A model generated the notes under the pieces. The model did no database searches. It saw nothing but the letters and a program-made list of their open reading frames with translations, and had not been told where the DNA came from. This document shows, in pieces, positions 1 through 64,000 of a DNA stretch of 64,000 bases (within the stretch, counting starts at the first letter, position 1; each line of letters opens with the position of its first letter). The stretch covers positions 186,001 through 250,000 of the forward strand of contig JAFUCA010000006.1 of NCBI GenBank assembly GCA_017459895.1. Reading direction: 5' to 3'. Both the position numbers and the translations under genes were made by a program. Source of the DNA: Bacillota bacterium (lineage in GTDB: Bacteria > Bacillota > Clostridia > Peptostreptococcales > Anaerovoracaceae).

Positions 1-1343
1 AGCAGTCGCAAAACCTGGCTTTGCTGGATGACATCCGGGCGCTGGAATGGATCCAGGAGAACATCGCAGCCTTTGGAGGAGATCCGGGGAATGTTACGAT
101 CTTCGGAAATTCCGCAGGAGCGGCGGACATCACCATCCTGACCACAGCAAACAATGAAAAGATCCAGAAGGGCGAGCTCTTCCAGCGCGTGATCGCGCAG
201 TCCGGCAGCCTGTCCCTGTGCGTACCGGACGATGGTGCCAAGTACACAGCAGAGAGAACCGGTGAGATCGAGCAGTTGATCGAACGCGTCAAAATCCTGG
301 GATACGATGTCAAAAATCTGGACGACCTGATGGCAGTTCCGGAGGAGACGCTGATCCAGGCATACACGCTGTATCCCACCAACAAGGGCAACCTCGTTGA
401 TGTATCCTTCTATGATCCGACGGGTGAGGAATTCATCGCCGGCGCCAGCCTTTGCTATGACAACGTATACACCCCGGTGTTCAACGATGATGCGGGACTC
501 CTGCCCAAGGATCCCTATGATCTGGTGAAAGCCGGTTACGGCAAGAATATCGACGTGCTCTACGGAACCAACCAGAATGAGTGGAACTACTGGATCTGGG
601 AGATGGCGGAATTCGATCCCATGGCAGACCATCCGGTCCCGCTGATGGATGCGGATTATGAGGACTATGCTTTCGGAATGATTCCGCTGCAGAAGATGGC
701 AGGACTGATGGAGGCCATCAAGGATGACGAAGGACTTCAGAAGAACGTTCAGGATTATCTGCAGCTGGAGAGAGTCGCTGGCCTTGAGAATGAATACGTG
801 AAGGAACGGACCGAGGCCGAGTGGAAGGCACTGGTGTCCAGGATCTACATGATGCCGGAAGATGCGGTGACGGAGGATATGATCGCCGGCTTCAAGGCGA
901 ATGAAGCGGATGTCTGGAAGAATACCGAGCTTCAGAACGACCTGGTGTTCCGCGCGCCGGCAGCGAAGGCGGCAGCCGATCACGCAGCGGCAGGCGGCAA
1001 GGGCAAGACCTACATGTACTACTGGGCTAAGGAGACCGATCAGAAATACCAGAAGGCCGGACACGCTTCCGAGATCTCCTATGTGATGGGCAATCCGAAT
1101 CACACCTGCTTCAGCGGAACCGTCGACCCGGCACTGTCGAAGCAGATCCAGGATATGTGGGCAAACTTCGCACGTACCGGTGATCCGAGCACGGAAGATG
1201 TGCAGTGGGTTCCCTATGAGGGCACGAACCGGGCGACAATGACGATCGATCTGGACAATGACGGCGCGTTTAAGACCGTGAACAATCTCTATGACGATCA
1301 GCTTGAGCTCATCCAGCCGCTGCTGAAGTACCACCTGAAGTAG
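1..1343 (+). CDS. type-B carboxylesterase, 5'-truncated by the window edge
   Basis: The alpha/beta-hydrolase esterase frame is open from base 3, so the gene starts upstream and only the C-terminal ~440 residues are visible. The nucleophile elbow GNSAGA (Ser codon 111-113) follows the family's characteristic ENIAAFGGDPGNVT segment. A histidine in KAGHASEISYVMG sits where the catalytic His of type-B carboxylesterases lies. It probably hydrolyses esters; the substrate cannot be told. No signal peptide can be judged because the N terminus is missing. An exact GCAAAGGCTGG-family word lies in the gene at 445-455, read as Ser-Leu-Cys. Family assignment is secure. Confidence 0.9.
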   Translation, partial: QSQNLALLDDIRALEWIQENIAAFGGDPGNVTIFGNSAGAADITILTTANNEKIQKGELFQRVIAQSGSLSLCVPDDGAKYTAERTGEIEQLIERVKILGYDVKNLDDLMAVPEETLIQAYTLYPTNKGNLVDVSFYDPTGEEFIAGASLCYDNVYTPVFNDDAGLLPKDPYDLVKAGYGKNIDVLYGTNQNEWNYWIWEMAEFDPMADHPVPLMDADYEDYAFGMIPLQKMAGLMEAIKDDEGLQKNVQDYLQLERVAGLENEYVKERTEAEWKALVSRIYMMPEDAVTEDMIAGFKANEADVWKNTELQNDLVFRAPAAKAAADHAAAGGKGKTYMYYWAKETDQKYQKAGHASEISYVMGNPNHTCFSGTVDPALSKQIQDMWANFARTGDPSTEDVQWVPYEGTNRATMTIDLDNDGAFKTVNNLYDDQLELIQPLLKYHLK

Positions 1344-1478
1344 GCAGAACCGAATTATTCAGAGGTTTTGATAATAGCACACAGACACAGCCGAAGGCTG
1401 CAGGACAATCCCCCCCTGTGGCCTTTTGGCGTTTGCATTTCCTTCGGACCGTTGGTAAACTTGAGAGGGTGATGGCTT

Positions 1479-2444
1479 ATGATGAACGCGTCTTTTTTCA
1501 TATATCTGTTTGACAGCTGCATCGGGGTGGCGATCGTAGCCCTGCTTCTGCTGATCTTTCGGGTACAGGCGGACCGGGCCGCGTGGAAAGTGCCTCTGAT
1601 GCTCTTTGTCGTGATCACATTCCTGCTGTGTCTGCTGTACTTCGGAGAACGCTTCTATACGGACAACTACGAGACAAAAGGCGGCTGGTCCCTGGGCGTG
1701 AGGACGGTGAATCTGCTGCTGGGCTTCGGCCAGATCTTTGTCTGGTGCTGGTATCTTCGTGCAAAGGCTGGCGTCACTGAGCTTTGGATCCGCCGGGGGA
1801 CCGGCATCGTTCTGATCAGCATCCTCGCGGTTCAGCTGGTGATCTACATTGTCCTGATGGACGAGCACTTTTTCATCGCTTCCGAAGGAATCCGAAGCGC
1901 GGCAACCGGGCTGTATATTCTGTTTATGATCCTTCAGCCGGGGGTCCTGATCGGCTATATGATCCTCGTCCAAAAGAGGGTCGAGGATAAAGAAGCCAGG
2001 ATCTATCTGAACGGGATCGGGGCCGTGCTCACGATAGACTTCCTGTGGGGAAGCTTCTATGTGATCATGCTCTTCCGGGCAAGTCCTTTATTGGAACAGG
2101 GACTTTATGCCGGGTTTGATCTGATATCCCTGACATTCCTGCTGGTCAATGTTCTGGTCGCAGTCTACGTCTACCGCTGTGACATCCGGCGGATGATGCC
2201 GGTCAGCGAAGAGCAGCAGGAGGAGCAGCAGCTGGCCGCCCGGCAGGAAGCCCTGGAGCAGGGAGGACTTTCCCGGCGGGAGGTAGAGGTAGCCCAGCTT
2301 TTGCTCGACGGCAAGAGCTACGACGACATTGCCCAGCTTTTGCATATCTCGAAATACACCGTGAAGCGCCACGCCCATAATATCTATCAGAAGCTGGAGG
2401 TGGGCAATAAGGTGGAACTGATCAACCGGTTCCGGCAGAGCTAG
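1479..2444 (+). CDS. membrane-anchored LuxR-type transcriptional regulator
   Basis: 321 residues. The first ~230 contain about seven hydrophobic helices. The C terminus (about 262-320) is a LuxR/GerE HTH, with LSRREVEVAQLLLDGKSYDD followed by the recognition-helix stretch YTVKRHAHNIYQKL. It is therefore probably a membrane sensor that binds DNA directly, with no separate kinase. ATG codons at 1479 and 1482 are both possible starts behind GAGAGGGTG. It lies between an esterase and a secreted M28 peptidase and resembles the regulator at 5602 in design, so control of the peptidase is a reasonable inference. The signal sensed is unknown. It carries an exact GCAAAGGCTGG word at 1761. Confidence 0.85.
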   Translation: MMNASFFIYLFDSCIGVAIVALLLLIFRVQADRAAWKVPLMLFVVITFLLCLLYFGERFYTDNYETKGGWSLGVRTVNLLLGFGQIFVWCWYLRAKAGVTELWIRRGTGIVLISILAVQLVIYIVLMDEHFFIASEGIRSAATGLYILFMILQPGVLIGYMILVQKRVEDKEARIYLNGIGAVLTIDFLWGSFYVIMLFRASPLLEQGLYAGFDLISLTFLLVNVLVAVYVYRCDIRRMMPVSEEQQEEQQLAARQEALEQGGLSRREVEVAQLLLDGKSYDDIAQLLHISKYTVKRHAHNIYQKLEVGNKVELINRFRQS

Positions 2445-2596
2445 GAATTGCAACGGGTTTCGGCATCGATGGACCATATCGGTCCATGGGTGCCTTTTTG
2501 TTTTTTGGGGAAGCGGAGGATAAATGGACCGGTTTGGGGAATTGGCAGCCGGCGGGAAAACGGGGAAAATGGAGACAAAGAAAGGAGTGGTGTGTA

Positions 2597-5491
2597 ATGA
2601 CAACAATCAAGAAAATCGTTGTCCCGGTGATGATCGTAGCACTGGTCATCGCACTGACCCCGCTGGCCGGGATCGGTGCGGGAAATGTATACGGCGCAGC
2701 GAAGCTGGCGGCACCGGCGAAGGTGACAGCGACCTCAAGCAGCAAGGCGAAGGTCAAGATCACCTGGTCGAAGGTTGCCGGCGCGAAGGGCTACACTGTA
2801 TACAAAAAAGTCGGCAGCAAATTCAAAGCAGTCAAGACCACAAAAGGAAAGAGTTTCACAGACAAGAAGCTCAAGAAAAACAAAACCTACACATATTATG
2901 TAAAGGCCTACAAGGGCAAGAAAAAATACGGGGTGGCATCCATCAAGGTAACGGCCCAGACCAAGGGAAGCAAAAAACAGAATGTTAAGAAACTGACCCT
3001 GGATAAGAACGCGGCGACTCTGTACACGGGTGAGAAGCTCGCGCTCAAGGCAAATCTGAAGCCGGCGAAGAAGCTGGTCTCAAAGAAGGTGACCTGGAAA
3101 TCATCCAACGCGGGAGTAGCCAAGGTTGACGGCAAGGGCACTGTGACAGCGGTCGCGGCCGGATCAGCGACGATCACAGCAACCGCTCATGACGGCGTGA
3201 CGGCGGTCTGCAAGGTAACCGTCAAGACCCATACCCCTAATGAGATTCAGGCGCGGATCATGAAGGAGAATGTCGCCAAACTGGAGAAGGAATCCGATGA
3301 GCCGTTCGCAAAGGAAATGACAAAGACTCTGGCATACGATGAGACGCTGAACGATGTGGATACCTGGTTCCGCGGCGGCGGCAGCAAGGCAGAGCATAAT
3401 ACAGCAGACTACATCGAGGGGGTCTACAAGAGCATCGGTCTGCAGGAGGTCACCAAGACTCCCGTCACAGTCGATGGCTGGGAGACCGGAGAAAGCTATC
3501 TCAGAACCAACGACAGTGCTGAGGTGAAAGTCGATGTAGAGGATATGGTTCCCTACCAGGCAACCGGATCCCACAACCCGGACGGCACGGCAAACGCGGT
3601 GAAGATCCGGGATCTGAGTCAGGGCGAAAGCGGCATGGCGACGGTAACGCTGGACGGTGCGAACTGGGCGGACATGGAGATCGTCAATGTCGGTACCGGC
3701 ACAGCCGCGGATTACGAAGGCGTTGATGTCAAAGGGAAGATCGTTCTGGCTGCGGTCAATCAGTACACAGAGAACTGGATCGACCAGCCCTATACCGAGG
3801 CGTTCTATAACGGCGCGGCTGCGATCGTAACGTATCAGTATCCGGAAGGCGGCATGGGTTATGGCATGTACAACCTGACGGAGGACGGGGGCATCGAGTG
3901 TGACACCATCAACGTTCAGGATATCTGCGCACCGGATCTGATCCCCTGCGGCAGCATCTCGCCGACCGATGCAGCTAACATCATTGCGGCGATGGGAGCA
4001 GGCAACACCCTGTCCCATGTGAATTTCAAGCTGACCTGCAAGGTCACCCCGAATACGGAGGCCTACGTTGTCACCGGCAAGATCCCCGGGAAGAACCACG
4101 ACCAGCGGATCCTGATCGGCGGACACTACGATAAGTATCACGGCGGCGTTAACGATGACTGTACGGCGGTAGCCCTGTCCACAGCCATCGGTAAGGCAAT
4201 GATCGATTCGGACTATAAGCCGCAGAACGATATTTACATCGTTGCCCACTGTGCTGAGGAGTGGGGACTGTCCGGTGCGGCGGACGACTGGGCGATGGGC
4301 TCCTGGGAGATGATCACAGAGGCGCATCCGGAATGGCAGGGATCCACTCTGGCGTTCATCAACTTCGAAATGCCGGCGATCAAATCCGGACAGAAGACCG
4401 GACAGATTCAGACCAGCTATGAGTTCAATACTGCCATCCAGCAGCTGCTGGACGAAAAGGTGGTCAGCGGAAGCTATTATGCAAATGGCGTAGAGGTAGT
4501 CAATGATCACAACATGGGCATGAGCGACTGTATCTCTTATCAGGAGAACGGCGTTCCCTGCATCATCAACAAGCCTGACTTTGATGAACCGAGCATCGAC
4601 AAAGCGGGTGATGTTACAAGCGGCAGCTGGTTCATGGACAGATATCATACCAAATATGACAACGAAGAGACCTATTCTTCTGATCTGATGAAGTATGATA
4701 TCGCCCTGTACGGCAGCATCGCGCAGTTCATCGATATCAATCCGGCTCTGGAACTGGACTTCACCGCAAGATGCGATGAGCTGGAGGCAGAAGCGGAAGG
4801 GCTGGAGGACTTCCTGCCGGAAGATAAGACGGAATTGGCGCAGCACTACAGAGAGAATCTGGCCGTCTTCCGCCAGGCAGCGAAGGAACAGTTTGACAAA
4901 GCGCATAAGCTCAACGAAGCATATGCAAAGGCTGTGGCGGACGGTAAGGATACAGCGGACCTCTACAAGCAGGGCGCGGAACTGAACAAGACGAACCTGC
5001 AGATGTTCCGGGCACTGGAAGACGAAGAGATGGGAATCATCAATTCAGACACCTATATGGCTCTGCACACCACAGCAATCGCCAGCATGGGACCGCTCCA
5101 GGCGGCCCTGGCGGATCTGAAGGAAGGAAAGGTGACCACTGAGCCGATGGAGGACTGCACGCTGGCAACCATTGCGGGGATCAACGGCGGAATGGAATTC
5201 GTGGCCTACAGCTTCAGCAAGTTTACCTATGATGAACTGCAGGCGTCCATTGACTGCGATACAGAGCACATTCAGGACACCTGGGGCTACAACAAGGCGG
5301 TTTCGACAGTAGACCTGTATGAAGCAACCACGGCGATCTTCCCGCAGCTCGAGGAGGAGAACCCGGACTACAGTCAGACCATCGCAGGCTATGAAGCGGC
5401 ATATGAGACTTTCCAGAACGAACTGGTCGAAGTGCTCCTTAAGGAAATCGATGGCTTTGCAAAGGCTTTAATGCCCCTTGTAACGGATTAG
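2597..5491 (+). CDS. secreted M28-family metallopeptidase with FnIII and Big_2 domains
   Basis: 964 residues. The start is the ATG at 2597 behind AAAGGAGTGG; upstream in-frame codons lack a ribosome site and would spoil the signal peptide. Order: signal peptide (~1-37), Lys-rich fibronectin type III domain (~38-125), bacterial Ig-like Big_2 domain (~132-212), then an M28 zinc aminopeptidase with a PA-like insertion. Di-zinc ligands are visible: His510 and Asp in HYD, Asp520 in NDD, the catalytic pair Glu554-Glu555, and a late YHTKYDN. All expected residues are present, so it should be active, probably an exported aminopeptidase for amino-acid fermentation. The last ~200 residues are helical and unassigned. 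No LPxTG anchor is seen. Confidence 0.9.
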   Translation: MTTIKKIVVPVMIVALVIALTPLAGIGAGNVYGAAKLAAPAKVTATSSSKAKVKITWSKVAGAKGYTVYKKVGSKFKAVKTTKGKSFTDKKLKKNKTYTYYVKAYKGKKKYGVASIKVTAQTKGSKKQNVKKLTLDKNAATLYTGEKLALKANLKPAKKLVSKKVTWKSSNAGVAKVDGKGTVTAVAAGSATITATAHDGVTAVCKVTVKTHTPNEIQARIMKENVAKLEKESDEPFAKEMTKTLAYDETLNDVDTWFRGGGSKAEHNTADYIEGVYKSIGLQEVTKTPVTVDGWETGESYLRTNDSAEVKVDVEDMVPYQATGSHNPDGTANAVKIRDLSQGESGMATVTLDGANWADMEIVNVGTGTAADYEGVDVKGKIVLAAVNQYTENWIDQPYTEAFYNGAAAIVTYQYPEGGMGYGMYNLTEDGGIECDTINVQDICAPDLIPCGSISPTDAANIIAAMGAGNTLSHVNFKLTCKVTPNTEAYVVTGKIPGKNHDQRILIGGHYDKYHGGVNDDCTAVALSTAIGKAMIDSDYKPQNDIYIVAHCAEEWGLSGAADDWAMGSWEMITEAHPEWQGSTLAFINFEMPAIKSGQKTGQIQTSYEFNTAIQQLLDEKVVSGSYYANGVEVVNDHNMGMSDCISYQENGVPCIINKPDFDEPSIDKAGDVTSGSWFMDRYHTKYDNEETYSSDLMKYDIALYGSIAQFIDINPALELDFTARCDELEAEAEGLEDFLPEDKTELAQHYRENLAVFRQAAKEQFDKAHKLNEAYAKAVADGKDTADLYKQGAELNKTNLQMFRALEDEEMGIINSDTYMALHTTAIASMGPLQAALADLKEGKVTTEPMEDCTLATIAGINGGMEFVAYSFSKFTYDELQASIDCDTEHIQDTWGYNKAVSTVDLYEATTAIFPQLEEENPDYSQTIAGYEAAYETFQNELVEVLLKEIDGFAKALMPLVTD

Positions 5492-5526
5492 TAAGCACGC
5501 AGGGAAAAACTTCAAAAATGCAATCA

Positions 5527-5560
5527 TACCGGCGGGAAATTTCTCCCGCCGGTACTTTTT
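5527..5560 (+). terminator. rho-independent terminator after the M28 peptidase
   Basis: Perfect 11-bp stem TACCGGCGGGA / TCCCGCCGGTA (5527-5537 and 5544-5554), loop AATTTC, followed by CTTTTT. It separates the peptidase from the next regulator gene. Confidence 0.9.
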
Positions 5561-5601
5561 GTGATAAAATATACAGATACTAAAAGCGGCAGGTAAGAAG
5601 A

Positions 5602-6585
5602 ATGCTATACAAGTCGGTCTTTTTTGGCTACATTGCCGCGGCGGTTGCCGTGGTGGCGGCCCTGGTGCTGATCCTGCTGATGCGGTATCAGGACAGGCAA
5701 TACGAACGGGGGAAACTGATTCCGCTGACCGGAGCTCTGGTCGGCTCGGTTTGCATGAACACGATGTACTTCCTCTCGTTTTTTGGCAGTCTTACCAGCC
5801 TGACCAGCCGGTACCAGCCGGTGGAACGGGGTCTGGACATTCTGTCCAGCTTCGTGATCAACCTGTTTTTGTTTCTGTTTTTTTATCATGCGGCGAAGGA
5901 ATCGGACCGATCCTCCGGAGCGGCGGAGAAGCTTTACCGGCCGGCTCTGGCTGTGCTGATCGCCGGATTTGCCTTCGCGGGGATCGTCTACGTGGGCTTC
6001 GTGACCGATGAATATCGGGTGGCATCCGGCCATCTGGTGCTGGCAGAGACAGGGCAGATCGTTCTGACGGCAGTGATCTGTCTGGTGACCGCAGTCTACG
6101 GATGGCTGGCCTTCCGCAGCGGCTGCGGGCCGGTTCGTCAGATCGCGGCGCTGGCCGGCATCAACGTGATCACGGCCATCTACAACTGCGCGGGATCCAT
6201 AGTGCTGTTCCGCAATCACTCCAGCTATCTGAACTGGTCCGGACCCAGGGATCTGAATACGTGGCTGTTCGTGCTCAGCGATATACTGCTGCTGCTGATC
6301 GCGGTCTGGTATTTCCGGAGACAGGCGGACGCGCCAGCCTTTGCAGAAGGGGACGCGCCAGCCTTTGCATCGGCAGACGTTCCGGCCATCCCCGCCTCTC
6401 TTGGGCTGACCCCGCGGGAAACCGAGATCGCCCAGCGGATCCTGCGGCGGCAGACCTGCCGGGAGATCGCCGAGGAGCTGACGATCTCCGAGCACACCGT
6501 CAAGCGTCACGTCCACAACATCTATGAAAAGGCTGGAGTTTCCCGCCGGGACGAGCTGATCCGGATGCTAAAGGATCAGGACTAA
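5602..6585 (+). CDS. membrane-anchored LuxR-type transcriptional regulator (paralogous design)
   Basis: 327 residues with about seven hydrophobic segments (~1-235), a short Ala/Pro linker, and a C-terminal LuxR HTH (about 268-325) containing LTPRETEIAQRILRRQ and EHTVKRHVHNIYEKAG. It has the same architecture as the regulator at 1479, and the two bracket the M28 peptidase. The linker holds two copies of the window's 11-mer 24 bp apart (6334 and 6358), read as PAFA in DAPAFAEGDAPAFA, so the linker is a tandem duplication around that word. ATG at 5602 is preceded by AGGTAAGAAG. Target genes are unknown. Confidence 0.85.
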   Translation: MLYKSVFFGYIAAAVAVVAALVLILLMRYQDRQYERGKLIPLTGALVGSVCMNTMYFLSFFGSLTSLTSRYQPVERGLDILSSFVINLFLFLFFYHAAKESDRSSGAAEKLYRPALAVLIAGFAFAGIVYVGFVTDEYRVASGHLVLAETGQIVLTAVICLVTAVYGWLAFRSGCGPVRQIAALAGINVITAIYNCAGSIVLFRNHSSYLNWSGPRDLNTWLFVLSDILLLLIAVWYFRRQADAPAFAEGDAPAFASADVPAIPASLGLTPRETEIAQRILRRQTCREIAEELTISEHTVKRHVHNIYEKAGVSRRDELIRMLKDQD

Positions 6586-6611
6586 AAAAGAGACCCGATG
6601 CGCGGATCTCT
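6584..6611 (-). terminator. terminator downstream of tRNA-Arg, read on the minus strand
   Basis: Stem AGAGACCCG (6589-6597) with CGGATCTCT (6603-6611), imperfect by one pair. On the minus strand it is followed by a run of six T (6584-6589). It could also slow transcription leaving the upstream plus-strand regulator. Confidence 0.7.
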
Positions 6612-6615
6612 GATT

Positions 6616-6690
6616 TGGCACCCCTAGCCGGAATCGAACCAGCAACTAACCCTTAGGAGGGGCTTGTTATATCCATTTAACTATAGAGGC
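6616..6690 (-). tRNA. tRNA-Arg(CCU)
   Basis: Read on the minus strand, a 75-nt cloverleaf folds: acceptor GCCTCTA with TAGGGGT (one G-U at each of two positions), D arm GTTA/TAAC, anticodon arm AGCCC-CTCCTAA-GGGTT, and T arm GCTGG-TTCGATT-CCGGC. The 3' CCA is encoded at 6618-6616. The anticodon CCU decodes AGG. It is a single tRNA with its own promoter just upstream. Confidence 0.93.
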
Positions 6691-6704
6691 CTGATTTCTC
6701 CCAT

Positions 6705-6734
6705 ATCATACCATAGGCGCGAGGCGGTTTTCAA
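6705..6734 (-). promoter_or_regulatory. sigma-A promoter of tRNA-Arg
   Basis: Minus strand -35 TTGAAA (6734-6729), 18-bp spacer, -10 TATGAT (6710-6705), about 15 bp ahead of the mature tRNA 5' end. Confidence 0.7.
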
Positions 6735-6828
6735 GGGTGAAAAGAACGAAGATGCCGCGGCTGCGCTTCTGTTGTGCCTCCTGTTGAGTTCCCGCATTGA
6801 GCTTCCCCGTTGTGCTTCCCGGTTGAGC

Positions 6829-7067
6829 TTCCCACGAAAACCGATATTTGCTCAGATATGGGAAAAATGTCTCATAAGCTAGTCGAATCGACCTTTCGTG
6901 AGACGATCCACTGGGGAGATTCCCATAAATGAAGCATAAGGGTTAGTTCATGGGAAAAAGCAGGGCCGGCAGCCCTCCTTGCAGCCGTTCGGGTTTCACG
7001 AAAAGCAGGATTTGCTCGATTTTGGGAAAAAAGTCTCAAAACTGAGCAAAACGGGAGATTCGTGAAA
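6829..7067. repeat. pair of related inverted-repeat elements in a 449-bp gap
   Basis: No gene is seen between 6691 and 7139. Two elements share arms and loop length: TCCCACGAA-N56-TTCGTGAGA (6830-6903) and TTTCACGAA-N56-TTCGTGAAA (6994-7067). Their loops also share blocks TTTGCTC, GGGAAAAA and GTCTCA in the same order. Between them lies another inverted pair, TTCCCA...TGGGAA (6920-6956), and the first element contains a TTCCCA-N24-TGGGAA pair (6829-6864). Just upstream (about 6785-6832) is a degenerate tandem of TTGAGCTTCCC units. Function unknown. Confidence 0.75.
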
Positions 7068-7139
7068 AACGCAATAGGGATTTCAAAAGCTCCGGATTCG
7101 TGATACAATAAACGAAGTGTTGAAATAAGGAGAAATACA

Positions 7140-8468
7140 ATGAAACAAAGGACCCCGGCATCGGCCGTCATACTGTACATTTTCGCTTTTATTTTCCTGG
7201 CGATTTCCGCGTATACGCTGTATACCGCCATCGGTTTTCAGAAACTGTATCTGGAATCGCTGGAGGTGTCTTTCAATGAAATGGCGCAGAACGTCGTGCT
7301 TTACGTGATCGAGAAATTCATCCCGTATTTCGGGATCGCGGTGATTACGTTCGGAGTGGGCAAGGCCATCAGCGTTGCGGCGAAGAGCAAGGCCATTGCC
7401 ATTGCTGCGGAGGAGAGCCGGGAGGGCTTCGACGATCAGTCTCCGGTGGCGATCAAGCTGGAGGAGCTGCGGCGCGTGAACGGCATCCGTCTGGAGGAGA
7501 TGGAGCGCCGCGAGAAGGTTCGGCTCGAGGAGACCAGAGAGATGATCCTGAACGATCTGGAGCTGTACCGGGCGCAGCGTGAGGAGGCGGAGAATATTCT
7601 TCTGCAAAAGCTGGCGACCCTTGAGGCAAGAACGGCGCGGGGAGCGTTTGCGGAGATTGATGATACGGAGGAACCGGTGAAGGAAATCGCAGCGGAAGAA
7701 CCGGCGGAAGAACCCGCATTGGAAGAACCGGCGGAAGAGCCAGCAGAAGAAGCGGCTGAAGAAACCGCAGAAGAAGCGGTTGAAGATGCTGCGGTAGAGG
7801 AGCCCGAAGCAGAAGAGGCAGTAGAAGAAGAACCGACGGAGGAACCGGAGGTTGAGGAGCCGACTGCCGAGGAGCCGGAAGCGGAAGAAGCGACAGAGGA
7901 AGAACCGGCCGAAGAAACCGCGCCGGAGGAACCGGCGGATGAGGAACCGGCGGCTGAGGGTGATATAGAAGAAGCAATCGAAGAGGCGGCAGAGGAGGAA
8001 CCGACCGAGGAGTCCGAGGCAGACGAAGCCGTTGAGGCTGAGGAAGAGCCCACCGAAGAGTTTCCGGTAGAAGAACCGGCCGAAGAGCCGGCGGAAGCTC
8101 CGGCAGATGAACCAGCGCCGGAGGGCGAAGAGGAGCCGGCACCGGAGGCCGAAGAAGAGGCGGCGCCCGAAGAGCCCGCGTATGAAGACCCCGAAGAATC
8201 TGAAGCCGAAGGGCCCGAAGCCGAGGAACCGGCCCCGGAAGAAGCCGAGGAACCCGAAGAAAAAGACCCCTGGGAAGAGCTGAGAGAGGGCTTTACCAGT
8301 GATCCGGAGGAGCCGGAGAAGACCGAGGAAATCGAGCCGGCCGAGGAAGCGGCCGAGCCGGCTGAGCCGGAGCAGGCGGAGTGGGATGCCAGGAAAGAAG
8401 GCGTGAAGATCATCGAGCCGGCCCGGCAGCAGAAGAACAAGAAGAAAAAAAGGAAAGGGCGCAGATAA
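7140..8468 (+). CDS. two-helix membrane protein with a long Glu/Pro/Ala low-complexity domain
   Basis: 442 residues, not recognised as a named family. Two N-terminal hydrophobic helices (~8-32 and ~55-80) are followed by a charged, probably coiled-coil segment (~85-170). Then come about 240 residues of repeated EEPAEEPA-type sequence and a basic tail (KNKKKKRKGRR). The acidic tract is encoded by GAA/GAG, GCG and CCG codons, which leaves the opposite strand free of stops over ~1.1 kb. ATG 7140 follows AAGGAG. Its stop is 3 bp before the thioesterase start, so they are probably co-transcribed. The acidic region may be a disordered spacer or polyvalent binding segment; that is inference. Confidence 0.7.
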   Translation: MKQRTPASAVILYIFAFIFLAISAYTLYTAIGFQKLYLESLEVSFNEMAQNVVLYVIEKFIPYFGIAVITFGVGKAISVAAKSKAIAIAAEESREGFDDQSPVAIKLEELRRVNGIRLEEMERREKVRLEETREMILNDLELYRAQREEAENILLQKLATLEARTARGAFAEIDDTEEPVKEIAAEEPAEEPALEEPAEEPAEEAAEETAEEAVEDAAVEEPEAEEAVEEEPTEEPEVEEPTAEEPEAEEATEEEPAEETAPEEPADEEPAAEGDIEEAIEEAAEEEPTEESEADEAVEAEEEPTEEFPVEEPAEEPAEAPADEPAPEGEEEPAPEAEEEAAPEEPAYEDPEESEAEGPEAEEPAPEEAEEPEEKDPWEELREGFTSDPEEPEKTEEIEPAEEAAEPAEPEQAEWDARKEGVKIIEPARQQKNKKKKRKGRR

Positions 8469-8471
8469 CAG

Positions 8472-8894
8472 ATGAAGCGGTACAGATCATCGCATATGGT
8501 TCGGATGGAGCATCTGAACCACCACGGCAATCTTTATGCAGGACAGGGCATCGAATGGATGATTGAAACATCGTTCATCGTGGTGTGCACCGAGTACGGA
8601 GATCCCCAGGGACTGCTGTACAAGAACACACATAAATTTGATTTTTACAAGACGGTCAATCCAGGGGACATCATCACCTACGAAGGACTGATCGTTCGCG
8701 CCGGCAGGACCAGCCTGACCCTTCGGGTCGGCCTTTATAATGAGAGGACCGGCGCACTCCACGCCGAAGGGTTCACGACCTTCGTATCCGTAGACGAAAA
8801 CAACAAGTCCGTTCCCCATGGAATCGTCCTGGACGAGCCGGCGGACGAAGAGGAAGCGAAGTGGAGAGCAGAAGCGGACCGCTTCTTCCGATAA
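8472..8894 (+). CDS. acyl-CoA thioesterase, single hotdog domain
   Basis: 140 residues, the usual length for a YciA/BACH-type hotdog thioesterase. The N-terminal stretch HLNHHGNLYAGQGIEWMIE matches the family's Asn-x-x-Gly-x-Leu-x-x-Gly active-site helix, with Met-Ile-Glu where many members have Trp-Met-Asp. It should hydrolyse short- to medium-chain acyl-CoA in the cytoplasm. The start ATG lies 3 bp after the preceding stop, with AAAGG upstream. Confidence 0.82.
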   Translation: MKRYRSSHMVRMEHLNHHGNLYAGQGIEWMIETSFIVVCTEYGDPQGLLYKNTHKFDFYKTVNPGDIITYEGLIVRAGRTSLTLRVGLYNERTGALHAEGFTTFVSVDENNKSVPHGIVLDEPADEEEAKWRAEADRFFR

Positions 8895-8918
8895 TTTTTC
8901 GTGAATAAGGAGCCGAAT

Positions 8919-9989
8919 ATGTTTGACAAGCTTGATTTTATCACAGAGAAATACGATGAACTGGCACAGACCGTGTCCGATCCTGCTGTAATCGCCAACC
9001 AGCCGGTCTGGCAGAAGTACGTCAAGGAGATGGGCGAGATGGAGCCGATCGTCAAGAAATACAAGGAGTACCGCGATGCAAAGGCTGGCATTGCCGACGC
9101 GAAGGAAATGCTGGAGGACGGCGACGAGGAGATGCGGGAGCTGGCCAAGATGGAGATCGCGGAGCTGGAAGAGAAGCTTCCCCAGATGGAGGAGGAGCTG
9201 AAGGTCCTGCTTCTTCCGAAGGACCCCAACGATGAGAAGAACGTCATCCTGGAGATCCGGGCGGGCACCGGCGGAGAGGAAGCCGCCCTGTTCGGCGCGG
9301 ATCTTCTGCGGATGTACACCAGATATGCGGAACGGAACCGCTGGAAGACCGAGCTGATGGAGATCAATGACACAGGGCTTGGCGGCATCAAGGAAGCCGT
9401 CATGCTGATCAAGGGCAAGGGAGCCTATTCCCGACTGAAGTTCGAAAGCGGCGCCCACCGGGTGCAGCGGGTTCCGGAGACGGAGTCCAGCGGGCGGATC
9501 CACACATCGGCGGCGACGGTTGCGGTACTGCCGGAGGTGGATGATGTGGAAGTGGATCTGGATCCGAACGACGTCCGGGTGGATGTTTACCGGGCATCCG
9601 GCAACGGCGGCCAGTGCGTCAACACCACCGACTCCGCCGTCCGTCTGACCCACGAGCCCACCGGACTGGTGGTCACCTGTCAGGATGAGAAGTCCCAGAT
9701 CAAGAACAAGGATAAGGCGTTCAAGGTCCTGAAGGCCAGACTTTACGATCTGGAGATGCAGAAGCAGCAGGCCGAGATCGCCGGACAGCGAAAGAGCCAG
9801 GTCGGCACCGGCGACCGCAGCGAGCGGATCCGCACCTACAACTTCCCCCAGGGAAGAGTTTCCGATCACCGGATCGGACTGACATTGTATAAGCTGGAGC
9901 AGTTCCTGGACGGAGATCTGGATGAGATCATCGACGGACTGATCACCAGCGATCAGGCAGAGAAGATGCGGGAATTTGGGGAAGCATAG
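8919..9989 (+). CDS. prfA: peptide chain release factor 1
   Basis: 356 residues from the ATG at 8919 behind AAGGAG; a GTG at 8901 is in frame but lies upstream of that site. The RF1 hallmarks are present: the GGQ motif in [20 protein letters not shown] (about residue 230) for peptidyl-tRNA hydrolysis, and the codon-recognition stretch [14 protein letters not shown], with Pro-Glu-Thr at the Pro-x-Thr position. It reads UAA and UAG. It heads a translation/nucleotide cluster with ywlC one base downstream. No prmC is adjacent. An exact 11-mer word at 9078 is read as AKAG. Confidence 0.97.
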
Positions 9990-9990
9990 T

Positions 9991-11025
9991 ATGAACACAC
10001 TACATTTAACAACCGAAATCAAGGACATCGCCAAAGCGGCGAACATCATCCGGGAAGGCGGTCTGGTCGCGTTCCCGACAGAGACGGTCTACGGCCTGGG
10101 GGCCGATGCCATGAACGCGGAGGCCGTCGCGGCGGTGTATGAAGCCAAAGGACGGCCCAGCGACAATCCGATGATCGTGCACATCGCCAGAGCCAGTGAT
10201 ATCGGGCAGCTGACGCCCATGCTCAGCTCCGATATCGTAGCGATCATCGAGAACTTCTGGCCGGGCCCGCTGACCATTGTTGTGAAGAAAAAACCGGAAG
10301 TCCCGGACCGGACCACCGGCGGACTGGACACCGTGGCGGTGCGCATGCCGGATTCAAAGCCGGCGCTGGATCTGATCAATCTCTCCGGGACCCCGATCGC
10401 AGCGCCCAGCGCGAACCTCTCGGGAAGCCCCAGTCCCACCCGGGCGAAGGACGTCATCGCGGATCTGGACGGACGCATCGACGCCGTCATCAGCGGAGAC
10501 GACTGCCGGGTCGGGATCGAGTCGACGGTACTGGATCTGACCAGTGAGGTGCCGACCATTCTCCGGCCGGGCATCATCACCGCGGAGAGCATTGAAGCGG
10601 CCCTCGGCAAGGAAGTCATCTACGATCCGTCCCTGAAGGAGGCGGCCCGGCACGTGGCGCTGGATCCGGCGGGAGGCGTGCAGGAGAGCGATTTCCAGCC
10701 GAAATCCCCCGGCATGAAGTACAAGCACTACGCGCCGAAGGCGGACATGCTGGTCGTGGAAGGCCAGCGGGACAAGGTCAAGGCGGAGATCGAGCGGCTC
10801 AAAGGGCTCAACGAGAAGCTGGGCAACCGGGTGGGGGTGATCCTCTTTGAGGAGAAGGCCTTCATTGAAGCGGCCCATGACTTCTTCGCCCGGCTGCGGG
10901 ATCTGGACCACGAGGAGGTGGATCTGATCCTGGCCGGCGCCCTGTCGGATACGGATGGCGTGGGGTTCGCGGTGATGAACCGTATGCTGAAATCCGCGGG
11001 ATACAATATCGTACGGGTATCGTAG
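9991..11025 (+). CDS. ywlC: L-threonylcarbamoyladenylate synthase (long Sua5 form)
   Basis: 344 residues. The YrdC domain (~10-200) shows the conserved GLVAFPTETVYGLGADA and KGRPSDNP motifs that bind ATP, bicarbonate and threonine. The C-terminal Sua5 domain (~240-344) contains SPGMKYKHYAPKA. It makes threonylcarbamoyl-AMP for t6A37 of ANN-decoding tRNAs. Start ATG 9991 sits one base after prfA, indicating translational coupling; a TTG at 9976 would overlap prfA and is less likely. The stop is directly followed by an inverted pair of the window's 11-mer. Confidence 0.95.
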   Translation: MNTLHLTTEIKDIAKAANIIREGGLVAFPTETVYGLGADAMNAEAVAAVYEAKGRPSDNPMIVHIARASDIGQLTPMLSSDIVAIIENFWPGPLTIVVKKKPEVPDRTTGGLDTVAVRMPDSKPALDLINLSGTPIAAPSANLSGSPSPTRAKDVIADLDGRIDAVISGDDCRVGIESTVLDLTSEVPTILRPGIITAESIEAALGKEVIYDPSLKEAARHVALDPAGGVQESDFQPKSPGMKYKHYAPKADMLVVEGQRDKVKAEIERLKGLNEKLGNRVGVILFEEKAFIEAAHDFFARLRDLDHEEVDLILAGALSDTDGVGFAVMNRMLKSAGYNIVRVS

Positions 11026-11046
11026 AAAGGCTGGACCAGCCTTTGC
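11026..11046. repeat. inverted pair of the 11-mer between ywlC and rpiB
   Basis: AAAGGCTGG (11026-11034), one A, then exact CCAGCCTTTGC (11036-11046). It starts on the base after the ywlC stop codon. It could form a hairpin, but the T-run of an intrinsic terminator is missing and rpiB's ribosome site follows at once. Confidence 0.85.
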
Positions 11047-11064
11047 AGAAGGAGGAACAGAGGA

Positions 11065-11496
11065 ATGTTAATAGCAATCGCAAGCGATCACGGCGGATTC
11101 AGGCTCAAGGAAGCCGTTCGAAAGTATCTGGCGGAGCGGGGTGAGAAGGTCGTGGACCTCGGCACCAGCTCGGAGGACTCCGTGGATTATCCGGTTTTCG
11201 GGAAGGCATGCGCGGAGGCGGTCGCTTCCGGAAAGGCGGAGCGCGGCATCGTCGTCTGCGGCACCGGCATCGGAATCTCCATCGCCGCCAACAAGGTGAA
11301 GGGCATCCGCTGCGGGCTTTGCACCAGCGTGGAGATGGCGGAGCTGACGAGAAAGCACAACAACGCCAATATGCTGGCTCTGGGGGGCAGGACGACCGAG
11401 CCGGAGCTGGCGCTGGAGATCGTGAAGACGTTCCTCGACACCGAGTTTGAGGGCGGCCGGCACAAGCGGCGCACAGACTTGCTCGATGAAATGTAG
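11065..11496 (+). CDS. rpiB: ribose-5-phosphate isomerase B
   Basis: 143 residues, standard RpiB/LacAB length. Starts LIAIASDHGGFRLKE with the substrate-binding Asp-His. The active-site Cys lies in VVCGTGIGISIAANK, and the phosphate-binding RKHNNANMLALGGR follows. It interconverts ribulose-5-phosphate and ribose-5-phosphate, feeding PRPP to the uracil phosphoribosyltransferase encoded next. ATG follows GGAGG. An exact 11-mer copy lies at 11501, just past the stop. Confidence 0.96.
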   Translation: MLIAIASDHGGFRLKEAVRKYLAERGEKVVDLGTSSEDSVDYPVFGKACAEAVASGKAERGIVVCGTGIGISIAANKVKGIRCGLCTSVEMAELTRKHNNANMLALGGRTTEPELALEIVKTFLDTEFEGGRHKRRTDLLDEM

Positions 11497-11562
11497 AAGG
11501 CCAGCCTTTGCATAATAATGAGTCAATAATGTAAATTTTAATACAAAGAAAGGAAGGAAGAC

Positions 11563-12192
11563 ATGGGAAAAGTATACGTTTTCGACCATCCGTTAATTCA
11601 GCACAAGACGGCGATCATCCGGGACAAGAACACGGGCACGAAGGATTTCCGGCAGCTCGTCGGCGAGATCGCGATGCTGATGACCTATGAATCCACACGC
11701 AGCCTGCCTTTGGAAGACGTGACCATCGAGACACCGATCTGTGAGACGACGGTCAAGATGCTCAAGGGCCAGGATGTGGCGATCGTTCCGATCCTGAGAG
11801 CGGGACTGGGCATGGTGGATGGCATTCTGCAGATCATCCCCAACGCCAAGGTCGGACACGTCGGCCTCTACAGAGACCCGGAAACCCATGAACCCCACGA
11901 ATATTACTGCAAGATGCCGGACGATCTGGACAAGCGTCAGATCTTCATCACCGACCCGATGCTGGCCACCGGCGGCAGCGCTGTGGCAGCCATCGATTTC
12001 GTCAAGCAGCGCGGCGGCAAGAACATCATCTTCATGTGCCTGATCGCGGCGCCGGAAGGCATCGAAGTGCTGCAGAAGGCGCATCCGGATGTGGATATCT
12101 ATATCGCGGCGAAGGACGAGTGCCTGAACGAACACGCCTACATCGTACCTGGCCTGGGCGATGCCGGCGACCGGATCTTTGGAACAAAATAA
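11563..12192 (+). CDS. upp: uracil phosphoribosyltransferase
   Basis: 209 residues, the normal length. The PRPP-binding loop is [15 protein letters not shown] (about 128-142), and the C terminus [17 protein letters not shown] forms the uracil-binding hood. It converts uracil and PRPP to UMP in pyrimidine salvage. The start ATG follows AAAGGAAGG. It sits between rpiB and tyrS in the same orientation, 12 bp before the tyrS start. Confidence 0.97.
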
Positions 12193-12204
12193 TTGGAGGC
12201 AACC

Positions 12205-13578
12205 ATGAACAGCAAGCTGATACCCGATAACGTCAGCAAATTTGACAACGTATATGACGTACTGAAAGAGAGAGGATTTATTGAGCAGTCGACGGACGAG
12301 GACAAGGTCCGGGAGCTTCTGAAGAACGAGAAGGTCAAGTTCTATATCGGTTTCGACCCGACGGCGGACTGCCTGCACGTGGGCCACTTCATGCAGGTCA
12401 TCATCATGATGTACATGCAGAAGTTCGGCCACACCCCGGTGGTTCTGATCGGCGGCGGCACCGGCATGGTGGGAGACCCCTCCGGCCGCACCGACATGCG
12501 GCAGGTCATGAGCGTGGAGACCATCGAGCACAACTGCGCCCAGTTCAAGAAGCTCTTCGACCAGTTCCTGGAGTTCGACGAGGAGTGGGAGTACGTGGGC
12601 AACGAAGGCGTCTACGTGCCGGGCCACGAGAACAAGACTCCGGAGCCGGGCAAGGCCATCGCGGTGAACAACGCCCGGTGGCTGCGGCCCCTCAATTACA
12701 TCGACTTTCTGCGGGAGATCGGCTCGCTGTTCAATGTCAACACCATGCTGCGGGCGGAGGCCTTCAAGCAGAGGATGGCCCGGGAAGGCGGCCTGACGAT
12801 GTTCGAGATGAACTACATGCTGATGCAGAGCTACGACTTCATGGTCATGGCCAGAGACTTCGGCGTGAAGCTGCAGTTCGGCGGCAACGACCAGTGGTCC
12901 AACATCATCGGCGGCGTCGACCTGACCCGGAAGAAGCTGGGGATCGATGTCTACGGCATGACCTTCTCCCTGCTGACCAATTCCGAGGGCAAGAAAATGG
13001 GCAAGACCCAGAAGGGCGCCCTGTGGCTGTCCGCGGACAAGACCTCTCCCTACGAGTTCTACCAGTACTGGAGGAACGTGGGGGACGCGGACGTCAACAA
13101 GTGCCTGCGGATGCTGACCTTCCTGCCCATGGAAGAGATCGAGCAGCTGTCCGCGCTGAAGGATCAGGAGATCAACAGGGCCAAGGAGATCCTGGCCTAC
13201 GAGGTCACCAAGCTGGTCCACGGCGAAGAGGAAGCCCGTAAGGCTCAGGACGCGGCCCGCGCGGCGTTTGGCGGCGGAGCCGGCGGTGCGGGTATGGCCA
13301 ATCTCCCCGTTGTCGAGTTCGCAAAGGCTGGACTTGCCTCGACGGATAAGGACGGAAACGACCTGGGCGGCCTGGGAGTGGTAGCCTTCATCAAGGAGCT
13401 GGGACTGGTTCCCTCCAACCGGGAAGGCTTCATGACCATCGAGCAGGGCGGCCTGAAGATCGACGGCGAGAAGATCACCGACAAGAAATACCTGATCACG
13501 GAGAAGACCTTCGGCGAGGACGGGAAGATCCTCGTGGAGAAGGGCAAGAAAAAAAAGATCATAGTTGAGCTGAAATAA
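12205..13578 (+). CDS. tyrS: tyrosyl-tRNA synthetase
   Basis: 457 residues, a class-I synthetase. HIGH signature as HVGH in ADCLHVGHFMQV, tyrosine-binding QSYDF and GGNDQWSNI, KMSKS as KMGKT, and an S4-like C-terminal domain with GGLKIDGEKI. It is somewhat longer than the E. coli enzyme. Insertions include a segment around VYVPGHENK and a Gly-rich stretch AAFGGGAGGAG near residue 355, after which an exact 11-mer (13321) is read as AKAG. Start ATG 12205 follows TTGGAGG; the TTG at 12193 belongs to that ribosome site. No T-box is seen, as expected inside an operon. Confidence 0.97.
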   Translation: MNSKLIPDNVSKFDNVYDVLKERGFIEQSTDEDKVRELLKNEKVKFYIGFDPTADCLHVGHFMQVIIMMYMQKFGHTPVVLIGGGTGMVGDPSGRTDMRQVMSVETIEHNCAQFKKLFDQFLEFDEEWEYVGNEGVYVPGHENKTPEPGKAIAVNNARWLRPLNYIDFLREIGSLFNVNTMLRAEAFKQRMAREGGLTMFEMNYMLMQSYDFMVMARDFGVKLQFGGNDQWSNIIGGVDLTRKKLGIDVYGMTFSLLTNSEGKKMGKTQKGALWLSADKTSPYEFYQYWRNVGDADVNKCLRMLTFLPMEEIEQLSALKDQEINRAKEILAYEVTKLVHGEEEARKAQDAARAAFGGGAGGAGMANLPVVEFAKAGLASTDKDGNDLGGLGVVAFIKELGLVPSNREGFMTIEQGGLKIDGEKITDKKYLITEKTFGEDGKILVEKGKKKKIIVELK

Positions 13579-13659
13579 GAAGACGAGAAACACGAAGCCA
13601 GACAGGACAGGTCCGCTCTGCGGGTGCGTTTTGTTTGGCTTTTGTCATGGAGATACGTT

Positions 13660-16600
13660 ATGAGACAGGGAAGTAAGAACAGTAGTTGGAGAATAACCAT
13701 CTCTCTGATATTGGGAATGATGCTGGCATGTATGATCGCATGGGCACAGCCAGCCTTTGCAGCAGCGACCCAGGGGTCCTGCGGAGATGATGCCATCTGG
13801 AGTTACAGCAATGGAACGCTGACCATCAGCGGAAGTGGGACTACCGGATACGACGATTATGTAGATGATTACGGGAAGGAGATTCAGAAGGTCGTCATTC
13901 AGGAAGGAATCACAGGAATCGAAAGCGGCGCATTTGACGGATGCACGGCTTTGACCGAGGTCAGTCTTCCGGACACATTAACGACGATTCAGGGATGGGC
14001 ATTTTCGGACTGTACGAAGTTAAAGGAGATTGTCATCCCGGGCAGCGTCACGCAGATGGCTGCCGGAGTATTTGACGGCTGTACCGCGCTGGAGAGCGCC
14101 GTGATGGCGGAGGACAACAGCGAATACCAGAGCCCGGAGGGATCGAACTGTATTATCCGCAATACGTACAGCGGCAAAACGCTCTGGGTCGGCGGCCTGA
14201 AGAGCGTGATCCCCGAAAGCTGCAATAAGATCGGCAACAGCAGCTTCGCGGGGAGGGGACTGACCGAGATCGTGATCCCGGAGGGAATTACGGACATTGA
14301 TGACTATGCCTTTGCCAGGTGTAAGAAGCTGGGACGGATCGTACTTCCCCAGAGCCTGACGAAGATCAGCGCCTACGCGTTCTCGGAGTGCGATCGACTG
14401 ACGCAGATCTATTACGGCGGATCCGAGGAGGACTGGGCCAATGTTGAGGTGTCATCCGCCGAAAACGAAGCGATCGCTGAGGCGAAATTCACCTATAACA
14501 CGGACAACTTCGACGGAACGCAGATCGTAGCGGAGAGCGGATCCTATCAGGTCACGACGGAAGATGGAGAGAAGGGGAACATCAGCTGGAAGTTCCGCAA
14601 CGGACTCCTGAAGCTGTCGGGATCCGGCGGAGTATACACCATCGGATCCAAGACCGGCGAGACCTGGGATGACAAAGGGCTGGGGGATCAGATCGAGCGG
14701 ATCGAGATCGAGGAAGGCATTACGGCCATAGGTGAAAGTGCCTTTACCAGCATCGACAGCCTGAAGGAAGTTACGGTTCACGGCTACATGACATTGATCG
14801 GGAAAAGGGCTTTCGACAACTGCGGGAACCTGGAAAAGGTCGTCCTTGAAAGAAAAGTAGTGGAGATCGGAGAGAGTGCTTTCGAGAATGGAGGCTACGA
14901 GCTGACGGTAAACGGGGTCATCGAAACCATTGGGAAAGGCGGTTTCAACGGGTGTTCCCATCTGATCCTGAATGCGAATGTGACCGAAATGGTCAAGAGC
15001 CCGTCGGTATTTGTGGGGCTGCGGGAGCTGACGCTGGGGGAAAACGTTACGGCGATCCCGGCCAACCTGTTCCGCAGGTGCATTATGCTGGAAGAAGTGA
15101 CGATCCCGGATACGGTGACCAGCATTCGTCCGGGTGCGTTTGCCGACAACCCGGCTCTGAAACGTGTCGTCCTCGGCAAGGGGCTCGATACGGTCACATC
15201 ATCGGTCTTCTATGAGTGCAGCGGGCTGGAGGAGGTCACCATTCCTTCCAGCGTGAAGACGATCGAGGAAGACGCATTCGTGGCAGATGGCTATGACTAT
15301 TTGAAGGATATCTACTATGACGGCAGTGAAGCGGACTGGGATGAGATCTCAATCGACAGTACCAACAGCCGGCGTCTGAGCAAGGAGAAGGTCTGCTTCG
15401 ATGGAATGACGAAGGCGCAGGTCGCGGAACAGAAGATCAACGCCATCGGCGAGGTGACCCTTGAGAGCGAGGAGTTGATCGTTGCGGCGAGAGCCTATTA
15501 TGACGATCTCACCGAGGCGCAGAAGGCAGAGGTCTCCGAAGAAGCGAAAGAAACCCTGGAGAGCGCGGAGAAAACCCTGAAGGCTCTGAAGGGGGATCAG
15601 TGGGCACAGGACGGTGTCAGCTTCGAGAACGGAGTTCTGACCATCTCGAAGGATAGGACCAAAAATGATGACGGGAAATTCCCTTGGGATGATTCTCTGA
15701 ATGCGGTCACGAAGATCGTGATGGAAGACGGGGTGACGAGTGTGCCGGAATATGCGTTCTACGATGCAGAGAACCTGCGCGAGGTGGAGATGGCGGATTC
15801 GGTGACTTCCATCGGACAGAGTGCATTTGAATACTGCGGAAAGCTGCGGAAGGTCCGCTTTTCGGAAGGTCTGCAGGACATCGGAGAAGACGCCTTTGAG
15901 TACTGCTGGAAGCTGGAGGAAGCGAACCTTCCGGAGGGACTTCGCACCATCGGCTCCTATGGCTTCGCTCATACGGGGATCACGTCGATCGCTTTGACCG
16001 AGAATCTGCAGAAGTTCGGATACGGAGCGTTCTATGGCTGCGGCATGGAGGACAACGGCACCCTGGATGGAATCTACGGAATCCTCTTCCGCGGAACGAA
16101 GGAACAGTGGGAGGCGATCGAAGGGCATGACACCCTGTCCTATGAAGGGTATGATGTGATCGTCTATTATGGATACACCTCCAAGATGGATGTCCTTTCG
16201 GATAAGATCAAAAAACTCAGCGCGTTGGGAGATGCCGCAGGGGACGATGAGGACTGGATGCCGGCCCGCATGGCCTACGACCGTCTGACCACAGCAGAGC
16301 GAAAACAGCTTTCGGCCGATGCGAAGCGGATGGAAGAGAAGACGATCCTGGCAAGATCTAAATACGACGATTTCGAGAACGGTTATCTGAACTCGGAAAA
16401 CGAAGACTTCACTACAGAGGCCTCCGGCGAGTACCACTGGGACGGCATCGATCTGATCGACGGAACGCTGACGGTTCATCCGGGAGCGGATCTTGACTGG
16501 ACGAATAAACAGCCGCCATGGGAGGATGATAACGACTCTTCCTCCAAAACCTGGATGATCAAGCATGTCGTGATCGAGGACGGTGTGACTTCGATCGCGG

Positions 16601-17628
16601 CGGGAGCCTTCGAGAAGTGTCATAACCTGGCCGATGTGTATGTGGCGGACAGTGTGACATCCATCGGTGAGGGCGCATTCGCCGGCTGCACCTATCTTCG
16701 GGAGATCAGCCTGCCGGCGGGACTGAAATCCGTCGGTGTCAGCGCGTTTGACGGAGACTATTTCTTCAAGCGGATCTACTACCGGGGAACGGATGCCGGA
16801 TGGAAAACCGTCAGCATTGATAATGCAGGCGGCGGCAACCAGAATCTGATTAACGGACATCTCTACAGCGGCTGTGCCACCAGGATGGATTACATCACGT
16901 CGCAGCTGAAGAAATATGCGGACAAGGAGCCGACGACCGCGGATCAATACGAGGTCCAGTCTCTCTGCGCGGTCATCCGGATGCTCCCCGAGGAGGAGAG
17001 GGCTTCAATTCCGGAAGAGCTGGAATCCCGCGCACGGGATCTGATCAATATGGAGGATGAGGATTTTGCGAACGCCGGAAGCGATCCGGACGCCCCGGAT
17101 GATCCGGAGGAGCAGGCGATCCCCGTGACCCCGGTTCTGGAGCTCAGCCGGACGAGCTATGTATACGACGGCAAGGTGCACCGCCCGCGGGAATCCGTGA
17201 TGATAAACAATTCCGAGTGGGGCAGCGAAGAGTACGAGATGATCTGGCCGTCAGGCTGTAAGGACGTGGGCATTTATACCGTCCGCGTCAAGATGACGAA
17301 AGGCTACACAGGCAGTGCGACAGCGACCTTCCGGATCCTTCCGAAGGGAACCAGCCTCAAAAAATTAAAGGCCGCGAAGAAATCCATGACCGTAACCTGG
17401 AAAAAGCAGGCGGTTCAGACCGACGGATATCAGATCCAGTACAGCCTGAAAAAGAAGTTCACCGGCAGCAAGACTGTCACCGTCAAAAAGGCAGCGGCGG
17501 TAAAGACGAAGATCAAAAAACTGAAGAGCAAGAAGAACTACTACGTTCGTGTCCGTACATTCAAGAAGGTCGGATCGAGTACGCTGTACTCCCCCTGGAG
17601 CGCGGCTAAGAAAGTGAAGATCAAGTGA
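13660..17628 (+). CDS. giant secreted BspA-type leucine-rich-repeat surface protein
   Basis: 1322 residues from ATG 13660; an in-frame ATG at 13624 would precede the signal peptide. The N terminus is a classical signal peptide ending near QPAFAA. Then follow several blocks of BspA/LRR_5 repeats of the pattern L-x-x-V-x-I-P-x-x-V-T-x-I-x-x-x-A-F, interrupted by all-alpha spacers. Near the C terminus come an MBG-like beta domain (~1165-1230) and a Lys-rich fibronectin type III domain (~1235-1322), similar to the FnIII domain of the M28 peptidase. No LPxTG or SLH anchor is visible, so the basic FnIII tail may hold it to the wall. Such proteins usually serve adhesion. An exact 11-mer word (13750) overlaps the signal-peptide cleavage region. 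Confidence 0.88.
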   Translation: MRQGSKNSSWRITISLILGMMLACMIAWAQPAFAAATQGSCGDDAIWSYSNGTLTISGSGTTGYDDYVDDYGKEIQKVVIQEGITGIESGAFDGCTALTEVSLPDTLTTIQGWAFSDCTKLKEIVIPGSVTQMAAGVFDGCTALESAVMAEDNSEYQSPEGSNCIIRNTYSGKTLWVGGLKSVIPESCNKIGNSSFAGRGLTEIVIPEGITDIDDYAFARCKKLGRIVLPQSLTKISAYAFSECDRLTQIYYGGSEEDWANVEVSSAENEAIAEAKFTYNTDNFDGTQIVAESGSYQVTTEDGEKGNISWKFRNGLLKLSGSGGVYTIGSKTGETWDDKGLGDQIERIEIEEGITAIGESAFTSIDSLKEVTVHGYMTLIGKRAFDNCGNLEKVVLERKVVEIGESAFENGGYELTVNGVIETIGKGGFNGCSHLILNANVTEMVKSPSVFVGLRELTLGENVTAIPANLFRRCIMLEEVTIPDTVTSIRPGAFADNPALKRVVLGKGLDTVTSSVFYECSGLEEVTIPSSVKTIEEDAFVADGYDYLKDIYYDGSEADWDEISIDSTNSRRLSKEKVCFDGMTKAQVAEQKINAIGEVTLESEELIVAARAYYDDLTEAQKAEVSEEAKETLESAEKTLKALKGDQWAQDGVSFENGVLTISKDRTKNDDGKFPWDDSLNAVTKIVMEDGVTSVPEYAFYDAENLREVEMADSVTSIGQSAFEYCGKLRKVRFSEGLQDIGEDAFEYCWKLEEANLPEGLRTIGSYGFAHTGITSIALTENLQKFGYGAFYGCGMEDNGTLDGIYGILFRGTKEQWEAIEGHDTLSYEGYDVIVYYGYTSKMDVLSDKIKKLSALGDAAGDDEDWMPARMAYDRLTTAERKQLSADAKRMEEKTILARSKYDDFENGYLNSENEDFTTEASGEYHWDGIDLIDGTLTVHPGADLDWTNKQPPWEDDNDSSSKTWMIKHVVIEDGVTSIAAGAFEKCHNLADVYVADSVTSIGEGAFAGCTYLREISLPAGLKSVGVSAFDGDYFFKRIYYRGTDAGWKTVSIDNAGGGNQNLINGHLYSGCATRMDYITSQLKKYADKEPTTADQYEVQSLCAVIRMLPEEERASIPEELESRARDLINMEDEDFANAGSDPDAPDDPEEQAIPVTPVLELSRTSYVYDGKVHRPRESVMINNSEWGSEEYEMIWPSGCKDVGIYTVRVKMTKGYTGSATATFRILPKGTSLKKLKAAKKSMTVTWKKQAVQTDGYQIQYSLKKKFTGSKTVTVKKAAAVKTKIKKLKSKKNYYVRVRTFKKVGSSTLYSPWSAAKKVKIK

Positions 17629-17641
17629 GATTGCTCAATCT

Positions 17642-17689
17642 GAGAGGGAACTGCTGTGCAGAGGGATCTGCGCAGCGGTTCTCTTTTTT
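17642..17689 (+). terminator. intrinsic terminator after the LRR protein
   Basis: Long stem GAACTGCTGTGCAGA with TCTGCGCAGCGGTTC, G-U at two positions, tetraloop GGGA, then CTCTTTTTT. Confidence 0.88.
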
Positions 17690-17691
17690 GG

Positions 17692-17720
17692 TTGACAAGC
17701 GGAAATAAAAAGGATAAAAT
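17692..17720 (+). promoter_or_regulatory. sigma-A promoter of the HTH-Uma2 gene
   Basis: Consensus -35 TTGACA (17692-17697), exact 17-bp spacer, -10 TAAAAT (17715-17720), directly after the preceding terminator's T-run. The start codon is 42 bp downstream. Confidence 0.85.
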
Positions 17721-17762
17721 ATGGAAAAATAACGGAAATTAAGAACAGGGGGAGGGGATAGT

Positions 17763-18542
17763 ATGAGAATTGAGGACATGAAGCGGAGAAAGCGGGAGCT
17801 GGGATACACTGCCAGACAGATTTCTGATTTGTCCGGCGTGCCGCTGGGTACGGTACAGAAAATATTCAGCGGACATACGAAGGCGCCGCGTTATGATACC
17901 TTGCGGGCATTGGAGGCAGTGCTGCGGTGGGAGAGCCCGGAGCTGACGCGGGTTCCGGGGAAGAAGCAGGGGGAGTATACGATTGCGGATCTCGAAGGAT
18001 TCCCGGAAGAACGGCGGGTGGAGCTGATCGACGGGGTGATCTACGATCTGGCGAGCCCGACGGGAGCGCATCAGATTGCTGTGGGCTTCCTGCATGCGGA
18101 GTTGTGGAACTTTATACGGTCAAATCAGGGCGGTTGTGTGGTGAATATTGCTCCGACAGGTGTTCAGCCGGATCCGGAGGATGACACAACCCTGCTGGAG
18201 CCGGATGTTCTGGTGACCTGTGACCGGGAGAAGATTACGATGCCCGGGATCAAGGGTGCGCCGGATCTGGTGATTGAGGTACTTTCTCCTTCCACGCGAA
18301 AAAGAGATCTGCTGCTGAAAACCGGCAAGTACGAACAGGCCGGAGTAAGGGAGTTGTGGCTGGTGGATCACATGAACCGCAGGGTGCTCGTCTATGACTT
18401 CGAACACGGGAATGTGGTAAGCATGTATGGCTTTCGGGATAAAGTCCCGGTCTTGATCTTCGATGGGGTGCTGACCATTGACTTTGGTGAGCTGTCTGAT
18501 TATCTGGACGAGCTGTTCGGAGACGAGTGGTGGGAGCAGTGA
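17763..18542 (+). CDS. XRE-type HTH fused to an Uma2-family nuclease-like domain
   Basis: 259 residues. Residues ~1-55 form a helix-turn-helix (YTARQISDLSGVPLGTVQKI). Residues ~70-250 are a Uma2/DUF820 domain of the PD-(D/E)XK nuclease superfamily, with EPDVLV, GAPDLVIEVLSPSTRKRD and LWLVD. The Asp of PDLV, the Glu of VIEVLSPST and the Lys of KTGKY are in the expected places. Uma2 proteins are abundant but their role is unknown. The HTH suggests DNA targeting or autoregulation. It has its own consensus promoter and lies next to another HTH-fusion gene, suggesting an accessory patch. Confidence 0.85.
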   Translation: MRIEDMKRRKRELGYTARQISDLSGVPLGTVQKIFSGHTKAPRYDTLRALEAVLRWESPELTRVPGKKQGEYTIADLEGFPEERRVELIDGVIYDLASPTGAHQIAVGFLHAELWNFIRSNQGGCVVNIAPTGVQPDPEDDTTLLEPDVLVTCDREKITMPGIKGAPDLVIEVLSPSTRKRDLLLKTGKYEQAGVRELWLVDHMNRRVLVYDFEHGNVVSMYGFRDKVPVLIFDGVLTIDFGELSDYLDELFGDEWWEQ

Positions 18543-18553
18543 TAGAGAAGCAA

Positions 18554-18579
18554 CAGGGTGGTACGTTTGTACTACCCTG
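18554..18579. repeat. hairpin repeat, GGTAC family, copy 1
   Basis: CAGGGTGGTAC-GTTT-GTACTACCCTG, an 11-bp stem with one G-T pair. Near-identical hairpins occur at 39589-39618 and 52571-52600. No T-run follows here. Confidence 0.8.
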
Positions 18580-18610
18580 CCGCATTTGCAAGAAAGTTTC
18601 CAGGCGCGAG

Positions 18611-18660
18611 TTGACTTCTGATATAACAAACGCTATACTAATTATATATCAAATGTTATA
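18611..18660 (+). promoter_or_regulatory. promoter with inverted-repeat operator for the HTH-DUF3990 module
   Basis: -35 TTGACT (18611-18616), 17-bp spacer, -10 TATACT (18634-18639). The 7-bp arms TATAACA (18622-18628) and TGTTATA (18654-18660) flank the -10. That arrangement suits autorepression by the HTH at the N terminus of the downstream protein. Confidence 0.75.
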
Positions 18661-18674
18661 ACGAGAGAGCGACC

Positions 18675-19547
18675 ATGAAAGATCTTATCCTTGAAATCAG
18701 GACCCGGTTGAACGCCAGCCAGGAAGAGCTGGCCAAAATGATCGGAATCTCCTTTGCGACAGTGAACCGATGGGAAAACGGACATTCCACCCCCAATAAG
18801 GCGGCGCAGCTGCGCCTGTATGATGTGTGCAGGGAAAACGGAGTCGATCTGGAGGATATCATCCTGAGAAAGATCAAAAAACCAGCAGAGAACCTTAAGG
18901 ACAACTCGAACCGGCGGATACTGTATCATGGCTCCAAATCCGGAATCGAAGGCGCGATCGCTCCTATAAGCAGGGAACGCTGCGATTTTGGCAAGGGCTT
19001 TTATATGGGCACCGACCCGTACCAGCCACTGACTCTGATCAGTGATTTTGAGGAATCAAGATTCTATGTTATCAGCCTGGATCTGTCCGACCTGCGTATT
19101 CTGAAAGTGAAACCGGACCTGGAGTGGGCCATGCTGGTAGCATACAACAGAGGCAAAATGGATGAAGCCAGAGGCACAGGGTTATATAAGCGATATGCTT
19201 CGATGAGCCAGGGGTATGACGTGATTGTCGGCAGCATTGCGAATGATCGGATGTTCTATGTGCTGGACAACTTCTTTCTGGGGAACATTACGGATAAAGC
19301 GCTGGTGATGAGTCTATCTGCCTTGCAGCTGGGGCAGCAGTACGTGGCGATCAATGATAAGGCCTGCAGGCATGTAAAGATCGAAAGTGAGATTAAGCTG
19401 TCTCATCTGGAGCGGATCTTCCTGCGGGACCTCAGCGAATCGAACCGAGTAAAAGGAGTGAACCTGGCAAACGAAATATGCAGGGATTATCGGAGAGAAG
19501 GTCAGTTCTTCGATGAGATCCTGAAAGATGCTGCAGAAAAGAGGTGA
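18675..19547 (+). CDS. XRE HTH fused to DUF3990 ADP-ribosyltransferase-like domain (toxin candidate)
   Basis: 290 residues. An XRE-type HTH (~1-60: ASQEELAKMIGISFATVNRW) is joined to a DUF3990-like domain (~75-245). Its landmarks are ILYHGSKSGIEGAI, CDFGKGFYMGTDPYQ, YDVIVGSIANDRMF and LQLGQQYVAINDKAC. The YHGS and DFGKGFY blocks resemble the NAD-binding core of ADP-ribosyltransferase toxins; that fold link is from memory of the family and not proven here. It is followed after 5 bp by a small unknown gene. With its own promoter and an operator over the -10, the pair has the layout of a toxin-antitoxin or defence module. Confidence 0.75.
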   Translation: MKDLILEIRTRLNASQEELAKMIGISFATVNRWENGHSTPNKAAQLRLYDVCRENGVDLEDIILRKIKKPAENLKDNSNRRILYHGSKSGIEGAIAPISRERCDFGKGFYMGTDPYQPLTLISDFEESRFYVISLDLSDLRILKVKPDLEWAMLVAYNRGKMDEARGTGLYKRYASMSQGYDVIVGSIANDRMFYVLDNFFLGNITDKALVMSLSALQLGQQYVAINDKACRHVKIESEIKLSHLERIFLRDLSESNRVKGVNLANEICRDYRREGQFFDEILKDAAEKR

Positions 19548-19552
19548 AAGCC

Positions 19553-19963
19553 ATGGACAGTATTCAGTTAAAACTGTGTGATATCCAGGGACGCTTGTTT
19601 GAGCGTTCTGCCGCCTACGCCAGCGAGAGGTTTATTCGTGACTTTATGAACTCGGAAGTTGCTGAGCATCTGGACTCTCCCTACAATAAGCTGCAGTGGA
19701 TGGGAGAAGAATACCTGCTTGATGAGCTCAGGGATGAGAAACCTCTCTGTACAGATGGCGAGAAATATTCGTCGGAGATCCTCTACTGGATCGGGTATGT
19801 GTACCGCTACTGGGCCTGCACGCGGGGAGAAAAGAGCAAGAGGATCTATCGCCAGGCACCGGCGAAAACGATGAAACGCAATTATCCGGCTTTTCATACC
19901 TTTGACCCGGCGGTAGCGATTGATGATCTGATAGAAATACATCGACAGAGAAAAGGGCAATAA
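19553..19963 (+). CDS. uncharacterised partner of the HTH-DUF3990 protein
   Basis: 136 residues; I recognise no family. It is largely helical by composition, rich in Tyr, Arg and Glu, with no signal or membrane segment. It contains YNKLQWMGEEYLLDELRDEK and an aromatic patch YWIGYVYRYWAC. Start ATG 19553 uses the GAGGTG overlapping the upstream stop; a GTG at 19544 is possible. Tight coupling to the DUF3990 gene suggests an antitoxin, immunity or targeting subunit. It does not look like the short DUF3791 proteins that often accompany DUF3990. Confidence 0.65.
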   Translation: MDSIQLKLCDIQGRLFERSAAYASERFIRDFMNSEVAEHLDSPYNKLQWMGEEYLLDELRDEKPLCTDGEKYSSEILYWIGYVYRYWACTRGEKSKRIYRQAPAKTMKRNYPAFHTFDPAVAIDDLIEIHRQRKGQ

Positions 19964-19965
19964 CG

Positions 19966-20006
19966 AAAAAAGTGCGTTCCCCGGTTGGAGGAACACACCT
20001 TTTTTT
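19966..20006. terminator. bidirectional terminator between the HTH-DUF3990 module and rpsI
   Basis: A-run (19966-19971), stem GTGCGTTCC (19972-19980) with GGAACACAC (19990-19998), then a T-run (20000-20006). It serves both convergent transcripts. Confidence 0.85.
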
Positions 20007-20029
20007 GAGTTCGTGAGTCGTTGTCGAAA

Positions 20030-20425
20030 CTATCTCTTCGAGAACTGAGATGCTCTACGAGCTTTCTTCAGACCGTACTTCTTACGCTCCTTCATTCTGG
20101 AATCTCTTGTCAGAAATCCTGCAGCCTTCAGGGCCGGTCTGTAAGCTTCTCTGTCTGCTTCGCAGAGAGCTCTGGAGATGCCGTGTCTGAGCGCGCCTGC
20201 CTGGCCGGTGAATCCGCCGCCCCGAACGGTCGCAATGACATCAAACTTGCCTTCGCAGCCTGCGATCTCAAACGGTCTCTTAACCTCTCTCTTAACGATA
20301 TCCATTGCCAGATACTCGTCGAGAGGCTTCTTGTTGACAGTGACGTTTCCTGTGCCAGGGACGAGTCTGACTCTGGCGACAGAAGACTTTCTTCTACCTG
20401 TTCCGTAGTACTGTGTCTTTGCCAT
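20030..20425 (-). CDS. rpsI: 30S ribosomal protein S9
   Basis: 131 residues, full length. Starts [18 protein letters not shown] and ends with the typical basic tail [10 protein letters not shown] that reaches the P-site tRNA. It lies 16 bp downstream of rplM in the usual rplM-rpsI operon. Arginine codons are mainly AGA and CGT, as in other highly expressed genes here. Confidence 0.98.
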
Positions 20426-20441
20426 GGTTCAGTTTCCTCCC

Positions 20442-20873
20442 TTACTTGATTTCCAGTTTCTCCGGCTTCTGAGCGGCGTGATTGTGCTCAGGACCCGCAT
20501 AAACCTTTAACTTCTTGAACATCTGTCTGCCCAGCTTGCCGTTCGGCATCATGCCCTTGACAGCATGTCTTACGACCTCGGTGGGGTGCTTCTCGATCAT
20601 CTGCTCGAAAGTCATCTCTCTCAGGCCGCCCGGATAACCGGTGTGTCTCTTGTAGATCTTCTCGGATCTCTTCTTGCCGGTGACTGCAACCTTCTCTGCA
20701 TTGACAACGATGACATAGTCGCCGCAGTCAACGTGAGGTGTGTAGATCGGCTTGTTCTTTCCTCTGAGAATGGAGGCAATCTGAGATGCCATTCTTCCCA
20801 GGTTCTGTCCCTCAGCGTCGATGACGTACCATTTGCGCTCGACTTCATGAGGCTTCGCGATAAATGAACTCAT
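20442..20873 (-). CDS. rplM: 50S ribosomal protein L13
   Basis: 143 residues. Contains the L13 signatures [36 protein letters not shown] and [14 protein letters not shown], and ends [22 protein letters not shown]-like sequence typical of bacterial L13. It is the first gene of the rplM-rpsI operon, with AAAGGAA ahead of the ATG and an unusually long leader. Confidence 0.98.
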
Positions 20874-21155
20874 GTCCGTTCCTTTCTACCTACTCGGATT
20901 CTGTCCTCAGAATCGTTTTCGGTGCTGCCTACTAAGTTTCCTGCAAAGGCTGCTTGCCCTAACCCCGCGACCGGCGTGAGACGGAGCGGCGGTAGGTCAG
21001 CTGCCAGAGCGGTCAAATCGCAAATGCGATTTGGGCACCGCGAGACGGCTGGGCTGTCCAGTCTTTGCATAAACGCCTTCGGCATCCTGTAACGTATAGG
21101 CCGTGCTCGCCCGGATTTCCCTGCTCGCACGAAAAGATACCGCTGCATGCGATAC
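20874..21155 (-). promoter_or_regulatory. long 5' leader of rplM-rpsI
   Basis: About 280 nt separate the promoter from the rplM start. The leader contains an imperfect stem-loop with the core AAATCGC-ATTT-GCGATTT (21015-21032), extended by GCGGT/ACCGC, and two near-copies of the window's 11-mer (20943 and 21058). Such length suggests autogenous or attenuation control by L13, as known for ribosomal leaders. I cannot match it to a specific described leader. Confidence 0.45.
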
Positions 21156-21161
21156 GAAGTT

Positions 21162-21190
21162 ATTTTACTCTGTGTGAAGTCCCGTGTCAA
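21162..21190 (-). promoter_or_regulatory. sigma-A promoter of rplM-rpsI
   Basis: Minus strand: -35 TTGACA (21190-21185), 17-bp spacer, -10 TAAAAT (21167-21162). Its -35 directly abuts the -35 of the divergent promoter at 21191. Confidence 0.85.
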
Positions 21191-21219
21191 TTGATTTTTC
21201 AGTTCTTTCCATGTATAAT
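21191..21219 (+). promoter_or_regulatory. divergent promoter of the secreted FnIII protein
   Basis: -35 TTGATT (21191-21196), 17-bp spacer, -10 TATAAT (21214-21219), back to back with the rplM promoter. The start codon is 28 bp downstream of the -10. Confidence 0.82.
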
Positions 21220-21247
21220 AGACGTCCGAGGGGAAGGAGAAGAGGAA

Positions 21248-22480
21248 ATGAAGAGAACGATCGCACATATACTGATCATATTACTGGTGGTGACGACGCT
21301 GCTGCCCTGGCAGACCGGCCGGGCCAGCGCGGCGCAGAAGCCGGCGGCACCGGTGCTGAAGACCGTGATCGACAGCGGCAGCAGCGTGCAGGCCTCCTGG
21401 GATCCTGTGACGGGATGCAGCGGCTATCAGGTCCAGTGCGCGGGCAACCGCCTGTTTCTGAAGAAGCAGTCGGTGACAGTGGCCGGAGGAAACAAATCCG
21501 CGGCGACCATCAAGGTCAGTGCCGGCGGCGGCTGGTATGTCCGCATCAGAGCCTATACGAAGGACAGCGGCGGTACCGCTTATTCTGAATGGTCCCTGTC
21601 CGGCAACGCGAAGACCAATAAGACCGTGTCAAAGACACGGATCAAGAAGAACCGGCTGAAGAGTCTGGAGCTTCGGCGGATCGCGAAGCAGAAGGTGCCC
21701 GGCTTCGATACGCTGCAGGGCAGCTGCTACGCGGGCGGCTACGTCTATTACCTTCTGGAGAACAGGAATATCAGCTACGCCAAGGGCCGTTGCAAGATCG
21801 TGAAGATGAAGCTTTCGAACAAGAAGGTCGTCAAAGTATCCGCAGCTCTGAAGCTGAGCCACGGGAATGACATCACCTTTGACACGAAGCGAAACCGCAT
21901 CGTGGTGGCTCACTCCACACCGGTTCCGAAGCAGATCTCCGTCGTCAACCCGAAGTCTCTGAAGGTTACCGGCACGGCGACGGTAGAGATTCCCTACGAT
22001 CTGTACAAGCTGCCCCACCCGAAGAAAAACCCCGAAAAGTACATCAATGCATACAATGGGTTCGGCGCCATCGCCTATAACAAGAAACACGACCAGTTCG
22101 TGGCGCTTCTGCGGGGATCGAATTTCCATCATATGCTGATCCTGAACAGCGCGTTCCAGCCGGTCCGCTTCGAATACGTGGAGGACCGGCCGGATCAGAC
22201 GGTGCAGGGGATTGATTCCTATGATGATTACGTCATCGTAGCGCAGAGCTACAGCAGCGGCAAACCCTACAATCAGCTGCTCATCTACAGCTGGGACGAG
22301 GGAGACTTCCTGTCGAAGCTGAACCTGGGCAGGAAGTACGAATTGGAATCCGTGTTCCATACAGGTTCCGCCGTGTATGCGGGGTTCTACACTTCGTTCT
22401 ATAAGAAAAAACTGAAAAAAGGCAAAAAACGCTGGGTTCTGCAGAGGGACAATTATCTGTACAAACTGTCTAATCTGTAA
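21248..22480 (+). CDS. secreted FnIII protein with a propeller-like C-terminal half
   Basis: 410 residues from ATG 21248 behind GAGGAA. Signal peptide ~1-30 (ends near RASAA), a fibronectin type III-like domain (~33-125: VQASWDPVTGCSGYQVQC, YVRIRAYTKD), a basic linker, then ~260 residues with recurring short beta motifs (GYVYYLLENR, GNDITFDTKRN, DDYVIVAQSYSSG) suggesting a beta-propeller or SMP-30-like fold. It shares the Lys-rich FnIII style of the M28 peptidase and LRR protein. No catalytic motif is seen. It ends 1 bp from the convergent phzF-like gene. Confidence 0.7.
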   Translation: MKRTIAHILIILLVVTTLLPWQTGRASAAQKPAAPVLKTVIDSGSSVQASWDPVTGCSGYQVQCAGNRLFLKKQSVTVAGGNKSAATIKVSAGGGWYVRIRAYTKDSGGTAYSEWSLSGNAKTNKTVSKTRIKKNRLKSLELRRIAKQKVPGFDTLQGSCYAGGYVYYLLENRNISYAKGRCKIVKMKLSNKKVVKVSAALKLSHGNDITFDTKRNRIVVAHSTPVPKQISVVNPKSLKVTGTATVEIPYDLYKLPHPKKNPEKYINAYNGFGAIAYNKKHDQFVALLRGSNFHHMLILNSAFQPVRFEYVEDRPDQTVQGIDSYDDYVIVAQSYSSGKPYNQLLIYSWDEGDFLSKLNLGRKYELESVFHTGSAVYAGFYTSFYKKKLKKGKKRWVLQRDNYLYKLSNL

Positions 22481-22481
22481 C

Positions 22482-23423
22482 CTACAGATCGATCCTCCCC
22501 TTAACCAGAATCGCAGCGGATCCGCCGACCCGGATCTGCAGACCGTTGCCGTCCCGGCGGATAGTGGAACGAATCTGAGATGGCCGCCCCATCTTCTCCC
22601 CCTGGATGAAGATGCAGCGGTCTTTTTTGCACAGTCCGTTGCGGACCAGATAGTAGGTCAGCGCGCCGGAAGCCGTACCGGTGGCGGCTTCCTCGTCGAT
22701 ATCATAGAGCGGGGCGAAATTCCGGCAGTAGGCGGAAACTTTGTCGCCCTCCGCTGCCAGAGCGAAGGCGTGTACGCCGGTCACTTCGTATTTCCGGGAT
22801 AATTCCGTCAGAGCTGCGAAGTCCGGATCGATGGCATCCAGAACCTCCCGGGAGGCGACAGGCATGATGATGTCAGCCAGCCCCGTGGAGATGACCTGGG
22901 GGATCAATTCGATATCACAGTAATCGATTCCCATGACTTCGTACAGTTCCTGCAGTTCCTCCGGCCTTCGAATGTCACTGATATGAGTCGGCCGGGCCAT
23001 ATCCATCAGAACCTGGTCTCCGGCAACATCGATGAAAAGATCTCCGGCAAGCGTGCGGTTCAGATAAGTGCCGCCGGTCTCACAGAGCCCGGCATCGGTC
23101 AGACACCGATAGGACGCAATCGTAGCGTGCCCGCACAGATCGACCTCGTCTGCCGGCGTGAAGTAGCGGATCTGGAACCCGCCGTCGATATCGGAAGCGG
23201 CCGGCCCTCCCTCCTCGAAGGTGATTTCAGATAAGGCGGCTTCCAGCTGCGCGTCCGTGAGCGGACGGATAAACGCCGTTTCGGAGTACCTCAGCTCCGC
23301 GGCTGTTTTCCGCATCTGCTCATCCGACGGGTAATCTTCGTTTTCTTTTAATAGAACGACACCGGCGGGATTGCCTCCGAACTTCTCGGTTGTGAACGCA
23401 TCTGCGATGTATAACTGTTTCAT
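22482..23423 (-). CDS. PhzF-family isomerase
   Basis: 313 residues from MKQLYIADAFTTEKFGGNPAG behind AAAGGAGAG; an upstream in-frame start lacks a ribosome site. Signatures: GGNPAGVV near the N terminus, YSETAFI with the general-base Glu, DLCGHATIA, and GTASGALTYYLVR. Members of this diaminopimelate-epimerase-like fold do proton-transfer isomerisation; most housekeeping PhzF-like proteins have no known substrate. There are no phenazine genes nearby, so a phenazine role is unlikely. Confidence 0.88.
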   Translation of the reverse strand: MKQLYIADAFTTEKFGGNPAGVVLLKENEDYPSDEQMRKTAAELRYSETAFIRPLTDAQLEAALSEITFEEGGPAASDIDGGFQIRYFTPADEVDLCGHATIASYRCLTDAGLCETGGTYLNRTLAGDLFIDVAGDQVLMDMARPTHISDIRRPEELQELYEVMGIDYCDIELIPQVISTGLADIIMPVASREVLDAIDPDFAALTELSRKYEVTGVHAFALAAEGDKVSAYCRNFAPLYDIDEEAATGTASGALTYYLVRNGLCKKDRCIFIQGEKMGRPSQIRSTIRRDGNGLQIRVGGSAAILVKGRIDL

Positions 23424-23509
23424 GGTCTGTCTCTCCTTTCTGCACCTGCCCGTATCAGTATAGCACAATTTGTGATAGAATACATCCGGGAGGTGCGCCT
23501 GATCGGCGC

Positions 23510-25441
23510 TTGAAATACATGGAAGAAAGAAAGGCAGAACTGCAGCAGATCGGCGGAAGGATCCGTGAAAACATCATAGAACCGGCACTCAGCGACCGGG
23601 AAGAAAAGGTTCTCGAGGACCTGAAGCACCGGCTGATCGTGTCGGTGATATTTGCTGTGCCGCTGCTGCTGGTTGCCGGGTTTGAGCACGACGCGCTGTG
23701 GGGGAGGATCCTGGAGATCGTCCTGCTCGTTCCCATCGTCGTGGTGAACCACCGCGTGTTTATTGACGGCTTCACGGCCGTTCACAGCCGGCGCCCGGAA
23801 AAAAACACGCTGGCGGCGATCGGTACGATCGCGGCGCTGATCATGATGCAGTTTCTCGCAGCGGGTGTTTTTCTGACGACGATGGCGCTCTGCCGATTCA
23901 GCGAAGCATACGTCAACTACAAGCTGGACGACCATCTCAAAAAGCTGATCGAAGCGGAGCCGGAGGATCCGGGGCTGGCGGAGGGTGAGGTCATCACCGT
24001 TGCCGCGGGAGAGCGGATCCCGGCGGATGGTGAGATCCTGGAAGGAACCACCGTGATCGACGAAGAATTGATCACGGGAGAGCGGGTACCGGCGGACCGG
24101 GGCCCATCCGATCCCGTGTTTGCCGGGACAAAGAATCTGACAGAATCCTTCGTGATGCGCGTATTCCGCAGCGGACCGCAGACCACCATATCCAGGATCA
24201 TTGAGCATATTACGGCATCCACCGCGACAAGAGCGCCCATCGCGCAGCGGGCGGAGAAGGCCGCCAGGATATTCGTATTAATTGTTATCATCCTCGCTGC
24301 TTTGGCGACAGTCGTCTGGATCATTATCGGAGACGGGTGGCCGGGCGCTGTCATGACAGGGATCACGATCCTGATCATCGCCAGCCCTTACGCGTTCTCG
24401 GTGGGGATCCCCATGTGCGTGCTGGGCGCAACGGTGCGCAGTGCGAAGAACGGGATCCTGATCCGGTCCGCCGACATCCTGGAACTGGCCCGGGATATCA
24501 ACACCATCGCGATGAACAAGACCGGGACCGTTACGGCAGGGAAACCGCAGATCAGCGATGTGATCAGCATCGAGGACGGGTTCACACTGCAGCTGGCGGG
24601 CGCTCTGGAGCAGGAGTCGGTCCACCCCTCCGGCAAAGAGATCTGCCGCCTCGCCCGGCAGCAGTACGGGAGTCTTCCGCCGGCGCAAAGGCTGGAGTAC
24701 TTCCCGGGCAGAGGCGTGAAAGGAATCGTCCGTGGGCGGACGATGATTTCGGGCAGCGGTGCATTCCTGCGGGAAAACGGCATAGCTACCAGCCTTTGCG
24801 AAGCGGAAAAACTGTACACACAGGGCAAGAGCGTCATTTTCTATGCCAACGAAAACCGGGTCATCGGTCTGATCGGACTGCGGGACGGCCCGAAGCCGGT
24901 CAGCCTGAAGGGGATCTCCCGCATCGAGGATATGGGAATCGATGTGGTCATGCTGACGGGAGACAGCAAGGAGACTGCCGAGGCGATCCGCAGCGAGGTT
25001 GGAATCGACCGGGCCTTCGCGGAGCTTCCGCCCCGGGCGAAGGCGGATGTGATCGAGAAGCTGCAGGCGAGCGGCGGGAAAGTGGTTGCCATGGTCGGGG
25101 ACGGAGTCGATGACGCGGAAGCCATCGCAAAGGCGGATATCGGCATTGCCATCGGAACCGGCCCTGCGATCAATGCGGATCCTGCGGACGTGATCCTGAT
25201 CGCGGACGATCTGATGGATGTCGTGCGGGCCATCAGCCTCAGCCGGAAGACCATTCGTTATATCCGCCAGAACATGGCCTTCGCGTATTGCTACAACATT
25301 CTCGCGATCGCGGCGGCGGCGGGGATCCTGGTTCCCCTTGCCGGGCCGGTACTGGCGCCGGTGCTGGCGGCGCTGTGTATGTGCATCAGTCAGATCCTCG
25401 TCGTCGTCAGCACAATGCGGGTAAAGACGGCAAGCTTGTAA
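23510..25441 (+). CDS. P-type ATPase homologue with Asn in place of the phosphorylated Asp
   Basis: 643 residues from TTG 23510 (ATG 23519 is the alternative; the ribosome site GGGAGG is distant from both). The fold is that of a heavy-metal P-type ATPase: early paired helices (~40-125), actuator domain, helices ~250-305, P/N domains, and two C-terminal helices. Key motifs are altered: DKTGT is NKTGT (Asn336, codon AAC 24515-24517), TGES is TGER, and the CPC metal helix reads IIASPYAFSVGIP. The hinge VGDGVDDAEA and MLTGDS are kept. No N-terminal metal-binding domain. As written, it should not form the aspartyl-phosphate. Two exact 11-mers lie in it (24685, 24789). Confidence 0.85.
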   Translation: MKYMEERKAELQQIGGRIRENIIEPALSDREEKVLEDLKHRLIVSVIFAVPLLLVAGFEHDALWGRILEIVLLVPIVVVNHRVFIDGFTAVHSRRPEKNTLAAIGTIAALIMMQFLAAGVFLTTMALCRFSEAYVNYKLDDHLKKLIEAEPEDPGLAEGEVITVAAGERIPADGEILEGTTVIDEELITGERVPADRGPSDPVFAGTKNLTESFVMRVFRSGPQTTISRIIEHITASTATRAPIAQRAEKAARIFVLIVIILAALATVVWIIIGDGWPGAVMTGITILIIASPYAFSVGIPMCVLGATVRSAKNGILIRSADILELARDINTIAMNKTGTVTAGKPQISDVISIEDGFTLQLAGALEQESVHPSGKEICRLARQQYGSLPPAQRLEYFPGRGVKGIVRGRTMISGSGAFLRENGIATSLCEAEKLYTQGKSVIFYANENRVIGLIGLRDGPKPVSLKGISRIEDMGIDVVMLTGDSKETAEAIRSEVGIDRAFAELPPRAKADVIEKLQASGGKVVAMVGDGVDDAEAIAKADIGIAIGTGPAINADPADVILIADDLMDVVRAISLSRKTIRYIRQNMAFAYCYNILAIAAAAGILVPLAGPVLAPVLAALCMCISQILVVVSTMRVKTASL

Positions 25442-25503
25442 CAAAAATAGAAAAAAGAAATCATATTTGCCCAGAAAATATTGAATTGTCAGCATATTTG
25501 TTA

Positions 25504-25533
25504 TTTACAAATATTTATCGGTTGAACTATAAT
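25504..25533 (+). promoter_or_regulatory. promoter and leader of patA
   Basis: -35 TTTACA (25504-25509), 18-bp spacer, -10 TATAAT (25528-25533). The ~90-nt leader that follows contains GCCTGCG and CGCAGGC about 30 nt apart, able to pair. The region is much more A+T-rich than the rest of the window, as expected for a strong promoter. Confidence 0.7.
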
Positions 25534-25630
25534 AGAAGAGTGCTATAAGGGCCTGCGGACTATGTTATATCATGCAGATTATTAACGCAGGCGCAACCGT
25601 AGTTTTTAATTCATTAAGGGAGGTCATAAA

Positions 25631-27022
25631 ATGACTGAAAGAAACATGCAGAAAGCTTTAGAAGAAGCGAAGAGAGTCGTAGGATTGATCGAAGCTGATG
25701 CTCTGACAGAAGAAGAGAAAGAAACGATCATGAAAGAGTCCATCGCGAACTTCAATGAGAACGTTAACCCGGGATGGCTGGAGTACAGAAAGTCCGTATC
25801 CACGGATGCTGCATTCATCGAGTGGGAAGACGAAGGCGATGTATTCAGAGATCTTCACGGAACAGAGTTCATCGACTGCCTGGGCGGATTCGGTATCTTT
25901 GCTTGCGGCCACGGCAATCCGGAGATCAAGAAGACTGTTATGGCACAGCTGGATAGATATTCCCTGCACTCTCAGGAACTGGTTGACCCGCTCAGAGGTT
26001 ACCTGGCTCACCTGCTGGGACTGATCACACCGGGAGATCTGCAGTACTGCTTCTTCACCAACGGCGGAGCTGAGGCTGTTGAAATGGCTCTGAAGCTGGC
26101 GAGACTGGCAACCGGCGGCAGATGGTACATCTCCACTGTAGGCGCGTTCCACGGCAAATCCATGGGTGCTATCTCCATGGGCGGCAAGGGCGCATACAGA
26201 GAAGACTATATCCCGATGGTACAGCAGGTACAGCACGTTAAGTTTGGTGATGCGGATGCAGCAAGAGTTGCGATCGAGAACCTCGAAGCAGTCGGCGAGA
26301 AGGTTGCAGGCATCATCGTAGAGCCGATCCAGGGCGAAGCTGGCGTTATGATTCCGCCGGATGGCTACCTCAAGGCTCTGAGAGAGATCGCTGACGATCA
26401 CGGCGTTGCTCTGATCTTCGACGAGATCCAGGTTGGTCTGGGACGTACCGGTACGATGTGGAGATGCGATCACGAAGGAGTTACACCTGACATCATGACT
26501 TATGGTAAGGCTTCCTCCGGTGGTCTGGTTCCGATCACAGGTATCATCGCTCGTCCGTGGACTTATGAGAAGTCCGGCGTTGGCACAGGCACAGAAGGCA
26601 AGATGTTCGAGAATCCGTGGATCCTGGGATCCCCGACCTTCGGCGGCAACCCGCTGGCTTGCGCAGCATTCATCTCCACCATCAGATACATGCTGGAGAA
26701 CGATCTGCCGGCACTGTCCGCAGCTAAGGGCAAGAAGTATCTGGATGGACTCGCAGCACTGCATGAGAAGTATCCGAAGGTTCTGACCACCTCCAGAGGC
26801 GCTGGTATGCTGATCTGTATGGAATTCCCGACAGACGAAATCGGCCACGAAGTTACCAAGGCTCTGTTCGCGAGAAACGTCATGACTGCTGGTACTCTGG
26901 TTAACGCTCAGACCGTCAGAATCGAGCCGCCTCTCGTACAGGCTGACGAGACGATCGATAAGGTTCTGACCGCTCTGGACGAGGCACTGGCAGAAGTTGG
27001 CGCAGCATATGGCCTGCTCTAA
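25631..27022 (+). CDS. patA: putrescine-type class-III aminotransferase
   Basis: 463 residues, close in length and sequence style to PatA/YgjG putrescine aminotransferase: GGFGIFACGHGNPE, YSLHSQELVDPLRG, FFTNGGAEAVE, GAFHGKSMGA, VEPIQGEAGVMIPP, and IFDEIQVGLGRTG. The PLP lysine is expected in MTYGKASSGG. It transfers an amino group from a diamine such as putrescine to 2-oxoglutarate. Ornithine or another omega-amino donor is the alternative. Arg is encoded almost only by AGA/CGT here, unlike the CGG-rich neighbours, suggesting high expression. A strong start site (AAGGGAGG) and a clean terminator follow this view. Confidence 0.85.
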   Translation: MTERNMQKALEEAKRVVGLIEADALTEEEKETIMKESIANFNENVNPGWLEYRKSVSTDAAFIEWEDEGDVFRDLHGTEFIDCLGGFGIFACGHGNPEIKKTVMAQLDRYSLHSQELVDPLRGYLAHLLGLITPGDLQYCFFTNGGAEAVEMALKLARLATGGRWYISTVGAFHGKSMGAISMGGKGAYREDYIPMVQQVQHVKFGDADAARVAIENLEAVGEKVAGIIVEPIQGEAGVMIPPDGYLKALREIADDHGVALIFDEIQVGLGRTGTMWRCDHEGVTPDIMTYGKASSGGLVPITGIIARPWTYEKSGVGTGTEGKMFENPWILGSPTFGGNPLACAAFISTIRYMLENDLPALSAAKGKKYLDGLAALHEKYPKVLTTSRGAGMLICMEFPTDEIGHEVTKALFARNVMTAGTLVNAQTVRIEPPLVQADETIDKVLTALDEALAEVGAAYGLL

Positions 27023-27060
27023 TCCGTCAGTTACAACAGAACATTGATTGACCTCAAAGG

Positions 27061-27085
27061 GGCTCCGCTTCGGCGGAGCCTTTTT
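27061..27085 (+). terminator. intrinsic terminator of patA
   Basis: Perfect GGCTCCGC-TTCG-GCGGAGCC stem-loop followed by TTTTT. Confidence 0.95.
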
Positions 27086-27135
27086 ATGTACCGCGAAGCC
27101 GCGGATTGTGGTAAAATAGCCTGCGGAGGAATCCT

Positions 27136-27891
27136 ATGAGCTACAGAGTCAGACTGAATGTATTCGAAGGTCCCTTTGACCTTCTGGTATACCTGATAGA
27201 GCACGCGCAGATGAGCATCTACGACATCCGGATCTCGGAGATCACGGAGCAGTATGTAGAGTACATCAGCCGCATGCAGGAGGCGGACATCAACGTGTCC
27301 ACCGAATTTATGGTGCTTGCGGCGGAGCTTCTTGAGATCAAGTCCAAGATGCTGCTGCCGAGATCCGCCCCCAGCGAGGACGGGGAGACGGCATACGAGG
27401 ATCCTCGGACCGAGCTGGTCGCAAGACTGCGGGAGTACAAGCTGTTCAAAGAGCTTTCCCATATGCTGGAGGAGCGGCAGGAGCAGACGGCGGCGCGCCT
27501 GGAGAAGCCCCAGGAGGACCTGTCCGAGTTTACCGGCGAGCCGGATGAATACCTGAGTCTGGATATGGACCAGTTTACGGCAGCCTTTGAAGCATTCCTG
27601 CAGCGAAAGAAAAATCTGGAGGAGATCCGGGCCCACCACATCCGCACGGAGAAGCAGCGGATCACGACGGAGCTGCGGATGAATGAGATCCGCACCTTCT
27701 TCCGTGACCGGCAGGAGCGGGAGGCGGACTTCCGGGATCTGGTTCCCCACCGGGATGACCGGTACGATATTTCGGTCACGTTCTCTTCGGTGCTGGAAAT
27801 GGTGAAGGAGCACCGGCTGGAGGCCGAGCAGAAGAAGCTGTTCGGAGATATCAAAGTCACAGCGACCGACGAGCTGTTTGAGCAGGCGTAG
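27136..27891 (+). CDS. scpA: segregation and condensation protein A
   Basis: 251 residues, normal kleisin length. N-terminal YRVRLNVFEGPFDLLVYLIE and ELLEIKSKMLLP motifs bind the SMC neck; the C-terminal winged helix binds the SMC head. It bridges SMC dimers with ScpB for chromosome segregation. ATG follows GGAGGAAT. scpB starts 20 bp downstream. Confidence 0.96.
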   Translation: MSYRVRLNVFEGPFDLLVYLIEHAQMSIYDIRISEITEQYVEYISRMQEADINVSTEFMVLAAELLEIKSKMLLPRSAPSEDGETAYEDPRTELVARLREYKLFKELSHMLEERQEQTAARLEKPQEDLSEFTGEPDEYLSLDMDQFTAAFEAFLQRKKNLEEIRAHHIRTEKQRITTELRMNEIRTFFRDRQEREADFRDLVPHRDDRYDISVTFSSVLEMVKEHRLEAEQKKLFGDIKVTATDELFEQA

Positions 27892-27911
27892 GCGCTGCAA
27901 GGGAGAAATAT

Positions 27912-28547
27912 ATGTCGAGCAGAAAAACAATCAAATCGGGAATCGAGTCCATGATGTTCATCTGGGGAGAGCCGCTGGAGGTCAAGGACATCGCCGATGT
28001 GTTCAATATCGATAAGAAGGAAGCCTACGAGTGCTGCCGGGAACTGATGGAGGAGTATGAGCAGGAGAGCCGCGGGATCGTGATCCGTGAGGTGAACAAG
28101 GCGTTTCAGTTCACGACCCGCCCTGAGAATCTGCCTTATATCGAACGTCTCTGCACACCGGTGCGCCACCGCAGGCTGTCTCAGTCGGCGCTGGAAACGC
28201 TGGCCATCGTCGCTTACCGTCAGCCGGTGACCAAGGGCGAGATCGAAGCGGTTCGAGGCATCCGCTGCGACCGGGTCATGGAGGGCCTGGTGCGCAAAGG
28301 GCTGGTCCGCGAGGTCGGCCGCTCGGAGGCGGTGGGCCGGCCGATCCTCTACGGTACGACCGACGAGTTCCTGAAGCAGTTCGGATTTGAAACCATTAAG
28401 GAGCTTCCCGAGATCAAGGACATCGAGGGACTTCTGGACGAGGAGACGGACCTGGCGGAGGCTTCCCAGGACAGCGTCAGCCTGCAGCAGATCTCCCTGG
28501 ATGATCTGTCGGCGGAGCAGGGCGCGCAGGATGAGAAGCCGGAATAG
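27912..28547 (+). CDS. scpB: segregation and condensation protein B
   Basis: 211 residues with the two winged-helix domains of ScpB. SALETLAIVAYRQPVTKGEIEAVRG and VGRPILYGTTDEFLKQFG are diagnostic. It dimerises on the ScpA kleisin. It ends the scpAB operon; a repeat-rich gap follows. Confidence 0.96.
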   Translation: MSSRKTIKSGIESMMFIWGEPLEVKDIADVFNIDKKEAYECCRELMEEYEQESRGIVIREVNKAFQFTTRPENLPYIERLCTPVRHRRLSQSALETLAIVAYRQPVTKGEIEAVRGIRCDRVMEGLVRKGLVREVGRSEAVGRPILYGTTDEFLKQFGFETIKELPEIKDIEGLLDEETDLAEASQDSVSLQQISLDDLSAEQGAQDEKPE

Positions 28548-28569
28548 CAGGGCAGGGCAGCGGCGCTGC

Positions 28570-28641
28570 ATTGCAGAATCGCGGCGTTGCGGCATTGCAG
28601 AACTGCGGATGCGCAGCATTGCAGGACTACGGCGTTGCGAA
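28570..28641. repeat. three tandem 24-bp repeats
   Basis: ATTGCAGAA-type units begin at 28570, 28594 and 28618, each exactly 24 bp, with G+C-rich remainders (TCGCGGCGTTGCGGC and variants). The third runs directly into the first arm of the AACTCTGCC array. Non-coding as far as I can see. Confidence 0.8.
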
Positions 28642-28816
28642 CTCTGCCGTTTGGTCTCTTGCCAACGAAATTGGCAGAGTTTTTTAGAAGTTTATGATGA
28701 ACTGAACGCAGAACTCTGCCAGAATGGGTCTGACTAGACAGCGCTGGCAGAGTTTAGCGGCTTTTCGGGAAGGGAACTCTGCCAGAAGCCCTAAGTTTAG
28801 ATGAATTGGCAGAGTT
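28640..28816. repeat. inverted-arm array A (AACTCTGCC family, 3 units)
   Basis: Three units of AACTCTGCC-N24-GGCAGAGTT: 28640-28681, 28712-28754 (N25) and 28775-28816. The 9-bp arms are invariant; the inner sequences are unrelated. Unit starts are 72 and 63 bp apart. The array fills much of the 407-bp gap between scpB and the next gene. Confidence 0.9.
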
Positions 28817-28861
28817 GAACAGCCAGATAAATCACACTGCTCCGAAATTGGAAAATAATGG

Positions 28862-28937
28862 TTGACACGAAGGCGGCTGTGGCTTAGAATAAATGGTAAA
28901 TAAAGGAAAACGCCGGAAGGCGGGGGAAACCATTTAT
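28862..28937 (+). promoter_or_regulatory. promoter and leader hairpin of the PD-(D/E)XK-like gene
   Basis: -35 TTGACA (28862-28867), 17-bp spacer, -10 TAGAAT (28885-28890). The transcript would begin with 9-bp arms ATAAATGGT (28889-28897) and ACCATTTAT (28929-28937), 31 nt apart, with a small GCC/GGC hairpin inside. The second arm lies 17 bp ahead of the start codon at 28955, so it could affect translation. Confidence 0.75.
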
Positions 28938-28954
28938 CTAAGGGGGCTTTCGTT

Positions 28955-29800
28955 ATGGATGCGATCCGTTTACAGCTGGAACGGGCAGAGTATGACCTGA
29001 AGGGACTTCTGCGCAGGAGCGATGAAGAACTGCGCAGGATGCCGGAAGGGTATCTGGGCTGGTATCACTCCGATGGAAGGGCCTGTTATACGCATATTAC
29101 CGGGAAAGGGGACTCCCGGGAGCGAAGAGGCATCAACAGAGATCCCGGACGGATCGTGCAGCTGGCAAGGCAGGACTATGTCCACAAGCTCCAGGAAGCA
29201 GCCGAATGGAATGACCAGCTTTTGCATGGGGTGATGCGGGAGTATCGATCCATGGATCCGGCCGATCTGGTGCGAAATATGAGCGCGGCAGCCAGATCCA
29301 TACCGGTACAGTCGGTTCTGAGCGCGAAGGGTTCCTTTGCATGGGGTGACGAGGACGCACGGCGCAGAGTCCGGATGCGGCAGCTGCAGGAATGGGCCAG
29401 ACAGCCTTTTGAGCAGAGCACATACAAACCAGAGGAGAAGATTCACCTGACGTCTTCGGGGATCTACGTTCGGTCGAAATCCGAAACGCTGATTTCGGAA
29501 AAGCTGTTTGATTTTGGTGTCGGGAACCGGTATGAACAGATCCTGTGGCTGGAGGGCAGAAGATTCGCGCCGGACTTCACCTTCCTCGATGCGTTGGGAG
29601 AACCGTTTTACTGGGAACACGCGGGCAGGATGGACATCGAGAAATATGTTCGCAGACATAGATATAAGATGCAGGTGTATGAGCGGAACGGGATCGTACC
29701 CTGGAAGAATCTGATCGTAACTTATGATACGGAGGATGGAGCGATCAATATGGGGCTGATCGACAGCATTGTGCGATTCCAGATTCTGCCGCAGCTGTAA
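28955..29800 (+). CDS. uncharacterised protein with a PD-(D/E)XK-like C-terminal core
   Basis: 281 residues, not a family I can name. The N-terminal half is helical and basic (LGWYHSDGRACYTHITGKGD). The C-terminal half shows SKSETLISEKLFDFGVGNRY, then FAPDFTFLD, YWEHAGRMD, and KMQVYERNGIVPWKNLIVTY. The order Glu, Pro-Asp, Glu-x-x-Gly, then Lys/Tyr resembles minimal PD-(D/E)XK nucleases. It has its own promoter, sits between two AACTCTGCC arrays, and is followed 11 bp later by tatD. Nuclease activity is inferred only. Confidence 0.55.
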   Translation: MDAIRLQLERAEYDLKGLLRRSDEELRRMPEGYLGWYHSDGRACYTHITGKGDSRERRGINRDPGRIVQLARQDYVHKLQEAAEWNDQLLHGVMREYRSMDPADLVRNMSAAARSIPVQSVLSAKGSFAWGDEDARRRVRMRQLQEWARQPFEQSTYKPEEKIHLTSSGIYVRSKSETLISEKLFDFGVGNRYEQILWLEGRRFAPDFTFLDALGEPFYWEHAGRMDIEKYVRRHRYKMQVYERNGIVPWKNLIVTYDTEDGAINMGLIDSIVRFQILPQL

Positions 29801-29810
29801 AGGAGAAAAA

Positions 29811-30701
29811 ATGCTATTTGATTCACACGCACATCTGAATAACGCAGACATGACCCCGGAGGACCGGCAGCAGATGGTACAGCAGATCGAGGAGTCGATT
29901 GCGGCCGGAATGCTGGATCACGTGATGGATATCGGCTTCGATCCGGCAAGCTCGGCCATGGCGGCAGAGCATGCCCGCAGATACGACTGGTGCAATGCGG
30001 CGGCCGGCTGCCATCCCCACGACGCGAAGATCATGGATGAGGAGCAGCTGGAGAAGATCCGCGCGCTGGCCGCCGAGCCGAAGGTGCGCGCGATCGGGGA
30101 GATCGGACTGGATTTTCACTATGATTTAAGCGACCGGGATGTACAGCGGGAGTGGTTCCGGCGGCAGATCCGGCTGGCGAATGAGCTGAGGATGCCCATC
30201 TGCATTCACGCCCGGGAGGCGGATCAGGAGGTCATGGATATTTTGATCGAGGAAGGGGCTTTCTCGGAGGAGCGGCGTAGCTGGTTTCCGAAGCGCCCGG
30301 ATCCGACCGGTTTCTGCAAAGGCAGGGAAGCCGGCTGGGAGCCGGCGCCAGCCGGGGACGCTGCGACCGGGGACGCCCGGGTGCTGCTGCACTGTTTCAG
30401 CGGCAGCGCCGAGCTGGGAAAACAGTATGTCCGGATGGGAGCGACGCTGAGCATTGCGGGGCCGGTCACCTACAAGAACAACCGGAAGACCGTCGGCGTC
30501 GTCCGGGAGATCCCCATCGACTTCCTGCTGGTGGAGACGGACTCTCCGTATCTGAGCCCGGTGCCTTTGCGGGGCAGGCCCAATACGCCGCCCAACGTAG
30601 AGCATACCGCCCGGAAGATCGCCGAGATCAAGGAAATGACTTTTGAGGATGTAGCCGCGAAGACAAGGGAAAATGCCATGCGGTTCTATGGGATCCTTTA
30701 G
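29811..30701 (+). CDS. tatD: TatD-family metal-dependent deoxyribonuclease
   Basis: 296 residues from ATG 29811 behind AAAGGAG. TatD metal ligands: FDSHAHL, GEIGLDFHYD, ICIHARE, LLHCFSG and VETDSPYLSP. It is a 3'-5' exonuclease/DNase-type TIM barrel. About 35 extra residues lie between EEGAF and RVLLHCFSG (GFCKGREAGWEPAP and neighbours). This G+C-rich insertion includes a one-mismatch copy of the 11-mer (30316). The insertion lies in a surface loop, so activity may be retained. Confidence 0.92.
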   Translation: MLFDSHAHLNNADMTPEDRQQMVQQIEESIAAGMLDHVMDIGFDPASSAMAAEHARRYDWCNAAAGCHPHDAKIMDEEQLEKIRALAAEPKVRAIGEIGLDFHYDLSDRDVQREWFRRQIRLANELRMPICIHAREADQEVMDILIEEGAFSEERRSWFPKRPDPTGFCKGREAGWEPAPAGDAATGDARVLLHCFSGSAELGKQYVRMGATLSIAGPVTYKNNRKTVGVVREIPIDFLLVETDSPYLSPVPLRGRPNTPPNVEHTARKIAEIKEMTFEDVAAKTRENAMRFYGIL

Positions 30702-30741
30702 CATCGCAACCAGTATGGTATTCGATGGGGCGTCAGTCACA

Positions 30742-30929
30742 AACTCTGCCAGAGCCCTGAATCGACGAAATTTTGGCAGAGTTTTACCCGGCGAGAACGC
30801 CTTGATACAGTGAAAACTCTGCCAGATGTTCGAATCATTAAGAATTTGGCAGAGATTGAACCCCCTAAGGGGGTGAAAACGCAGAGCATCTCTGCCAGAA
30901 TCCCGGATCGCCGAAGTTTTGGCAGAGAT
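30742..30929. repeat. inverted-arm array B (AACTCTGCC family, 3 units, exact 73-bp period)
   Basis: Units at 30742-30783, 30815-30856 and 30888-30929. Each is a 9-bp arm, 24 variable bases, and a 9-bp arm; units are separated by exactly 31 variable bases. In the third, both arms change together (ATCTCTGCC / GGCAGAGAT), keeping complementarity. The 307-bp gap holds no gene that I can see. Confidence 0.92.
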
Positions 30930-31008
30930 CGGGTGACCCGCAATCTGAGAAAAAGGACAGAACCGATCTGCGAAGGGAAGCTATGTCCGGTTCCGAAAAA
31001 CGCCGCAG

Positions 31009-31560
31009 CTACCTCTGCACACGCTTCAAAATGGCGCCGCCGTGGTCAGACAGCCACCGGTGCCATTTGTCGTATTCCGGGTAAACCCGGCGCACCTGGG
31101 CGTAGAACCGGGGAGAATGGTTCATCTCCCTGAGATGGCACAGCTCATGGACGACCACGCTGTCGATCACCTCCGGGGGCGTCAGCATCAGAAGGCAGTT
31201 GAAGTTCAGATTGCCTTTCGAGCTGCAGCTGCCCCAGCGGCTCTTCTGGGTGCGGATGGTGATGCGGCCGGCGCGCACGCCGATCAGAGGCTCATAATGA
31301 GCGACGCGCCGGGGCAGGTATTCCCGGGCCCGGCGGGCCAGATCCCGCAGCTCCTCTTCGGTGAGCATTCCCTGCGCGCGGGCTTCCTCCAGATCCTGCT
31401 CCAGCCTTTGCATGTGTGAGAGGATCCAGCCCTCGTGTTTTTTCAGGACCCGCTCGATCTCGGAGACCGAGGCGCGATGGGGCGCGCGGACCAGCAGACC
31501 CTCCGGCGTCACCTCGATGCCGATGGTTTTTCGGTTGCTTCGTTTGACGGTGTAGTTCAT
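31009..31560 (-). CDS. YgjP-like M48-type metal-dependent hydrolase (DUF45)
   Basis: 183 residues from ATG at 31560, the usual length of YgjP/DUF45 proteins. The zinc motif HELCH in VVVHELCHLREMNHSPRF, and TQKSRWGSCSSKGNLNFN, are diagnostic. Function in bacteria is poorly known, possibly a zinc peptidase. There is no clear ribosome site, and the upstream gene ends 14 bp away, suggesting coupling to the DUF2075 gene. An exact 11-mer (31401) is read as QRL. Confidence 0.9.
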   Translation of the reverse strand: MNYTVKRSNRKTIGIEVTPEGLLVRAPHRASVSEIERVLKKHEGWILSHMQRLEQDLEEARAQGMLTEEELRDLARRAREYLPRRVAHYEPLIGVRAGRITIRTQKSRWGSCSSKGNLNFNCLLMLTPPEVIDSVVVHELCHLREMNHSPRFYAQVRRVYPEYDKWHRWLSDHGGAILKRVQR

Positions 31561-31573
31561 TGCGGCGAATATC

Positions 31574-33130
31574 TCATGGCTGCAGGATCGCAGCGATCTG
31601 ATCAAATAACGGTTCGTTCCCCAGAACGATCAGGGCCAGCTTTTCCTGGACCCGGGTGATCCCCTGGTAAAACAGATTCGGGTAGAGGATGTCGGGATCG
31701 GGCCGGGGCACCCCCTCCAGCTTGCCGTCTTCTGTATAATAGAAGGAATGGTCCAGCAGCATGACGACCCGGTCGAATTCCTGACCGATGACGTGATGAA
31801 TGTCATAGCCGCCTTCGTACTCAGCGAAGGGGTTGTCCGCAGGGATCCCGGACACATTGCTGAGGGCGTCCCGGTAGTAGTTGATGAACACATACCCTTC
31901 CGCCCGGTAATAGGCCAGCTGCCGGCGCGCCTCCTCGATCGTCGCCGCGTAGCCCAGATCCACATCCGGGTAGTCCATGGGACCGGAGGACGGATTTTTC
32001 AGATCCCGGACGTTTTGGATGAAGGCGTGGAGCTGGCGGTTGCCCCGCAGGTGCTCCGACAGGACGAAATGCTCGGTCGGGGGGAGGGAGGCCACGAGGC
32101 CGGCGATGTCGTGCTTTCGCTCCTCGGTGGTCAGGATCTGCTCCGGATCCAGGCAGAAGACGACTCGTTGGTGATACTCGGCCGCCGTCTGATAGATGGT
32201 CTGGAACTGTTGGGGGCTGAGCCGGTGGGATTCGTCCACCAGCACATAGGAGTAAGGCGCCAGGGAGGCGCAGATGCTGCCGGCAAGTCCCGCCCCGGCC
32301 GCCGCCTCGCCCTGATCCAGCACATCCCGGGACAGGACGCTCAGACCGATGCCGGCGTCGTTGATGATCTGCAGACCATCGTCCGCCTCGCCCCAGTGAA
32401 GGATGGCCGTGCGGGCCTGGGAAGAAAGCTCCCGCCCGATGTCGTAGAGCAGGAGGGTTTTGCCGCTGCCGGGCTTGCCGGTGAGGCTGAACCAGGCCAG
32501 ACCGACTGTATCGTTTAATGCCGATAGAAGAGCCGTCTGGATCTGCTCCTGCGCCTGGGTCAGGAAGTATTCCCTTGCCAGAAACTTCTCCGGGGTGCGG
32601 GCCGGAGAAACGATGTATTCCGACGGCCGGAACAGCCCGTCGATCTCCGTCAGGAAGGCGCCGCAGGAGCCCCGTACAGCCTTTGCGATGTCCGCGGCAG
32701 AGACGGCGGCGAGCACATCCCCGCCGGTGAGCTGATAGCACTGCCGGGTCTCGGAGACGAAGGTGAACAGCTGCATCTCCATCCCCAGATGCGCCAGATA
32801 ATGGCGGTTGCGCAAAAGCTGGGAACGGATCTGGGTCAGAGGGACCGGTTGGGATTTCAGCTCGATGCTCAGGCACACGCCGCCCCCGAACCGCAGCAGG
32901 TCGAACTCCTTGCCGATCTGAGGAATGCTGTAGCTGAAAAAGAACCCGTCCATTTCCGCTGCCGTAACACCCTCCGCCGTCAGCTGATCCGCCAGAGAAC
33001 GCAGAGATTCGATCTCGTGGGACGGCGTTTTCGGGTGGGCCGCGGTCCGCGCCGTGTGGCGATAAATGTTGTTAAAGCTTTGCTCCCCGGGGATCCGGGA
33101 GAGCAGATACAGGTTGACAGGCCTGGTCAT
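31574..33130 (-). CDS. DUF2075 superfamily-1 helicase-like ATPase with nuclease-like N terminus
   Basis: 518 residues. N-terminal ~1-170 has EFDLLRFGGGVCLSIELKS, a PD-(D/E)XK-like arrangement. Walker A is TGKPGSGKT (about 218-226), Walker B YVLVDESH, and further helicase motifs are FCLDPEQ, LSEHLRGN and QGITRVQEKL. It belongs to the DUF2075/Schlafen-3-like helicases often found near restriction or defence genes, though its role is not established. It is divergent from the DUF853 ATPase across a 83-bp promoter region, and upstream of ygjP. Confidence 0.85.
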   Translation of the reverse strand: MTRPVNLYLLSRIPGEQSFNNIYRHTARTAAHPKTPSHEIESLRSLADQLTAEGVTAAEMDGFFFSYSIPQIGKEFDLLRFGGGVCLSIELKSQPVPLTQIRSQLLRNRHYLAHLGMEMQLFTFVSETRQCYQLTGGDVLAAVSAADIAKAVRGSCGAFLTEIDGLFRPSEYIVSPARTPEKFLAREYFLTQAQEQIQTALLSALNDTVGLAWFSLTGKPGSGKTLLLYDIGRELSSQARTAILHWGEADDGLQIINDAGIGLSVLSRDVLDQGEAAAGAGLAGSICASLAPYSYVLVDESHRLSPQQFQTIYQTAAEYHQRVVFCLDPEQILTTEERKHDIAGLVASLPPTEHFVLSEHLRGNRQLHAFIQNVRDLKNPSSGPMDYPDVDLGYAATIEEARRQLAYYRAEGYVFINYYRDALSNVSGIPADNPFAEYEGGYDIHHVIGQEFDRVVMLLDHSFYYTEDGKLEGVPRPDPDILYPNLFYQGITRVQEKLALIVLGNEPLFDQIAAILQP

Positions 33131-33159
33131 GAAGCCACTTCCTTTCGTACTTTATCTCA

Positions 33160-33188
33160 TTGTACCACGAAGATGCTTGTGGTATCAT
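33160..33188 (+). promoter_or_regulatory. promoter of the DUF853 gene with operator-like inverted repeat
   Basis: -35 TTGTAC (33160-33165), 17-bp spacer, -10 TATCAT (33183-33188). The arms TACCAC and GTGGTA overlap the -35 and -10. Read on the other strand, TACAAT could serve as -10 for the divergent DUF2075 gene. Confidence 0.6.
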
Positions 33189-33213
33189 AAGAAAAAAAGG
33201 AAGGGGAACCGCA

Positions 33214-34875
33214 ATGTTAAGAGAAAATAAGATCTGGATCGGCAACAACGAGCAGGGACAGCCGGTGTCCATCATCCCGAAAATGGCGAACCGGCACGGA
33301 CTGGTGGCCGGCGCCACCGGTACCGGCAAGACGGTAACACTCAAGGTCATGGCGGAGACGTTCAGCGATATGGGCATCCCGGTGTTCATGGCCGATGTCA
33401 AAGGAGACATCGCGGGAATGATGCTCCCCGGCGCGGACAGCGAGGATATGCAGGCACGGATCCAGCGGTTCGGCCTGGAGGAATACGGATTCACCTACCA
33501 GGGATACCCGGTCTGCCTGTGGGATATCTACGGGAAGCAGGGCGTGCAGCTGCGGACGACGGTCTCCGAAATGGGACCGCTGCTCCTGTCACGGATCCTG
33601 GATCTGAACGAGCTGCAGAGCGACATTCTGACCATTGTGTTCAAGATCGCCGACGATAACGGTCTGCTTCTGATCGATACGAAGGATCTGAAGGCCATGC
33701 TCACCTGGGTGGACGAGCATTCCGGCGAGTTCGCCGCGGACTACGGCAAGATCTCCAGCGCCTCCATCGGCGTCATCATCCGGGCGATCGTTGCTCTGGA
33801 GAGCGCCGGCGGCGATGTTTTCTTCGGGGAACCGGCTCTGGCCCTGTCCGACTGGCTGGCCCAGGAGAACGGCAAAGGCATGATCAATATTCTGGACAGC
33901 GCCTCGCTGATCAACAGCGGCAGACTGTATTCCACCTTCCTGCTGTGGCTGCTGTCGGAGCTGTTTGAGATGATGCCGGAGGTGGGCGATCTGGAGCAGC
34001 CGAAGATGGTCTTTTTCTTCGATGAGGCGCACCTGCTGTTCAATGACGCGCCGAAGGCGCTGCTGGAGAAGATCGAGCAGGTCGTGAAGCTGATCCGCTC
34101 CAAGGGCGTGGGCGTCTACTTCTGCACCCAGAATCCGCGGGACATCCCCGACGGCGTGCTGGCACAGCTGAACAACAAGATCGAGCACGGCCTGCGGGCG
34201 TACACTCCGGCGGACCAGAAGGCGGTCCGCGCGGCAGCGGAGTCCTTCCGGGAGAATCCGGCCTTCGATACCTACGAGACGATCCTGAATCTGGGAACCG
34301 GCGAGGCGGTCGTGTCCGTCCTCGGAGAAGACGGCATCCCGGGCATGGCGGAGAAGGTCTTCATCCTGCCGCCCCGCAGCTTCATGGGGTCCGTCTCCGA
34401 TGAGCAGCGGGATCAGAAGGTGAAGGGAAGCCTCCTCTACAGCAAGTACGCTACGGCGGTGGATCCGGATTCGGCCTATGAGATCCTCCAGCGAAAGGGC
34501 GTAGAGGCGGCCCAGGAGGCGGAGGCCCAGGCGGCTCAGGCAGCGGCCGAGGCCGAAGCTGCAAAGGCTGAGGAAGCCGCGAGAAAAGAAGCGGAGAAGG
34601 CCGAGCTGGCGGCGCAGAAGGCCGCGGAGAAGGAAGCGAAGGAAGCGGCCAAGGCCGCCGAGAAAGCCGAAGCCGCAGCGCAGAAGGCGGCCGAGAAGGC
34701 GGAACGGGAGCGCCAGAAGGAGATCAAGAAGGTCGGAAACTCCGTCCTGGGCACCGTCGGCCGGGAGGTCGGCAAGACCGTCGGCGGGAAGTTCGGCAAA
34801 TTCGGCAAGACCCTTGGCGGAAACCTCGGATCCCAGCTGGGACGGGGAATTCTGAATACGCTGATCAAGAAGTAA
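33214..34875 (+). CDS. DUF853/HerA-like ATPase (YjgR family)
   Basis: 553 residues from ATG 33214 behind GGAAGGGG. N-terminal HGLVAGATGTGKTVTLKVMA gives Walker A; MADVKGDIAGM, the Walker B MVFFFDEAH and YFCTQNPRDIPD fit HerA-type helicases. The ~110-residue Ala/Glu/Lys coiled coil (~430-515) and a Gly-rich C terminus (GKFGKFGKTLGGNLG) are usual in YjgR. A hexameric ATPase of unknown role in most bacteria; it may move DNA. Its distance from the next gene is 23 bp. Confidence 0.9.
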   Translation: MLRENKIWIGNNEQGQPVSIIPKMANRHGLVAGATGTGKTVTLKVMAETFSDMGIPVFMADVKGDIAGMMLPGADSEDMQARIQRFGLEEYGFTYQGYPVCLWDIYGKQGVQLRTTVSEMGPLLLSRILDLNELQSDILTIVFKIADDNGLLLIDTKDLKAMLTWVDEHSGEFAADYGKISSASIGVIIRAIVALESAGGDVFFGEPALALSDWLAQENGKGMINILDSASLINSGRLYSTFLLWLLSELFEMMPEVGDLEQPKMVFFFDEAHLLFNDAPKALLEKIEQVVKLIRSKGVGVYFCTQNPRDIPDGVLAQLNNKIEHGLRAYTPADQKAVRAAAESFRENPAFDTYETILNLGTGEAVVSVLGEDGIPGMAEKVFILPPRSFMGSVSDEQRDQKVKGSLLYSKYATAVDPDSAYEILQRKGVEAAQEAEAQAAQAAAEAEAAKAEEAARKEAEKAELAAQKAAEKEAKEAAKAAEKAEAAAQKAAEKAERERQKEIKKVGNSVLGTVGREVGKTVGGKFGKFGKTLGGNLGSQLGRGILNTLIKK

Positions 34876-34898
34876 TCCCATGAAGTACGGAGCAGAGG

Positions 34899-36263
34899 AT
34901 GGATATCAGCAACAGATTTGAGATGTTCGCGGAGGCGATCCCCGGACTGATGGTCATTGATACCGACGGGAATCTGGTATATATCAATGAGCAGTGCGCG
35001 GACTATATCAAGTGCGACCGGGAGAAGGCCAGAGGGCAGTTCGTGACCGATGTATTCCCTCCCTCATGCATGCATGAGATGCTGAAGGGGAACAAGAAAT
35101 ACAACGTCTGTTTCTATTTCGAAGACGGAAGAATGAGCGTCAGCTCGCAGGTGCAGCTGCGGGAGGAAGGGAAGGTGGTCGGAGTCCTGGAGTATGATAC
35201 GGTCCAGGATCTGAACGGACTCGATGAGATGTTCATGAAATATTCCGAATCCCTGCGGCAGGAGGCGGATTATTACAGGGAGCAGGTCAGGGCGTTTCAG
35301 AGCACCAAGTACTCCATCAAGAACATTCTCGGCTCGTCAAAGAAGACCCAGGAGCTGAAGCATCAGATCGAGCTGGCAGCGACCATGCAGTCGACGGTTC
35401 TGATCTTCGGTGAGACGGGGACGGGCAAAGAGCTGGTCGCCCATTCCATCCACAATCTGAGTGACCGGGCCTTCGGTCCGTTTGTCAGCGTCAACGCAGC
35501 GGGTATGCCGGAGTCGCTGATCGAATCAGAGCTGTTCGGATACGAAGACGGAGCCTTTACCGGGGCGAAACGGGGCGGCAAACGAGGCCGCTTTGAGCTT
35601 GCCAACAAGGGAACGCTGTTTCTCGATGAGGTCAATCAGATGCCGTTATCGCTGCAGCCGAAGCTGCTGCGGGCGCTTCAGGAGGGAGAGATCGAGAAGA
35701 TCGGAAGTGAGGAGATCACCAAGGTCGATGCCCGGATCATCGCCGCGACGAACCGGGATCTCTATGAAATGGTGCAGGACAACACCTTCCGGGATGATCT
35801 CTATTACCGATTGAATGTCTTCCCGATCATTGTCCCGCCGCTGAGGGAACGGAAGTCGGATATCCCGGAGCTGGTGAGAGCGAAGGTAGAGGAACTGAAT
35901 CTCGAAAGAGGCAAGAAGATCACAAGGATCGATCCGGAGGTGTTCCGCACATTGAAGAGCTACGATTGGCCGGGCAATATCCGGGAGCTGTATAACCGGG
36001 TCGAGGCAGCGATGAATTACGCGGAGGGGGACACCCTGTATCAGGAATACTTCAAGTTTCGGGCGGACAACAGCCGGGTCAATATCGATGAGCTGCATTC
36101 CGAGGAGAACCCCATTGAGGCGATCAAAAAAGAAGCGGAACGAAAGCTGATCAATGAAACCCTGATCCGGTTCGATCATAATAAGACCAAGGCGGCAGAA
36201 TTTTTGAAGATCTCAAGGCCGTTGCTGTATCAGAAGATGCGCCGGCTGGGGATCAAGGTGTAA
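34899..36263 (+). CDS. PAS-domain sigma-54-dependent transcriptional activator
   Basis: 454 residues. PAS domain ~8-110 (LMVIDTDGNLVYINEQCADY), a linker, the AAA+ domain ~143-370 and a Fis-type HTH ~415-454 (KTKAAEFLKISRPLLYQKMRRLG). Walker A GETGTGKE and the sigma-54 contact loop GAFTGA are intact; Walker B is TLFLDEV. It should open sigma-54 promoters in response to a ligand or redox signal sensed by the PAS domain. A textbook -24/-12 promoter lies 172 bp downstream, ahead of an amidohydrolase and an APC transporter, which are its likely targets. Confidence 0.93.
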   Translation: MDISNRFEMFAEAIPGLMVIDTDGNLVYINEQCADYIKCDREKARGQFVTDVFPPSCMHEMLKGNKKYNVCFYFEDGRMSVSSQVQLREEGKVVGVLEYDTVQDLNGLDEMFMKYSESLRQEADYYREQVRAFQSTKYSIKNILGSSKKTQELKHQIELAATMQSTVLIFGETGTGKELVAHSIHNLSDRAFGPFVSVNAAGMPESLIESELFGYEDGAFTGAKRGGKRGRFELANKGTLFLDEVNQMPLSLQPKLLRALQEGEIEKIGSEEITKVDARIIAATNRDLYEMVQDNTFRDDLYYRLNVFPIIVPPLRERKSDIPELVRAKVEELNLERGKKITRIDPEVFRTLKSYDWPGNIRELYNRVEAAMNYAEGDTLYQEYFKFRADNSRVNIDELHSEENPIEAIKKEAERKLINETLIRFDHNKTKAAEFLKISRPLLYQKMRRLGIKV

Positions 36264-36358
36264 GTTTAGAATTACACTGTTAGCGCAGAAATACATCTAC
36301 CTGGAGACGAGCCGGGAAGCCGTATTTTAGCGGATTTGAGGGAAAGTTCTGAAAATTA

Positions 36359-36384
36359 GAGGCGTAAGTGTACACTTACGCCTC
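36359..36384. promoter_or_regulatory. 26-bp perfect palindrome, activator site or terminator
   Basis: GAGGCGTAAGTGT followed by its exact complement, then TTTT. A second imperfect repeat, GTGTAA...TTACAC, lies at the end of the activator gene (about 36257-36277) and shares GTGTAAGT. The pair lies 50-180 bp upstream of the sigma-54 promoter, the usual range for enhancer sites. The T-run also allows a terminator role. Confidence 0.6.
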
Positions 36385-36434
36385 TTTTATGATGGCTTCA
36401 CACAAAACGTTCGAAAATCAACGGGTGGAAGGTC

Positions 36435-36450
36435 TGGCACAGGAATTGCT
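36435..36450 (+). promoter_or_regulatory. sigma-54 (-24/-12) promoter
   Basis: TGGCAC (36435-36440), 5 bases, TTGCT (36446-36450): a perfect match to the sigma-54 consensus with correct GG-GC spacing. It is the only one seen in this region, and it lies 50 bp before the amidohydrolase start. Confidence 0.9.
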
Positions 36451-36499
36451 TTATAAAATTTCAAAGTGGTCCGAACCGGACCGGAAAGGAGGAAGTTAA

Positions 36500-38122
36500 G
36501 TGAAAGCGGATCTGATTATTAAAAGCAACAGCATCTTTGACAGTGTAAACCGTACGCCGTTCAAAGGGTTTGTGGCAGTAAAAGGCAATAAGATCATATC
36601 CGTAGGTAAAGCCGATGACAACACCGACTTGGCGGATTTCACCGATGACAGCACGGTCATCCGGGAATTCGGAGACAATACGGTTATGGCAGGATTTCAC
36701 GACAGCCACACGCATTTTATCATGGGAGGTCTCTTCAAGACCCATGTCAATCTGGCAGATGCCAGATCGGAGCAGGAGTGTGTTCAGCTGATCAAGGAGG
36801 CCGTCGACCGGGGGGAGGAAACCGGGAAATGGATTCTGGGGTTCTCCTGGTATCACGTTTTCTGGGATAACCAGATAATGCCTACGGCAAAGTCTCTGGA
36901 CAGGTTCTTCCCAGACCGGCCGGTCTGTCTGATCAATGCGGAAGCACACGGAGCCTGGGTCAACAGCCTGGCTATGAAGATCATGGGAGTGACCCGGGAC
37001 ACGCCGGATCCTTTCGGAGGCAAGATCCTGAGGGATGAGCACGGAGAACCCACCGGAGTTTTTCTGGAGAAGGCGACAGGAATGGCGACCAAATACGCAT
37101 TCCAGTTCACGAAGGATGAAGAGAAAGACATCATGCGAGGATTCCTTAAGGCGGCAGCGCCGCTGGGGATCACTTCGATCAATGATGTGATGCCCTATTT
37201 CCACGGGAACATGGGAGATCTGGGGGTTTACAGCGATATGGACCGCAGCGGAGAGCTGACCGTGCGGATTCACGCAGCTCCGGACCTTCTGGGGGATCTG
37301 GATGAAGTTCTGGAGAACCAGAGAAGATACAGCTCAGATAAGCTTCGCATTGACCATGTGAAACAGTTTCTCGATGGCGTTGTGACGACCCACACCTCTC
37401 TGATGCTGGAGGATTATACCGATATGCCCGGAGAGCGGGGGGAAGGCCTGTTTGCTCTGGAGCCCATTGCAGCGGCCGTTCCGGAAGCCCACAAAAGAGG
37501 GCTGTCCGTGAAACTCCACTCCTGTGGGGATGGTTCCGCCAGATTTGCGCTGGATTGTTATGAGGATGCCATTCGAAAGTACGGACGCAATCGCTGCAGA
37601 CACGCGATTGAGCATCTGGAGGTGGTCAAGGATGAGGACATCCCCAGATTCGGGGAACTGGGCGTCATCCCTTCGGTACAGCCGGAGCATATGGCCCTGA
37701 CACAAACCTTCGCCGAGAATCCTTATCCGGTAGTTCTGGGTCGGGAGAGAGCCGACAAGACCTGGCCGCTGAAAGATATGCTGGAAACAGCAGGTGTTCT
37801 GGCGATCGGAAGTGACTGTCCGGTCGTGGACAACGATCCTTTCCTGGAGATCTACAGAGGTGTGACCAGACTCCACAACGACGGGCAGCCGGAAGGGGGC
37901 TGGAATCCTGCGCAGAAGCTGTCTCTGTACGATATGCTGAGAAGTTATACCTATGGATCCGCTTACGGATGTCTGCGGGAGAACGAACTGGGCTCCCTGA
38001 GCGAGGGGAAATTCGCCGACATCGTTGTGCTGGATAAAGACCTGTTCGGGATCGATCCTTCGGAACTGATCCACCGAAAAGTTATTATGACCGTAATGGA
38101 TGGAAACATCATTTATGAGTAA
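36500..38122 (+). CDS. YtcJ-like amidohydrolase (Amidohydro_3)
   Basis: 540 residues with a GTG start behind AAAGGAGG. Metal-site landmarks: MAGFHDSHTHF near residue 75, WILGFSWYHV, LSVKLHSCGDG, HAIEHLEV, and a late AIGSDCPV. The YtcJ/NfdA group hydrolyses N-acyl or cyclic amides and is usually cytoplasmic. Here it lies under a sigma-54 promoter with an APC transporter 14 bp downstream. Uptake and hydrolysis of an amide or amino-acid derivative is the simplest reading. The substrate is not identifiable. Confidence 0.88.
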   Translation: MKADLIIKSNSIFDSVNRTPFKGFVAVKGNKIISVGKADDNTDLADFTDDSTVIREFGDNTVMAGFHDSHTHFIMGGLFKTHVNLADARSEQECVQLIKEAVDRGEETGKWILGFSWYHVFWDNQIMPTAKSLDRFFPDRPVCLINAEAHGAWVNSLAMKIMGVTRDTPDPFGGKILRDEHGEPTGVFLEKATGMATKYAFQFTKDEEKDIMRGFLKAAAPLGITSINDVMPYFHGNMGDLGVYSDMDRSGELTVRIHAAPDLLGDLDEVLENQRRYSSDKLRIDHVKQFLDGVVTTHTSLMLEDYTDMPGERGEGLFALEPIAAAVPEAHKRGLSVKLHSCGDGSARFALDCYEDAIRKYGRNRCRHAIEHLEVVKDEDIPRFGELGVIPSVQPEHMALTQTFAENPYPVVLGRERADKTWPLKDMLETAGVLAIGSDCPVVDNDPFLEIYRGVTRLHNDGQPEGGWNPAQKLSLYDMLRSYTYGSAYGCLRENELGSLSEGKFADIVVLDKDLFGIDPSELIHRKVIMTVMDGNIIYE

Positions 38123-38136
38123 GAAAGGAGAAAGAA

Positions 38137-39576
38137 ATGACAGAAGATAACAAAGATCTGAACGTCACCAGTCAGGCTCCGCAGGCAGCCGCTGCTTCCG
38201 ATGAAGCCGCACTGGAAAAAATGCATTATAAGCAAGAGCTCAGGCGTGTCATGGGTCTTCCGTCGGTCGTCTTCTTCGGTATCGCCTATCTGGCACCGAT
38301 CACCATATTTACCACCTATGGTCTGATCACCGAGATGACACACGGCATGCTGGCAATGGCATACGTCGTTGCGACCTGTGCGATGATCTTTACCGCATTC
38401 AGTTATCGGCAGATGGTCAAGGCGTTCCCCATGGCGGGTTCTGTCTATACCTATGTACAGCAGACCTTCAATCCTCATCTGGGGTTCATGTCCGGCTGGG
38501 CGATCCTGCTGGATTACATTCTGCTGCCCATGTTCGACTACGTGGCGCTGGCGGTCTATATGAAGATCCTGGTTCCGCAGATTTCCGCAACGATCTGGAT
38601 GCTCCTGTTCATCATCCTGGTCACGATCGTTAATGTCTGCGGTATGAACATCACGAAATTATTCAATAACACGCTGATCATTATCCAGATCGTCTTCCTC
38701 GTAAGCGTAATCCTGTTCGCCATCAAGTATGTGGCTGGCGGAGGCGGTCTCGGAACGTTTGCGGACTTTACCGCATTCTACAACGCTGAAGAGTTCCACT
38801 CTCCTGAAGTTGGAATGGCGGGAATCTGGGCAGGCGCCGCGATCCTGTGCATCTCCTTCCTGGGATTCGATTCGGTAACGACGATCGCAGAGGAGACCAG
38901 AAATCCGTCCAAGACCATCGGAAGCGCGCTGATCATCATCTGTCTTGCCGCAGGATGCACCTTCATCTTTACATCCTACATCATGCAGGCAGCATGGCCG
39001 GAAGGATGGCATGAGTACGCAGATGCTGATTCCGGAGCATACGACTGGATGGTTCACGTCGTCGGTCCGGCGATGGGCATCATCTTCAGCGCGATCTTCG
39101 TCATCGGCGCGACAGCATCCGCAGTAGCATCTTCAGCATCCGCTGCCCGGATCCTGTTTGGTATGGGCCGTGACGGACTGCTTCCGAAGAAGGTTTTCGG
39201 ATATGTTAACAAGAAGACACAGGTTCCGACCGGGAACATTCTGCTGGTCGGTGTGATCTCCCTGTCCTGCCTGCTTCTGGATCTGTCTGCGGCGGCATCG
39301 CTGATCAACTTCGGCGCCCTGCTGGGATTCATCATGGTTAACCTGTCCGTCATCTTCTTCTACTATGTACAGAGAAAGAAGCGCGGCGGCAGCGCGGTTC
39401 TGAATTTCATCATCCTGCCGTGCATCGGCATCATCGTAGACGCCATTCTCTGGCTGAGCCTCGATTCCCTGTCCAAGATTCTGGGATGCATCTGGCTCGC
39501 CATCGGATTTGTCTTCCTGCTGATCTCCACGAAGGGTCTGAAACAGCTGCCTCCGACCATGCATTGGGAGGAATAA
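38137..39576 (+). CDS. APC-superfamily amino acid/polyamine permease
   Basis: 479 residues with about 12 membrane helices. The N terminus YKQELRRVMGLPSVVFFGIAY and the TIAEETRNPSKTIG loop fit the APC family, near putrescine importer PuuP-like members. It should import an amino acid or amine. It is co-transcribed with the amidohydrolase, 14 bp upstream, and ahead of two flavin-fold genes. AAAGGAG precedes the ATG. Confidence 0.9.
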   Translation: MTEDNKDLNVTSQAPQAAAASDEAALEKMHYKQELRRVMGLPSVVFFGIAYLAPITIFTTYGLITEMTHGMLAMAYVVATCAMIFTAFSYRQMVKAFPMAGSVYTYVQQTFNPHLGFMSGWAILLDYILLPMFDYVALAVYMKILVPQISATIWMLLFIILVTIVNVCGMNITKLFNNTLIIIQIVFLVSVILFAIKYVAGGGGLGTFADFTAFYNAEEFHSPEVGMAGIWAGAAILCISFLGFDSVTTIAEETRNPSKTIGSALIIICLAAGCTFIFTSYIMQAAWPEGWHEYADADSGAYDWMVHVVGPAMGIIFSAIFVIGATASAVASSASAARILFGMGRDGLLPKKVFGYVNKKTQVPTGNILLVGVISLSCLLLDLSAAASLINFGALLGFIMVNLSVIFFYYVQRKKRGGSAVLNFIILPCIGIIVDAILWLSLDSLSKILGCIWLAIGFVFLLISTKGLKQLPPTMHWEE

Positions 39577-39588
39577 CGGTATACGTCT

Positions 39589-39618
39589 TGCGGGGTAGTA
39601 CATCTGTACTACCCCGCA
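39589..39618. repeat. hairpin repeat, GGTAC family, copy 2
   Basis: TGCGGGGTAGTAC-ATCT-GTACTACCCCGCA, a perfect 13-bp stem. Compensated base changes relative to copies 1 and 3 keep the stem. No T-run; a GGGAGG ribosome site follows at once. Confidence 0.85.
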
Positions 39619-39631
39619 TAGGGAGGTTTGA

Positions 39632-39766
39632 ATGGAGTTTAGAGAAATATCGAGAGACAAGCGGCAGATCCTGAGCAAGGCGCGCAGTGAGGAGATCCTG
39701 GCGAAGGCACCCCACGGCGTGCTGGCTGTGCCGGGCTGGCAGCTGGATGAGCTGAAGGATAAATAG
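39632..39766 (+). pseudogene. 44-codon remnant or mini-gene resembling the N terminus of the next gene
   Basis: ATG 39632 behind GGGAGG gives 44 residues. The core EEILAKAPHGVLAVPG matches the opening of pyridoxamine-phosphate-oxidase-like proteins, as in the following gene (CVRILKEQPRGVLAVLGD). It then ends in LDELKDK and a stop, without the rest of the split-barrel fold. I take it as a decayed tandem duplicate, although the good ribosome site would still allow translation. Confidence 0.55.
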
Positions 39767-39786
39767 ATCAAGAAAGGAGAAATGGG

Positions 39787-40275
39787 ATGTTTAGGAAATT
39801 GGTTATCAGCGAGGCACTGGGCAACAAGGAAGTCCCGAAGGAGGACTGCGTCAGGATCCTGAAAGAACAGCCCAGAGGTGTTCTGGCAGTATTGGGGGAT
39901 GATGAATATCCCTATTGCCTGCCCATCGATTACTGGTACTCAGAGGAGGAAAATCGCATCTACTTCCACGGTGCGAAAGGAGGGCATAAGGTAGACGCCA
40001 TGAGGAAACACGACAAAGGCTGTTTCTGCGTTTGCGACGAAGGCTACCGGGAGGAAGGAGACTGGGCGCTCAACATCAGCAGCGTGATCTCCTTCGGTCG
40101 TCTGAAAGAGCTGGACGACTATGAGAAGGGGATGGAAGTCTGCAGACAGCTTAGCTACAAATTCACGGACAGTACAGAGTACATCGAAAGTGAAATCGCA
40201 GAGTCCGGCCCCTATACCATGGTGTTCTATCTGGAGGTGGAACACATGACGGGCAAGCTGGTAAACGAATCGTAG
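39787..40275 (+). CDS. NimA-like pyridoxamine 5'-phosphate oxidase-fold flavoprotein
   Basis: 162 residues of the FMN-binding split-barrel family: RGVLAVLGDDEYPYCLPIDY, YFHGAKGGHKVDAMRKHDK. These proteins bind flavin and act in nitroreduction or related redox chemistry; true PNPOx activity is unlikely. It is the last gene of the sigma-54 operon, with AAAGGAG before its ATG and a terminator behind it. Confidence 0.85.
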   Translation: MFRKLVISEALGNKEVPKEDCVRILKEQPRGVLAVLGDDEYPYCLPIDYWYSEEENRIYFHGAKGGHKVDAMRKHDKGCFCVCDEGYREEGDWALNISSVISFGRLKELDDYEKGMEVCRQLSYKFTDSTEYIESEIAESGPYTMVFYLEVEHMTGKLVNES

Positions 40276-40299
40276 AGAAGCACGTCCGGAAGACGTACC

Positions 40300-40339
40300 G
40301 GGCTGCCGCACCAATACCGGGGCGGCTGCTCTTTTTTTT
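40300..40339 (+). terminator. terminator of the sigma-54 operon
   Basis: Imperfect stem GGGCTGCCGC with GCGGCTGCTC (two mismatches) followed by eight T. Confidence 0.7.
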
Positions 40340-40379
40340 GCCTCCGTAGGCGCAAAGGCTGACCGGATCACTCCTCCGG

Positions 40380-40408
40380 TTGACATCCGGTGGGCGGTTT
40401 GATATAGT
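40380..40408 (+). promoter_or_regulatory. sigma-A promoter of the ABC importer operon
   Basis: -35 TTGACA (40380-40385), 17-bp spacer, -10 TATAGT (40403-40408). No riboswitch is evident in the ~40-nt leader. Confidence 0.85.
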
Positions 40409-40453
40409 TAATCCGTTGATTTCAGCAATTTATAAGGATAAAGCGATAAACTC

Positions 40454-41215
40454 ATGAACAGATACAAAATCCTATCGGGGACCTCATTCCTGGCGATCAT
40501 CGTCATCTGGTGCATCATCACCTACGGCGGTCTGGTGGCGGAGATGTTCGTCCCGTCGCCCTCAGCGGTATGGGCGAAGATCACAGAGGGAGCGACGGAC
40601 GGCAGCCTTTGGGCGAACTGCTGGGTTTCCACGAAGCGCGTCATGATCGGCTGGGCCCTGGCGGCGGTATTCGCGCTGCCCTGCGGCATGATCATGGCCC
40701 GGTCGAAGGTGTTCAATGCCATCATTCAGCCCATCATGGAATTCGCCAGGTACCTTCCGGTGGTAGCCCTGGTGCCGCTGACGATTCTGTACGTAGGCAT
40801 TGACGAGAGCCAGAAGTATCTGATCATTTTTCTGGGAACGTTCTTTCAGCTGGTGCTGATGATCCAGGACACGGTCTCCGGGATCGACAAAAACCAGATC
40901 AATGCCGCCCGCACGCTGGGAGCAAACCGCTGGCAGATCTACAAGGAAGTAATCTTCAAAGCATCGCTGCCCGGAGTGCTGGACGATTTTCGAATGACCA
41001 TCGGATGGGCGTGGACGTATCTCGTTGTCGCGGAGATGGTCGCGGCGAGTTCCGGCCTGGGGTATATCATTCTGAAATCCCAGCGCTTCATGGGAACGGA
41101 CGTGATCTTTATGGGTCTGATCTTCATCGGGCTGATCGGACTGGCGACGGATTTCGTGATGCGGCTTCTGACGAGACTGATCGTTCCGTGGCACAAGAGA
41201 TTGGGAGAGCAGTGA
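40454..41215 (+). CDS. ABC importer permease, SsuC/TauC-like
   Basis: 253 residues with about six membrane helices. The EAA loop is ARTLGANRWQIYKEVIFKASLPGVLDDFRM. It belongs to the nitrate/sulfonate/taurine/HMP-type importers. Its stop TGA overlaps the ATG of the ATPase gene. The import substrate is not shown by sequence; aromatic sulfonate, thiamine precursor or another small anion are options. Confidence 0.9.
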   Translation: MNRYKILSGTSFLAIIVIWCIITYGGLVAEMFVPSPSAVWAKITEGATDGSLWANCWVSTKRVMIGWALAAVFALPCGMIMARSKVFNAIIQPIMEFARYLPVVALVPLTILYVGIDESQKYLIIFLGTFFQLVLMIQDTVSGIDKNQINAARTLGANRWQIYKEVIFKASLPGVLDDFRMTIGWAWTYLVVAEMVAASSGLGYIILKSQRFMGTDVIFMGLIFIGLIGLATDFVMRLLTRLIVPWHKRLGEQ

Positions 41216-41985
41216 TGGATCAGCTGAGAGTAGAGCATCTGAATAAGATTTTCAAAAGCAAACAGGGCGAGGTGACGGCGCTGCAGGACATCTGCTTCTC
41301 CGTTCGCAAGTCCGAGTTCGTAGTCATCGTCGGCCCGTCGGGCTGCGGTAAATCCACGCTGATCAACATCATCGGCGGGCTGGAGGAGCGCAGCTCCGGA
41401 AGCGTTCAGATCGAGGGGAAGGATGTGGAAGGCCCCGGCGCGGACCGGGGAATGGTCTTTCAGGGTTACAGCCTGTTTCCCTGGCTGGATGTACAGAAGA
41501 ACGTCGAGTTCGGGCTGAAGATGAAGGGCGTGTCCAAGGCGGAGCGGGCGCAGACGGCGCAGCGCTATATCGAGATGGTGGGCCTTGAGAATTTCGCCCA
41601 CGCGATGCCGGACCAGCTGTCCGGCGGAATGAAGCAGCGGGTTGCGATCGCGAGGACGCTGGCCAATGAGCCGGAGATCCTCCTGATGGATGAACCCTTC
41701 GGCGCGCTGGATGCGCAGACGCGGGTGGTCATGCAGGAGTCGCTGGCGGATATCTCAGCGAAGACCGGCAGCACGATCCTCTTCATCACCCATGACATCG
41801 ACGAGGCGATCCTGCTGGGTGACCGGATCCTGGTCATGAGCAAACGGCCCGGAACGATCCGGGATGAGATCGAGGTTACCCTGAGCTGCGCCCGGGATCA
41901 CAGCGCTCTGACCGACCCGGGATTTCTGGAGATCAAAAAGCGGATCATGGATATGCTCTGGGAGGAGATGAACCTGAGCCGCTGA
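41215..41985 (+). CDS. ABC importer ATPase, SsuB/TauB-like
   Basis: 256 residues from ATG 41215, overlapping the permease stop by one base. Walker A GPSGCGKST, Q-loop MVFQGYSLFPWL, signature LSGGMKQRVAIAR, Walker B ILLMDEPF, and the switch His in FITHDIDEA are all present. The FPWL Q-loop is typical for SsuB/TauB-type importers. An inverted pair of the 11-mer follows 5 bp after the stop. Confidence 0.94.
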   Translation: MDQLRVEHLNKIFKSKQGEVTALQDICFSVRKSEFVVIVGPSGCGKSTLINIIGGLEERSSGSVQIEGKDVEGPGADRGMVFQGYSLFPWLDVQKNVEFGLKMKGVSKAERAQTAQRYIEMVGLENFAHAMPDQLSGGMKQRVAIARTLANEPEILLMDEPFGALDAQTRVVMQESLADISAKTGSTILFITHDIDEAILLGDRILVMSKRPGTIRDEIEVTLSCARDHSALTDPGFLEIKKRIMDMLWEEMNLSR

Positions 41986-41990
41986 GAGGA

Positions 41991-42013
41991 GCAAAGGCTG
42001 GACCAGCCTTTGC
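41991..42013. repeat. perfect inverted pair of the 11-mer
   Basis: GCAAAGGCTGG, one A, CCAGCCTTTGC: both copies exact, forming a 23-bp palindrome between the ATPase and binding-protein genes. No T-run; the ribosome site of the next gene follows 10 bp later. Confidence 0.95.
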
Positions 42014-42034
42014 GCGATAGGAAAGGAGACTGAA

Positions 42035-43009
42035 ATGAAACGAAAATTGATTGCTGCTTTGGCGGTATGCGCCATGATATTCGCTTTTGCCGGCTGCGGC
42101 AGCTCCGATTCGGAGCAGGCAGCGGACGGACAGAAGAACATCACGATCGCATTCTGCACATGGGCGGGTTATGCGCCGCTCTTCATTGCCCAGGATCAGG
42201 GGTATTTTGAGGAGCACGGATACACGCCGGACATCCAGATTATCGAGGACGAATCCACCTACGGTTCGCTGTTCTCCTCCGGATCGATCCAGGCTCTGGG
42301 ACAGGTTATGGACCGGGATCTGGTGCAGTTCGAGGCGGGGGCTCCGGAAAGCTATGTCTGCACGATGGATGCTTCCACCGGGGGCGACGGCCTGGTGGCC
42401 AAGGCAGAGATCAAGACGGTCAACGACCTGAAGGGCAAGACCGTGGCGCTGGATAAATCCGCCACCTCCTACTACTTCTTCATGCAGGTGCTCGCGGACA
42501 GCGACATCACAGAGGAAGATGTGACCATCTCCGACATGGGCAACGATGAAGCCGGTGAAGCGCTGCTGGCAGGCAATGTGGACGCGGCGGTCACCTGGGA
42601 GCCGATCCTCAGTCAGTGCGCGGATCAGGGAACGCTGCTGGCTTCCTCGAAGGACTACGATAAGACGGTCGTGGATATCCTTACCGTCTCCAACGAATTC
42701 GCAGAGGAAAACCCGGACATCTACGATGTGCTGGCAGACTGCTGGAACCGCTCCGTGGATTATCTGAACGAGAATTTTGAGGATGGCTGCGCCATCATGG
42801 CGAAGGGCCTGGATCTGGAGGCCGAAGAGGTTCAGGAGGAATGCGCCGGCATCACCTTCTATGACAAGGCGATGAACGATGCTTTCGCGGACACCTCGAA
42901 GGAAGGCAACGTGATGGAGGTCGCCCAGTCCATGGCCAAGTTCTGGATGGACAAGGGTGAAATGACCAGCGATGATGTAACGGGATTCTTCCCGACGCTG
43001 GCGAAATAA
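42035..43009 (+). CDS. NMT1/SsuA-like substrate-binding lipoprotein
   Basis: 324 residues. Lipoprotein signal peptide with lipobox FAGC (Cys at about residue 22), then SSDSEQ linker. The mature domain (ITIAFCTWAGYAPLFIAQDQGYFEEHG) is an NMT1/THI5-like periplasmic-binding fold, with a VALDKSATSYYFFMQ binding segment and VDAAVTWEP. It delivers substrate to the permease at 40454. The gene order permease-ATPase-binding protein is reversed compared with the usual ssuA-C-B. Confidence 0.92.
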   Translation: MKRKLIAALAVCAMIFAFAGCGSSDSEQAADGQKNITIAFCTWAGYAPLFIAQDQGYFEEHGYTPDIQIIEDESTYGSLFSSGSIQALGQVMDRDLVQFEAGAPESYVCTMDASTGGDGLVAKAEIKTVNDLKGKTVALDKSATSYYFFMQVLADSDITEEDVTISDMGNDEAGEALLAGNVDAAVTWEPILSQCADQGTLLASSKDYDKTVVDILTVSNEFAEENPDIYDVLADCWNRSVDYLNENFEDGCAIMAKGLDLEAEEVQEECAGITFYDKAMNDAFADTSKEGNVMEVAQSMAKFWMDKGEMTSDDVTGFFPTLAK

Positions 43010-43024
43010 GTTTCTGACGGGAAG

Positions 43025-43071
43025 AAGGGGCTGCTGCGGGGAGTGGAAACCGGCCGCGCGGCCTCTTTTTA
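43025..43071 (+). terminator. probable terminator of the ABC operon
   Basis: GGGCTGCTGCGGGG can pair with CCGGCCGCGCGGCCTC (several G-U pairs), then TCTTTTT. The stem is imperfect, so this is less certain. Confidence 0.55.
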
Positions 43072-43268
43072 TTGCTGTCTTGAGGCATCACGAGAACAAA
43101 TCGTCTCCGGTAATGATGTTCTGTACAACGTCTGCGTGGCTTACAAAGGGGCTACTGTTCACACATCGCCTGCGAGATGCGATGACTTTCCCGGCGCCGT
43201 CCAATAACAACGACATTATGGGCAGTTTTGATGCGTGTGGATCGAAACTCGTATATCATGGAATCCTT

Positions 43269-43371
43269 TTGGGACAAATCCTCGATTTCAAGCATCAGCG
43301 AATGGGTTTTGTCCCAATTATTTATATTTTATGAGTTCGATTGGACCGAGACAGATCGTACGGATCGAACT
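43269..43371. repeat. two inverted repeats in a 554-bp gene-free gap
   Basis: TTGGGACAAA...TTTGTCCCAA (43269-43317; inner gap 29 bases, or 31 if the arms are counted as 9 bp) and AGTTCGAT-N22-ATCGAACT (43334-43371). I see no gene between 43010 and 43563. The remainder is A+T-richer than the coding regions and contains other short complementary segments around 43390-43445 (TTTCGTTCCGCC and a variant). Confidence 0.65.
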
Positions 43372-43500
43372 TAGCGAAAGAAATGCGGCGTTTCGTTCCG
43401 CCATCATCAAAACAGCTGAATTTCACTTTCGTTTCGGACCGCCGTGCCTGAGCCAGGCGACCGTCTGAAAAATACACAAACAGAGATACGGCAGCTTTTG

Positions 43501-43542
43501 CGAACATTCATTCTTGAACGTTCGTTCGTGATCCTGTATAAT
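43501..43542 (+). promoter_or_regulatory. promoter with a LexA/DinR-like box
   Basis: -35 TTGAAC (43514-43519), 17-bp spacer, -10 TATAAT (43537-43542). Across the -35 lies TGAACGTTCGTTCG (43515-43528), matching the Firmicutes SOS box pattern CGAAC-N4-GTTCG at all but the first base. A second weaker half-match, CGAACATTCATTC, starts at 43501. It drives the radical SAM gene. Confidence 0.72.
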
Positions 43543-43563
43543 ATTACTCAGGAGGGCGAACGG

Positions 43564-45075
43564 ATGGAAAGCACCCTGATGCGAAAACTTCAGATCCTGG
43601 CGGACAGCGCCAAGTACGATGTGTCCTGCTCCAGCAGCGGCACCGGGAGGCACGGCAGCGGACAGATCGGCAGCGCCCGGGTGGCGGGGCTTTGCCATAC
43701 CTGGTCCGCGGACGGCCGGTGCGTGTCCCTGCTGAAGGTGCTGTTCACCAACAACTGCGTCTATAACTGCGAATACTGCGTCAGCCGCAGGGACAATGAT
43801 TTCCCCCGGGCCAGCTTCGAGCCGGAGGAGCTGGCGGCGCTGACCATGGAATTTTACCGGCGGAATTACATCGAAGGACTGTTCCTCAGCTCCGCCGTAG
43901 AGATCTCGCCGGATTATACAGCGGAACGCATTCTGAAGGCTCTGACCATCCTCCGGCAGGCTTACGGATTCGCCGGTTACATTCATGCGAAGATCATTCC
44001 CGGAGTCTCACCGGAGATCCTGCACCGGATCGGTCTCGTCGCGGACCGGCTCAGCGTCAATATTGAGCTTCCCTCCTCGGAGAGCCTGAAGAAATTCGCG
44101 CCCCAGAAGAATGCGAAGCAGATCTTCGCGCCCATGCGGCAGATCACCAATACCCTGATCGAGACCGGATCCCTGAAGGGACCCGGCAATATGTTCGCCG
44201 GGCAGCAGCTGAACACCGCCGAGAACTATCTGGGCGGCGCAGGAGGATCGGGGCCCGGCCCGGATCCTGCCGGGCAGCCGGCAGGACCTGCTCAGATCAA
44301 GCCGGCAGGATCTGCTCGGATCAAGCCGGCAGGCCTGGCCCAGATCAAGTCGGAAGGACCGGATCGGACCGCCCGTTCCGAAGACCTGCCCTCGCGTCCC
44401 GCCGGCAAGGGGACCTTCGCCCCGGCCGGGCAGACGACACAGATGATCATCGGCGCCGGCGGCGAGAGCGATGAGAGCATCCTGACCACCAGCGAGAACC
44501 TGTACCGGACCTTTAAGATGAAGCGGGTCTTCTATTCAGCCTACGTGCCGGTCGTCGACAGTCCTCTCCTGCCGAACCGGCTGACTGCGCCGCCGCTGGC
44601 GAGGGAGCACCGGATCTATCAGGCTGACTGGCTGCTCCGGTTCTACGGGTTCACCGTCAGCGAGCTGTTTCGGGACGGCAGCGCCAATCTGGATCCGGAT
44701 CTGGACCCGAAGGTCACCTGGGCCCTCCGGAATCTGGATCAATTCCCCGTTGAGGTCAACCGGGCATCCTATGAGATGCTGATGCGCATTCCGGGCATCG
44801 GCAATATTTCCGCGCGGCGGATCCTGCGGCAGAGACGGATCCGGGCAGTACGGTTCGAAGATCTGAAGAAGATGGGCGTGGTCATGAAGCGGGCGAAATA
44901 TTTCGTGCTCTGCTGCGGCCGGTACTACGGGGACCGCCGGTTCGAGCCGGAGACCATCCGAAACAGCATTCTGCAGATGGAGAGCGGACTGCAGCTATCC
45001 ATGTTCGACAGCGACTGGAAACAGGTCGAGGAGGGACAGCGCCAGGAGAAGCTGGCCGCGGCCGGCGTGATCTGA
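43564..45075 (+). CDS. radical SAM protein, putative DNA modification/repair
   Basis: 503 residues. The iron-sulfur motif CVYNCEYC is near residue 63, in LFTNNCVYNCEYCVSRRDND. The C terminus has a helix-hairpin-helix (ASYEMLMRIPGIGNISARRI), typical for DNA binding. It fits the TIGR03916-type radical SAM family that occurs beside TIGR03915/DUF4130 proteins, as here (83 bp downstream). About 65 residues near 220-285 are a Pro/Gly/Ala low-complexity insertion with a repeated Q-I-K-P-A-G unit. The substrate is unknown. A LexA-like box in its promoter supports a DNA-damage role. Confidence 0.88.
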   Translation: MESTLMRKLQILADSAKYDVSCSSSGTGRHGSGQIGSARVAGLCHTWSADGRCVSLLKVLFTNNCVYNCEYCVSRRDNDFPRASFEPEELAALTMEFYRRNYIEGLFLSSAVEISPDYTAERILKALTILRQAYGFAGYIHAKIIPGVSPEILHRIGLVADRLSVNIELPSSESLKKFAPQKNAKQIFAPMRQITNTLIETGSLKGPGNMFAGQQLNTAENYLGGAGGSGPGPDPAGQPAGPAQIKPAGSARIKPAGLAQIKSEGPDRTARSEDLPSRPAGKGTFAPAGQTTQMIIGAGGESDESILTTSENLYRTFKMKRVFYSAYVPVVDSPLLPNRLTAPPLAREHRIYQADWLLRFYGFTVSELFRDGSANLDPDLDPKVTWALRNLDQFPVEVNRASYEMLMRIPGIGNISARRILRQRRIRAVRFEDLKKMGVVMKRAKYFVLCCGRYYGDRRFEPETIRNSILQMESGLQLSMFDSDWKQVEEGQRQEKLAAAGVI

Positions 45076-45157
45076 ACGGCCGCTAGTGTGATCAAGCAAC
45101 GCGGCCGGTGTGATATGATGGTCCGGCCGGGCTCGCGGGCGGACAGGAGGTACATGG

Positions 45158-45895
45158 GTGATCGACTACATCTACGACGGATCCTTTGACGGGCTGCTCA
45201 CCGTCATCTGGCATCATTATTATACCGATAAAGCCGCCGGCATCTTCACGGAGGACCGGTATCAGCCCAGCTTCCTTCAGGGAGCAATGCAGGTTGAGAC
45301 CGATCCGCAGAAGGCGGACCGGGTCTACCGGGCGATCCGGGAGAAGATCTCTGACCGCGACCTGCGAAGCGTTTACCGGGCGTACCTTTCCTGCGATCCG
45401 GAGAAGGAGATCAAGATCCTGCGCTACGTCGTCCTGGGATTTCGGATGGGACACCGGACATTTATGATGCACGCGGATCCGGTGGTCGCCGATTTTCAGG
45501 CGATCCTGAAGAAGATCAGCAAAGAACAGGAACGCATGATGCAGTTCGTTCGGTTCTCTGTGATGGAGGGGGATATTCTCTACGCGCGGATCGAACCGGA
45601 CAACGATGTCATCGAACTGGCGGCTCCTCATTTCTGCGACCGGTTCCACCGGGAGCGTTTCATCATCCACGATGTGGGCCGGAGCAAGGCAGTCATCGCC
45701 GATCACGGACGGTGGCTCGTCTCAGCCTTTGCACTGCCTGACGCGCCGAAGGCCTCCGTGGAGGAGAAAAACTTCCGGCAGCTGTGGAAGACCTACTTCG
45801 ATCATATCGCGATCCTGGAGCGGACCAACACCCGCTGCCAGAACCATTTCATCCCGGACCGCTACCGGAAGCACCTGGCCGAGATCACGACTTAG
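45158..45895 (+). CDS. DUF4130 / TIGR03915-type putative DNA-metabolism protein
   Basis: 245 residues with a GTG start 7 bp after CAGGAGG; the ATG at 45154 is out of frame. The N terminus YIYDGSFDGLLTVIWHHYY and the C terminus RTNTRCQNHFIPDRYRKHL are characteristic. It regularly pairs with the radical SAM protein encoded upstream. A uracil-glycosylase-like link has been suggested for this family from fusions, but I see no glycosylase motif here. No membrane or signal segments. Confidence 0.85.
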   Translation: MIDYIYDGSFDGLLTVIWHHYYTDKAAGIFTEDRYQPSFLQGAMQVETDPQKADRVYRAIREKISDRDLRSVYRAYLSCDPEKEIKILRYVVLGFRMGHRTFMMHADPVVADFQAILKKISKEQERMMQFVRFSVMEGDILYARIEPDNDVIELAAPHFCDRFHRERFIIHDVGRSKAVIADHGRWLVSAFALPDAPKASVEEKNFRQLWKTYFDHIAILERTNTRCQNHFIPDRYRKHLAEITT

Positions 45896-45914
45896 AGACT
45901 GTCCGAAAAGAAAC

Positions 45915-46123
45915 CTTCGAGTTTTCGGGAGGTTGAGGCAGGTCAGATCTCGAAAACCTCTCCTGCAAAGGCTGGCGGTTGGCTTCGGTCAGAGATCTCG
46001 ATGCATTGAATCGCCTGAAATCTCGAACGACAGCCAGCCTGAGGCGTGAATGTCGACTGCTACTCTGTGATAGGGAAGGCTTATTCGAGATTCGGGCCTT
46101 CCCGGATGTGCGGGATCTCGAAT
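45915..46123. repeat. inverted-arm array E (ATTCGAGAT family, 3 units)
   Basis: Arms of 9 bp around exactly 23 variable bases. Best unit 46083-46123: ATTCGAGAT-N23-ATCTCGAAT. Two weaker units at 45915-45955 and 45988-46028 keep the same 41-bp length, and the latter two starts are 73 bp apart. An exact copy of the 11-mer lies between the first two units (45965-45975). The 316-bp gap has no visible gene. Confidence 0.75.
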
Positions 46124-46176
46124 ATCCGTTATGACCTCTGCGCATTCCGAGTTCCGGGCAGCCGCTTCTTTTTGAT

Positions 46177-46205
46177 TTGAACAATCCCGAGGGGTACAGT
46201 ATAAT
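46177..46205 (+). promoter_or_regulatory. promoter of surE, probably giving a leaderless transcript
   Basis: -35 TTGAAC (46177-46182), 17-bp spacer, -10 TATAAT (46200-46205). The surE ATG begins 6 bp after the -10, where transcription should start. There is no Shine-Dalgarno sequence. Confidence 0.78.
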
Positions 46206-46211
46206 AGTACC

Positions 46212-47099
46212 ATGAATATTCTGATTACAAACGACGACGGAATCGAGGCCAGGGGACTTCAGGAACTGGTCCGGGCGCTGCACGACGAGGCGGGCGCCGA
46301 AATCTATGTCTGCGCGCCGGACGGGCAGCGCAGCGCGACAGGGCACGGGATCACCATGAACCGGCCGATCCGGGTGGAGGAGGTCCGTGTTCCGAAGGTG
46401 AAGCTGGCCTATCAGACATCCGGGCTTCCGGCGGACTGCGTTAAGATCGCCAGGGAGTTTCTGGGCCGGAAGGGCATCCACATCGACATGGTCTTTTCGG
46501 GGATCAATCACGGCGGCAATCTGGGGACGGACACCCTTTATTCCGGTACCGTATCGGCCGCGCTGGAGGGGAGCCTGTGCGGCATTCCCAGCGCCGCGGT
46601 CTCGGTGGACAGCCACCAGGCGGAGCATTTCGAATACATCTGCGAACTGGCGGTGAATGCTGCAAAGGCTGTCGAGGCTCAGATCGAAGCCGGCACGGCG
46701 GATCCCCGGACGGTGCTGAACATCAACACGCCCAACCTGCCAAAGGATGAGATCAAGGGACTGCGGTACACGATCCTGGGACCGAGGGAATACGATGAGA
46801 TCTTCGTTCCGGCCCACATGGACTCGGAGGAGGAGCGGCTGAAGCGGGACGCGGCCAGAGCCGCCGGCGGCCGGGAAGAGGGGGCGGCTTCCCCCGAGGT
46901 GATCGAAGCGGTCCGCCAAATGGAAGTAAGCATCCCGGGAGAATTCCGCTACAGCGGGACACCGGTCCACTACCCGGATCTATCCGAGGAATACGATGTG
47001 GTCGCCAATCAGGACGGGTATGCCAGCATCACGCCGATCCACACGGATCTGACCCATTACGACAGGCTCGAGGCGATCCGCAGCTGGAACCTCGGCTGA
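46212..47099 (+). CDS. surE: SurE 5'/3'-nucleotidase
   Basis: 295 residues. The start MNILITNDDGIEARGL is the canonical SurE N terminus with the metal-binding Asp-Asp, followed by CAPDGQRSATGHG and VFSGINHGGNLGTDTLYSGT. It dephosphorylates nucleoside monophosphates and short polyphosphates. It is ~40 residues longer than E. coli SurE, through a Glu/Ala-rich insertion near residues 210-235. It heads a four-gene operon. A one-mismatch 11-mer lies at 46662. Confidence 0.95.
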   Translation: MNILITNDDGIEARGLQELVRALHDEAGAEIYVCAPDGQRSATGHGITMNRPIRVEEVRVPKVKLAYQTSGLPADCVKIAREFLGRKGIHIDMVFSGINHGGNLGTDTLYSGTVSAALEGSLCGIPSAAVSVDSHQAEHFEYICELAVNAAKAVEAQIEAGTADPRTVLNINTPNLPKDEIKGLRYTILGPREYDEIFVPAHMDSEEERLKRDAARAAGGREEGAASPEVIEAVRQMEVSIPGEFRYSGTPVHYPDLSEEYDVVANQDGYASITPIHTDLTHYDRLEAIRSWNLG

Positions 47100-47119
47100 A
47101 TAAGAAGGAGGAGAAGCAC

Positions 47120-47665
47120 ATGGCTTTGATCAACAGAGAAGATACCGTTTTTATCGCGATCGATTATCAGGAGAAGCTGATGCCGGTCATGTCGAATAAG
47201 GAAGACCTGGAGGATAAGACCTGCCGCCTGGCGGAGGGGCTGAAGGCGATGGGTATCCCCCACATCGTTACCCAGCAGTATACGAAAGGCATCGGTGAAA
47301 CGATTCCGTCCATCGCGGCTGCCATCGGTGATTTCGAACCCATCGACAAAACGAGCTTCAGCTGCATGAACAACGAGGAATTCGTCCGCCAGCTGAACGA
47401 GGTCGGCCGCAGGACGGCGATCGTCTGCGGCATTGAGGCGCACATCTGCCTGCAGCAGACGGTGCTCCAGCTTTTGGATGAGGGGTACACCGTGTACGTA
47501 CCGGCAGACTGCATCTCCTCGAGAAGCGAGAGGGACTGCATGTGGAGTACGGAGCGCATGGGGAAAGCCGGCGCGGTCATGACCACCTACGAAGCGGTGC
47601 TGTACGAGCTTCTGGGAGGTTCCAAAGCCCCGGAATTCAAGGCGATCTCAAAGATCGTCAAATAA
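47120..47665 (+). CDS. isochorismatase-like cysteine hydrolase
   Basis: 181 residues. The catalytic triad is visible as Asp in FIAIDYQEKL, Lys in DKTSFSC, and Cys in VCGIEAHICLQQT. Members hydrolyse amides such as nicotinamide, or isochorismate; nothing here fixes the substrate. It starts 20 bp after surE behind AAGGAGGAG, consistent with a nucleotide or cofactor salvage context. Confidence 0.9.
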   Translation: MALINREDTVFIAIDYQEKLMPVMSNKEDLEDKTCRLAEGLKAMGIPHIVTQQYTKGIGETIPSIAAAIGDFEPIDKTSFSCMNNEEFVRQLNEVGRRTAIVCGIEAHICLQQTVLQLLDEGYTVYVPADCISSRSERDCMWSTERMGKAGAVMTTYEAVLYELLGGSKAPEFKAISKIVK

Positions 47666-47686
47666 CGATCCGAAAGGAAGAGGGCC

Positions 47687-48619
47687 ATGTACATGTTTGA
47701 CAACCGGATCTCCGTGGAGAATCGGGAGATCCTGGAGAAATACCTGAACGGGTATGAATACAAAACCTCCGGCCTGTCTTTCTCCGCCCAGTATATGTGG
47801 CGGGAGAGCAATGCGTTCAGCTGGGACATGTTCGGGGAATATATGTGCATCAGCGGCGTGAGCCATCTGGAGCTGGAGGAGGGGATCATCCTGCCCTTCA
47901 TGTTCCCGCCGCTCACCTGCACGGGAGAATATGATAAGGATGCTTTGCGGGAGACGATCTTCCTGGCGAAGGAGTACTTCGAGAAGAAGGGACATCCTTT
48001 CAGCCTGCGCCTGGTGCCTTTCCATCTGGTGGAGATCATTAAGGAGGCGGTGCCGGAGATCCGGTGGGAGGATGACCGCCCGAATTACGATTATATCTAC
48101 CTGACCCAGGATCTGATCGATCTGAAGGGCCGTAACTATCACGGCAAGAAGAACCATCTGAATTACTTCAAGAAGACCTATGAGTACGAATACGAGGAAC
48201 TGACCTCGGACAAGGCGGATGAGTGCATGCAGTTCATCGCCGAGTTCAACGCCCGAAAGGACGTGCCGGAGCATGAGATGGAGCTCCTCAAGATGGAGGA
48301 GGAGGCCATGGAGGATGTGTTCCGCAACCTGGAGGCGGTGGGCTACAGCGCCGGGGCGATCCGTATCGACGGGAAGATCGAGGCTCTGGCCGTGGGCGGA
48401 CAGCTGGGCGGCAACACCATCACCGAGCATGTGGAGAAGGCGAACGTCAATTTCCGCGGACTGTACCAGGCCATCAACAATGAATTCTGCAAGCATGTGG
48501 CCTCCCGGGCGAAATACATCAACCGGGAAGAGGATATGGGCATTCCGAATCTGAGGAAGGCGAAACTGTCCTACCACCCCTGCAAGCTGCTGGAGAAATA
48601 CATCGGCGTGTTTCGCTGA
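47687..48619 (+). CDS. DUF2156 (GNAT-fold, aminoacyl-transferase-like) protein
   Basis: 310 residues. DUF2156 landmarks: SAQYMWRESNAFSW near the N terminus, LKGRNYHGKKNHLNYFKKTY, and FRGLYQAINNEFCKHV with YINREEDMGIPNLRKAK at the C terminus. The family is a double-GNAT fold related to the C-terminal domain of phosphatidylglycerol lysyltransferase. There is no membrane domain, so it is a soluble relative with unknown substrate. It is the third gene of the surE operon. Confidence 0.88.
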   Translation: MYMFDNRISVENREILEKYLNGYEYKTSGLSFSAQYMWRESNAFSWDMFGEYMCISGVSHLELEEGIILPFMFPPLTCTGEYDKDALRETIFLAKEYFEKKGHPFSLRLVPFHLVEIIKEAVPEIRWEDDRPNYDYIYLTQDLIDLKGRNYHGKKNHLNYFKKTYEYEYEELTSDKADECMQFIAEFNARKDVPEHEMELLKMEEEAMEDVFRNLEAVGYSAGAIRIDGKIEALAVGGQLGGNTITEHVEKANVNFRGLYQAINNEFCKHVASRAKYINREEDMGIPNLRKAKLSYHPCKLLEKYIGVFR

Positions 48620-48635
48620 GTGAGGAGGTGTCGCG

Positions 48636-49592
48636 ATGGGAACTTGCCTGAACATCGGTCTGATGCAGAGCGCCGGAGAGAAGATGGACTTCGAAAGCTG
48701 CATCGAGAGGATCGAACGGGATGTAGATAATCTGGTGAACGGAATGAACCGTCCGGAGATCATCCTCGGTGTTGAAATGGGGATCGGACGGTACTTTCAG
48801 GGACAGGATCCGTTGTCCGGAGATGTGATCCCCGGACAGGTGACGGACCGGCTCGCAAGGATAGCGAAGAAACACGGCATTTATCTGGCACCCGGATCCA
48901 TGCTTGAAAGAGCCGAAGAAGACGGTGAAACCAGATGTTACAACACCCTGCCGATCTTCGGTCCTGACGGACGGCTGATTGATACATACCGAAAGATCTG
49001 CCCCTATCTGCCGGCAGAAGAAGTATTCACGCCGGGAGACAGATATGTGACCTTTCGCATCGAAGAAAAGGATATTACGATCGGTGTCATGATCTGCCAC
49101 GATTGGTGTTTCCCGGAGATCTCCAGAAACCTGACGCTTCTGGGAGCGGAGATACTGTTCCGCCCGGCGATCGATCCGGAAGGTCTCTACGAAGTATGCA
49201 GAACGATCCCCCAGACAAGAGCTTTTGAGAATCAGTGCTATTTCATCTCACTGAATATGACCGGAGAATGGCTCGGCAGTTATGCCTACGGGCATACGAT
49301 GGTCGCTGCTCCGGACGGGCATCTGGTTTACGAGGCCGGGGAGAATCCCGCTGCGCTGACACTGACGCTGGATATCGATGCGGTCCGGGATGCGCGGCGC
49401 ATCGGAACCTGCTATACAGAGCAGCTCCTGCGGCAGCTGCCGTATTTTAATCCGCCGATGGATGTTTACCGGGATCTGAGCAAGGCGCCGCTTTATAAGG
49501 ACCTTCCGAAACCGGATCTTACGATTCGGGACAGGGACCGGCGTATAGCGGCAGAGGGTATTCAGACGATCGCAAAGGACAGGGACAGCTGA
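48636..49592 (+). CDS. nitrilase-superfamily carbon-nitrogen hydrolase
   Basis: 318 residues. The Glu-Lys-Cys triad can be placed at GVEMGIG, YRKICPY and MICHDWCFPE. It hydrolyses amides or N-carbamoyl compounds; the branch is not clear. It ends the surE operon, 16 bp after DUF2156 behind GAGGAGG. A gap of ~280 bp follows, with TTTTAACG/CGTTAAAA complementary segments (49605-49678) and the thlA promoter. Confidence 0.88.
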   Translation: MGTCLNIGLMQSAGEKMDFESCIERIERDVDNLVNGMNRPEIILGVEMGIGRYFQGQDPLSGDVIPGQVTDRLARIAKKHGIYLAPGSMLERAEEDGETRCYNTLPIFGPDGRLIDTYRKICPYLPAEEVFTPGDRYVTFRIEEKDITIGVMICHDWCFPEISRNLTLLGAEILFRPAIDPEGLYEVCRTIPQTRAFENQCYFISLNMTGEWLGSYAYGHTMVAAPDGHLVYEAGENPAALTLTLDIDAVRDARRIGTCYTEQLLRQLPYFNPPMDVYRDLSKAPLYKDLPKPDLTIRDRDRRIAAEGIQTIAKDRDS

Positions 49593-49703
49593 GATTGGTG
49601 AATATTTTAACGAATTTAAGAGGGACGAAAGCAAGATGTTTTCAGGAGATTATCAGCTTTTTCACCGTTGCGTTAAAAAATTAACAAAACTTGCCGAAAA
49701 CAC

Positions 49704-49731
49704 TTGAAATCCGCAAATTATATGGTATGAT
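49704..49731 (+). promoter_or_regulatory. promoter of thlA
   Basis: -35 TTGAAA (49704-49709), 16-bp spacer, -10 TATGAT (49726-49731). The ~130-nt leader carries GGAGG-like segments at 49790 and ends in the thlA ribosome site GGAGG. Confidence 0.65.
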
Positions 49732-49872
49732 GTTAACTAAGCGGCGAAGGTATGCGCTGCTGCAGAAGATCGGATTCACCGTACAAGGGAGGTTTTCTCC
49801 TGAGGGATCCAGAGCGGAACCCGCAGTCCGGTGCGAGGATACGAGTTCTTATTGACGAAGGAGGAAATCATT

Positions 49873-51054
49873 ATGAGAGAAGTAGTAATTGCCAGTGCAG
49901 CGAGAACAGCGATCGGTAAGTTCGGCGGAAGTCTGAAGGACATTCCGACAAGAAAGCTGGGAGCCGTCGCCATCAAGGGCGCGATCGAGAGAGCTGGCAT
50001 CCAGGCGGATCAGGTAGACGAAGTCATCATGGGCTGCGTACTGCAGGGCGGACTTGGACAGAACGTTGCACGGCAGATGATGCTGGACGCCGGACTTCCG
50101 GTAGAGACCCCGGCTTTCACAATCAATAAGGTCTGCGGTTCCGGACTGAGAGCCGTTGAGCTGGCAGCTCAGATCATCAAGGCAGGCGATGCTGACATCG
50201 TCGTCGCAGGCGGTGCTGAGAACATGTCCGCGACAGCTTATGCCGTTCCGTCCGCCAGATGGGGCGCCAGAATGTTCAACGCAGAGATGAAGGACATGAT
50301 GGTCAACGACGGTCTGTGGGATGCGTTCAACAACTATCACATGGGCATGACCGCTGAGAATGTTGCTGAGCAGTGGGGCATCACCAGAGAAGAGCTGGAT
50401 GAGTTCTCCGTAATCTCTCAGAACAGAGCTGAGAAGGCCGTCGACAGCGGCGTCTTCAAGGACGAGATCGTTCCGGTGGAAGTTCCGCAGAGAAAGAAGG
50501 ATCCGATCATCTTTGATACCGACGAGCACCTGACCCGTGGATCCACGATGGAGAAGGTCGCTAAGCTGAAGCCGGCATTCAAGAGAGACGGCGGAGTTGT
50601 CACAGCAGCGAACGCTTCCGGAATCAATGACTCCGGCGCGGCTGTTGTCGTCATGAGCAAGGAAAAGGCTGACGAGCTGGGCATCGAGCCTCTGGCTACC
50701 ATCCTCTCCTATGCATCCGCAGGCGTTGATCCGTCCATCATGGGCGTTGGCCCGGTTCCGTCCTCCAAGAAGGCTCTGGAGAAGGCTGGCCTGACCATTG
50801 AGGATATCGACCTGGTCGAGGCAAACGAAGCATTCGCGGCACAGTCCCTGGCCGTCCGTAAGGACCTGGGTCTGGATCCGGAGAAGACCAATGTTAACGG
50901 CGGCGCGATCGCCCTTGGTCACCCGATCGGAGCATCCGGCTGCAGAATCCTCGTTACCCTGCTGTACGAGATGAAGAGAAGAGACGCGAAGAAGGGTCTC
51001 GCTACTCTGTGCATCGGCGGCGGCATGGGAACCGCGCTGATCGTCGGAAGATAA
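49873..51054 (+). CDS. thlA: acetyl-CoA C-acetyltransferase (thiolase)
   Basis: 393 residues from ATG 49873 behind GAAGGAGG; the upstream in-frame start lacks a ribosome site. Nucleophile Cys in [13 protein letters not shown] (about 88), base His in [14 protein letters not shown], and the second Cys in LCIGGGMG. It condenses two acetyl-CoA to acetoacetyl-CoA, the first step to butyrate. No crt-bcd-etf-hbd genes are adjacent. Arg is mostly AGA, unlike neighbours, pointing to high expression, as in patA. Confidence 0.96.
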
Positions 51055-51080
51055 TCAGAACGTTACATCGTTAATTCAGG

Positions 51081-51105
51081 CGGAGCGGCTTTGCCGCTCC
51101 GTTTG
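51081..51105 (+). terminator. terminator of thlA
   Basis: CGGAGCGG-CTTTG-CCGCTCCG stem-loop then TTTG, a short T-run. Confidence 0.85.
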
Positions 51106-51138
51106 TGGTTTCATGCTGCGGGAAGAGACGGAACGCAG

Positions 51139-51326
51139 AACTCTGCCAGAGACAAAAAATGAACCAATCTTGGCAGAGTATTTGGTGAGCAAATGCCATG
51201 AAAGGGCCGTAAACTCTGCCAAAGTAGACCTAATATCGTAAACTGGCAGAGTTTGAATGGTTTTTTTGACATTTAGATATGTTTAACTCTGCCAATCACA
51301 TCATGAATGGGTCATTTGGCAGAGTT
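51139..51326. repeat. inverted-arm array C (AACTCTGCC family, 3 units, exact 73-bp period)
   Basis: Units at 51139-51180, 51212-51253 and 51285-51326. All have N24 inside and exactly 31 bp between units. The last arm ends 2 bp before the ribosome site (AAGGAG) of the ADP-ribosylglycohydrolase gene, so the third hairpin would lie in its 5' UTR. Confidence 0.93.
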
Positions 51327-51340
51327 GTAAGGAGAAGACC

Positions 51341-52141
51341 ATGCTGGGAGCAATCATCGGAGATATCGCGGGATCGCGATTCGAATTTCACAACATCAAG
51401 TCAAAAGAATTTGAGCTTTTCCATCTGGACTGCCGGTTCACCGACGACAGCGTCATGACCCTGGCGGTAGCCGCGGCGCTGATGGATAAGACCTCGCCGC
51501 AGCCTTTGGAGCAGCGGTTTGTTTCTCACATGCAAAGGCTGGGAAGGGCCTACCCGAAGGCGGGCTATGGAGGGCGGTTTCATGAATGGATCTTCTCGCC
51601 CCAGCCGGCGCCCTATAACAGCTGGGGCAACGGATCTGCCATGCGGGTCAGCCCCTGCGGAGAGGCAGCCCGCTCCCTGGGAGATGCCGCCAGCCTGGCG
51701 AGAAAGTCCGCGGCCGTGACCCACGATCACCCGGAGGGGATCCGTGGCGCGGAGGCTGTTGCGGTGGCCATATTCCTGGCGCGGGGCGGCCGCTCGAAGG
51801 AAGAGATCCGGGATCACATCCGGCGTTATTACTACGATATTGACTTCGGCGAAAGCTTCACCCTGGACCGGATCCGCCCGGGATACCGGTTTGATGTGTC
51901 CTGCCAGGGATCCGTTCCCCAGGCGCTGGAAGCGTTCTTTGAATCCGGCTCTCTGGAGGATACCGTCCGCGGCGCCATCTCCATCGGCGGCGACAGCGAC
52001 ACCATCGCGGCCATCGCCGGAAGCATCGCTGAGAACTACTATGGGCTGGATGCGGCGCTGGCGGAGCGGGCTATGGAGTACCTGCCGGAGGAACTGGCGC
52101 AGATCGTTTACGCATGGTATAATACGGACAGCGTAGTATAA
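51341..52141 (+). CDS. ADP-ribosylglycohydrolase (DraG-like)
   Basis: 266 residues, DraG length. The paired metal-binding motifs are GAIIGDIAGSRFE, FTDDSVMTLA, and ISIGGDSDTIAAIAGSIA near the C terminus. It removes ADP-ribose from proteins or other substrates. No nitrogenase or DraT gene is nearby; a link to the ADP-ribosyltransferase-like protein at 18675 is possible but unsupported. It carries an exact 11-mer at 51532. Confidence 0.94.
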   Translation: MLGAIIGDIAGSRFEFHNIKSKEFELFHLDCRFTDDSVMTLAVAAALMDKTSPQPLEQRFVSHMQRLGRAYPKAGYGGRFHEWIFSPQPAPYNSWGNGSAMRVSPCGEAARSLGDAASLARKSAAVTHDHPEGIRGAEAVAVAIFLARGGRSKEEIRDHIRRYYYDIDFGESFTLDRIRPGYRFDVSCQGSVPQALEAFFESGSLEDTVRGAISIGGDSDTIAAIAGSIAENYYGLDAALAERAMEYLPEELAQIVYAWYNTDSVV

Positions 52142-52170
52142 GCATATACAAATGACAGGAGGATGAAATT

Positions 52171-52545
52171 ATGGAACAGAAATTCTATATCTGCAAACAC
52201 TGCGGGAACATTATCGCGAAGGTTCATGATTCCGGCGTACCGGTGATCTGCTGCGGAGAGCCGATGTCCGAGATCATTCCGGGAACCACCGATGCGGCGG
52301 TTGAGAAGCACGTGCCGGAGTACACCGTGGAGGACGGCGTGGTCAAGGTCAAGGTCGGCTCCGTGGAGCATCCGATGATTCCGGAGCATTACATTCAGTG
52401 GATCTCACTGCAGACGAAGCAGGGCAACCAGAGAAAAGTCCTGACACCGGAAGATAAACCGGAAGCCTGCTTCGCGCTGTGCGGCGATGATGAGGTGGAA
52501 GCAGTCTATGCATACTGCAATCTGCACAGCCTTTGGAAGAAATAA
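52171..52545 (+). CDS. dfx: desulfoferrodoxin (superoxide reductase)
   Basis: 124 residues, two-domain form. The N-terminal desulforedoxin domain has CKHCGN and VICCGEP to bind FeCys4. The C-terminal centre has EKHVPEY, HPMIPEHYI, and the Cys/His pair in AYCNLHSLW. It reduces superoxide to peroxide without making oxygen, as expected for an anaerobe. GGAGG precedes the ATG. Confidence 0.97.
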   Translation: MEQKFYICKHCGNIIAKVHDSGVPVICCGEPMSEIIPGTTDAAVEKHVPEYTVEDGVVKVKVGSVEHPMIPEHYIQWISLQTKQGNQRKVLTPEDKPEACFALCGDDEVEAVYAYCNLHSLWKK

Positions 52546-52570
52546 GAGGCTGTAGGTAAAGAAGAAAACC

Positions 52571-52607
52571 CGCAGGGTGGTACGTTTGTACTACCTTGCG
52601 GATTTTT
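52571..52607. terminator. hairpin repeat, GGTAC family, copy 3, acting as bidirectional terminator
   Basis: CGCAGGGTGGTAC-GTTT-GTACTACCTTGCG (52571-52600), followed by GATTTTT on the plus strand and by GGGTTTTC on the minus strand. The stop codon of the convergent DUF202 gene lies in the stem. Confidence 0.85.
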
Positions 52608-52920
52608 CATTTTCCGGGTTCAGCGATTTGATCTTGCGCCGGACCAGGAAGAAATGGATCAGGCCGATGGCCTCCACTACCGGTGCCAGGAGCATGATGA
52701 TCACCCCCAGGGTGACGATGTTCTGATTGCTGACAAACTCGAACATACCGATGCCGGCGGCCAGCAGGGCGATGGCCGTCCGGGTATAGGCCAGCAAGGT
52801 CTGGGAGTTGGTCAGAGCCGTCCGCTCGAAGGCCATGGCCGTCCGCTCGCTGGACATCTCCGTCCGCTCATAGGCCATCTCGTCCTGTGTCATATCCTTT
52901 GTGATTTCTTTCGTGTTCAT
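52591..52920 (-). CDS. DUF202 small membrane protein (YidH-like)
   Basis: 109 residues from ATG 52920 with GGAGG upstream; a longer in-frame start is unlikely. N-terminal charged segment with repeated ERT (YERTEMSSERTAMAFERTAL), then LLAYTRTAIALLAAGIGMF and a second hydrophobic helix, as in DUF202. Role unknown. Its stop codon lies inside a terminator hairpin. Confidence 0.88.
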   Translation of the reverse strand: MNTKEITKDMTQDEMAYERTEMSSERTAMAFERTALTNSQTLLAYTRTAIALLAAGIGMFEFVSNQNIVTLGVIIMLLAPVVEAIGLIHFFLVRRKIKSLNPENEKSAR

Positions 52921-52967
52921 GGCGTCCGTTTCCTCCGCCAACAGTTTACAATGGAAAGCGCCGTGCG

Positions 52968-55097
52968 TCAATCGATCCGGAAGCCCTCGATGGAGTCATC
53001 CTCGCAGATCCCGTAGATATAGCTATCGATGTAGATGCAGCGGCTGACGGACGCGCGGGTCTCAAGTTTCCTGACATCCCCCAGCTTCCCAGCCTTTGCA
53101 GAGAAGATCAGAATGCCCTGAGAGCCGGTATCCGCGGCATCACCTGCGTCTGCGGATTCCTCCGGAGCATCGCTGAGTTCCTCTTCGATGATTTCGGCGT
53201 CATCCCACGTGACGACGTTTCGTTCGTAGGGAATGGCGTAGTAGTCGGCATCCGGTCCGACGAGCAGCGCCTTGTGATTGTACTGGACCGGGCTGTACAT
53301 GTCCGGGAACTCCTCGCTGCCTGCGACCGCCGGAGCCGAGGGGTCACTGATATCGAACAGGGCCAGTTTCACCCCATCCGTCGCCTCGCCGAACTCCGTC
53401 GTTTCGGTGGAGAAGCCGAGCCCCAGCAGGTGATCCGCATCGCAGGGGACCAGCAGGGTGGAGAAGCCGCTGATCTTGACGTGCCCTTCGATGACCGGAT
53501 TTACCGGATCGGAGAGATCGATGATGAACAGCGGATCGGTCTGCTCATAGGTGATGACGTAGGCTTTGTCCTTGATATAGCGGACGGCTTCAATGTGTTC
53601 GTCCCGCGCGAAGCCCCGGCAGGCGCCGAGCTGTTTCAGATTCTCATCCAGCAGGAACAGGTTGTTGACGTCCGCCCCCTCCGCGGAGGAGGTGGTAGCG
53701 ATCCGGAGGATCCCGTCCTTTTCATCCATGGAGAACTGGTCGTTCACCGTGCCGTCCACGGCAGTGCTGCAGCGGGTGCGCACCTTGCCCTCCGACAGGG
53801 AGACCTTGAGGATCTGCGTCTTCCAGTCCCGGGCGAAATAGCCGGGGAAGTAAACTTCGTCCTCTTCTGATGTCTTATCGGAACCGATCACGTACCCGGC
53901 GGAATCCGGCACCGAGGCTGTGACGTACAGGTTCTCCCCGTTGCAGTAGATCTCATCGGAGCATCCCAGGACGGCCTTCGTCCGGACAGAGTCTTTCGAA
54001 ACACTGCCTGAGGTCAGGTCCAGCAGCCCAACGACTGTAAAGGCTGGCGTTGCGACTTCCGGGAAGCTGCGGATATCCTCCACCGGGATGTCCCGCAGGG
54101 CACCGTCCGCATAGGAAAACTGAGGGAGCATTTCCCCGTGTTTATAAGATCCCATCATTTCGTTGGTCACCAGACAAAGGTGATCATCGATGAGGCGGGA
54201 GCTAAGATAGCTTCCGGTCTGGGAATAGCTGCTGGTCTTCCGCGGGCTGGCATGGTCGCTGACATCGTAGATCGTCGCTGTGGTGGTCTCGACCTCCTCC
54301 CGATGGTTCAAGAGTCCGCTGCCGCCATCCTTCCAGTCCCAGGAGATGATGATTAGCTGATCCTGATGGATGAACAGGTCGTGGATGTAGCCTCCCTGGT
54401 TTGCCGTGACAGCGCTGACCCGCTCTGCCTTGCCGTTCTTTGCTTTCGCGATGATGATCTGGTTTTCGGCGGAGGAGAGGTAGTAGATATAGTTTCCGTC
54501 GGTCTTGACGATGTCGGCCTCGTCGATCCCCTCCACCTGGGTATAGGTGTCGGAGTGGGAAGGCTCGCTGCTGCCCTTCGCTTCGGCCATGGGAGCATCC
54601 GCGGCCATGCTGTCAGAATCTGCCAGCTCGGCATCCTCGTTTATGGCGAGCGCATAGCCTCCATCCAGGGAGTAACCGGACTGCTCCCGGGCGGAGAGCA
54701 GGTTTTTCATCTCATGATCCAGTTCGTCGTAGCTGCTGAAGCTGACCAGACCGCTGTCATCGGCGATCAGACTGGAGCCGGGAGCACCGGAGCCTGGGAG
54801 CACCGAATGCAGCAAAGGGATCAGCCCGATGGCCAGGACCGCGCAGGCTGCTGCCGCGATCCCGATGCGCAGCCTGCGCCTCCGTGCGGGAGCATCCTTT
54901 GAGGAGGCGGCGGAGGGGTTCGATTTGGCGGGTGCTCCCACCGGCTCCTCTGTCAGCATCCGGCGAACCGCATCCTCCGACAGACCTTCCGGAACCTGCA
55001 GCCCGTCACCCTCGAATCTGCTGCGGACAAAATCCAGGTTCTCCCGGATGTCTTCGGCGTCTGCGCTATATTCAATGATCTTATCCTTATCGGTCAT
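52968..55097 (-). CDS. membrane-anchored beta-propeller protein, likely ECF anti-sigma/sensor
   Basis: 709 residues. A cytoplasmic N-terminal ~75 residues, one membrane helix (~78-100, after RRRRLRIG), then a large extracellular domain matching the C-terminal beta-propeller family PF09826 (HSDTYTQVEGIDEADIVKTD, VTYEQTDPLFIIDLSDP). Its start overlaps the ECF sigma gene by 4 bp, so the N terminus is a good candidate for an anti-sigma segment, although no ZAS motif is visible. An exact 11-mer (53089) is read as AKAG. Confidence 0.85.
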   Translation of the reverse strand: MTDKDKIIEYSADAEDIRENLDFVRSRFEGDGLQVPEGLSEDAVRRMLTEEPVGAPAKSNPSAASSKDAPARRRRLRIGIAAAACAVLAIGLIPLLHSVLPGSGAPGSSLIADDSGLVSFSSYDELDHEMKNLLSAREQSGYSLDGGYALAINEDAELADSDSMAADAPMAEAKGSSEPSHSDTYTQVEGIDEADIVKTDGNYIYYLSSAENQIIIAKAKNGKAERVSAVTANQGGYIHDLFIHQDQLIIISWDWKDGGSGLLNHREEVETTTATIYDVSDHASPRKTSSYSQTGSYLSSRLIDDHLCLVTNEMMGSYKHGEMLPQFSYADGALRDIPVEDIRSFPEVATPAFTVVGLLDLTSGSVSKDSVRTKAVLGCSDEIYCNGENLYVTASVPDSAGYVIGSDKTSEEDEVYFPGYFARDWKTQILKVSLSEGKVRTRCSTAVDGTVNDQFSMDEKDGILRIATTSSAEGADVNNLFLLDENLKQLGACRGFARDEHIEAVRYIKDKAYVITYEQTDPLFIIDLSDPVNPVIEGHVKISGFSTLLVPCDADHLLGLGFSTETTEFGEATDGVKLALFDISDPSAPAVAGSEEFPDMYSPVQYNHKALLVGPDADYYAIPYERNVVTWDDAEIIEEELSDAPEESADAGDAADTGSQGILIFSAKAGKLGDVRKLETRASVSRCIYIDSYIYGICEDDSIEGFRID

Positions 55098-55690
55098 ACG
55101 AAATACCCCCTTACTTTTTTCAGACTGCGGGAAAGGATGGAGCGGACGGAGCCGGAGGAAAGTCCGTGCATCTCGCCGATCTCTTCACTGGTCAGACCGC
55201 CGACAGCGGAGAGCAGAACGATGTCCCGGTCCCGCTCCGAAAGCTGATCCAAAGCCTCCTGCAGGATCAGCCAGGTATCGGTGTCGGTAGTTGTAGCAGG
55301 CACCGCGGCAGCGGGCTGCGCGGCGGCGATGCTTCCGCCGGACGGCACCGTCATGGCCGCTTCGCCGGACGCTGCGGTGACAGCCACTTTCCCGGACCGC
55401 ACGGCAGCACCGGCCAGCTCCCGCCGGCGGATCTGCTGTTGGATCAGCCTGGCGCAGCAGCCGGACAGGATCCGGAAGAGCCATCCGGCAAAGGCGTCCG
55501 GCTCCCGCACCTGCCCGATCTGTTTCCATGCCGACAGGACGCAGTCCGAAACCGCATCCTCCGCATCAGTTTCATTTCCCAGACGATAAAAGGCATAGCG
55601 ATACAGCCTGGTTTTGTACAGGCTGTACAGACGGCAGAAGGCATCGGCATCGCCGCCTCTGGACAGATTGATCAGTTCCCGCTCGTTCAT
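55094..55690 (-). CDS. ECF-type RNA polymerase sigma factor
   Basis: 198 residues. Region 2 (LSRGGDADAFCRLYSLYKTR, DAEDAVSDCVLSAWKQI) and region 4 (LDQLSERDRDIVLLSAVGGL, then a HTH) are clear. Between them sits an unusual ~45-residue Ala/Val/Thr linker (about 95-140), longer than usual. It is translationally coupled (ATGA) to the beta-propeller gene, so the two probably form a sigma/anti-sigma pair responding to an envelope signal. Confidence 0.93.
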   Translation of the reverse strand: MNERELINLSRGGDADAFCRLYSLYKTRLYRYAFYRLGNETDAEDAVSDCVLSAWKQIGQVREPDAFAGWLFRILSGCCARLIQQQIRRRELAGAAVRSGKVAVTAASGEAAMTVPSGGSIAAAQPAAAVPATTTDTDTWLILQEALDQLSERDRDIVLLSAVGGLTSEEIGEMHGLSSGSVRSILSRSLKKVRGYFV

Positions 55691-55793
55691 CGCTTCTTAG
55701 AATCCTTCCCTGTTTCAAGGTGTTGCTTTTAAGTGCTTTCACTATATAAGTAGGCAGTAAGGGTAAAAGTGCTGCAGGAATATTGCGGAATAT

Positions 55794-56906
55794 TTACAGA
55801 TAATCCATACGGATTTCCTTCTGATATTTCCCGAAGGCGGAAGGGATCGAGTAAACATCGCTGAGCTGGCGGGCATCCGCCAGAAACAGCTCGTGCTCCC
55901 GGGGGCTGCCTTCCGCGAAAGGCTCCCATTCGTCTGCGAGGATCTGCCATCCCGTCATGTGCCATTCCCGGTGAGAGAAAATGTGCTTCGCCGCCGGGAG
56001 CTTCTGCAGCCGCAGGGCAGTGAATCCCAGATCCCGGGCAAACCGGACGGCCTCGTCCCGGTCCAGCGTCCCGGGGGCATTGGGGAACTCATAGAGTCCG
56101 GCGAGCAGACCGTGCTCCGGCCGCTTCCGCAGCGCCAGCTTCTGATTATAGTAAATGAGGAAGACCGTCTTCTCTTCGATCAAACGACGTTTCTTCGCCG
56201 GCACGACCGGAAGCTCCTGCTCCAGGCCGCAGCTTCGGGCGGTGCAGAGCTCTGCCCAGGGGCACTCGCCGCACAGGGGAGCGCCGGCCGGGAGACAGAT
56301 ACATGCTCCCAGATCCATCAGCGCCTGATTCATATCGCCGCAGCGGCTCTCGGGGAAGATCGTCAGATAGTATTCTCTCGCGGCGGATTTCGCTGCGTCC
56401 GCTTTGATGCTCCCGTCGTATCCGGTCATGCGGGCGAAGACCCGCAGCAGATTTCCGTCCACAGCGGGGATGCGCGCATCATAACAGATCGAGGCAATGG
56501 CGGAAGCTGTGTAGGGGCCGATGCCGGCCAGCTTCAGGAGCGCCTCGTAGGTACGGGGCATCCGGCCGCCGTGCTCCGCCAGGATCTGGTTCGCGGCCTT
56601 GTGCAGATTCCGGACGCGGCTGTAATAGCCGAGTCCCTCCCACAGCTTCAGATACACGTCCTCATCAGCCTTTGCGAGAGACTCGATGGTCGGCAGCGCC
56701 GCAAGGAACCGGGTGTAGTAGTCCCGGACGGCCTCGACCCGCGTCTGCTGGAGCATGATCTCTGACAGCCAGACGTGGTATGGGGTCGGGTCCTCCCGCC
56801 AGGGCAGGATCCGCCGGTTCGCGTCGTACCATCGGAGAAGCCGTTCGGCAGGAGATTCTGTGACGGGGGAAGTACCTGTGTTTTTCTCATTCGAATCGTT
56901 TTTCAT
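55794..56906 (-). CDS. mutY: A/G-specific adenine glycosylase
   Basis: 370 residues from ATG 56906. HhH-GPD glycosylase: WLSEIMLQQTRVEAV with the catalytic Glu, LAGIGPYTASAIAS with HhH, and the catalytic Asp in IPAVDGNLLRV. The FeS cluster cysteines are in CICLPAGAPLCGECPWAELC. A NUDIX-like C-terminal domain follows. It removes A opposite 8-oxoG. A one-mismatch 11-mer at 56665. The intergenic space upstream carries 29-bp iterons. Confidence 0.95.
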   Translation of the reverse strand: MKNDSNEKNTGTSPVTESPAERLLRWYDANRRILPWREDPTPYHVWLSEIMLQQTRVEAVRDYYTRFLAALPTIESLAKADEDVYLKLWEGLGYYSRVRNLHKAANQILAEHGGRMPRTYEALLKLAGIGPYTASAIASICYDARIPAVDGNLLRVFARMTGYDGSIKADAAKSAAREYYLTIFPESRCGDMNQALMDLGACICLPAGAPLCGECPWAELCTARSCGLEQELPVVPAKKRRLIEEKTVFLIYYNQKLALRKRPEHGLLAGLYEFPNAPGTLDRDEAVRFARDLGFTALRLQKLPAAKHIFSHREWHMTGWQILADEWEPFAEGSPREHELFLADARQLSDVYSIPSAFGKYQKEIRMDYL

Positions 56907-56932
56907 GGGTCCAGTATAGCACAGAAGGCATG

Positions 56933-57019
56933 AAGATGTAAAACGTGTAAATCTTGACATCAAGATGTAAAACAAGTAAAATTACATCGAAAGATGTAAA
57001 ACATGTAATTCGGTGAATG
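56933..57019. repeat. three 29-bp direct repeats (iterons)
   Basis: AAGATGTAAAAC begins at 56933, 56962 and 56991, exactly 29 bp apart. Within each unit, NNGTAA follows. They start 27 bp upstream of mutY's ATG (divergent) and reach the ATG of the AAA ATPase gene. They overlap a sigma-A promoter, so they look like an operator. Confidence 0.92.
56954..56982 (+). promoter_or_regulatory. sigma-A promoter inside the iterons
   Basis: -35 TTGACA (56954-56959), 17-bp spacer, -10 TAAAAT (56977-56982). The second repeat covers the spacer, so a bound protein would block or help RNA polymerase directly. Confidence 0.85.
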
Positions 57020-58105
57020 AAGATGAAGAATGAAATAAACCCATACACACCAGCCTTTGGGACACCGCCGACAGCATATATTCATCGGGAACAGATCGAA
57101 AACCAGATCATGAATGAATTCTGCGGGCCCGGCTCAGTCCCCATGTCATATATGATCATCGGAGCGAGAGGGACAGGCAAGACCGTGCTCATGCATGAGA
57201 TTGCGAATCGTTTCGAGACATCCGCCGACTGGGTCGTGGCAAGAATGAATCCGAACGTGGATATGCTGGACTCGCTGCTCCATAAACTGGCGGGACATAA
57301 GAAAGCAGCTCCCGCGATAAAGTCGGCGAAGATCAACCTTGCGTTCTTCGGTCTGACCGTGGATTTCTCAACTCCGCAGATCAAAGATGTGGAAGAAGCG
57401 ATCGCCGAAATCGTCAAAGGATTAAGGGATAATGAAAAACGCCTTCTGATCATCGTAGATGAAGCGACCAATACGGCATCGATGAAGAAATTCGCCAGCG
57501 CGTATCAGAATCTGATCGGGCAGAAGCTTCCGGTGTATCTTCTCATGACGGGACTTTATGAGAACATCAGCCGATTAAAAAACGAAAAGAACCTGACATT
57601 TCTGTACCGCATGCCGCGAATCCTTCTGTCACCCCTCAGCCTGAACCGGATCAGGGAGAACTACATGAACACATTGGAAGTTGATGTGGCGGCGGCAGAA
57701 ATGATGGCCGACATAACAAAAGGATATTCCTATGGGTTTCAGCTGCTGGGGAAACTGACCTGGGACAACCGGGGAGAGTATACGGAGATCCTGGAGACGT
57801 ACCGAAGCACTCTGTATGAAATGGTCTACGAGAAAATATGGGAAGAGATGAGCGATACCGATAAGTATGTCATGTTCTGCGCGGCGACCACAGAAGGGAC
57901 GAGGGTGACAGATATCAGAAAGGCCGCCGGCCAAAACACGAATCTGTTTTCGACCTATAAGGACCGGTTGATCAAGAAGGGATTGCTGCACAGCAGCAGA
58001 TACGGACACGTGGAGATAGCGCTGCCCTTTTTCAAGGGGTTCATTCTGCAGCGTTATGAAGGCAGACGCCTGGCAAGATCTGAGGATCTGCCGGATGATC
58101 TATAA
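57017..58105 (+). CDS. AAA_16/ORC-like ATPase with C-terminal winged helix
   Basis: 362 residues (ATG 57017 or 57023; no strong ribosome site). Walker A IIGARGTGKTVLMHEIA (~51-67), Walker B LLIIVDEATN, sensor-like VYLLMTGLYENI, and a C-terminal winged helix (TDIRKAAGQNTNLFSTYKDRLIKKGLL). This architecture resembles ORC/Cdc6-like or STAND ATPases of mobile elements and of unknown prokaryotic loci. It may bind the 29-bp iterons in its own promoter. A one-mismatch 11-mer at 57050. A racemase follows 23 bp downstream. Confidence 0.8.
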   Translation: MKMKNEINPYTPAFGTPPTAYIHREQIENQIMNEFCGPGSVPMSYMIIGARGTGKTVLMHEIANRFETSADWVVARMNPNVDMLDSLLHKLAGHKKAAPAIKSAKINLAFFGLTVDFSTPQIKDVEEAIAEIVKGLRDNEKRLLIIVDEATNTASMKKFASAYQNLIGQKLPVYLLMTGLYENISRLKNEKNLTFLYRMPRILLSPLSLNRIRENYMNTLEVDVAAAEMMADITKGYSYGFQLLGKLTWDNRGEYTEILETYRSTLYEMVYEKIWEEMSDTDKYVMFCAATTEGTRVTDIRKAAGQNTNLFSTYKDRLIKKGLLHSSRYGHVEIALPFFKGFILQRYEGRRLARSEDLPDDL

Positions 58106-58127
58106 GGTAACAAGGAGGAGGAGAAAC

Positions 58128-59213
58128 ATGTACCCAAAGCTTTTGATCGACATCAACAAACTGAGAGAGAACATCGATGCAGTCGCGAAAATCACGAAGG
58201 ATGACGGCGGCTGCAGCATGATGATCGTCACGAAGTGTCTTTGCGCGGACCGCAGGGTCGCCGAGATGATCACGGCCCATCCGAGGGTGGACTATCTGGC
58301 TGATTCGCGTATCGCCAATATACGATCCTATCAGGATCTGGTGGAGAAAAACGGCAAGCAGAGCGTGCTGCTGCGGCTGCCCCAGATGAGCGAGATCGAG
58401 GAGGTCGTCCGGTACGCGGACATCAGCTTCAATTCGGAGATGACCACCATCCGGGCGCTGAATGAAGAGGCCGGCCGGCAGGGCAAGGTCCATAAGGTCG
58501 TGCTGATGGTGGATCTGGGAGATCTGCGGGAAGGCATCTTCTTCGAAAACGAAGAGGAAATCCTGCAGACGGCGGAGGCGATCCACGCCATGGAGAATGT
58601 GGAGCTGTACGGCATGGGAACCAACCTGACCTGCTACGGCGCCATTATCCCGAAGAACGACAATCTCTCCGTGCTCTGCGACATCGCCGGCAAGGTCGAG
58701 CAAAGGCTGGGCATTGAGCTTTCGATGATCTCGGGCGGCAACTCCAGTTCGATCTACCTGGTGGGGAAGGGCGAGCTTCCGGAGAAGATCAGCAACCTGC
58801 GTCTGGGGGAGAGCTTCCTGCTGGGAAACGACACGGCCTATGGCAGCCGACTGCCGGGAACGGTGAACGACGGGCTGCTGTGTGAAGCCCAGATCGTCGA
58901 GCTGAAGACGAAACCGTCCCTGCCCATCGGCGAGGTCGGCGTGGATGCCTTCGGACAGAAACCGTTTTATGAAGACCGGGGACGGATCCGCCGGGCGATC
59001 CTGGCCATCGGTCAGCAGGACACGGATCGGGACGGCATGCATCCCCTCGATGAGAAGGTGGATGTGCTGGGCGCCAGCTCCGACCATCTGATCCTGGATG
59101 TGACGAAGTCGGACAGAGAATATCAGATCGGTGATACGGTCCGGTTCACGCTGGATTACGGCGCGGTGCTGCGTCTCGCCACCAGCCCCTATGTGGAGAG
59201 GGAATTCATCTGA
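58128..59213 (+). CDS. alanine/ornithine-racemase-family PLP enzyme
   Basis: 361 residues from ATG 58128 behind AAGGAGGAGG. The N-terminal barrel shows LLIDINKLRENIDAV and the PLP-Lys in MMIVTKCLCAD. The family includes ornithine racemase of Clostridium and YhfX. With the putrescine/ornithine-type aminotransferase in the window, an ornithine or related racemase role is reasonable but not proven. An exact 11-mer (58700) is read as QRL. Confidence 0.82.
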   Translation: MYPKLLIDINKLRENIDAVAKITKDDGGCSMMIVTKCLCADRRVAEMITAHPRVDYLADSRIANIRSYQDLVEKNGKQSVLLRLPQMSEIEEVVRYADISFNSEMTTIRALNEEAGRQGKVHKVVLMVDLGDLREGIFFENEEEILQTAEAIHAMENVELYGMGTNLTCYGAIIPKNDNLSVLCDIAGKVEQRLGIELSMISGGNSSSIYLVGKGELPEKISNLRLGESFLLGNDTAYGSRLPGTVNDGLLCEAQIVELKTKPSLPIGEVGVDAFGQKPFYEDRGRIRRAILAIGQQDTDRDGMHPLDEKVDVLGASSDHLILDVTKSDREYQIGDTVRFTLDYGAVLRLATSPYVEREFI

Positions 59214-59226
59214 TTCTTACGCGTTC

Positions 59227-59898
59227 CTACGCGCCGAAGGTCACGTAGGTGTTTTCGAAGCCATAGGTATCGGAGGTGGTCACGCCGGCGATCTCAAACC
59301 CCAGGCTCTGATAGAACCGAATATCGTATTCGCCGTTGGTGAAGAGCATGATCGGCAGGTCGTGGTCCGAAGACCAGTTTATAACCTGCTGAAGCAGGCG
59401 CCGGCCGCGGCCCTGATGCTGGTATTCCGGTTCCACAGCGACGAAGTCGATGTAGAGATAGGTCTGGGGCAGATCCAGCTTGGCCTCCTCCCGGTCCAGT
59501 TCTTCGAAAAACCCGTGCCAGGTGGCCCGCTGCTGCGGGGTGAGCCGTTCCATGGCTGCCTGCCAGGCGGCGTTTTCGCAGTCCGCGGCAGCGATGCGCA
59601 CCGGATCCCCGAAGTCGAATTCGTCGCTGTGCATCATGACGGCGCATTCATGGATGCCCTCATCCAGGCTGAAACCTGCGCCGTAACAGAAATCATAGGC
59701 GGCATAGTAACGGACGACCGCTTCGATGGCGGCCAGCCGGGAGGCCTCCTCGGGGAAGGCGTGCAGCAGTTTAGGGTATTTCCGGAAGGCCCGGATCATC
59801 ATCCGGCAGGCGGTCTCCTGCTGGGAAGGCTGTATCCGGTGCAGCCCGGGGATATCGATCGGATGCTCCGCCGGGAGCACGATGCTCTTCTGACACAT
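59227..59898 (-). CDS. GNAT-family N-acetyltransferase
   Basis: 223 residues. Acetyl-CoA pyrophosphate loop is in VEPEYQHQGRGRRLLQQV (~160-178), with the following FYQSLGFEIAG. The N-terminal half is an unusual helical part (SQQETACRMMIRAFRKYP). Substrate unknown. It is transcribed divergently to nothing obvious; its stop lies 14 bp past the convergent racemase stop. Confidence 0.88.
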   Translation of the reverse strand: MCQKSIVLPAEHPIDIPGLHRIQPSQQETACRMMIRAFRKYPKLLHAFPEEASRLAAIEAVVRYYAAYDFCYGAGFSLDEGIHECAVMMHSDEFDFGDPVRIAAADCENAAWQAAMERLTPQQRATWHGFFEELDREEAKLDLPQTYLYIDFVAVEPEYQHQGRGRRLLQQVINWSSDHDLPIMLFTNGEYDIRFYQSLGFEIAGVTTSDTYGFENTYVTFGA

Positions 59899-59911
59899 TC
59901 GAGGTTCCTCC

Positions 59912-60868
59912 CTATTTGAAATAATCCAGGATCCCGAGGATCGAATTCTCCACCATGTCCGAAACGGCTTCCTTCGTATAGAACGCCATGTGGGGCGTGG
60001 TGATCACGTTCGGGTGGGAATTGAGGATGGCCAGCTGCGGGTTGTTCAGCGGCTCGCCCATCCGGTTGTAATAGTACATTCCGTATTCGTTCTCCACGGT
60101 GTCCAGGCAGGCGAAGCCCAGGCGGCTGCTCTCGATGGCGTCGATCATCGCCTCGGAATCCACCAGCGGTCCTCTGGCGCAGTTAACCAGACCGGCGCCC
60201 GGCTTCATTTTCGCAAAGGCTGCGGCGTCGATCATATGATAATTCTCTTCGAGACCCGGAGCATGCAGGGTGATGACATCGCTTTCCCGCAGCAGGGTAT
60301 CCAGATCCGTGTATTCCACGACATCGCTCAGTTCAGCCTTTGGGAAAGGATCACAGGCCAGCATACGGCAGCCGAAGCCGGTCAGTTCCCGGGCCACGCA
60401 TGCGCCGATCCGTCCGGTACCCACGATGCCGACGGTCAGATTGCCCAGCTCGCAGGCCAGTTTGCCCTCCAGGGTGTAGTCCTGCACCTCGGCCCGCAGG
60501 CGGATGTATTTGAGCTTGCGGATGCCCAGCAGGATCATCATGACGGTGTAGTCGGCGACGGTGGCCGGGGAATAGGTGATGTTCAGCACGCCGATTCCCT
60601 TTTCCCGGGCGTAGTTATAGTCGATGTGATCGTAACCGATGGTCCGGGTGGCGATGCAGCGGATCCCCATCTCACAGTACTTATCGATCATGGCCTTATC
60701 CACCGGTGCGGTCAGAATGTTGATCGCATCGCAGCCGGCAGCCAGATCGGCGTTCTCCAGCGTTGGTTTCTCCCCGCAGGAGTCGAATTCGATATTGTAT
60801 TTTTTGCCGAAGGTGTCGAAGTAGACCCGTTCGTCGTATTCCCGCAGTCCGTAGACAAACATTTTCAT
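59912..60868 (-). CDS. D-isomer-specific 2-hydroxyacid dehydrogenase (D-lactate type)
   Basis: 318 residues. NAD-binding motif GIVGTGRIGACVARELTGFG, the active-site Arg in NCARGPLVD, Glu in DTVENEYG, and His in PHMAFYT. The N-terminal part has TRTIGYDHIDY as in D-lactate/VanH-type enzymes. Start ATG-AAA-ATG follows AAGGTGG. It could make D-lactate or reduce another 2-oxoacid. Two one- or two-mismatch 11-mers lie inside (60213, 60333). Confidence 0.92.
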   Translation of the reverse strand: MKMFVYGLREYDERVYFDTFGKKYNIEFDSCGEKPTLENADLAAGCDAINILTAPVDKAMIDKYCEMGIRCIATRTIGYDHIDYNYAREKGIGVLNITYSPATVADYTVMMILLGIRKLKYIRLRAEVQDYTLEGKLACELGNLTVGIVGTGRIGACVARELTGFGCRMLACDPFPKAELSDVVEYTDLDTLLRESDVITLHAPGLEENYHMIDAAAFAKMKPGAGLVNCARGPLVDSEAMIDAIESSRLGFACLDTVENEYGMYYYNRMGEPLNNPQLAILNSHPNVITTPHMAFYTKEAVSDMVENSILGILDYFK

Positions 60869-60930
60869 GAGATTGCCACCTTAATTCCTGATTCTGTGTG
60901 GATTTTTTTCGATGGAAATTATATCATATT

Positions 60931-60952
60931 AGCGTACGAAAGGAAATACGCT
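60931..60952 (+). promoter_or_regulatory. hairpin with the fumarase Shine-Dalgarno in its loop
   Basis: AGCGTA (60931-60936) pairs with TACGCT (60947-60952); the loop CGAAAGGAAA exposes AAAGGA. The start codon follows at 60954. Upstream TATCAT is a likely -10. Confidence 0.55.
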
Positions 60953-60953
60953 C

Positions 60954-61796
60954 ATGAGAGAATTGGATGTCAGAGAGATTACGGAGGCGGTTGCCAGCCT
61001 TTGCGTGAAGGCGAACCACCATCTCGAGGGGAGCACGAAGGCCTGCATCGCCCGGTTCGCTGCGGAGGAGCCGTGGGCTCCTGCAAAGGCTGTGCTGGAC
61101 ATTATCGAAGAGAACATCGCGATCGCGGAGGAAGGGGAATTTCCCCTCTGCCAGGATACGGGGATGGCCTGTGTGTTCATCGACTTGGGCCAGGAGGTGC
61201 ACCTTACCGGCGGGCTCCTGGAAGATGCGGTGAATGAAGGCGTGCGCCGGGGCTACGGAGAAGGATATCTCCGAAAGTCCATCGTGGCGGATCCGCTGCG
61301 CCGGGAAAACACCGGGGACAACACACCGGCGGATCTGGTGGTGCGGCTTACCGCCGGCGACCGGGTGAAGATCACGGTGGCGCCGAAGGGCTTCGGCTCA
61401 GAGAACATGAGTCAGATCCGGATGCTCCCGCCGTCGGCCGGAGCACAGGGGGTCGAGGATTTCGTGGTTTCGGTATGCGAGGCCGCAGGAGCCAATCCCT
61501 GTCCGCCCATCGTGGTGGGCGTCGGCATCGGAGGCAATTTCAATAAGGCAGCCCTGCTGGCCAAACGGGCGCTGCTGCAGCCTTTGGACGAGGACAATCC
61601 GGATCCGTATTACGCCGAGATGGAGCACCGGCTTCTGGAGCGGATCAACGGACTGGGGATCGGGCCCCAGGGCTTCGGCGGCCGCACCACTGCGCTGAAG
61701 GTGAACATCCTCAGTGCTCCCACGCATATCGCGGGGCTGCCGGTGGCGGTGAACATCAACTGCCACGTGAGCCGGCACGCGGAAGTGGTGGTGTGA
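60954..61796 (+). CDS. fumarate hydratase class I, alpha subunit (TtdA-like)
   Basis: 280 residues, the normal length for the separate N-terminal subunit of iron-sulfur hydro-lyases. LCQDTGMACVFIDLGQ holds the first FeS cysteine; KGFGSENMSQIRMLPPS, CPPIVVGVGIGGNF and VAVNINCHVSRH follow. With the beta subunit it interconverts fumarate and malate (tartrate dehydratase is the alternative). An exact 11-mer (60994) and near-copies (61083, 61577) lie in it. Unusually, the beta subunit starts 331 bp later. Confidence 0.93.
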   Translation: MRELDVREITEAVASLCVKANHHLEGSTKACIARFAAEEPWAPAKAVLDIIEENIAIAEEGEFPLCQDTGMACVFIDLGQEVHLTGGLLEDAVNEGVRRGYGEGYLRKSIVADPLRRENTGDNTPADLVVRLTAGDRVKITVAPKGFGSENMSQIRMLPPSAGAQGVEDFVVSVCEAAGANPCPPIVVGVGIGGNFNKAALLAKRALLQPLDEDNPDPYYAEMEHRLLERINGLGIGPQGFGGRTTALKVNILSAPTHIAGLPVAVNINCHVSRHAEVVV

Positions 61797-61867
61797 GTCG
61801 CAAGACCAGTGCCGGGCAACCGGCAAGGCGCCATAATACTGAAAGAACAGTGTATATGCAAGCCGAT

Positions 61868-62015
61868 GATCAGTGGAACGCAGGTCATTGTCGGATTGTA
61901 ACCTGCGTTACTGTAAAAAAGACCATGAGAAACGGGACCCGATCAGTGGGATGATTAAAATCCACTGATCAGAGCGAATCAAATGAGATCAGATTACAGT
62001 AAGACGCTCATTTGA
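61868..62015. repeat. inverted-repeat cluster F between the fumarase subunits
   Basis: Three 9-bp inverted pairs: AACGCAGGT-N15-ACCTGCGTT (61877-61909), GATCAGTGG-N12-CCACTGATC (61941-61970) and TCAAATGAG-N19-CTCATTTGA (61979-62015). GATCAGTGG also occurs at 61868, exactly 73 bp before its second copy. The first pair is followed by CTGTAAAAAAG. ATAATACTGAA is repeated near 61830 and 62033. No gene is seen in the 331-bp gap. Confidence 0.7.
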
Positions 62016-62127
62016 GGTCAGCAACCAGGGATAATACTGAACAGAAGCTCTGAAGAAGACGAAAACTACAGTAACATATATTGTGCGAAAAGGGATCATT
62101 GCTCATTGCCGGCAAGGGGGAAGCAAC

Positions 62128-62700
62128 ATGGAATATCAACTAAAAGAACCGTTCGCGAAGGAAGCGGTGAAAGCATTCCGCGCGGGGGACCAGGTGCGCA
62201 TTACGGGGACCATTTATACGGCCCGGGATGCAGCCCACAAAAGAATCACAGAGATGATCGAACGCGGAGAGCAGCCGCCCTTTGAGATAAACAATTCCAT
62301 TATATATTACGTCGGACCGACTCCCGCCAAGCCGGGCAATCCCATCGGATCCGCCGGTCCGACGACCAGCTACCGGATGGATGCCTACGCACCGAAGCTG
62401 CTGGAGCTGGGACAGCTGATGATGATCGGCAAAGGGCAGCGATCCGAGGAAGTGGCGCAGGCAGCCCTTCGAAACGGCGCAGTTTATGCGGCCGCCATCG
62501 GGGGCGCGGCGGCGGTGATGGCCCGGTGTGTGAAGTCGGCGGAGGTGATCGCCTTCCCGGACCTTGGCGCGGAGGCAGTCCGGCGCCTGTATGTGGAAGA
62601 CCTGCCGGTGACCATCGTGCTGGATACTGCCGGAGGGAACCTGTATGAAGAGGGCCGGGCGGCGTATCTGGAGAGTATTGTTCAGGAGGAAGAACTATGA
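62128..62700 (+). CDS. fumarate hydratase class I, beta subunit (TtdB-like)
   Basis: 190 residues from ATG 62128. The C-terminal subunit's swivel-domain signatures are GDQVRITGTIYTARDAAHK, NNSIIYYVGPTPAKPGNPIG, AGPTTSYRMD, and GKGQRSEEV. It pairs with the alpha subunit encoded upstream. Its stop overlaps the DUF169 start by 4 bp. Confidence 0.94.
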   Translation: MEYQLKEPFAKEAVKAFRAGDQVRITGTIYTARDAAHKRITEMIERGEQPPFEINNSIIYYVGPTPAKPGNPIGSAGPTTSYRMDAYAPKLLELGQLMMIGKGQRSEEVAQAALRNGAVYAAAIGGAAAVMARCVKSAEVIAFPDLGAEAVRRLYVEDLPVTIVLDTAGGNLYEEGRAAYLESIVQEEEL

Positions 62701-63473
62701 GCTACAGTGAATTTATCAAGGAAATGAAAATGGACGGCAGGCTGATCGCCATCACCAGAGTCCACAAAGAAGATGCAGAGCTGACGGACACCTTCGGATG
62801 CATTTACCGCACCCTGCGAAAGGTGCTGGCGGGGGAGACCTTCACCTTCGCTCTGGACAACTGCAGCTGTTCCGGCTTCGATCACAACACCGGGCTGAGG
62901 GATGATATGCCCAACACACCGGGGGGATTCGGAGTGTTCCTGTCCTATGGATCGGATCAGCAGTGGACGCCGCCGGGGGAGAAGTTCAAATGCGATCCCG
63001 AAACGGCGGAGGCTATGTGGGGATGCCTTCCGAAGGATGTGATGACGTCATCGGAGGAGGTGTTCGATGCCCTGCGGTTTGAGCCGTACCGGGAGGGGCT
63101 GCATCCCGACATCGTAGTCGCCTTCTGCAATCCCGACCAGCTGTCTGCGATGATCGTGCTCCACGGATACGATAAGCCGGAGTACGACCGGGTGATCGCG
63201 TCCACTGTTTCCGGCTGCGCCTCCATGGTGCGGATTCCATTGAATGAGCTGAAGAGCGATAAGCCCAGGGCGGTGATCACCGGGACTGATCTGGCCGCCC
63301 GCAAGTTCGTCCCCGAAGGGGAGCTGGCCTTTGCGGTCACCGGGCCGGAGTTCGATAAGATGCTGAGCGTCACGGAGGAGTGCTTCTTCCATTCACCGGT
63401 CTGGAAGCCGGTCCGTAACCGTTTGCGGGCGGAGGAGCATCTGGAGGATGCGAAGTTCACCCGGCTGGCTTAA
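62697..63473 (+). CDS. DUF169 family protein
   Basis: 258 residues. DUF169 landmarks: a Cys-rich NCSCSGFDHNTGL, GGFGVFLSYG, PDIVVAFCNPDQLSAMI, STVSGCASMVRIPL, and the C-terminal SVTEECFFHSPVWKPVR. Function is unknown; the conserved Cys residues suggest metal or redox binding. It is translationally coupled to the fumarase beta gene by an ATGA overlap, which is notable. The 11-mer begins on the base after its stop codon. Confidence 0.88.
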   Translation: MSYSEFIKEMKMDGRLIAITRVHKEDAELTDTFGCIYRTLRKVLAGETFTFALDNCSCSGFDHNTGLRDDMPNTPGGFGVFLSYGSDQQWTPPGEKFKCDPETAEAMWGCLPKDVMTSSEEVFDALRFEPYREGLHPDIVVAFCNPDQLSAMIVLHGYDKPEYDRVIASTVSGCASMVRIPLNELKSDKPRAVITGTDLAARKFVPEGELAFAVTGPEFDKMLSVTEECFFHSPVWKPVRNRLRAEEHLEDAKFTRLA

Positions 63474-63491
63474 GCAAAGGCTGGAGTTGTG

Positions 63492-63741
63492 TTGCAGATT
63501 GATCGAGGGTTAGGGAAGAATCTGCAAATAACCGGCTGCAAGCCATTGATTTTAGAGACGGATAGAGCTGAAATTGCAGATTTGATATCCGTATATCCGA
63601 ATCTGCAACAAAGGAGCATGAATGATTGCAGATTTAACAGTAACGAATTCGAATCTGCAATTCAGCCATAAATTATCCCTGATCAGAGGCTTTACGGAGG
63701 TCGGGATTGCAGATTTGATGTATCTTAATTCAGATCTGCAA
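63492..63741. repeat. inverted-arm array D (TTGCAGATT family, 4 units)
   Basis: TTGCAGATT-N17-AATCTGCAA units at 63492-63527 (N18), 63574-63608, 63626-63660 and 63707-63741 (one G-T arm pair). Gaps between units are 46, 17 and 46 bp; the middle gap equals the inner spacing. The array is bracketed by exact 11-mers at 63474 and 63768. The 389-bp gap has no visible gene. Confidence 0.88.
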
Positions 63742-63862
63742 CAGAGCAATACCGGAAGAGCTCTGGGCCAGCCTTTGCATGGCCTCTTGTGAAAAGCCGC
63801 AGGCGGGTGTAGAATGATGGGGCGGCGGGGCCGCAATATGCATAAAGGACGAGGTAAGAAAT

Positions 63863-64000
63863 ATGTTTGACAACTTAAAAAAACTTCAGGCGGACGGCGC
63901 GCAGGGCGGCGAACCGGTGACGGACCAGAACTGTACACATAACTGCAGCAGCTGTCCCAGCGCGGGGGGCTGCGGCAGCTTTGATCCGAAGAGCCTGCTG
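63863..64000 (+). CDS. probable start of an Mrp/NBP35-type FeS carrier ATPase, cut by the window edge
   Basis: 46 residues visible from ATG 63863 behind GAGG. CTHNCSSCPSAGGCGSFDPK is a Cys-rich segment like the short N-terminal extension found on clostridial Mrp proteins. The P-loop that would prove this lies outside the window, so any other small Cys-rich protein remains possible. Confidence 0.4.
   Translation, partial: MFDNLKKLQADGAQGGEPVTDQNCTHNCSSCPSAGGCGSFDPKSLL

What the first reader, a model, noticed from the sequence alone, without database searches (positions are those of the whole stretch)
445..63778. 11-mer GCAAAGGCTGG is hugely over-represented, in all contexts
My hand scan finds 21 exact copies on either strand (plus-strand form at 1761, 9078, 13321, 24685, 41991, 45965, 51532, 58700, 63474; complement at 445, 6334, 6358, 11036, 11501, 13750, 24789, 31401, 42003, 53089, 60994, 63768), plus about 15 with one mismatch. 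Chance would give about 0.04 exact copies in 64 kb. In genes it is read as AKAG, QRL, PAFA or SLC, so it is kept at DNA level rather than as a peptide. 7 of 21 are intergenic, often next to stop codons. The two orientations are nearly balanced. This is how DNA-uptake sequences of Neisseria and Pasteurellaceae behave; I know of no such signal described for Clostridia.
Basis: partly seen in the sequence, partly recalled or inferred. Interest (0 to 1): 0.93.

Follow-up and report, generated by a model that had tools for sequence, protein, structure and literature searches.

The report
Self-DNA tag words in gut Clostridia
A Clostridia draft genome is sprinkled with about 600 copies of one 11-letter DNA word, related species carry differently spelt versions, and the spelling goes with the version of a pilus-type operon, which is what one would expect if these bacteria recognise and take up their own DNA as Neisseria and Haemophilus do.

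Summary
The draft genome holds 601 copies, 300 on one strand and 301 on the other, against 3 for the reversed word. In a 21% sample the word shows no replication-strand bias (81:78), is randomly spaced, is read in many frames and is two-fold enriched between genes. It is kept at 13 of 21 aligned sites in a sister species, where other 11-mers are kept at 14.7%. Beyond the finding: congeners spell it differently. Five of 49 genomes hold GCAAARGCTGG in bulk, about half are rich in GCAAARGCA, and one has both. A pilus-type operon goes with the spelling: among the 29 genomes where it was found, the four with our version (81-100% identical; the rest 26-42%) are exactly those rich in GCAAARGCTGG. One close relative has the other version and the other word. 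ComEC and DprA are present. Best reading: an independent DNA-uptake-sequence system with dialects in a Clostridia genus. Uptake itself is untested.

The parts
445..455 (-). exact word GCAAAGGCTGG, in gene, antisense
1761..1771 (+). exact word, in gene, sense
6334..6344 (-). exact word, in gene, antisense
   Evidence: kept in G011
6358..6368 (-). exact word, in gene, antisense
   Evidence: not kept in G011
9078..9088 (+). exact word inside the release factor 1 (prfA) gene
   Evidence: kept in G011, absent in G001 and in the GCAAARGCA species aligned
11036..11046 (-). exact word, intergenic, inverted pair with an imperfect copy (2 mismatches) at 11024
   Evidence: kept in G011 and G010 while its flanks differ
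11501..11511 (-). exact word, intergenic
13321..13331 (+). exact word inside the tyrosyl-tRNA synthetase gene
   Evidence: kept in G001, altered in G010
13750..13760 (-). exact word, in gene, antisense
24685..24695 (+). exact word, in gene, sense
24789..24799 (-). exact word, in gene, antisense
31401..31411 (-). exact word, in gene, sense
41991..42001 (+). exact word, intergenic, left arm of an inverted pair
   Evidence: hairpin -17.1 kcal/mol, z -2.51
42003..42013 (-). exact word, intergenic, right arm of the inverted pair
45965..45975 (+). exact word, intergenic
51532..51542 (+). exact word, in gene, sense
53089..53099 (-). exact word, in gene, sense
58700..58710 (+). exact word, in gene, sense
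60994..61004 (-). exact word, in gene, antisense
63474..63484 (+). exact word, intergenic, starts right after a stop codon
63768..63778 (-). exact word, intergenic
2294..2304 (-). one-mismatch copy GCAAAAGCTGG
2333..2343 (-). one-mismatch copy GCAAAAGCTGG
4925..4935 (+). one-mismatch copy GCAAAGGCTGT
6526..6536 (+). one-mismatch copy GAAAAGGCTGG
7604..7614 (+). one-mismatch copy GCAAAAGCTGG
20943..20953 (+). one-mismatch copy GCAAAGGCTGC
21058..21068 (-). one-mismatch copy GCAAAGACTGG
29215..29225 (-). one-mismatch copy GCAAAAGCTGG
30316..30326 (+). one-mismatch copy GCAAAGGCAGG
32676..32686 (-). one-mismatch copy GCAAAGGCTGT
32812..32822 (+). one-mismatch copy GCAAAAGCTGG
34561..34571 (+). 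one-mismatch copy GCAAAGGCTGA
40352..40362 (+). one-mismatch copy GCAAAGGCTGA
45722..45732 (-). one-mismatch copy GCAAAGGCTGA
46662..46672 (+). one-mismatch copy GCAAAGGCTGT
54037..54047 (+). one-mismatch copy GTAAAGGCTGG
56665..56675 (-). one-mismatch copy GCAAAGGCTGA
57050..57060 (-). one-mismatch copy CCAAAGGCTGG
60213..60223 (+). one-mismatch copy GCAAAGGCTGC
61083..61093 (+). one-mismatch copy GCAAAGGCTGT

Best explanation
GCAAAGGCTGG is the DNA-uptake sequence of this species. A small type IV pilus-like machine (T2SSF platform protein, four short membrane-anchored pilin-like proteins, a PilT-family ATPase) captures DNA outside the cell. One of the pilin-like proteins prefers DNA that carries the word, retraction pulls it in, ComEC passes one strand into the cytoplasm, and DprA with RecA recombines it into the chromosome. 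Because fragments with the word are taken up more often, copies accumulate at random places in both orientations (molecular drive). When the pilus operon changes, the preferred spelling changes with it, which gives dialects: GCAAARGCTGG for operon class I, mainly GCAAARGCA for class II. Shown here: the word statistics, the dialects, the presence of the operon, ComEC and DprA, and the match between operon class and dialect. Inferred: that the operon makes a DNA-uptake pilus, that a pilin-like protein reads the word, and that these cells transform at all. The part of RecA is general knowledge, not tested.
For: 601 copies against 3 for control. Sharp specificity: in 458,544 bases, 141 exact copies; each change at the AAA, at the C in position 8 and at the G in position 10 is seen 0 or 1 times, while G6 to A occurs 36 times and the last base varies freely. 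Flanks carry only weak preferences (T just before; C at the 6th and 7th bases after), so it is not a longer repeat. No replication-strand bias, 81:78, in a genome with strong GC skew; exponential spacing (KS p = 0.97); 43 of 159 copies intergenic against 14.0% of positions, p = 1.7e-5; 6 of 9 close inverted pairs intergenic. 13 of 21 aligned words kept in G011 against 14.7% of composition-matched 11-mers, p = 9e-7. Dialects: GCAAARGCA at 5-fold or more over control in 26 of 49 congeners (ratios by hand); GCAAARGCTGG in bulk (334-762 copies) in 5 of 49, the next being 43. T2SSF of operon class I (81-100% identity) in 4 of the 29 genomes with a hit, exactly the 4 of those 29 that are rich in GCAAARGCTGG; class II (40-42%) in 10, with GCAAARGCA at 5-fold or more in 9 and 3.4-fold in G013. 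G003 has proteins with a median identity of 89% to ours (10 pairs) against 74% for G001 (33 pairs), yet G003 has class II and GCAAARGCA, while G001 has class I and our word. PilT-family match 411 bits over a cut-off of 319. ComEC in 40 of 49 and DprA in 45 of 49 genomes, both including ours.
Against: No uptake or binding experiment. The operon's only ATPase is PilT-like, with no extension ATPase beside it, and only one pilin-like protein reaches a family cut-off, a domain of unknown function (DUF4860); the ComGG likeness of another is far below its cut-off. 20 of 49 genomes show no T2SSF hit, among them 9 of the 26 rich in GCAAARGCA, and the dual-dialect G068 is one of these nine; this may be assembly gaps or a blind search. 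Class III (26-32% at best) is mixed: 8 of 15 genomes at 5-fold or more, 7 below. Within class II, G013 and G018 follow the core with A less often (14 of 28 sites; 3 of 10), so one class is not one fixed spelling. ComEC and DprA do not track the word: they are found in word-poor congeners such as G023 and G022, and no ComEC was found in G010, one of the four class I genomes. Words are not rarer in genes of atypical codon usage (0.334 per kb in the least typical quartile, 0.149 in the most typical), so the expected depletion in foreign DNA was not seen. G001 also carries a 4.3-fold excess of GCAAARGCA. ComEA was not searched for.
Confidence: 0.72

Rival explanations
1. A recombination-control site of Chi type, which stops an AddAB/RecBCD-like nuclease.
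For: Species-specific, non-palindromic, over-represented, in genes and between them. Slight sense bias in genes, 69:47, p = 0.05.
Against: No bias to the leading strand (81:78) although GC skew and gene direction are strongly polarised in most blocks. An 11-mer with enriched near-copies is longer than the Chi sites I recall, which are 5-8 bases and oriented. Dialect goes with a pilus operon.
Confidence: 0.06
2. A binding site for a chromosome-organising or segregation protein (KOPS, MatS, ParB or SMC type).
For: Wide distribution, random spacing.
Against: Not palindromic, not polar, and no confinement to a domain in the 518,544 bases examined; spelling differs between species of one genus and goes with a pilus operon variant.
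Confidence: 0.07
3. A small dispersed repeat or mobile element (REP, MITE).
For: Many copies, some as inverted pairs.
Against: Conservation stops at about 11-12 bases and flanks are unrelated. At coding sites where an aligned relative lacks the word, the relative mostly shows substitutions, not an empty site; two intergenic sites show gaps in some relatives.
Confidence: 0.02
4. A by-product of codon or peptide use (the peptide AKAG, or codon bias).
For: AKAG in sense frame 0 is the commonest single reading, 36 of 116 coding copies.
Against: 39 peptide/frame readings on both strands; two-fold enrichment outside genes; 200-fold excess over the reversed word.
Confidence: 0.01
5. An uptake-type tag, but read by something other than this operon (for example a Tad-type pilus, a ComEA-like receptor or a surface nuclease); the operon association is then shared descent.
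For: The four class I genomes are relatives. A second T2SSE ATPase of about 400 residues (CpaF-like by my reading) is present in G000 and many congeners. ComEA was not examined. Nine word-rich drafts lack a T2SSF hit.
Against: G003 breaks simple descent. The split in T2SSF and pilin-like proteins between G000 and G003 (28-46%) lies below all 10 other protein pairs compared in G003; against G004 and G008 it is less of an outlier, with 5 of 13 and 3 of 12 other pairs as low, some of them probably not orthologues.
Confidence: 0.12

Closest known systems
DNA uptake sequence (DUS) of Neisseriaceae, with ComP receptor
   Same: Short word in hundreds to thousands of copies, in and between genes, inverted pairs between genes, dialects with a shared core among species, one genome with two dialects (Simonsiella muelleri there, G068 here), type IV pilus-class machine (PMC3630211 abstract and the DUS dialects section; PMC3868556 abstract; PMC1852404 and PMC5031613 passages).
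   Different: No sequence likeness (GCCGTCTGAA against GCAAAGGCTGG). Host is Clostridia in the order of Mogibacterium. Fewer copies (601 against 943 to 5918 in the genomes listed in that section). The one pair checked with a terminator scan has no T-run. Dialect goes with a change of a whole pilus operon rather than a known single pilin. No uptake experiment.
Uptake signal sequence (USS) of Pasteurellaceae, ComN/PpdA proposed as receptor
   Same: Genome-wide word, two spellings in the family, inner core fixed, extended flanking preferences, minor pilin proposed as reader (PMC12616744, passages).
   Different: Unrelated word (AAGTGCGGT or ACAAGCGGT); Gram-negative host; different set of pilin genes.
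Chi sites (recalled)
   Same: Short non-palindromic species-specific word.
   Different: No leading-strand bias here; longer; dialect linked to a pilus operon.
ComG competence pilus of Bacillus and Streptococcus (recalled)
   Same: T2SSF protein (match to the ComGB model at 124 bits, below its cut-off of 240), short pilin-like proteins, secretion ATPase, ComEC, DprA.
   Different: The ATPase is of the PilT family, with the ComGA model below its cut-off, and I know of no uptake word there (recalled). A passage of a 2025 review says bacteria generally recognise DNA from any source and names Neisseria as an exception (PMC12236230).

Membership tests
DNA uptake sequence system (in the broad sense) | short word far above chance genome-wide | tested here: met
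   601 against 3
DNA uptake sequence system (in the broad sense) | both orientations, no replication polarity | tested here: met
   81:78 relative to local leading strand in 518,544 bases
DNA uptake sequence system (in the broad sense) | found in genes in several frames and enriched between genes | tested here: met
   116 coding, 43 intergenic of 159; 39 peptide/frame readings
DNA uptake sequence system (in the broad sense) | closely spaced inverted pairs acting as terminators | tested here: inconclusive
   6 of 9 close inverted pairs intergenic; three folded as hairpins, z -2.51, -0.72 and -2.82; none of the 6 terminator-like sites in 40000-46000 is the 41991/42003 pair
DNA uptake sequence system (in the broad sense) | dialects with a common core in related species | tested here: met
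   GCAAARGC core, tails TGG or A, perhaps C in G032
DNA uptake sequence system (in the broad sense) | competence machinery in the genome | tested here: met
   ComEC, DprA, PilT-family/T2SSF/pilin-like operon in G000; ComEA not tested
DNA uptake sequence system (in the broad sense) | pilin receptor that reads the word | not testable with these tools
   candidates are the four pilin-like proteins at L189:9138-10816
DNA uptake sequence system (in the broad sense) | word raises DNA uptake or transformation | not testable with these tools
   needs a bench test
DNA uptake sequence system (in the broad sense) | under-represented in the accessory genome (as stated for DUS in a passage of PMC5031613) | tested here: not met
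   density is not lower in genes of atypical codon use; a rough proxy, mobile regions were not mapped
Neisseriaceae DUS or Pasteurellaceae USS proper | the same word or core (CTG in GCCGTCTGAA; GCGG in AAGTGCGGT) | tested here: not met
   compared by eye with the words printed in passages of PMC1852404, PMC5031613 and PMC12616744; the trinucleotide CTG does occur in GCAAAGGCTGG, but not in the GCAAARGCA dialect
Chi site | orientation bias with replication | tested here: not met
   81:78, p = 0.87

The most novel reading that the evidence does not exclude
A third, independently evolved DNA-uptake-sequence system, the first in Clostridia, in which the spelling preferred by a species is set by which version of a compact pilus operon it carries. 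Replacement of the operon would switch the dialect, rewrite hundreds of genomic words over time, and so split one genus into separate gene-exchange groups; G068, with both words on the same contigs, would be a lineage caught in mid-switch.
Probability: 0.5. Interest if true: 0.95.

Novelty: new variant of a known kind. Interest (0 to 1): 0.9.

Why it matters
In the passages I could read, uptake words are described in two Gram-negative families, Neisseriaceae and Pasteurellaceae. A further, unrelated case in Clostridia, with dialects, would give independent evidence on how such words arise, would show that self-recognition of DNA does not need an outer membrane (that these hosts have a single membrane is recalled, not tested), and makes the idea that the pilus operon decides the dialect directly testable. 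It may also explain which gut species exchange genes with which, and suggests a way to transform intractable Clostridia of this genus in the laboratory: add the right word to the DNA.

Tried and rejected
Chi/KOPS role: rejected on strand balance. Mobile repeat: rejected on unrelated flanks. Peptide origin: rejected. Sites of the other dialect at the places of our words: looked for at the four words in window 8300-13700 against 12 relatives; none of the GCAAARGCA species has a core there, and their sites lie elsewhere. Depletion in atypical genes: tested, not seen. Enriched words in congeners poor in both forms (G023, G022, G031, G070, G063, G065, G024, G019, G061, G067, G072, G034, G009), from 20-60 kb each: nothing convincing; GCAAAGGGCA in G023 (5 against 0.25 expected) and GCAAAATCGC in G063 (5 against 0.28) were not followed up. 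G017 shows little enrichment in its two stretches although its whole-genome count is high. A tree of prfA plus Sua5 (56 of 57 entries, G010 left out as too short) puts G001 with G012 rather than with G000, at odds with TyrS and the operon, so no clean species tree was obtained and the link between operon and dialect is not corrected for descent. Literature searches: the letters of the word (13 papers in the listing, none on such a signal by title); DNA uptake sequence with Negativicutes (0), with natural transformation, Firmicutes and overrepresented (0), with Clostridia (3, passages of two read), with metagenome-assembled genomes (1, listing only); DNA uptake sequences with general terms and Acidaminococcus (12 in the listing); uptake signal sequence with Firmicutes and overrepresented (0), with dialect, minor pilin and Gram-positive (10 in the listing); UBA1191 with competence (0). 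This library lacks preprints and most subscription journals.

Full report
What was checked. The window is bases 186,001-250,000 of contig 34 of a draft genome of 2,495,951 bases in 55 contigs, in which the word occurs 601 times, 300 forward and 301 reverse, against 3 for the word read backwards. In 458,544 bases of this genome, the word and its shifted forms head the lists of over-represented k-mers from 8 to 12 bases.

Form of the word. In that sample there are 141 exact copies. One-mismatch forms show which bases matter: each change at the AAA, at the C in position 8 and at the G in position 10 is seen 0 or 1 times, G to A at position 6 is common (36), and the first and last bases vary. Around the AAAGGCTG core, T precedes the word in 61% of sites, and C is favoured at the 6th and 7th bases after it (55% and 45%); otherwise flanks are close to random. 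A usable consensus is T-GCAAARGCTG-G.

Placement. In 518,544 bases (seven blocks, my own simple gene caller, not a standard one) 159 copies divide into 69 sense, 47 antisense and 43 intergenic. Intergenic copies are 27% against 14.0% of positions (p = 1.7e-5). Relative to the local leading strand, judged by GC skew or by gene direction, orientation is 81:78 (p = 0.87). Spacing is exponential (mean 3.1 kb, KS p = 0.97), though counts per 20 kb vary more than Poisson (variance/mean 1.85). Nine close inverted pairs were found (one arm exact, the other with at most 2 mismatches, starts at most 40 bases apart), 6 of them intergenic. Three such pairs fold with z-scores of -2.51, -0.72 and -2.82, but none of the 6 terminator-like sites in 40000-46000 is the pair at 41991/42003.

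Conservation. Aligning the fetched parts of sister genome G011 to ours, 13 of 21 words are unchanged, against 14.7% of 1,242 composition-matched 11-mers (p = 9e-7). Against the other carriers the figures are 1 of 8 (G001) and 1 of 4 (G010), and 1 of 6 against GCAAARGCA species, numbers too small to differ from the 6-12% background. So words are held between close species; that they turn over between more distant ones rests on few sites.

Who the hosts are. A genome-collection scan with the neighbouring Sua5 protein gave as nearest named relatives a MAG from goat jejunum, UBA1191, S12M_St_6, a MAG from horse faeces, other MAGs and Clostridiales strain 16, then Family XIII, Sinanaerobacter and Mogibacterium. 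Five unnamed congeners are identical in the compared prfA and Sua5 proteins to named MAGs: G007 to UBA1191, G066 to Horse_feces275, G029 to S12M_St_6, G032 to RGIG2522, G027 to SUG1236. I therefore take the genus to be that of UBA1191. That these are single-membraned Clostridia is recalled.

Dialects. In 61 genomes only four hold the exact word in bulk: G000 601, G001 311, G010 308, G011 337; all others have at most 29 (which did not include G061-G072). Enriched words in fetched stretches of G004, G008, G007 and G003 are (T)GCAAARGCA forms. Across 49 congeners GCAAARGCA is at 5-fold or more over its reversed control in 26, G024 among them with only 93 copies (ratios worked out by hand). That control contains CpG and so runs low in AT-rich genomes. 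The base after GCAAARGC: TG in 207 of 260 sites in G000; A in 37 of 52 in G004, 40 of 56 in G008, 13 of 15 in G003 and 20 of 21 in G066; A in only 14 of 28 in G013 and 3 of 10 in G018; C in 21 of 43 in G032, which may be a third form. GCAAARGCTGG is in bulk in G000 762, G001 435, G010 408, G011 440 and G068 334; the next is G012 with 43. G068 has 549 GCAAARGCA too, and both forms occur on each of four contigs sampled, so it looks truly dual, although that draft has 7% contamination. G001 has a lesser second signal, GCAAARGCA at 173 against 40. Over 393 genomes of the order at 70% completeness or more, GCAAARGC exceeds 420 per Mb in 17 of the 26 members of this genus and in none of the 367 others, whose highest is about 400 (densities by hand from rounded genome sizes).

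Machinery. ComEC is found in 40 of 49 genomes and DprA in 45 of 49, both including ours. They do not track the word: word-poor congeners such as G022 and G023 have both, and no ComEC was found in G010, a 79% complete draft. A T2SSE search led to an operon at G000 C34:332,062-336,891 (L189:7062-11891): transglutaminase-like lipoprotein, T2SSF, four short proteins with a hydrophobic N-terminus, and an ATPase. The ATPase matches the PilT family at 411 bits over a cut-off of 319; the second short protein carries DUF4860 at 35.4 bits over a cut-off of 25. The same gene order is called in full in G001, G011, G004 and G003, and with some genes not called in G008, G014 and G018. By eye, proteins like the neighbouring response-regulator/EAL, Hpt and GGDEF proteins of G000 also lie near the operon of G004, so the locus is probably the same one.

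Operon version goes with dialect. The T2SSF protein of G000 finds a match in 29 of 49 genomes. G000, G011, G010 and G001 (81-100%) form class I; ten genomes at 40-42% form class II; the other fifteen, at 26-32% for their best match, form class III. Mean identity is 85% within class I and 81% within class II, 41% between them, and 28% and 25% from these to class III (with 4, 9 and 12 of the 4, 10 and 15 members). Among the 29, class I is exactly the four rich in GCAAARGCTGG; the fifth bulk carrier, G068, has no T2SSF match. By hand, the chance of that match among 29 is 1 in 23,751 if genomes were independent, which they are not. Nine of ten class II genomes have GCAAARGCA at 5-fold or more and the tenth, G013, at 3.4-fold; class III has 8 of 15 at 5-fold or more; and 9 of the 26 rich genomes have no T2SSF match. 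G003 is the informative case: its other proteins are close to ours (median 89%, 10 pairs; G001 74%, 33 pairs), but its T2SSF is 40% and its pilin-like proteins 28-46% identical to ours, and its word is GCAAARGCA. The ten G003 pairs come from three stretches, one chosen because it matched the window and one for the operon. Against G004 and G008 the operon is less of an outlier: 5 of 13 and 3 of 12 other pairs are as low as T2SSF. The link thus does not simply reduce to overall relatedness, but the sample is small. G010 has a second, class II-like operon on a 3-kb contig carrying two GCAAARGCA and no GCAAARGCTG sites, which I take for contamination.

Interpretation. The word has the statistics of an uptake sequence, lacks those of Chi, KOPS or a mobile repeat, exists in dialects with a fixed core, and its spelling goes with a pilus-class operon in genomes that keep ComEC and DprA. 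The steps shown are the sequence facts; the steps inferred are DNA capture by this pilus, reading of the word by a pilin-like protein, and transformation. Against it stand the missing T2SSF in some word-rich drafts, the mixed class III, the looser spelling in G013 and G018, the lack of depletion in atypical genes, and the absence of any experiment.

Known relatives. Neisseriaceae have eight dialects with a CTG core, and one species with two (PMC3630211, abstract and the dialects section). ComP reads the Neisseria word and a ComP from another species transfers its preference (PMC3868556, abstract). A minor pilin is proposed for Pasteurellaceae (PMC12616744, passages). A review says that the two known kinds are not homologous, suggesting convergence (PMC5031613, passages). 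Uptake words often form terminator hairpins in both families (PMC1852404, passages). I found no paper on such words in Clostridia in the searches.

Noticed in passing
window 28640-28817, 30742-30824, 51139-51326: Clustered hairpins built from AACTCTGCCA ... TGGCAGAGTT, mostly some 60-75 bases apart, between genes. Genome-wide 83 copies, mostly in clusters, against 4 for the reversed word (sequence). No Rfam family there.
   Followed up: partly
G000 stretches L009-L028 and window: A second over-represented word, AATTGTCACG (19 against 0.77 expected in the 458,544-base sample), not examined.
   Followed up: no
G001 contig C32 (L216): Mosaic contig: TyrS 97% identical to G000 while Sua5 on the same contig is 74%, which suggests recombination between species or a chimeric assembly.
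   Followed up: partly
G068 (L349-L352): Both dialects on each of four contigs sampled; by prfA and Sua5 it sits beside G011. Possible dialect switch in progress, or contamination.
   Followed up: partly
G032 (L043, L044, L344): After the GCAAARGC core, C is the commonest next base (21 of 43 sites): a possible third dialect. No T2SSF match found in this draft.
   Followed up: partly
G000 contig C14 and C34:335848: Two PilT-type hits with the same score and frame length on different contigs suggest that the 9-kb contig C14 duplicates part of C34 in this draft.
   Followed up: no
G003 C3, G035 C24, G063 C49, G009 C135: These congeners also carry a long PilB-like ATPase (563-657 residues) with a PilT-length ATPase beside it, as in a fuller type IV pilus.
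   Followed up: no
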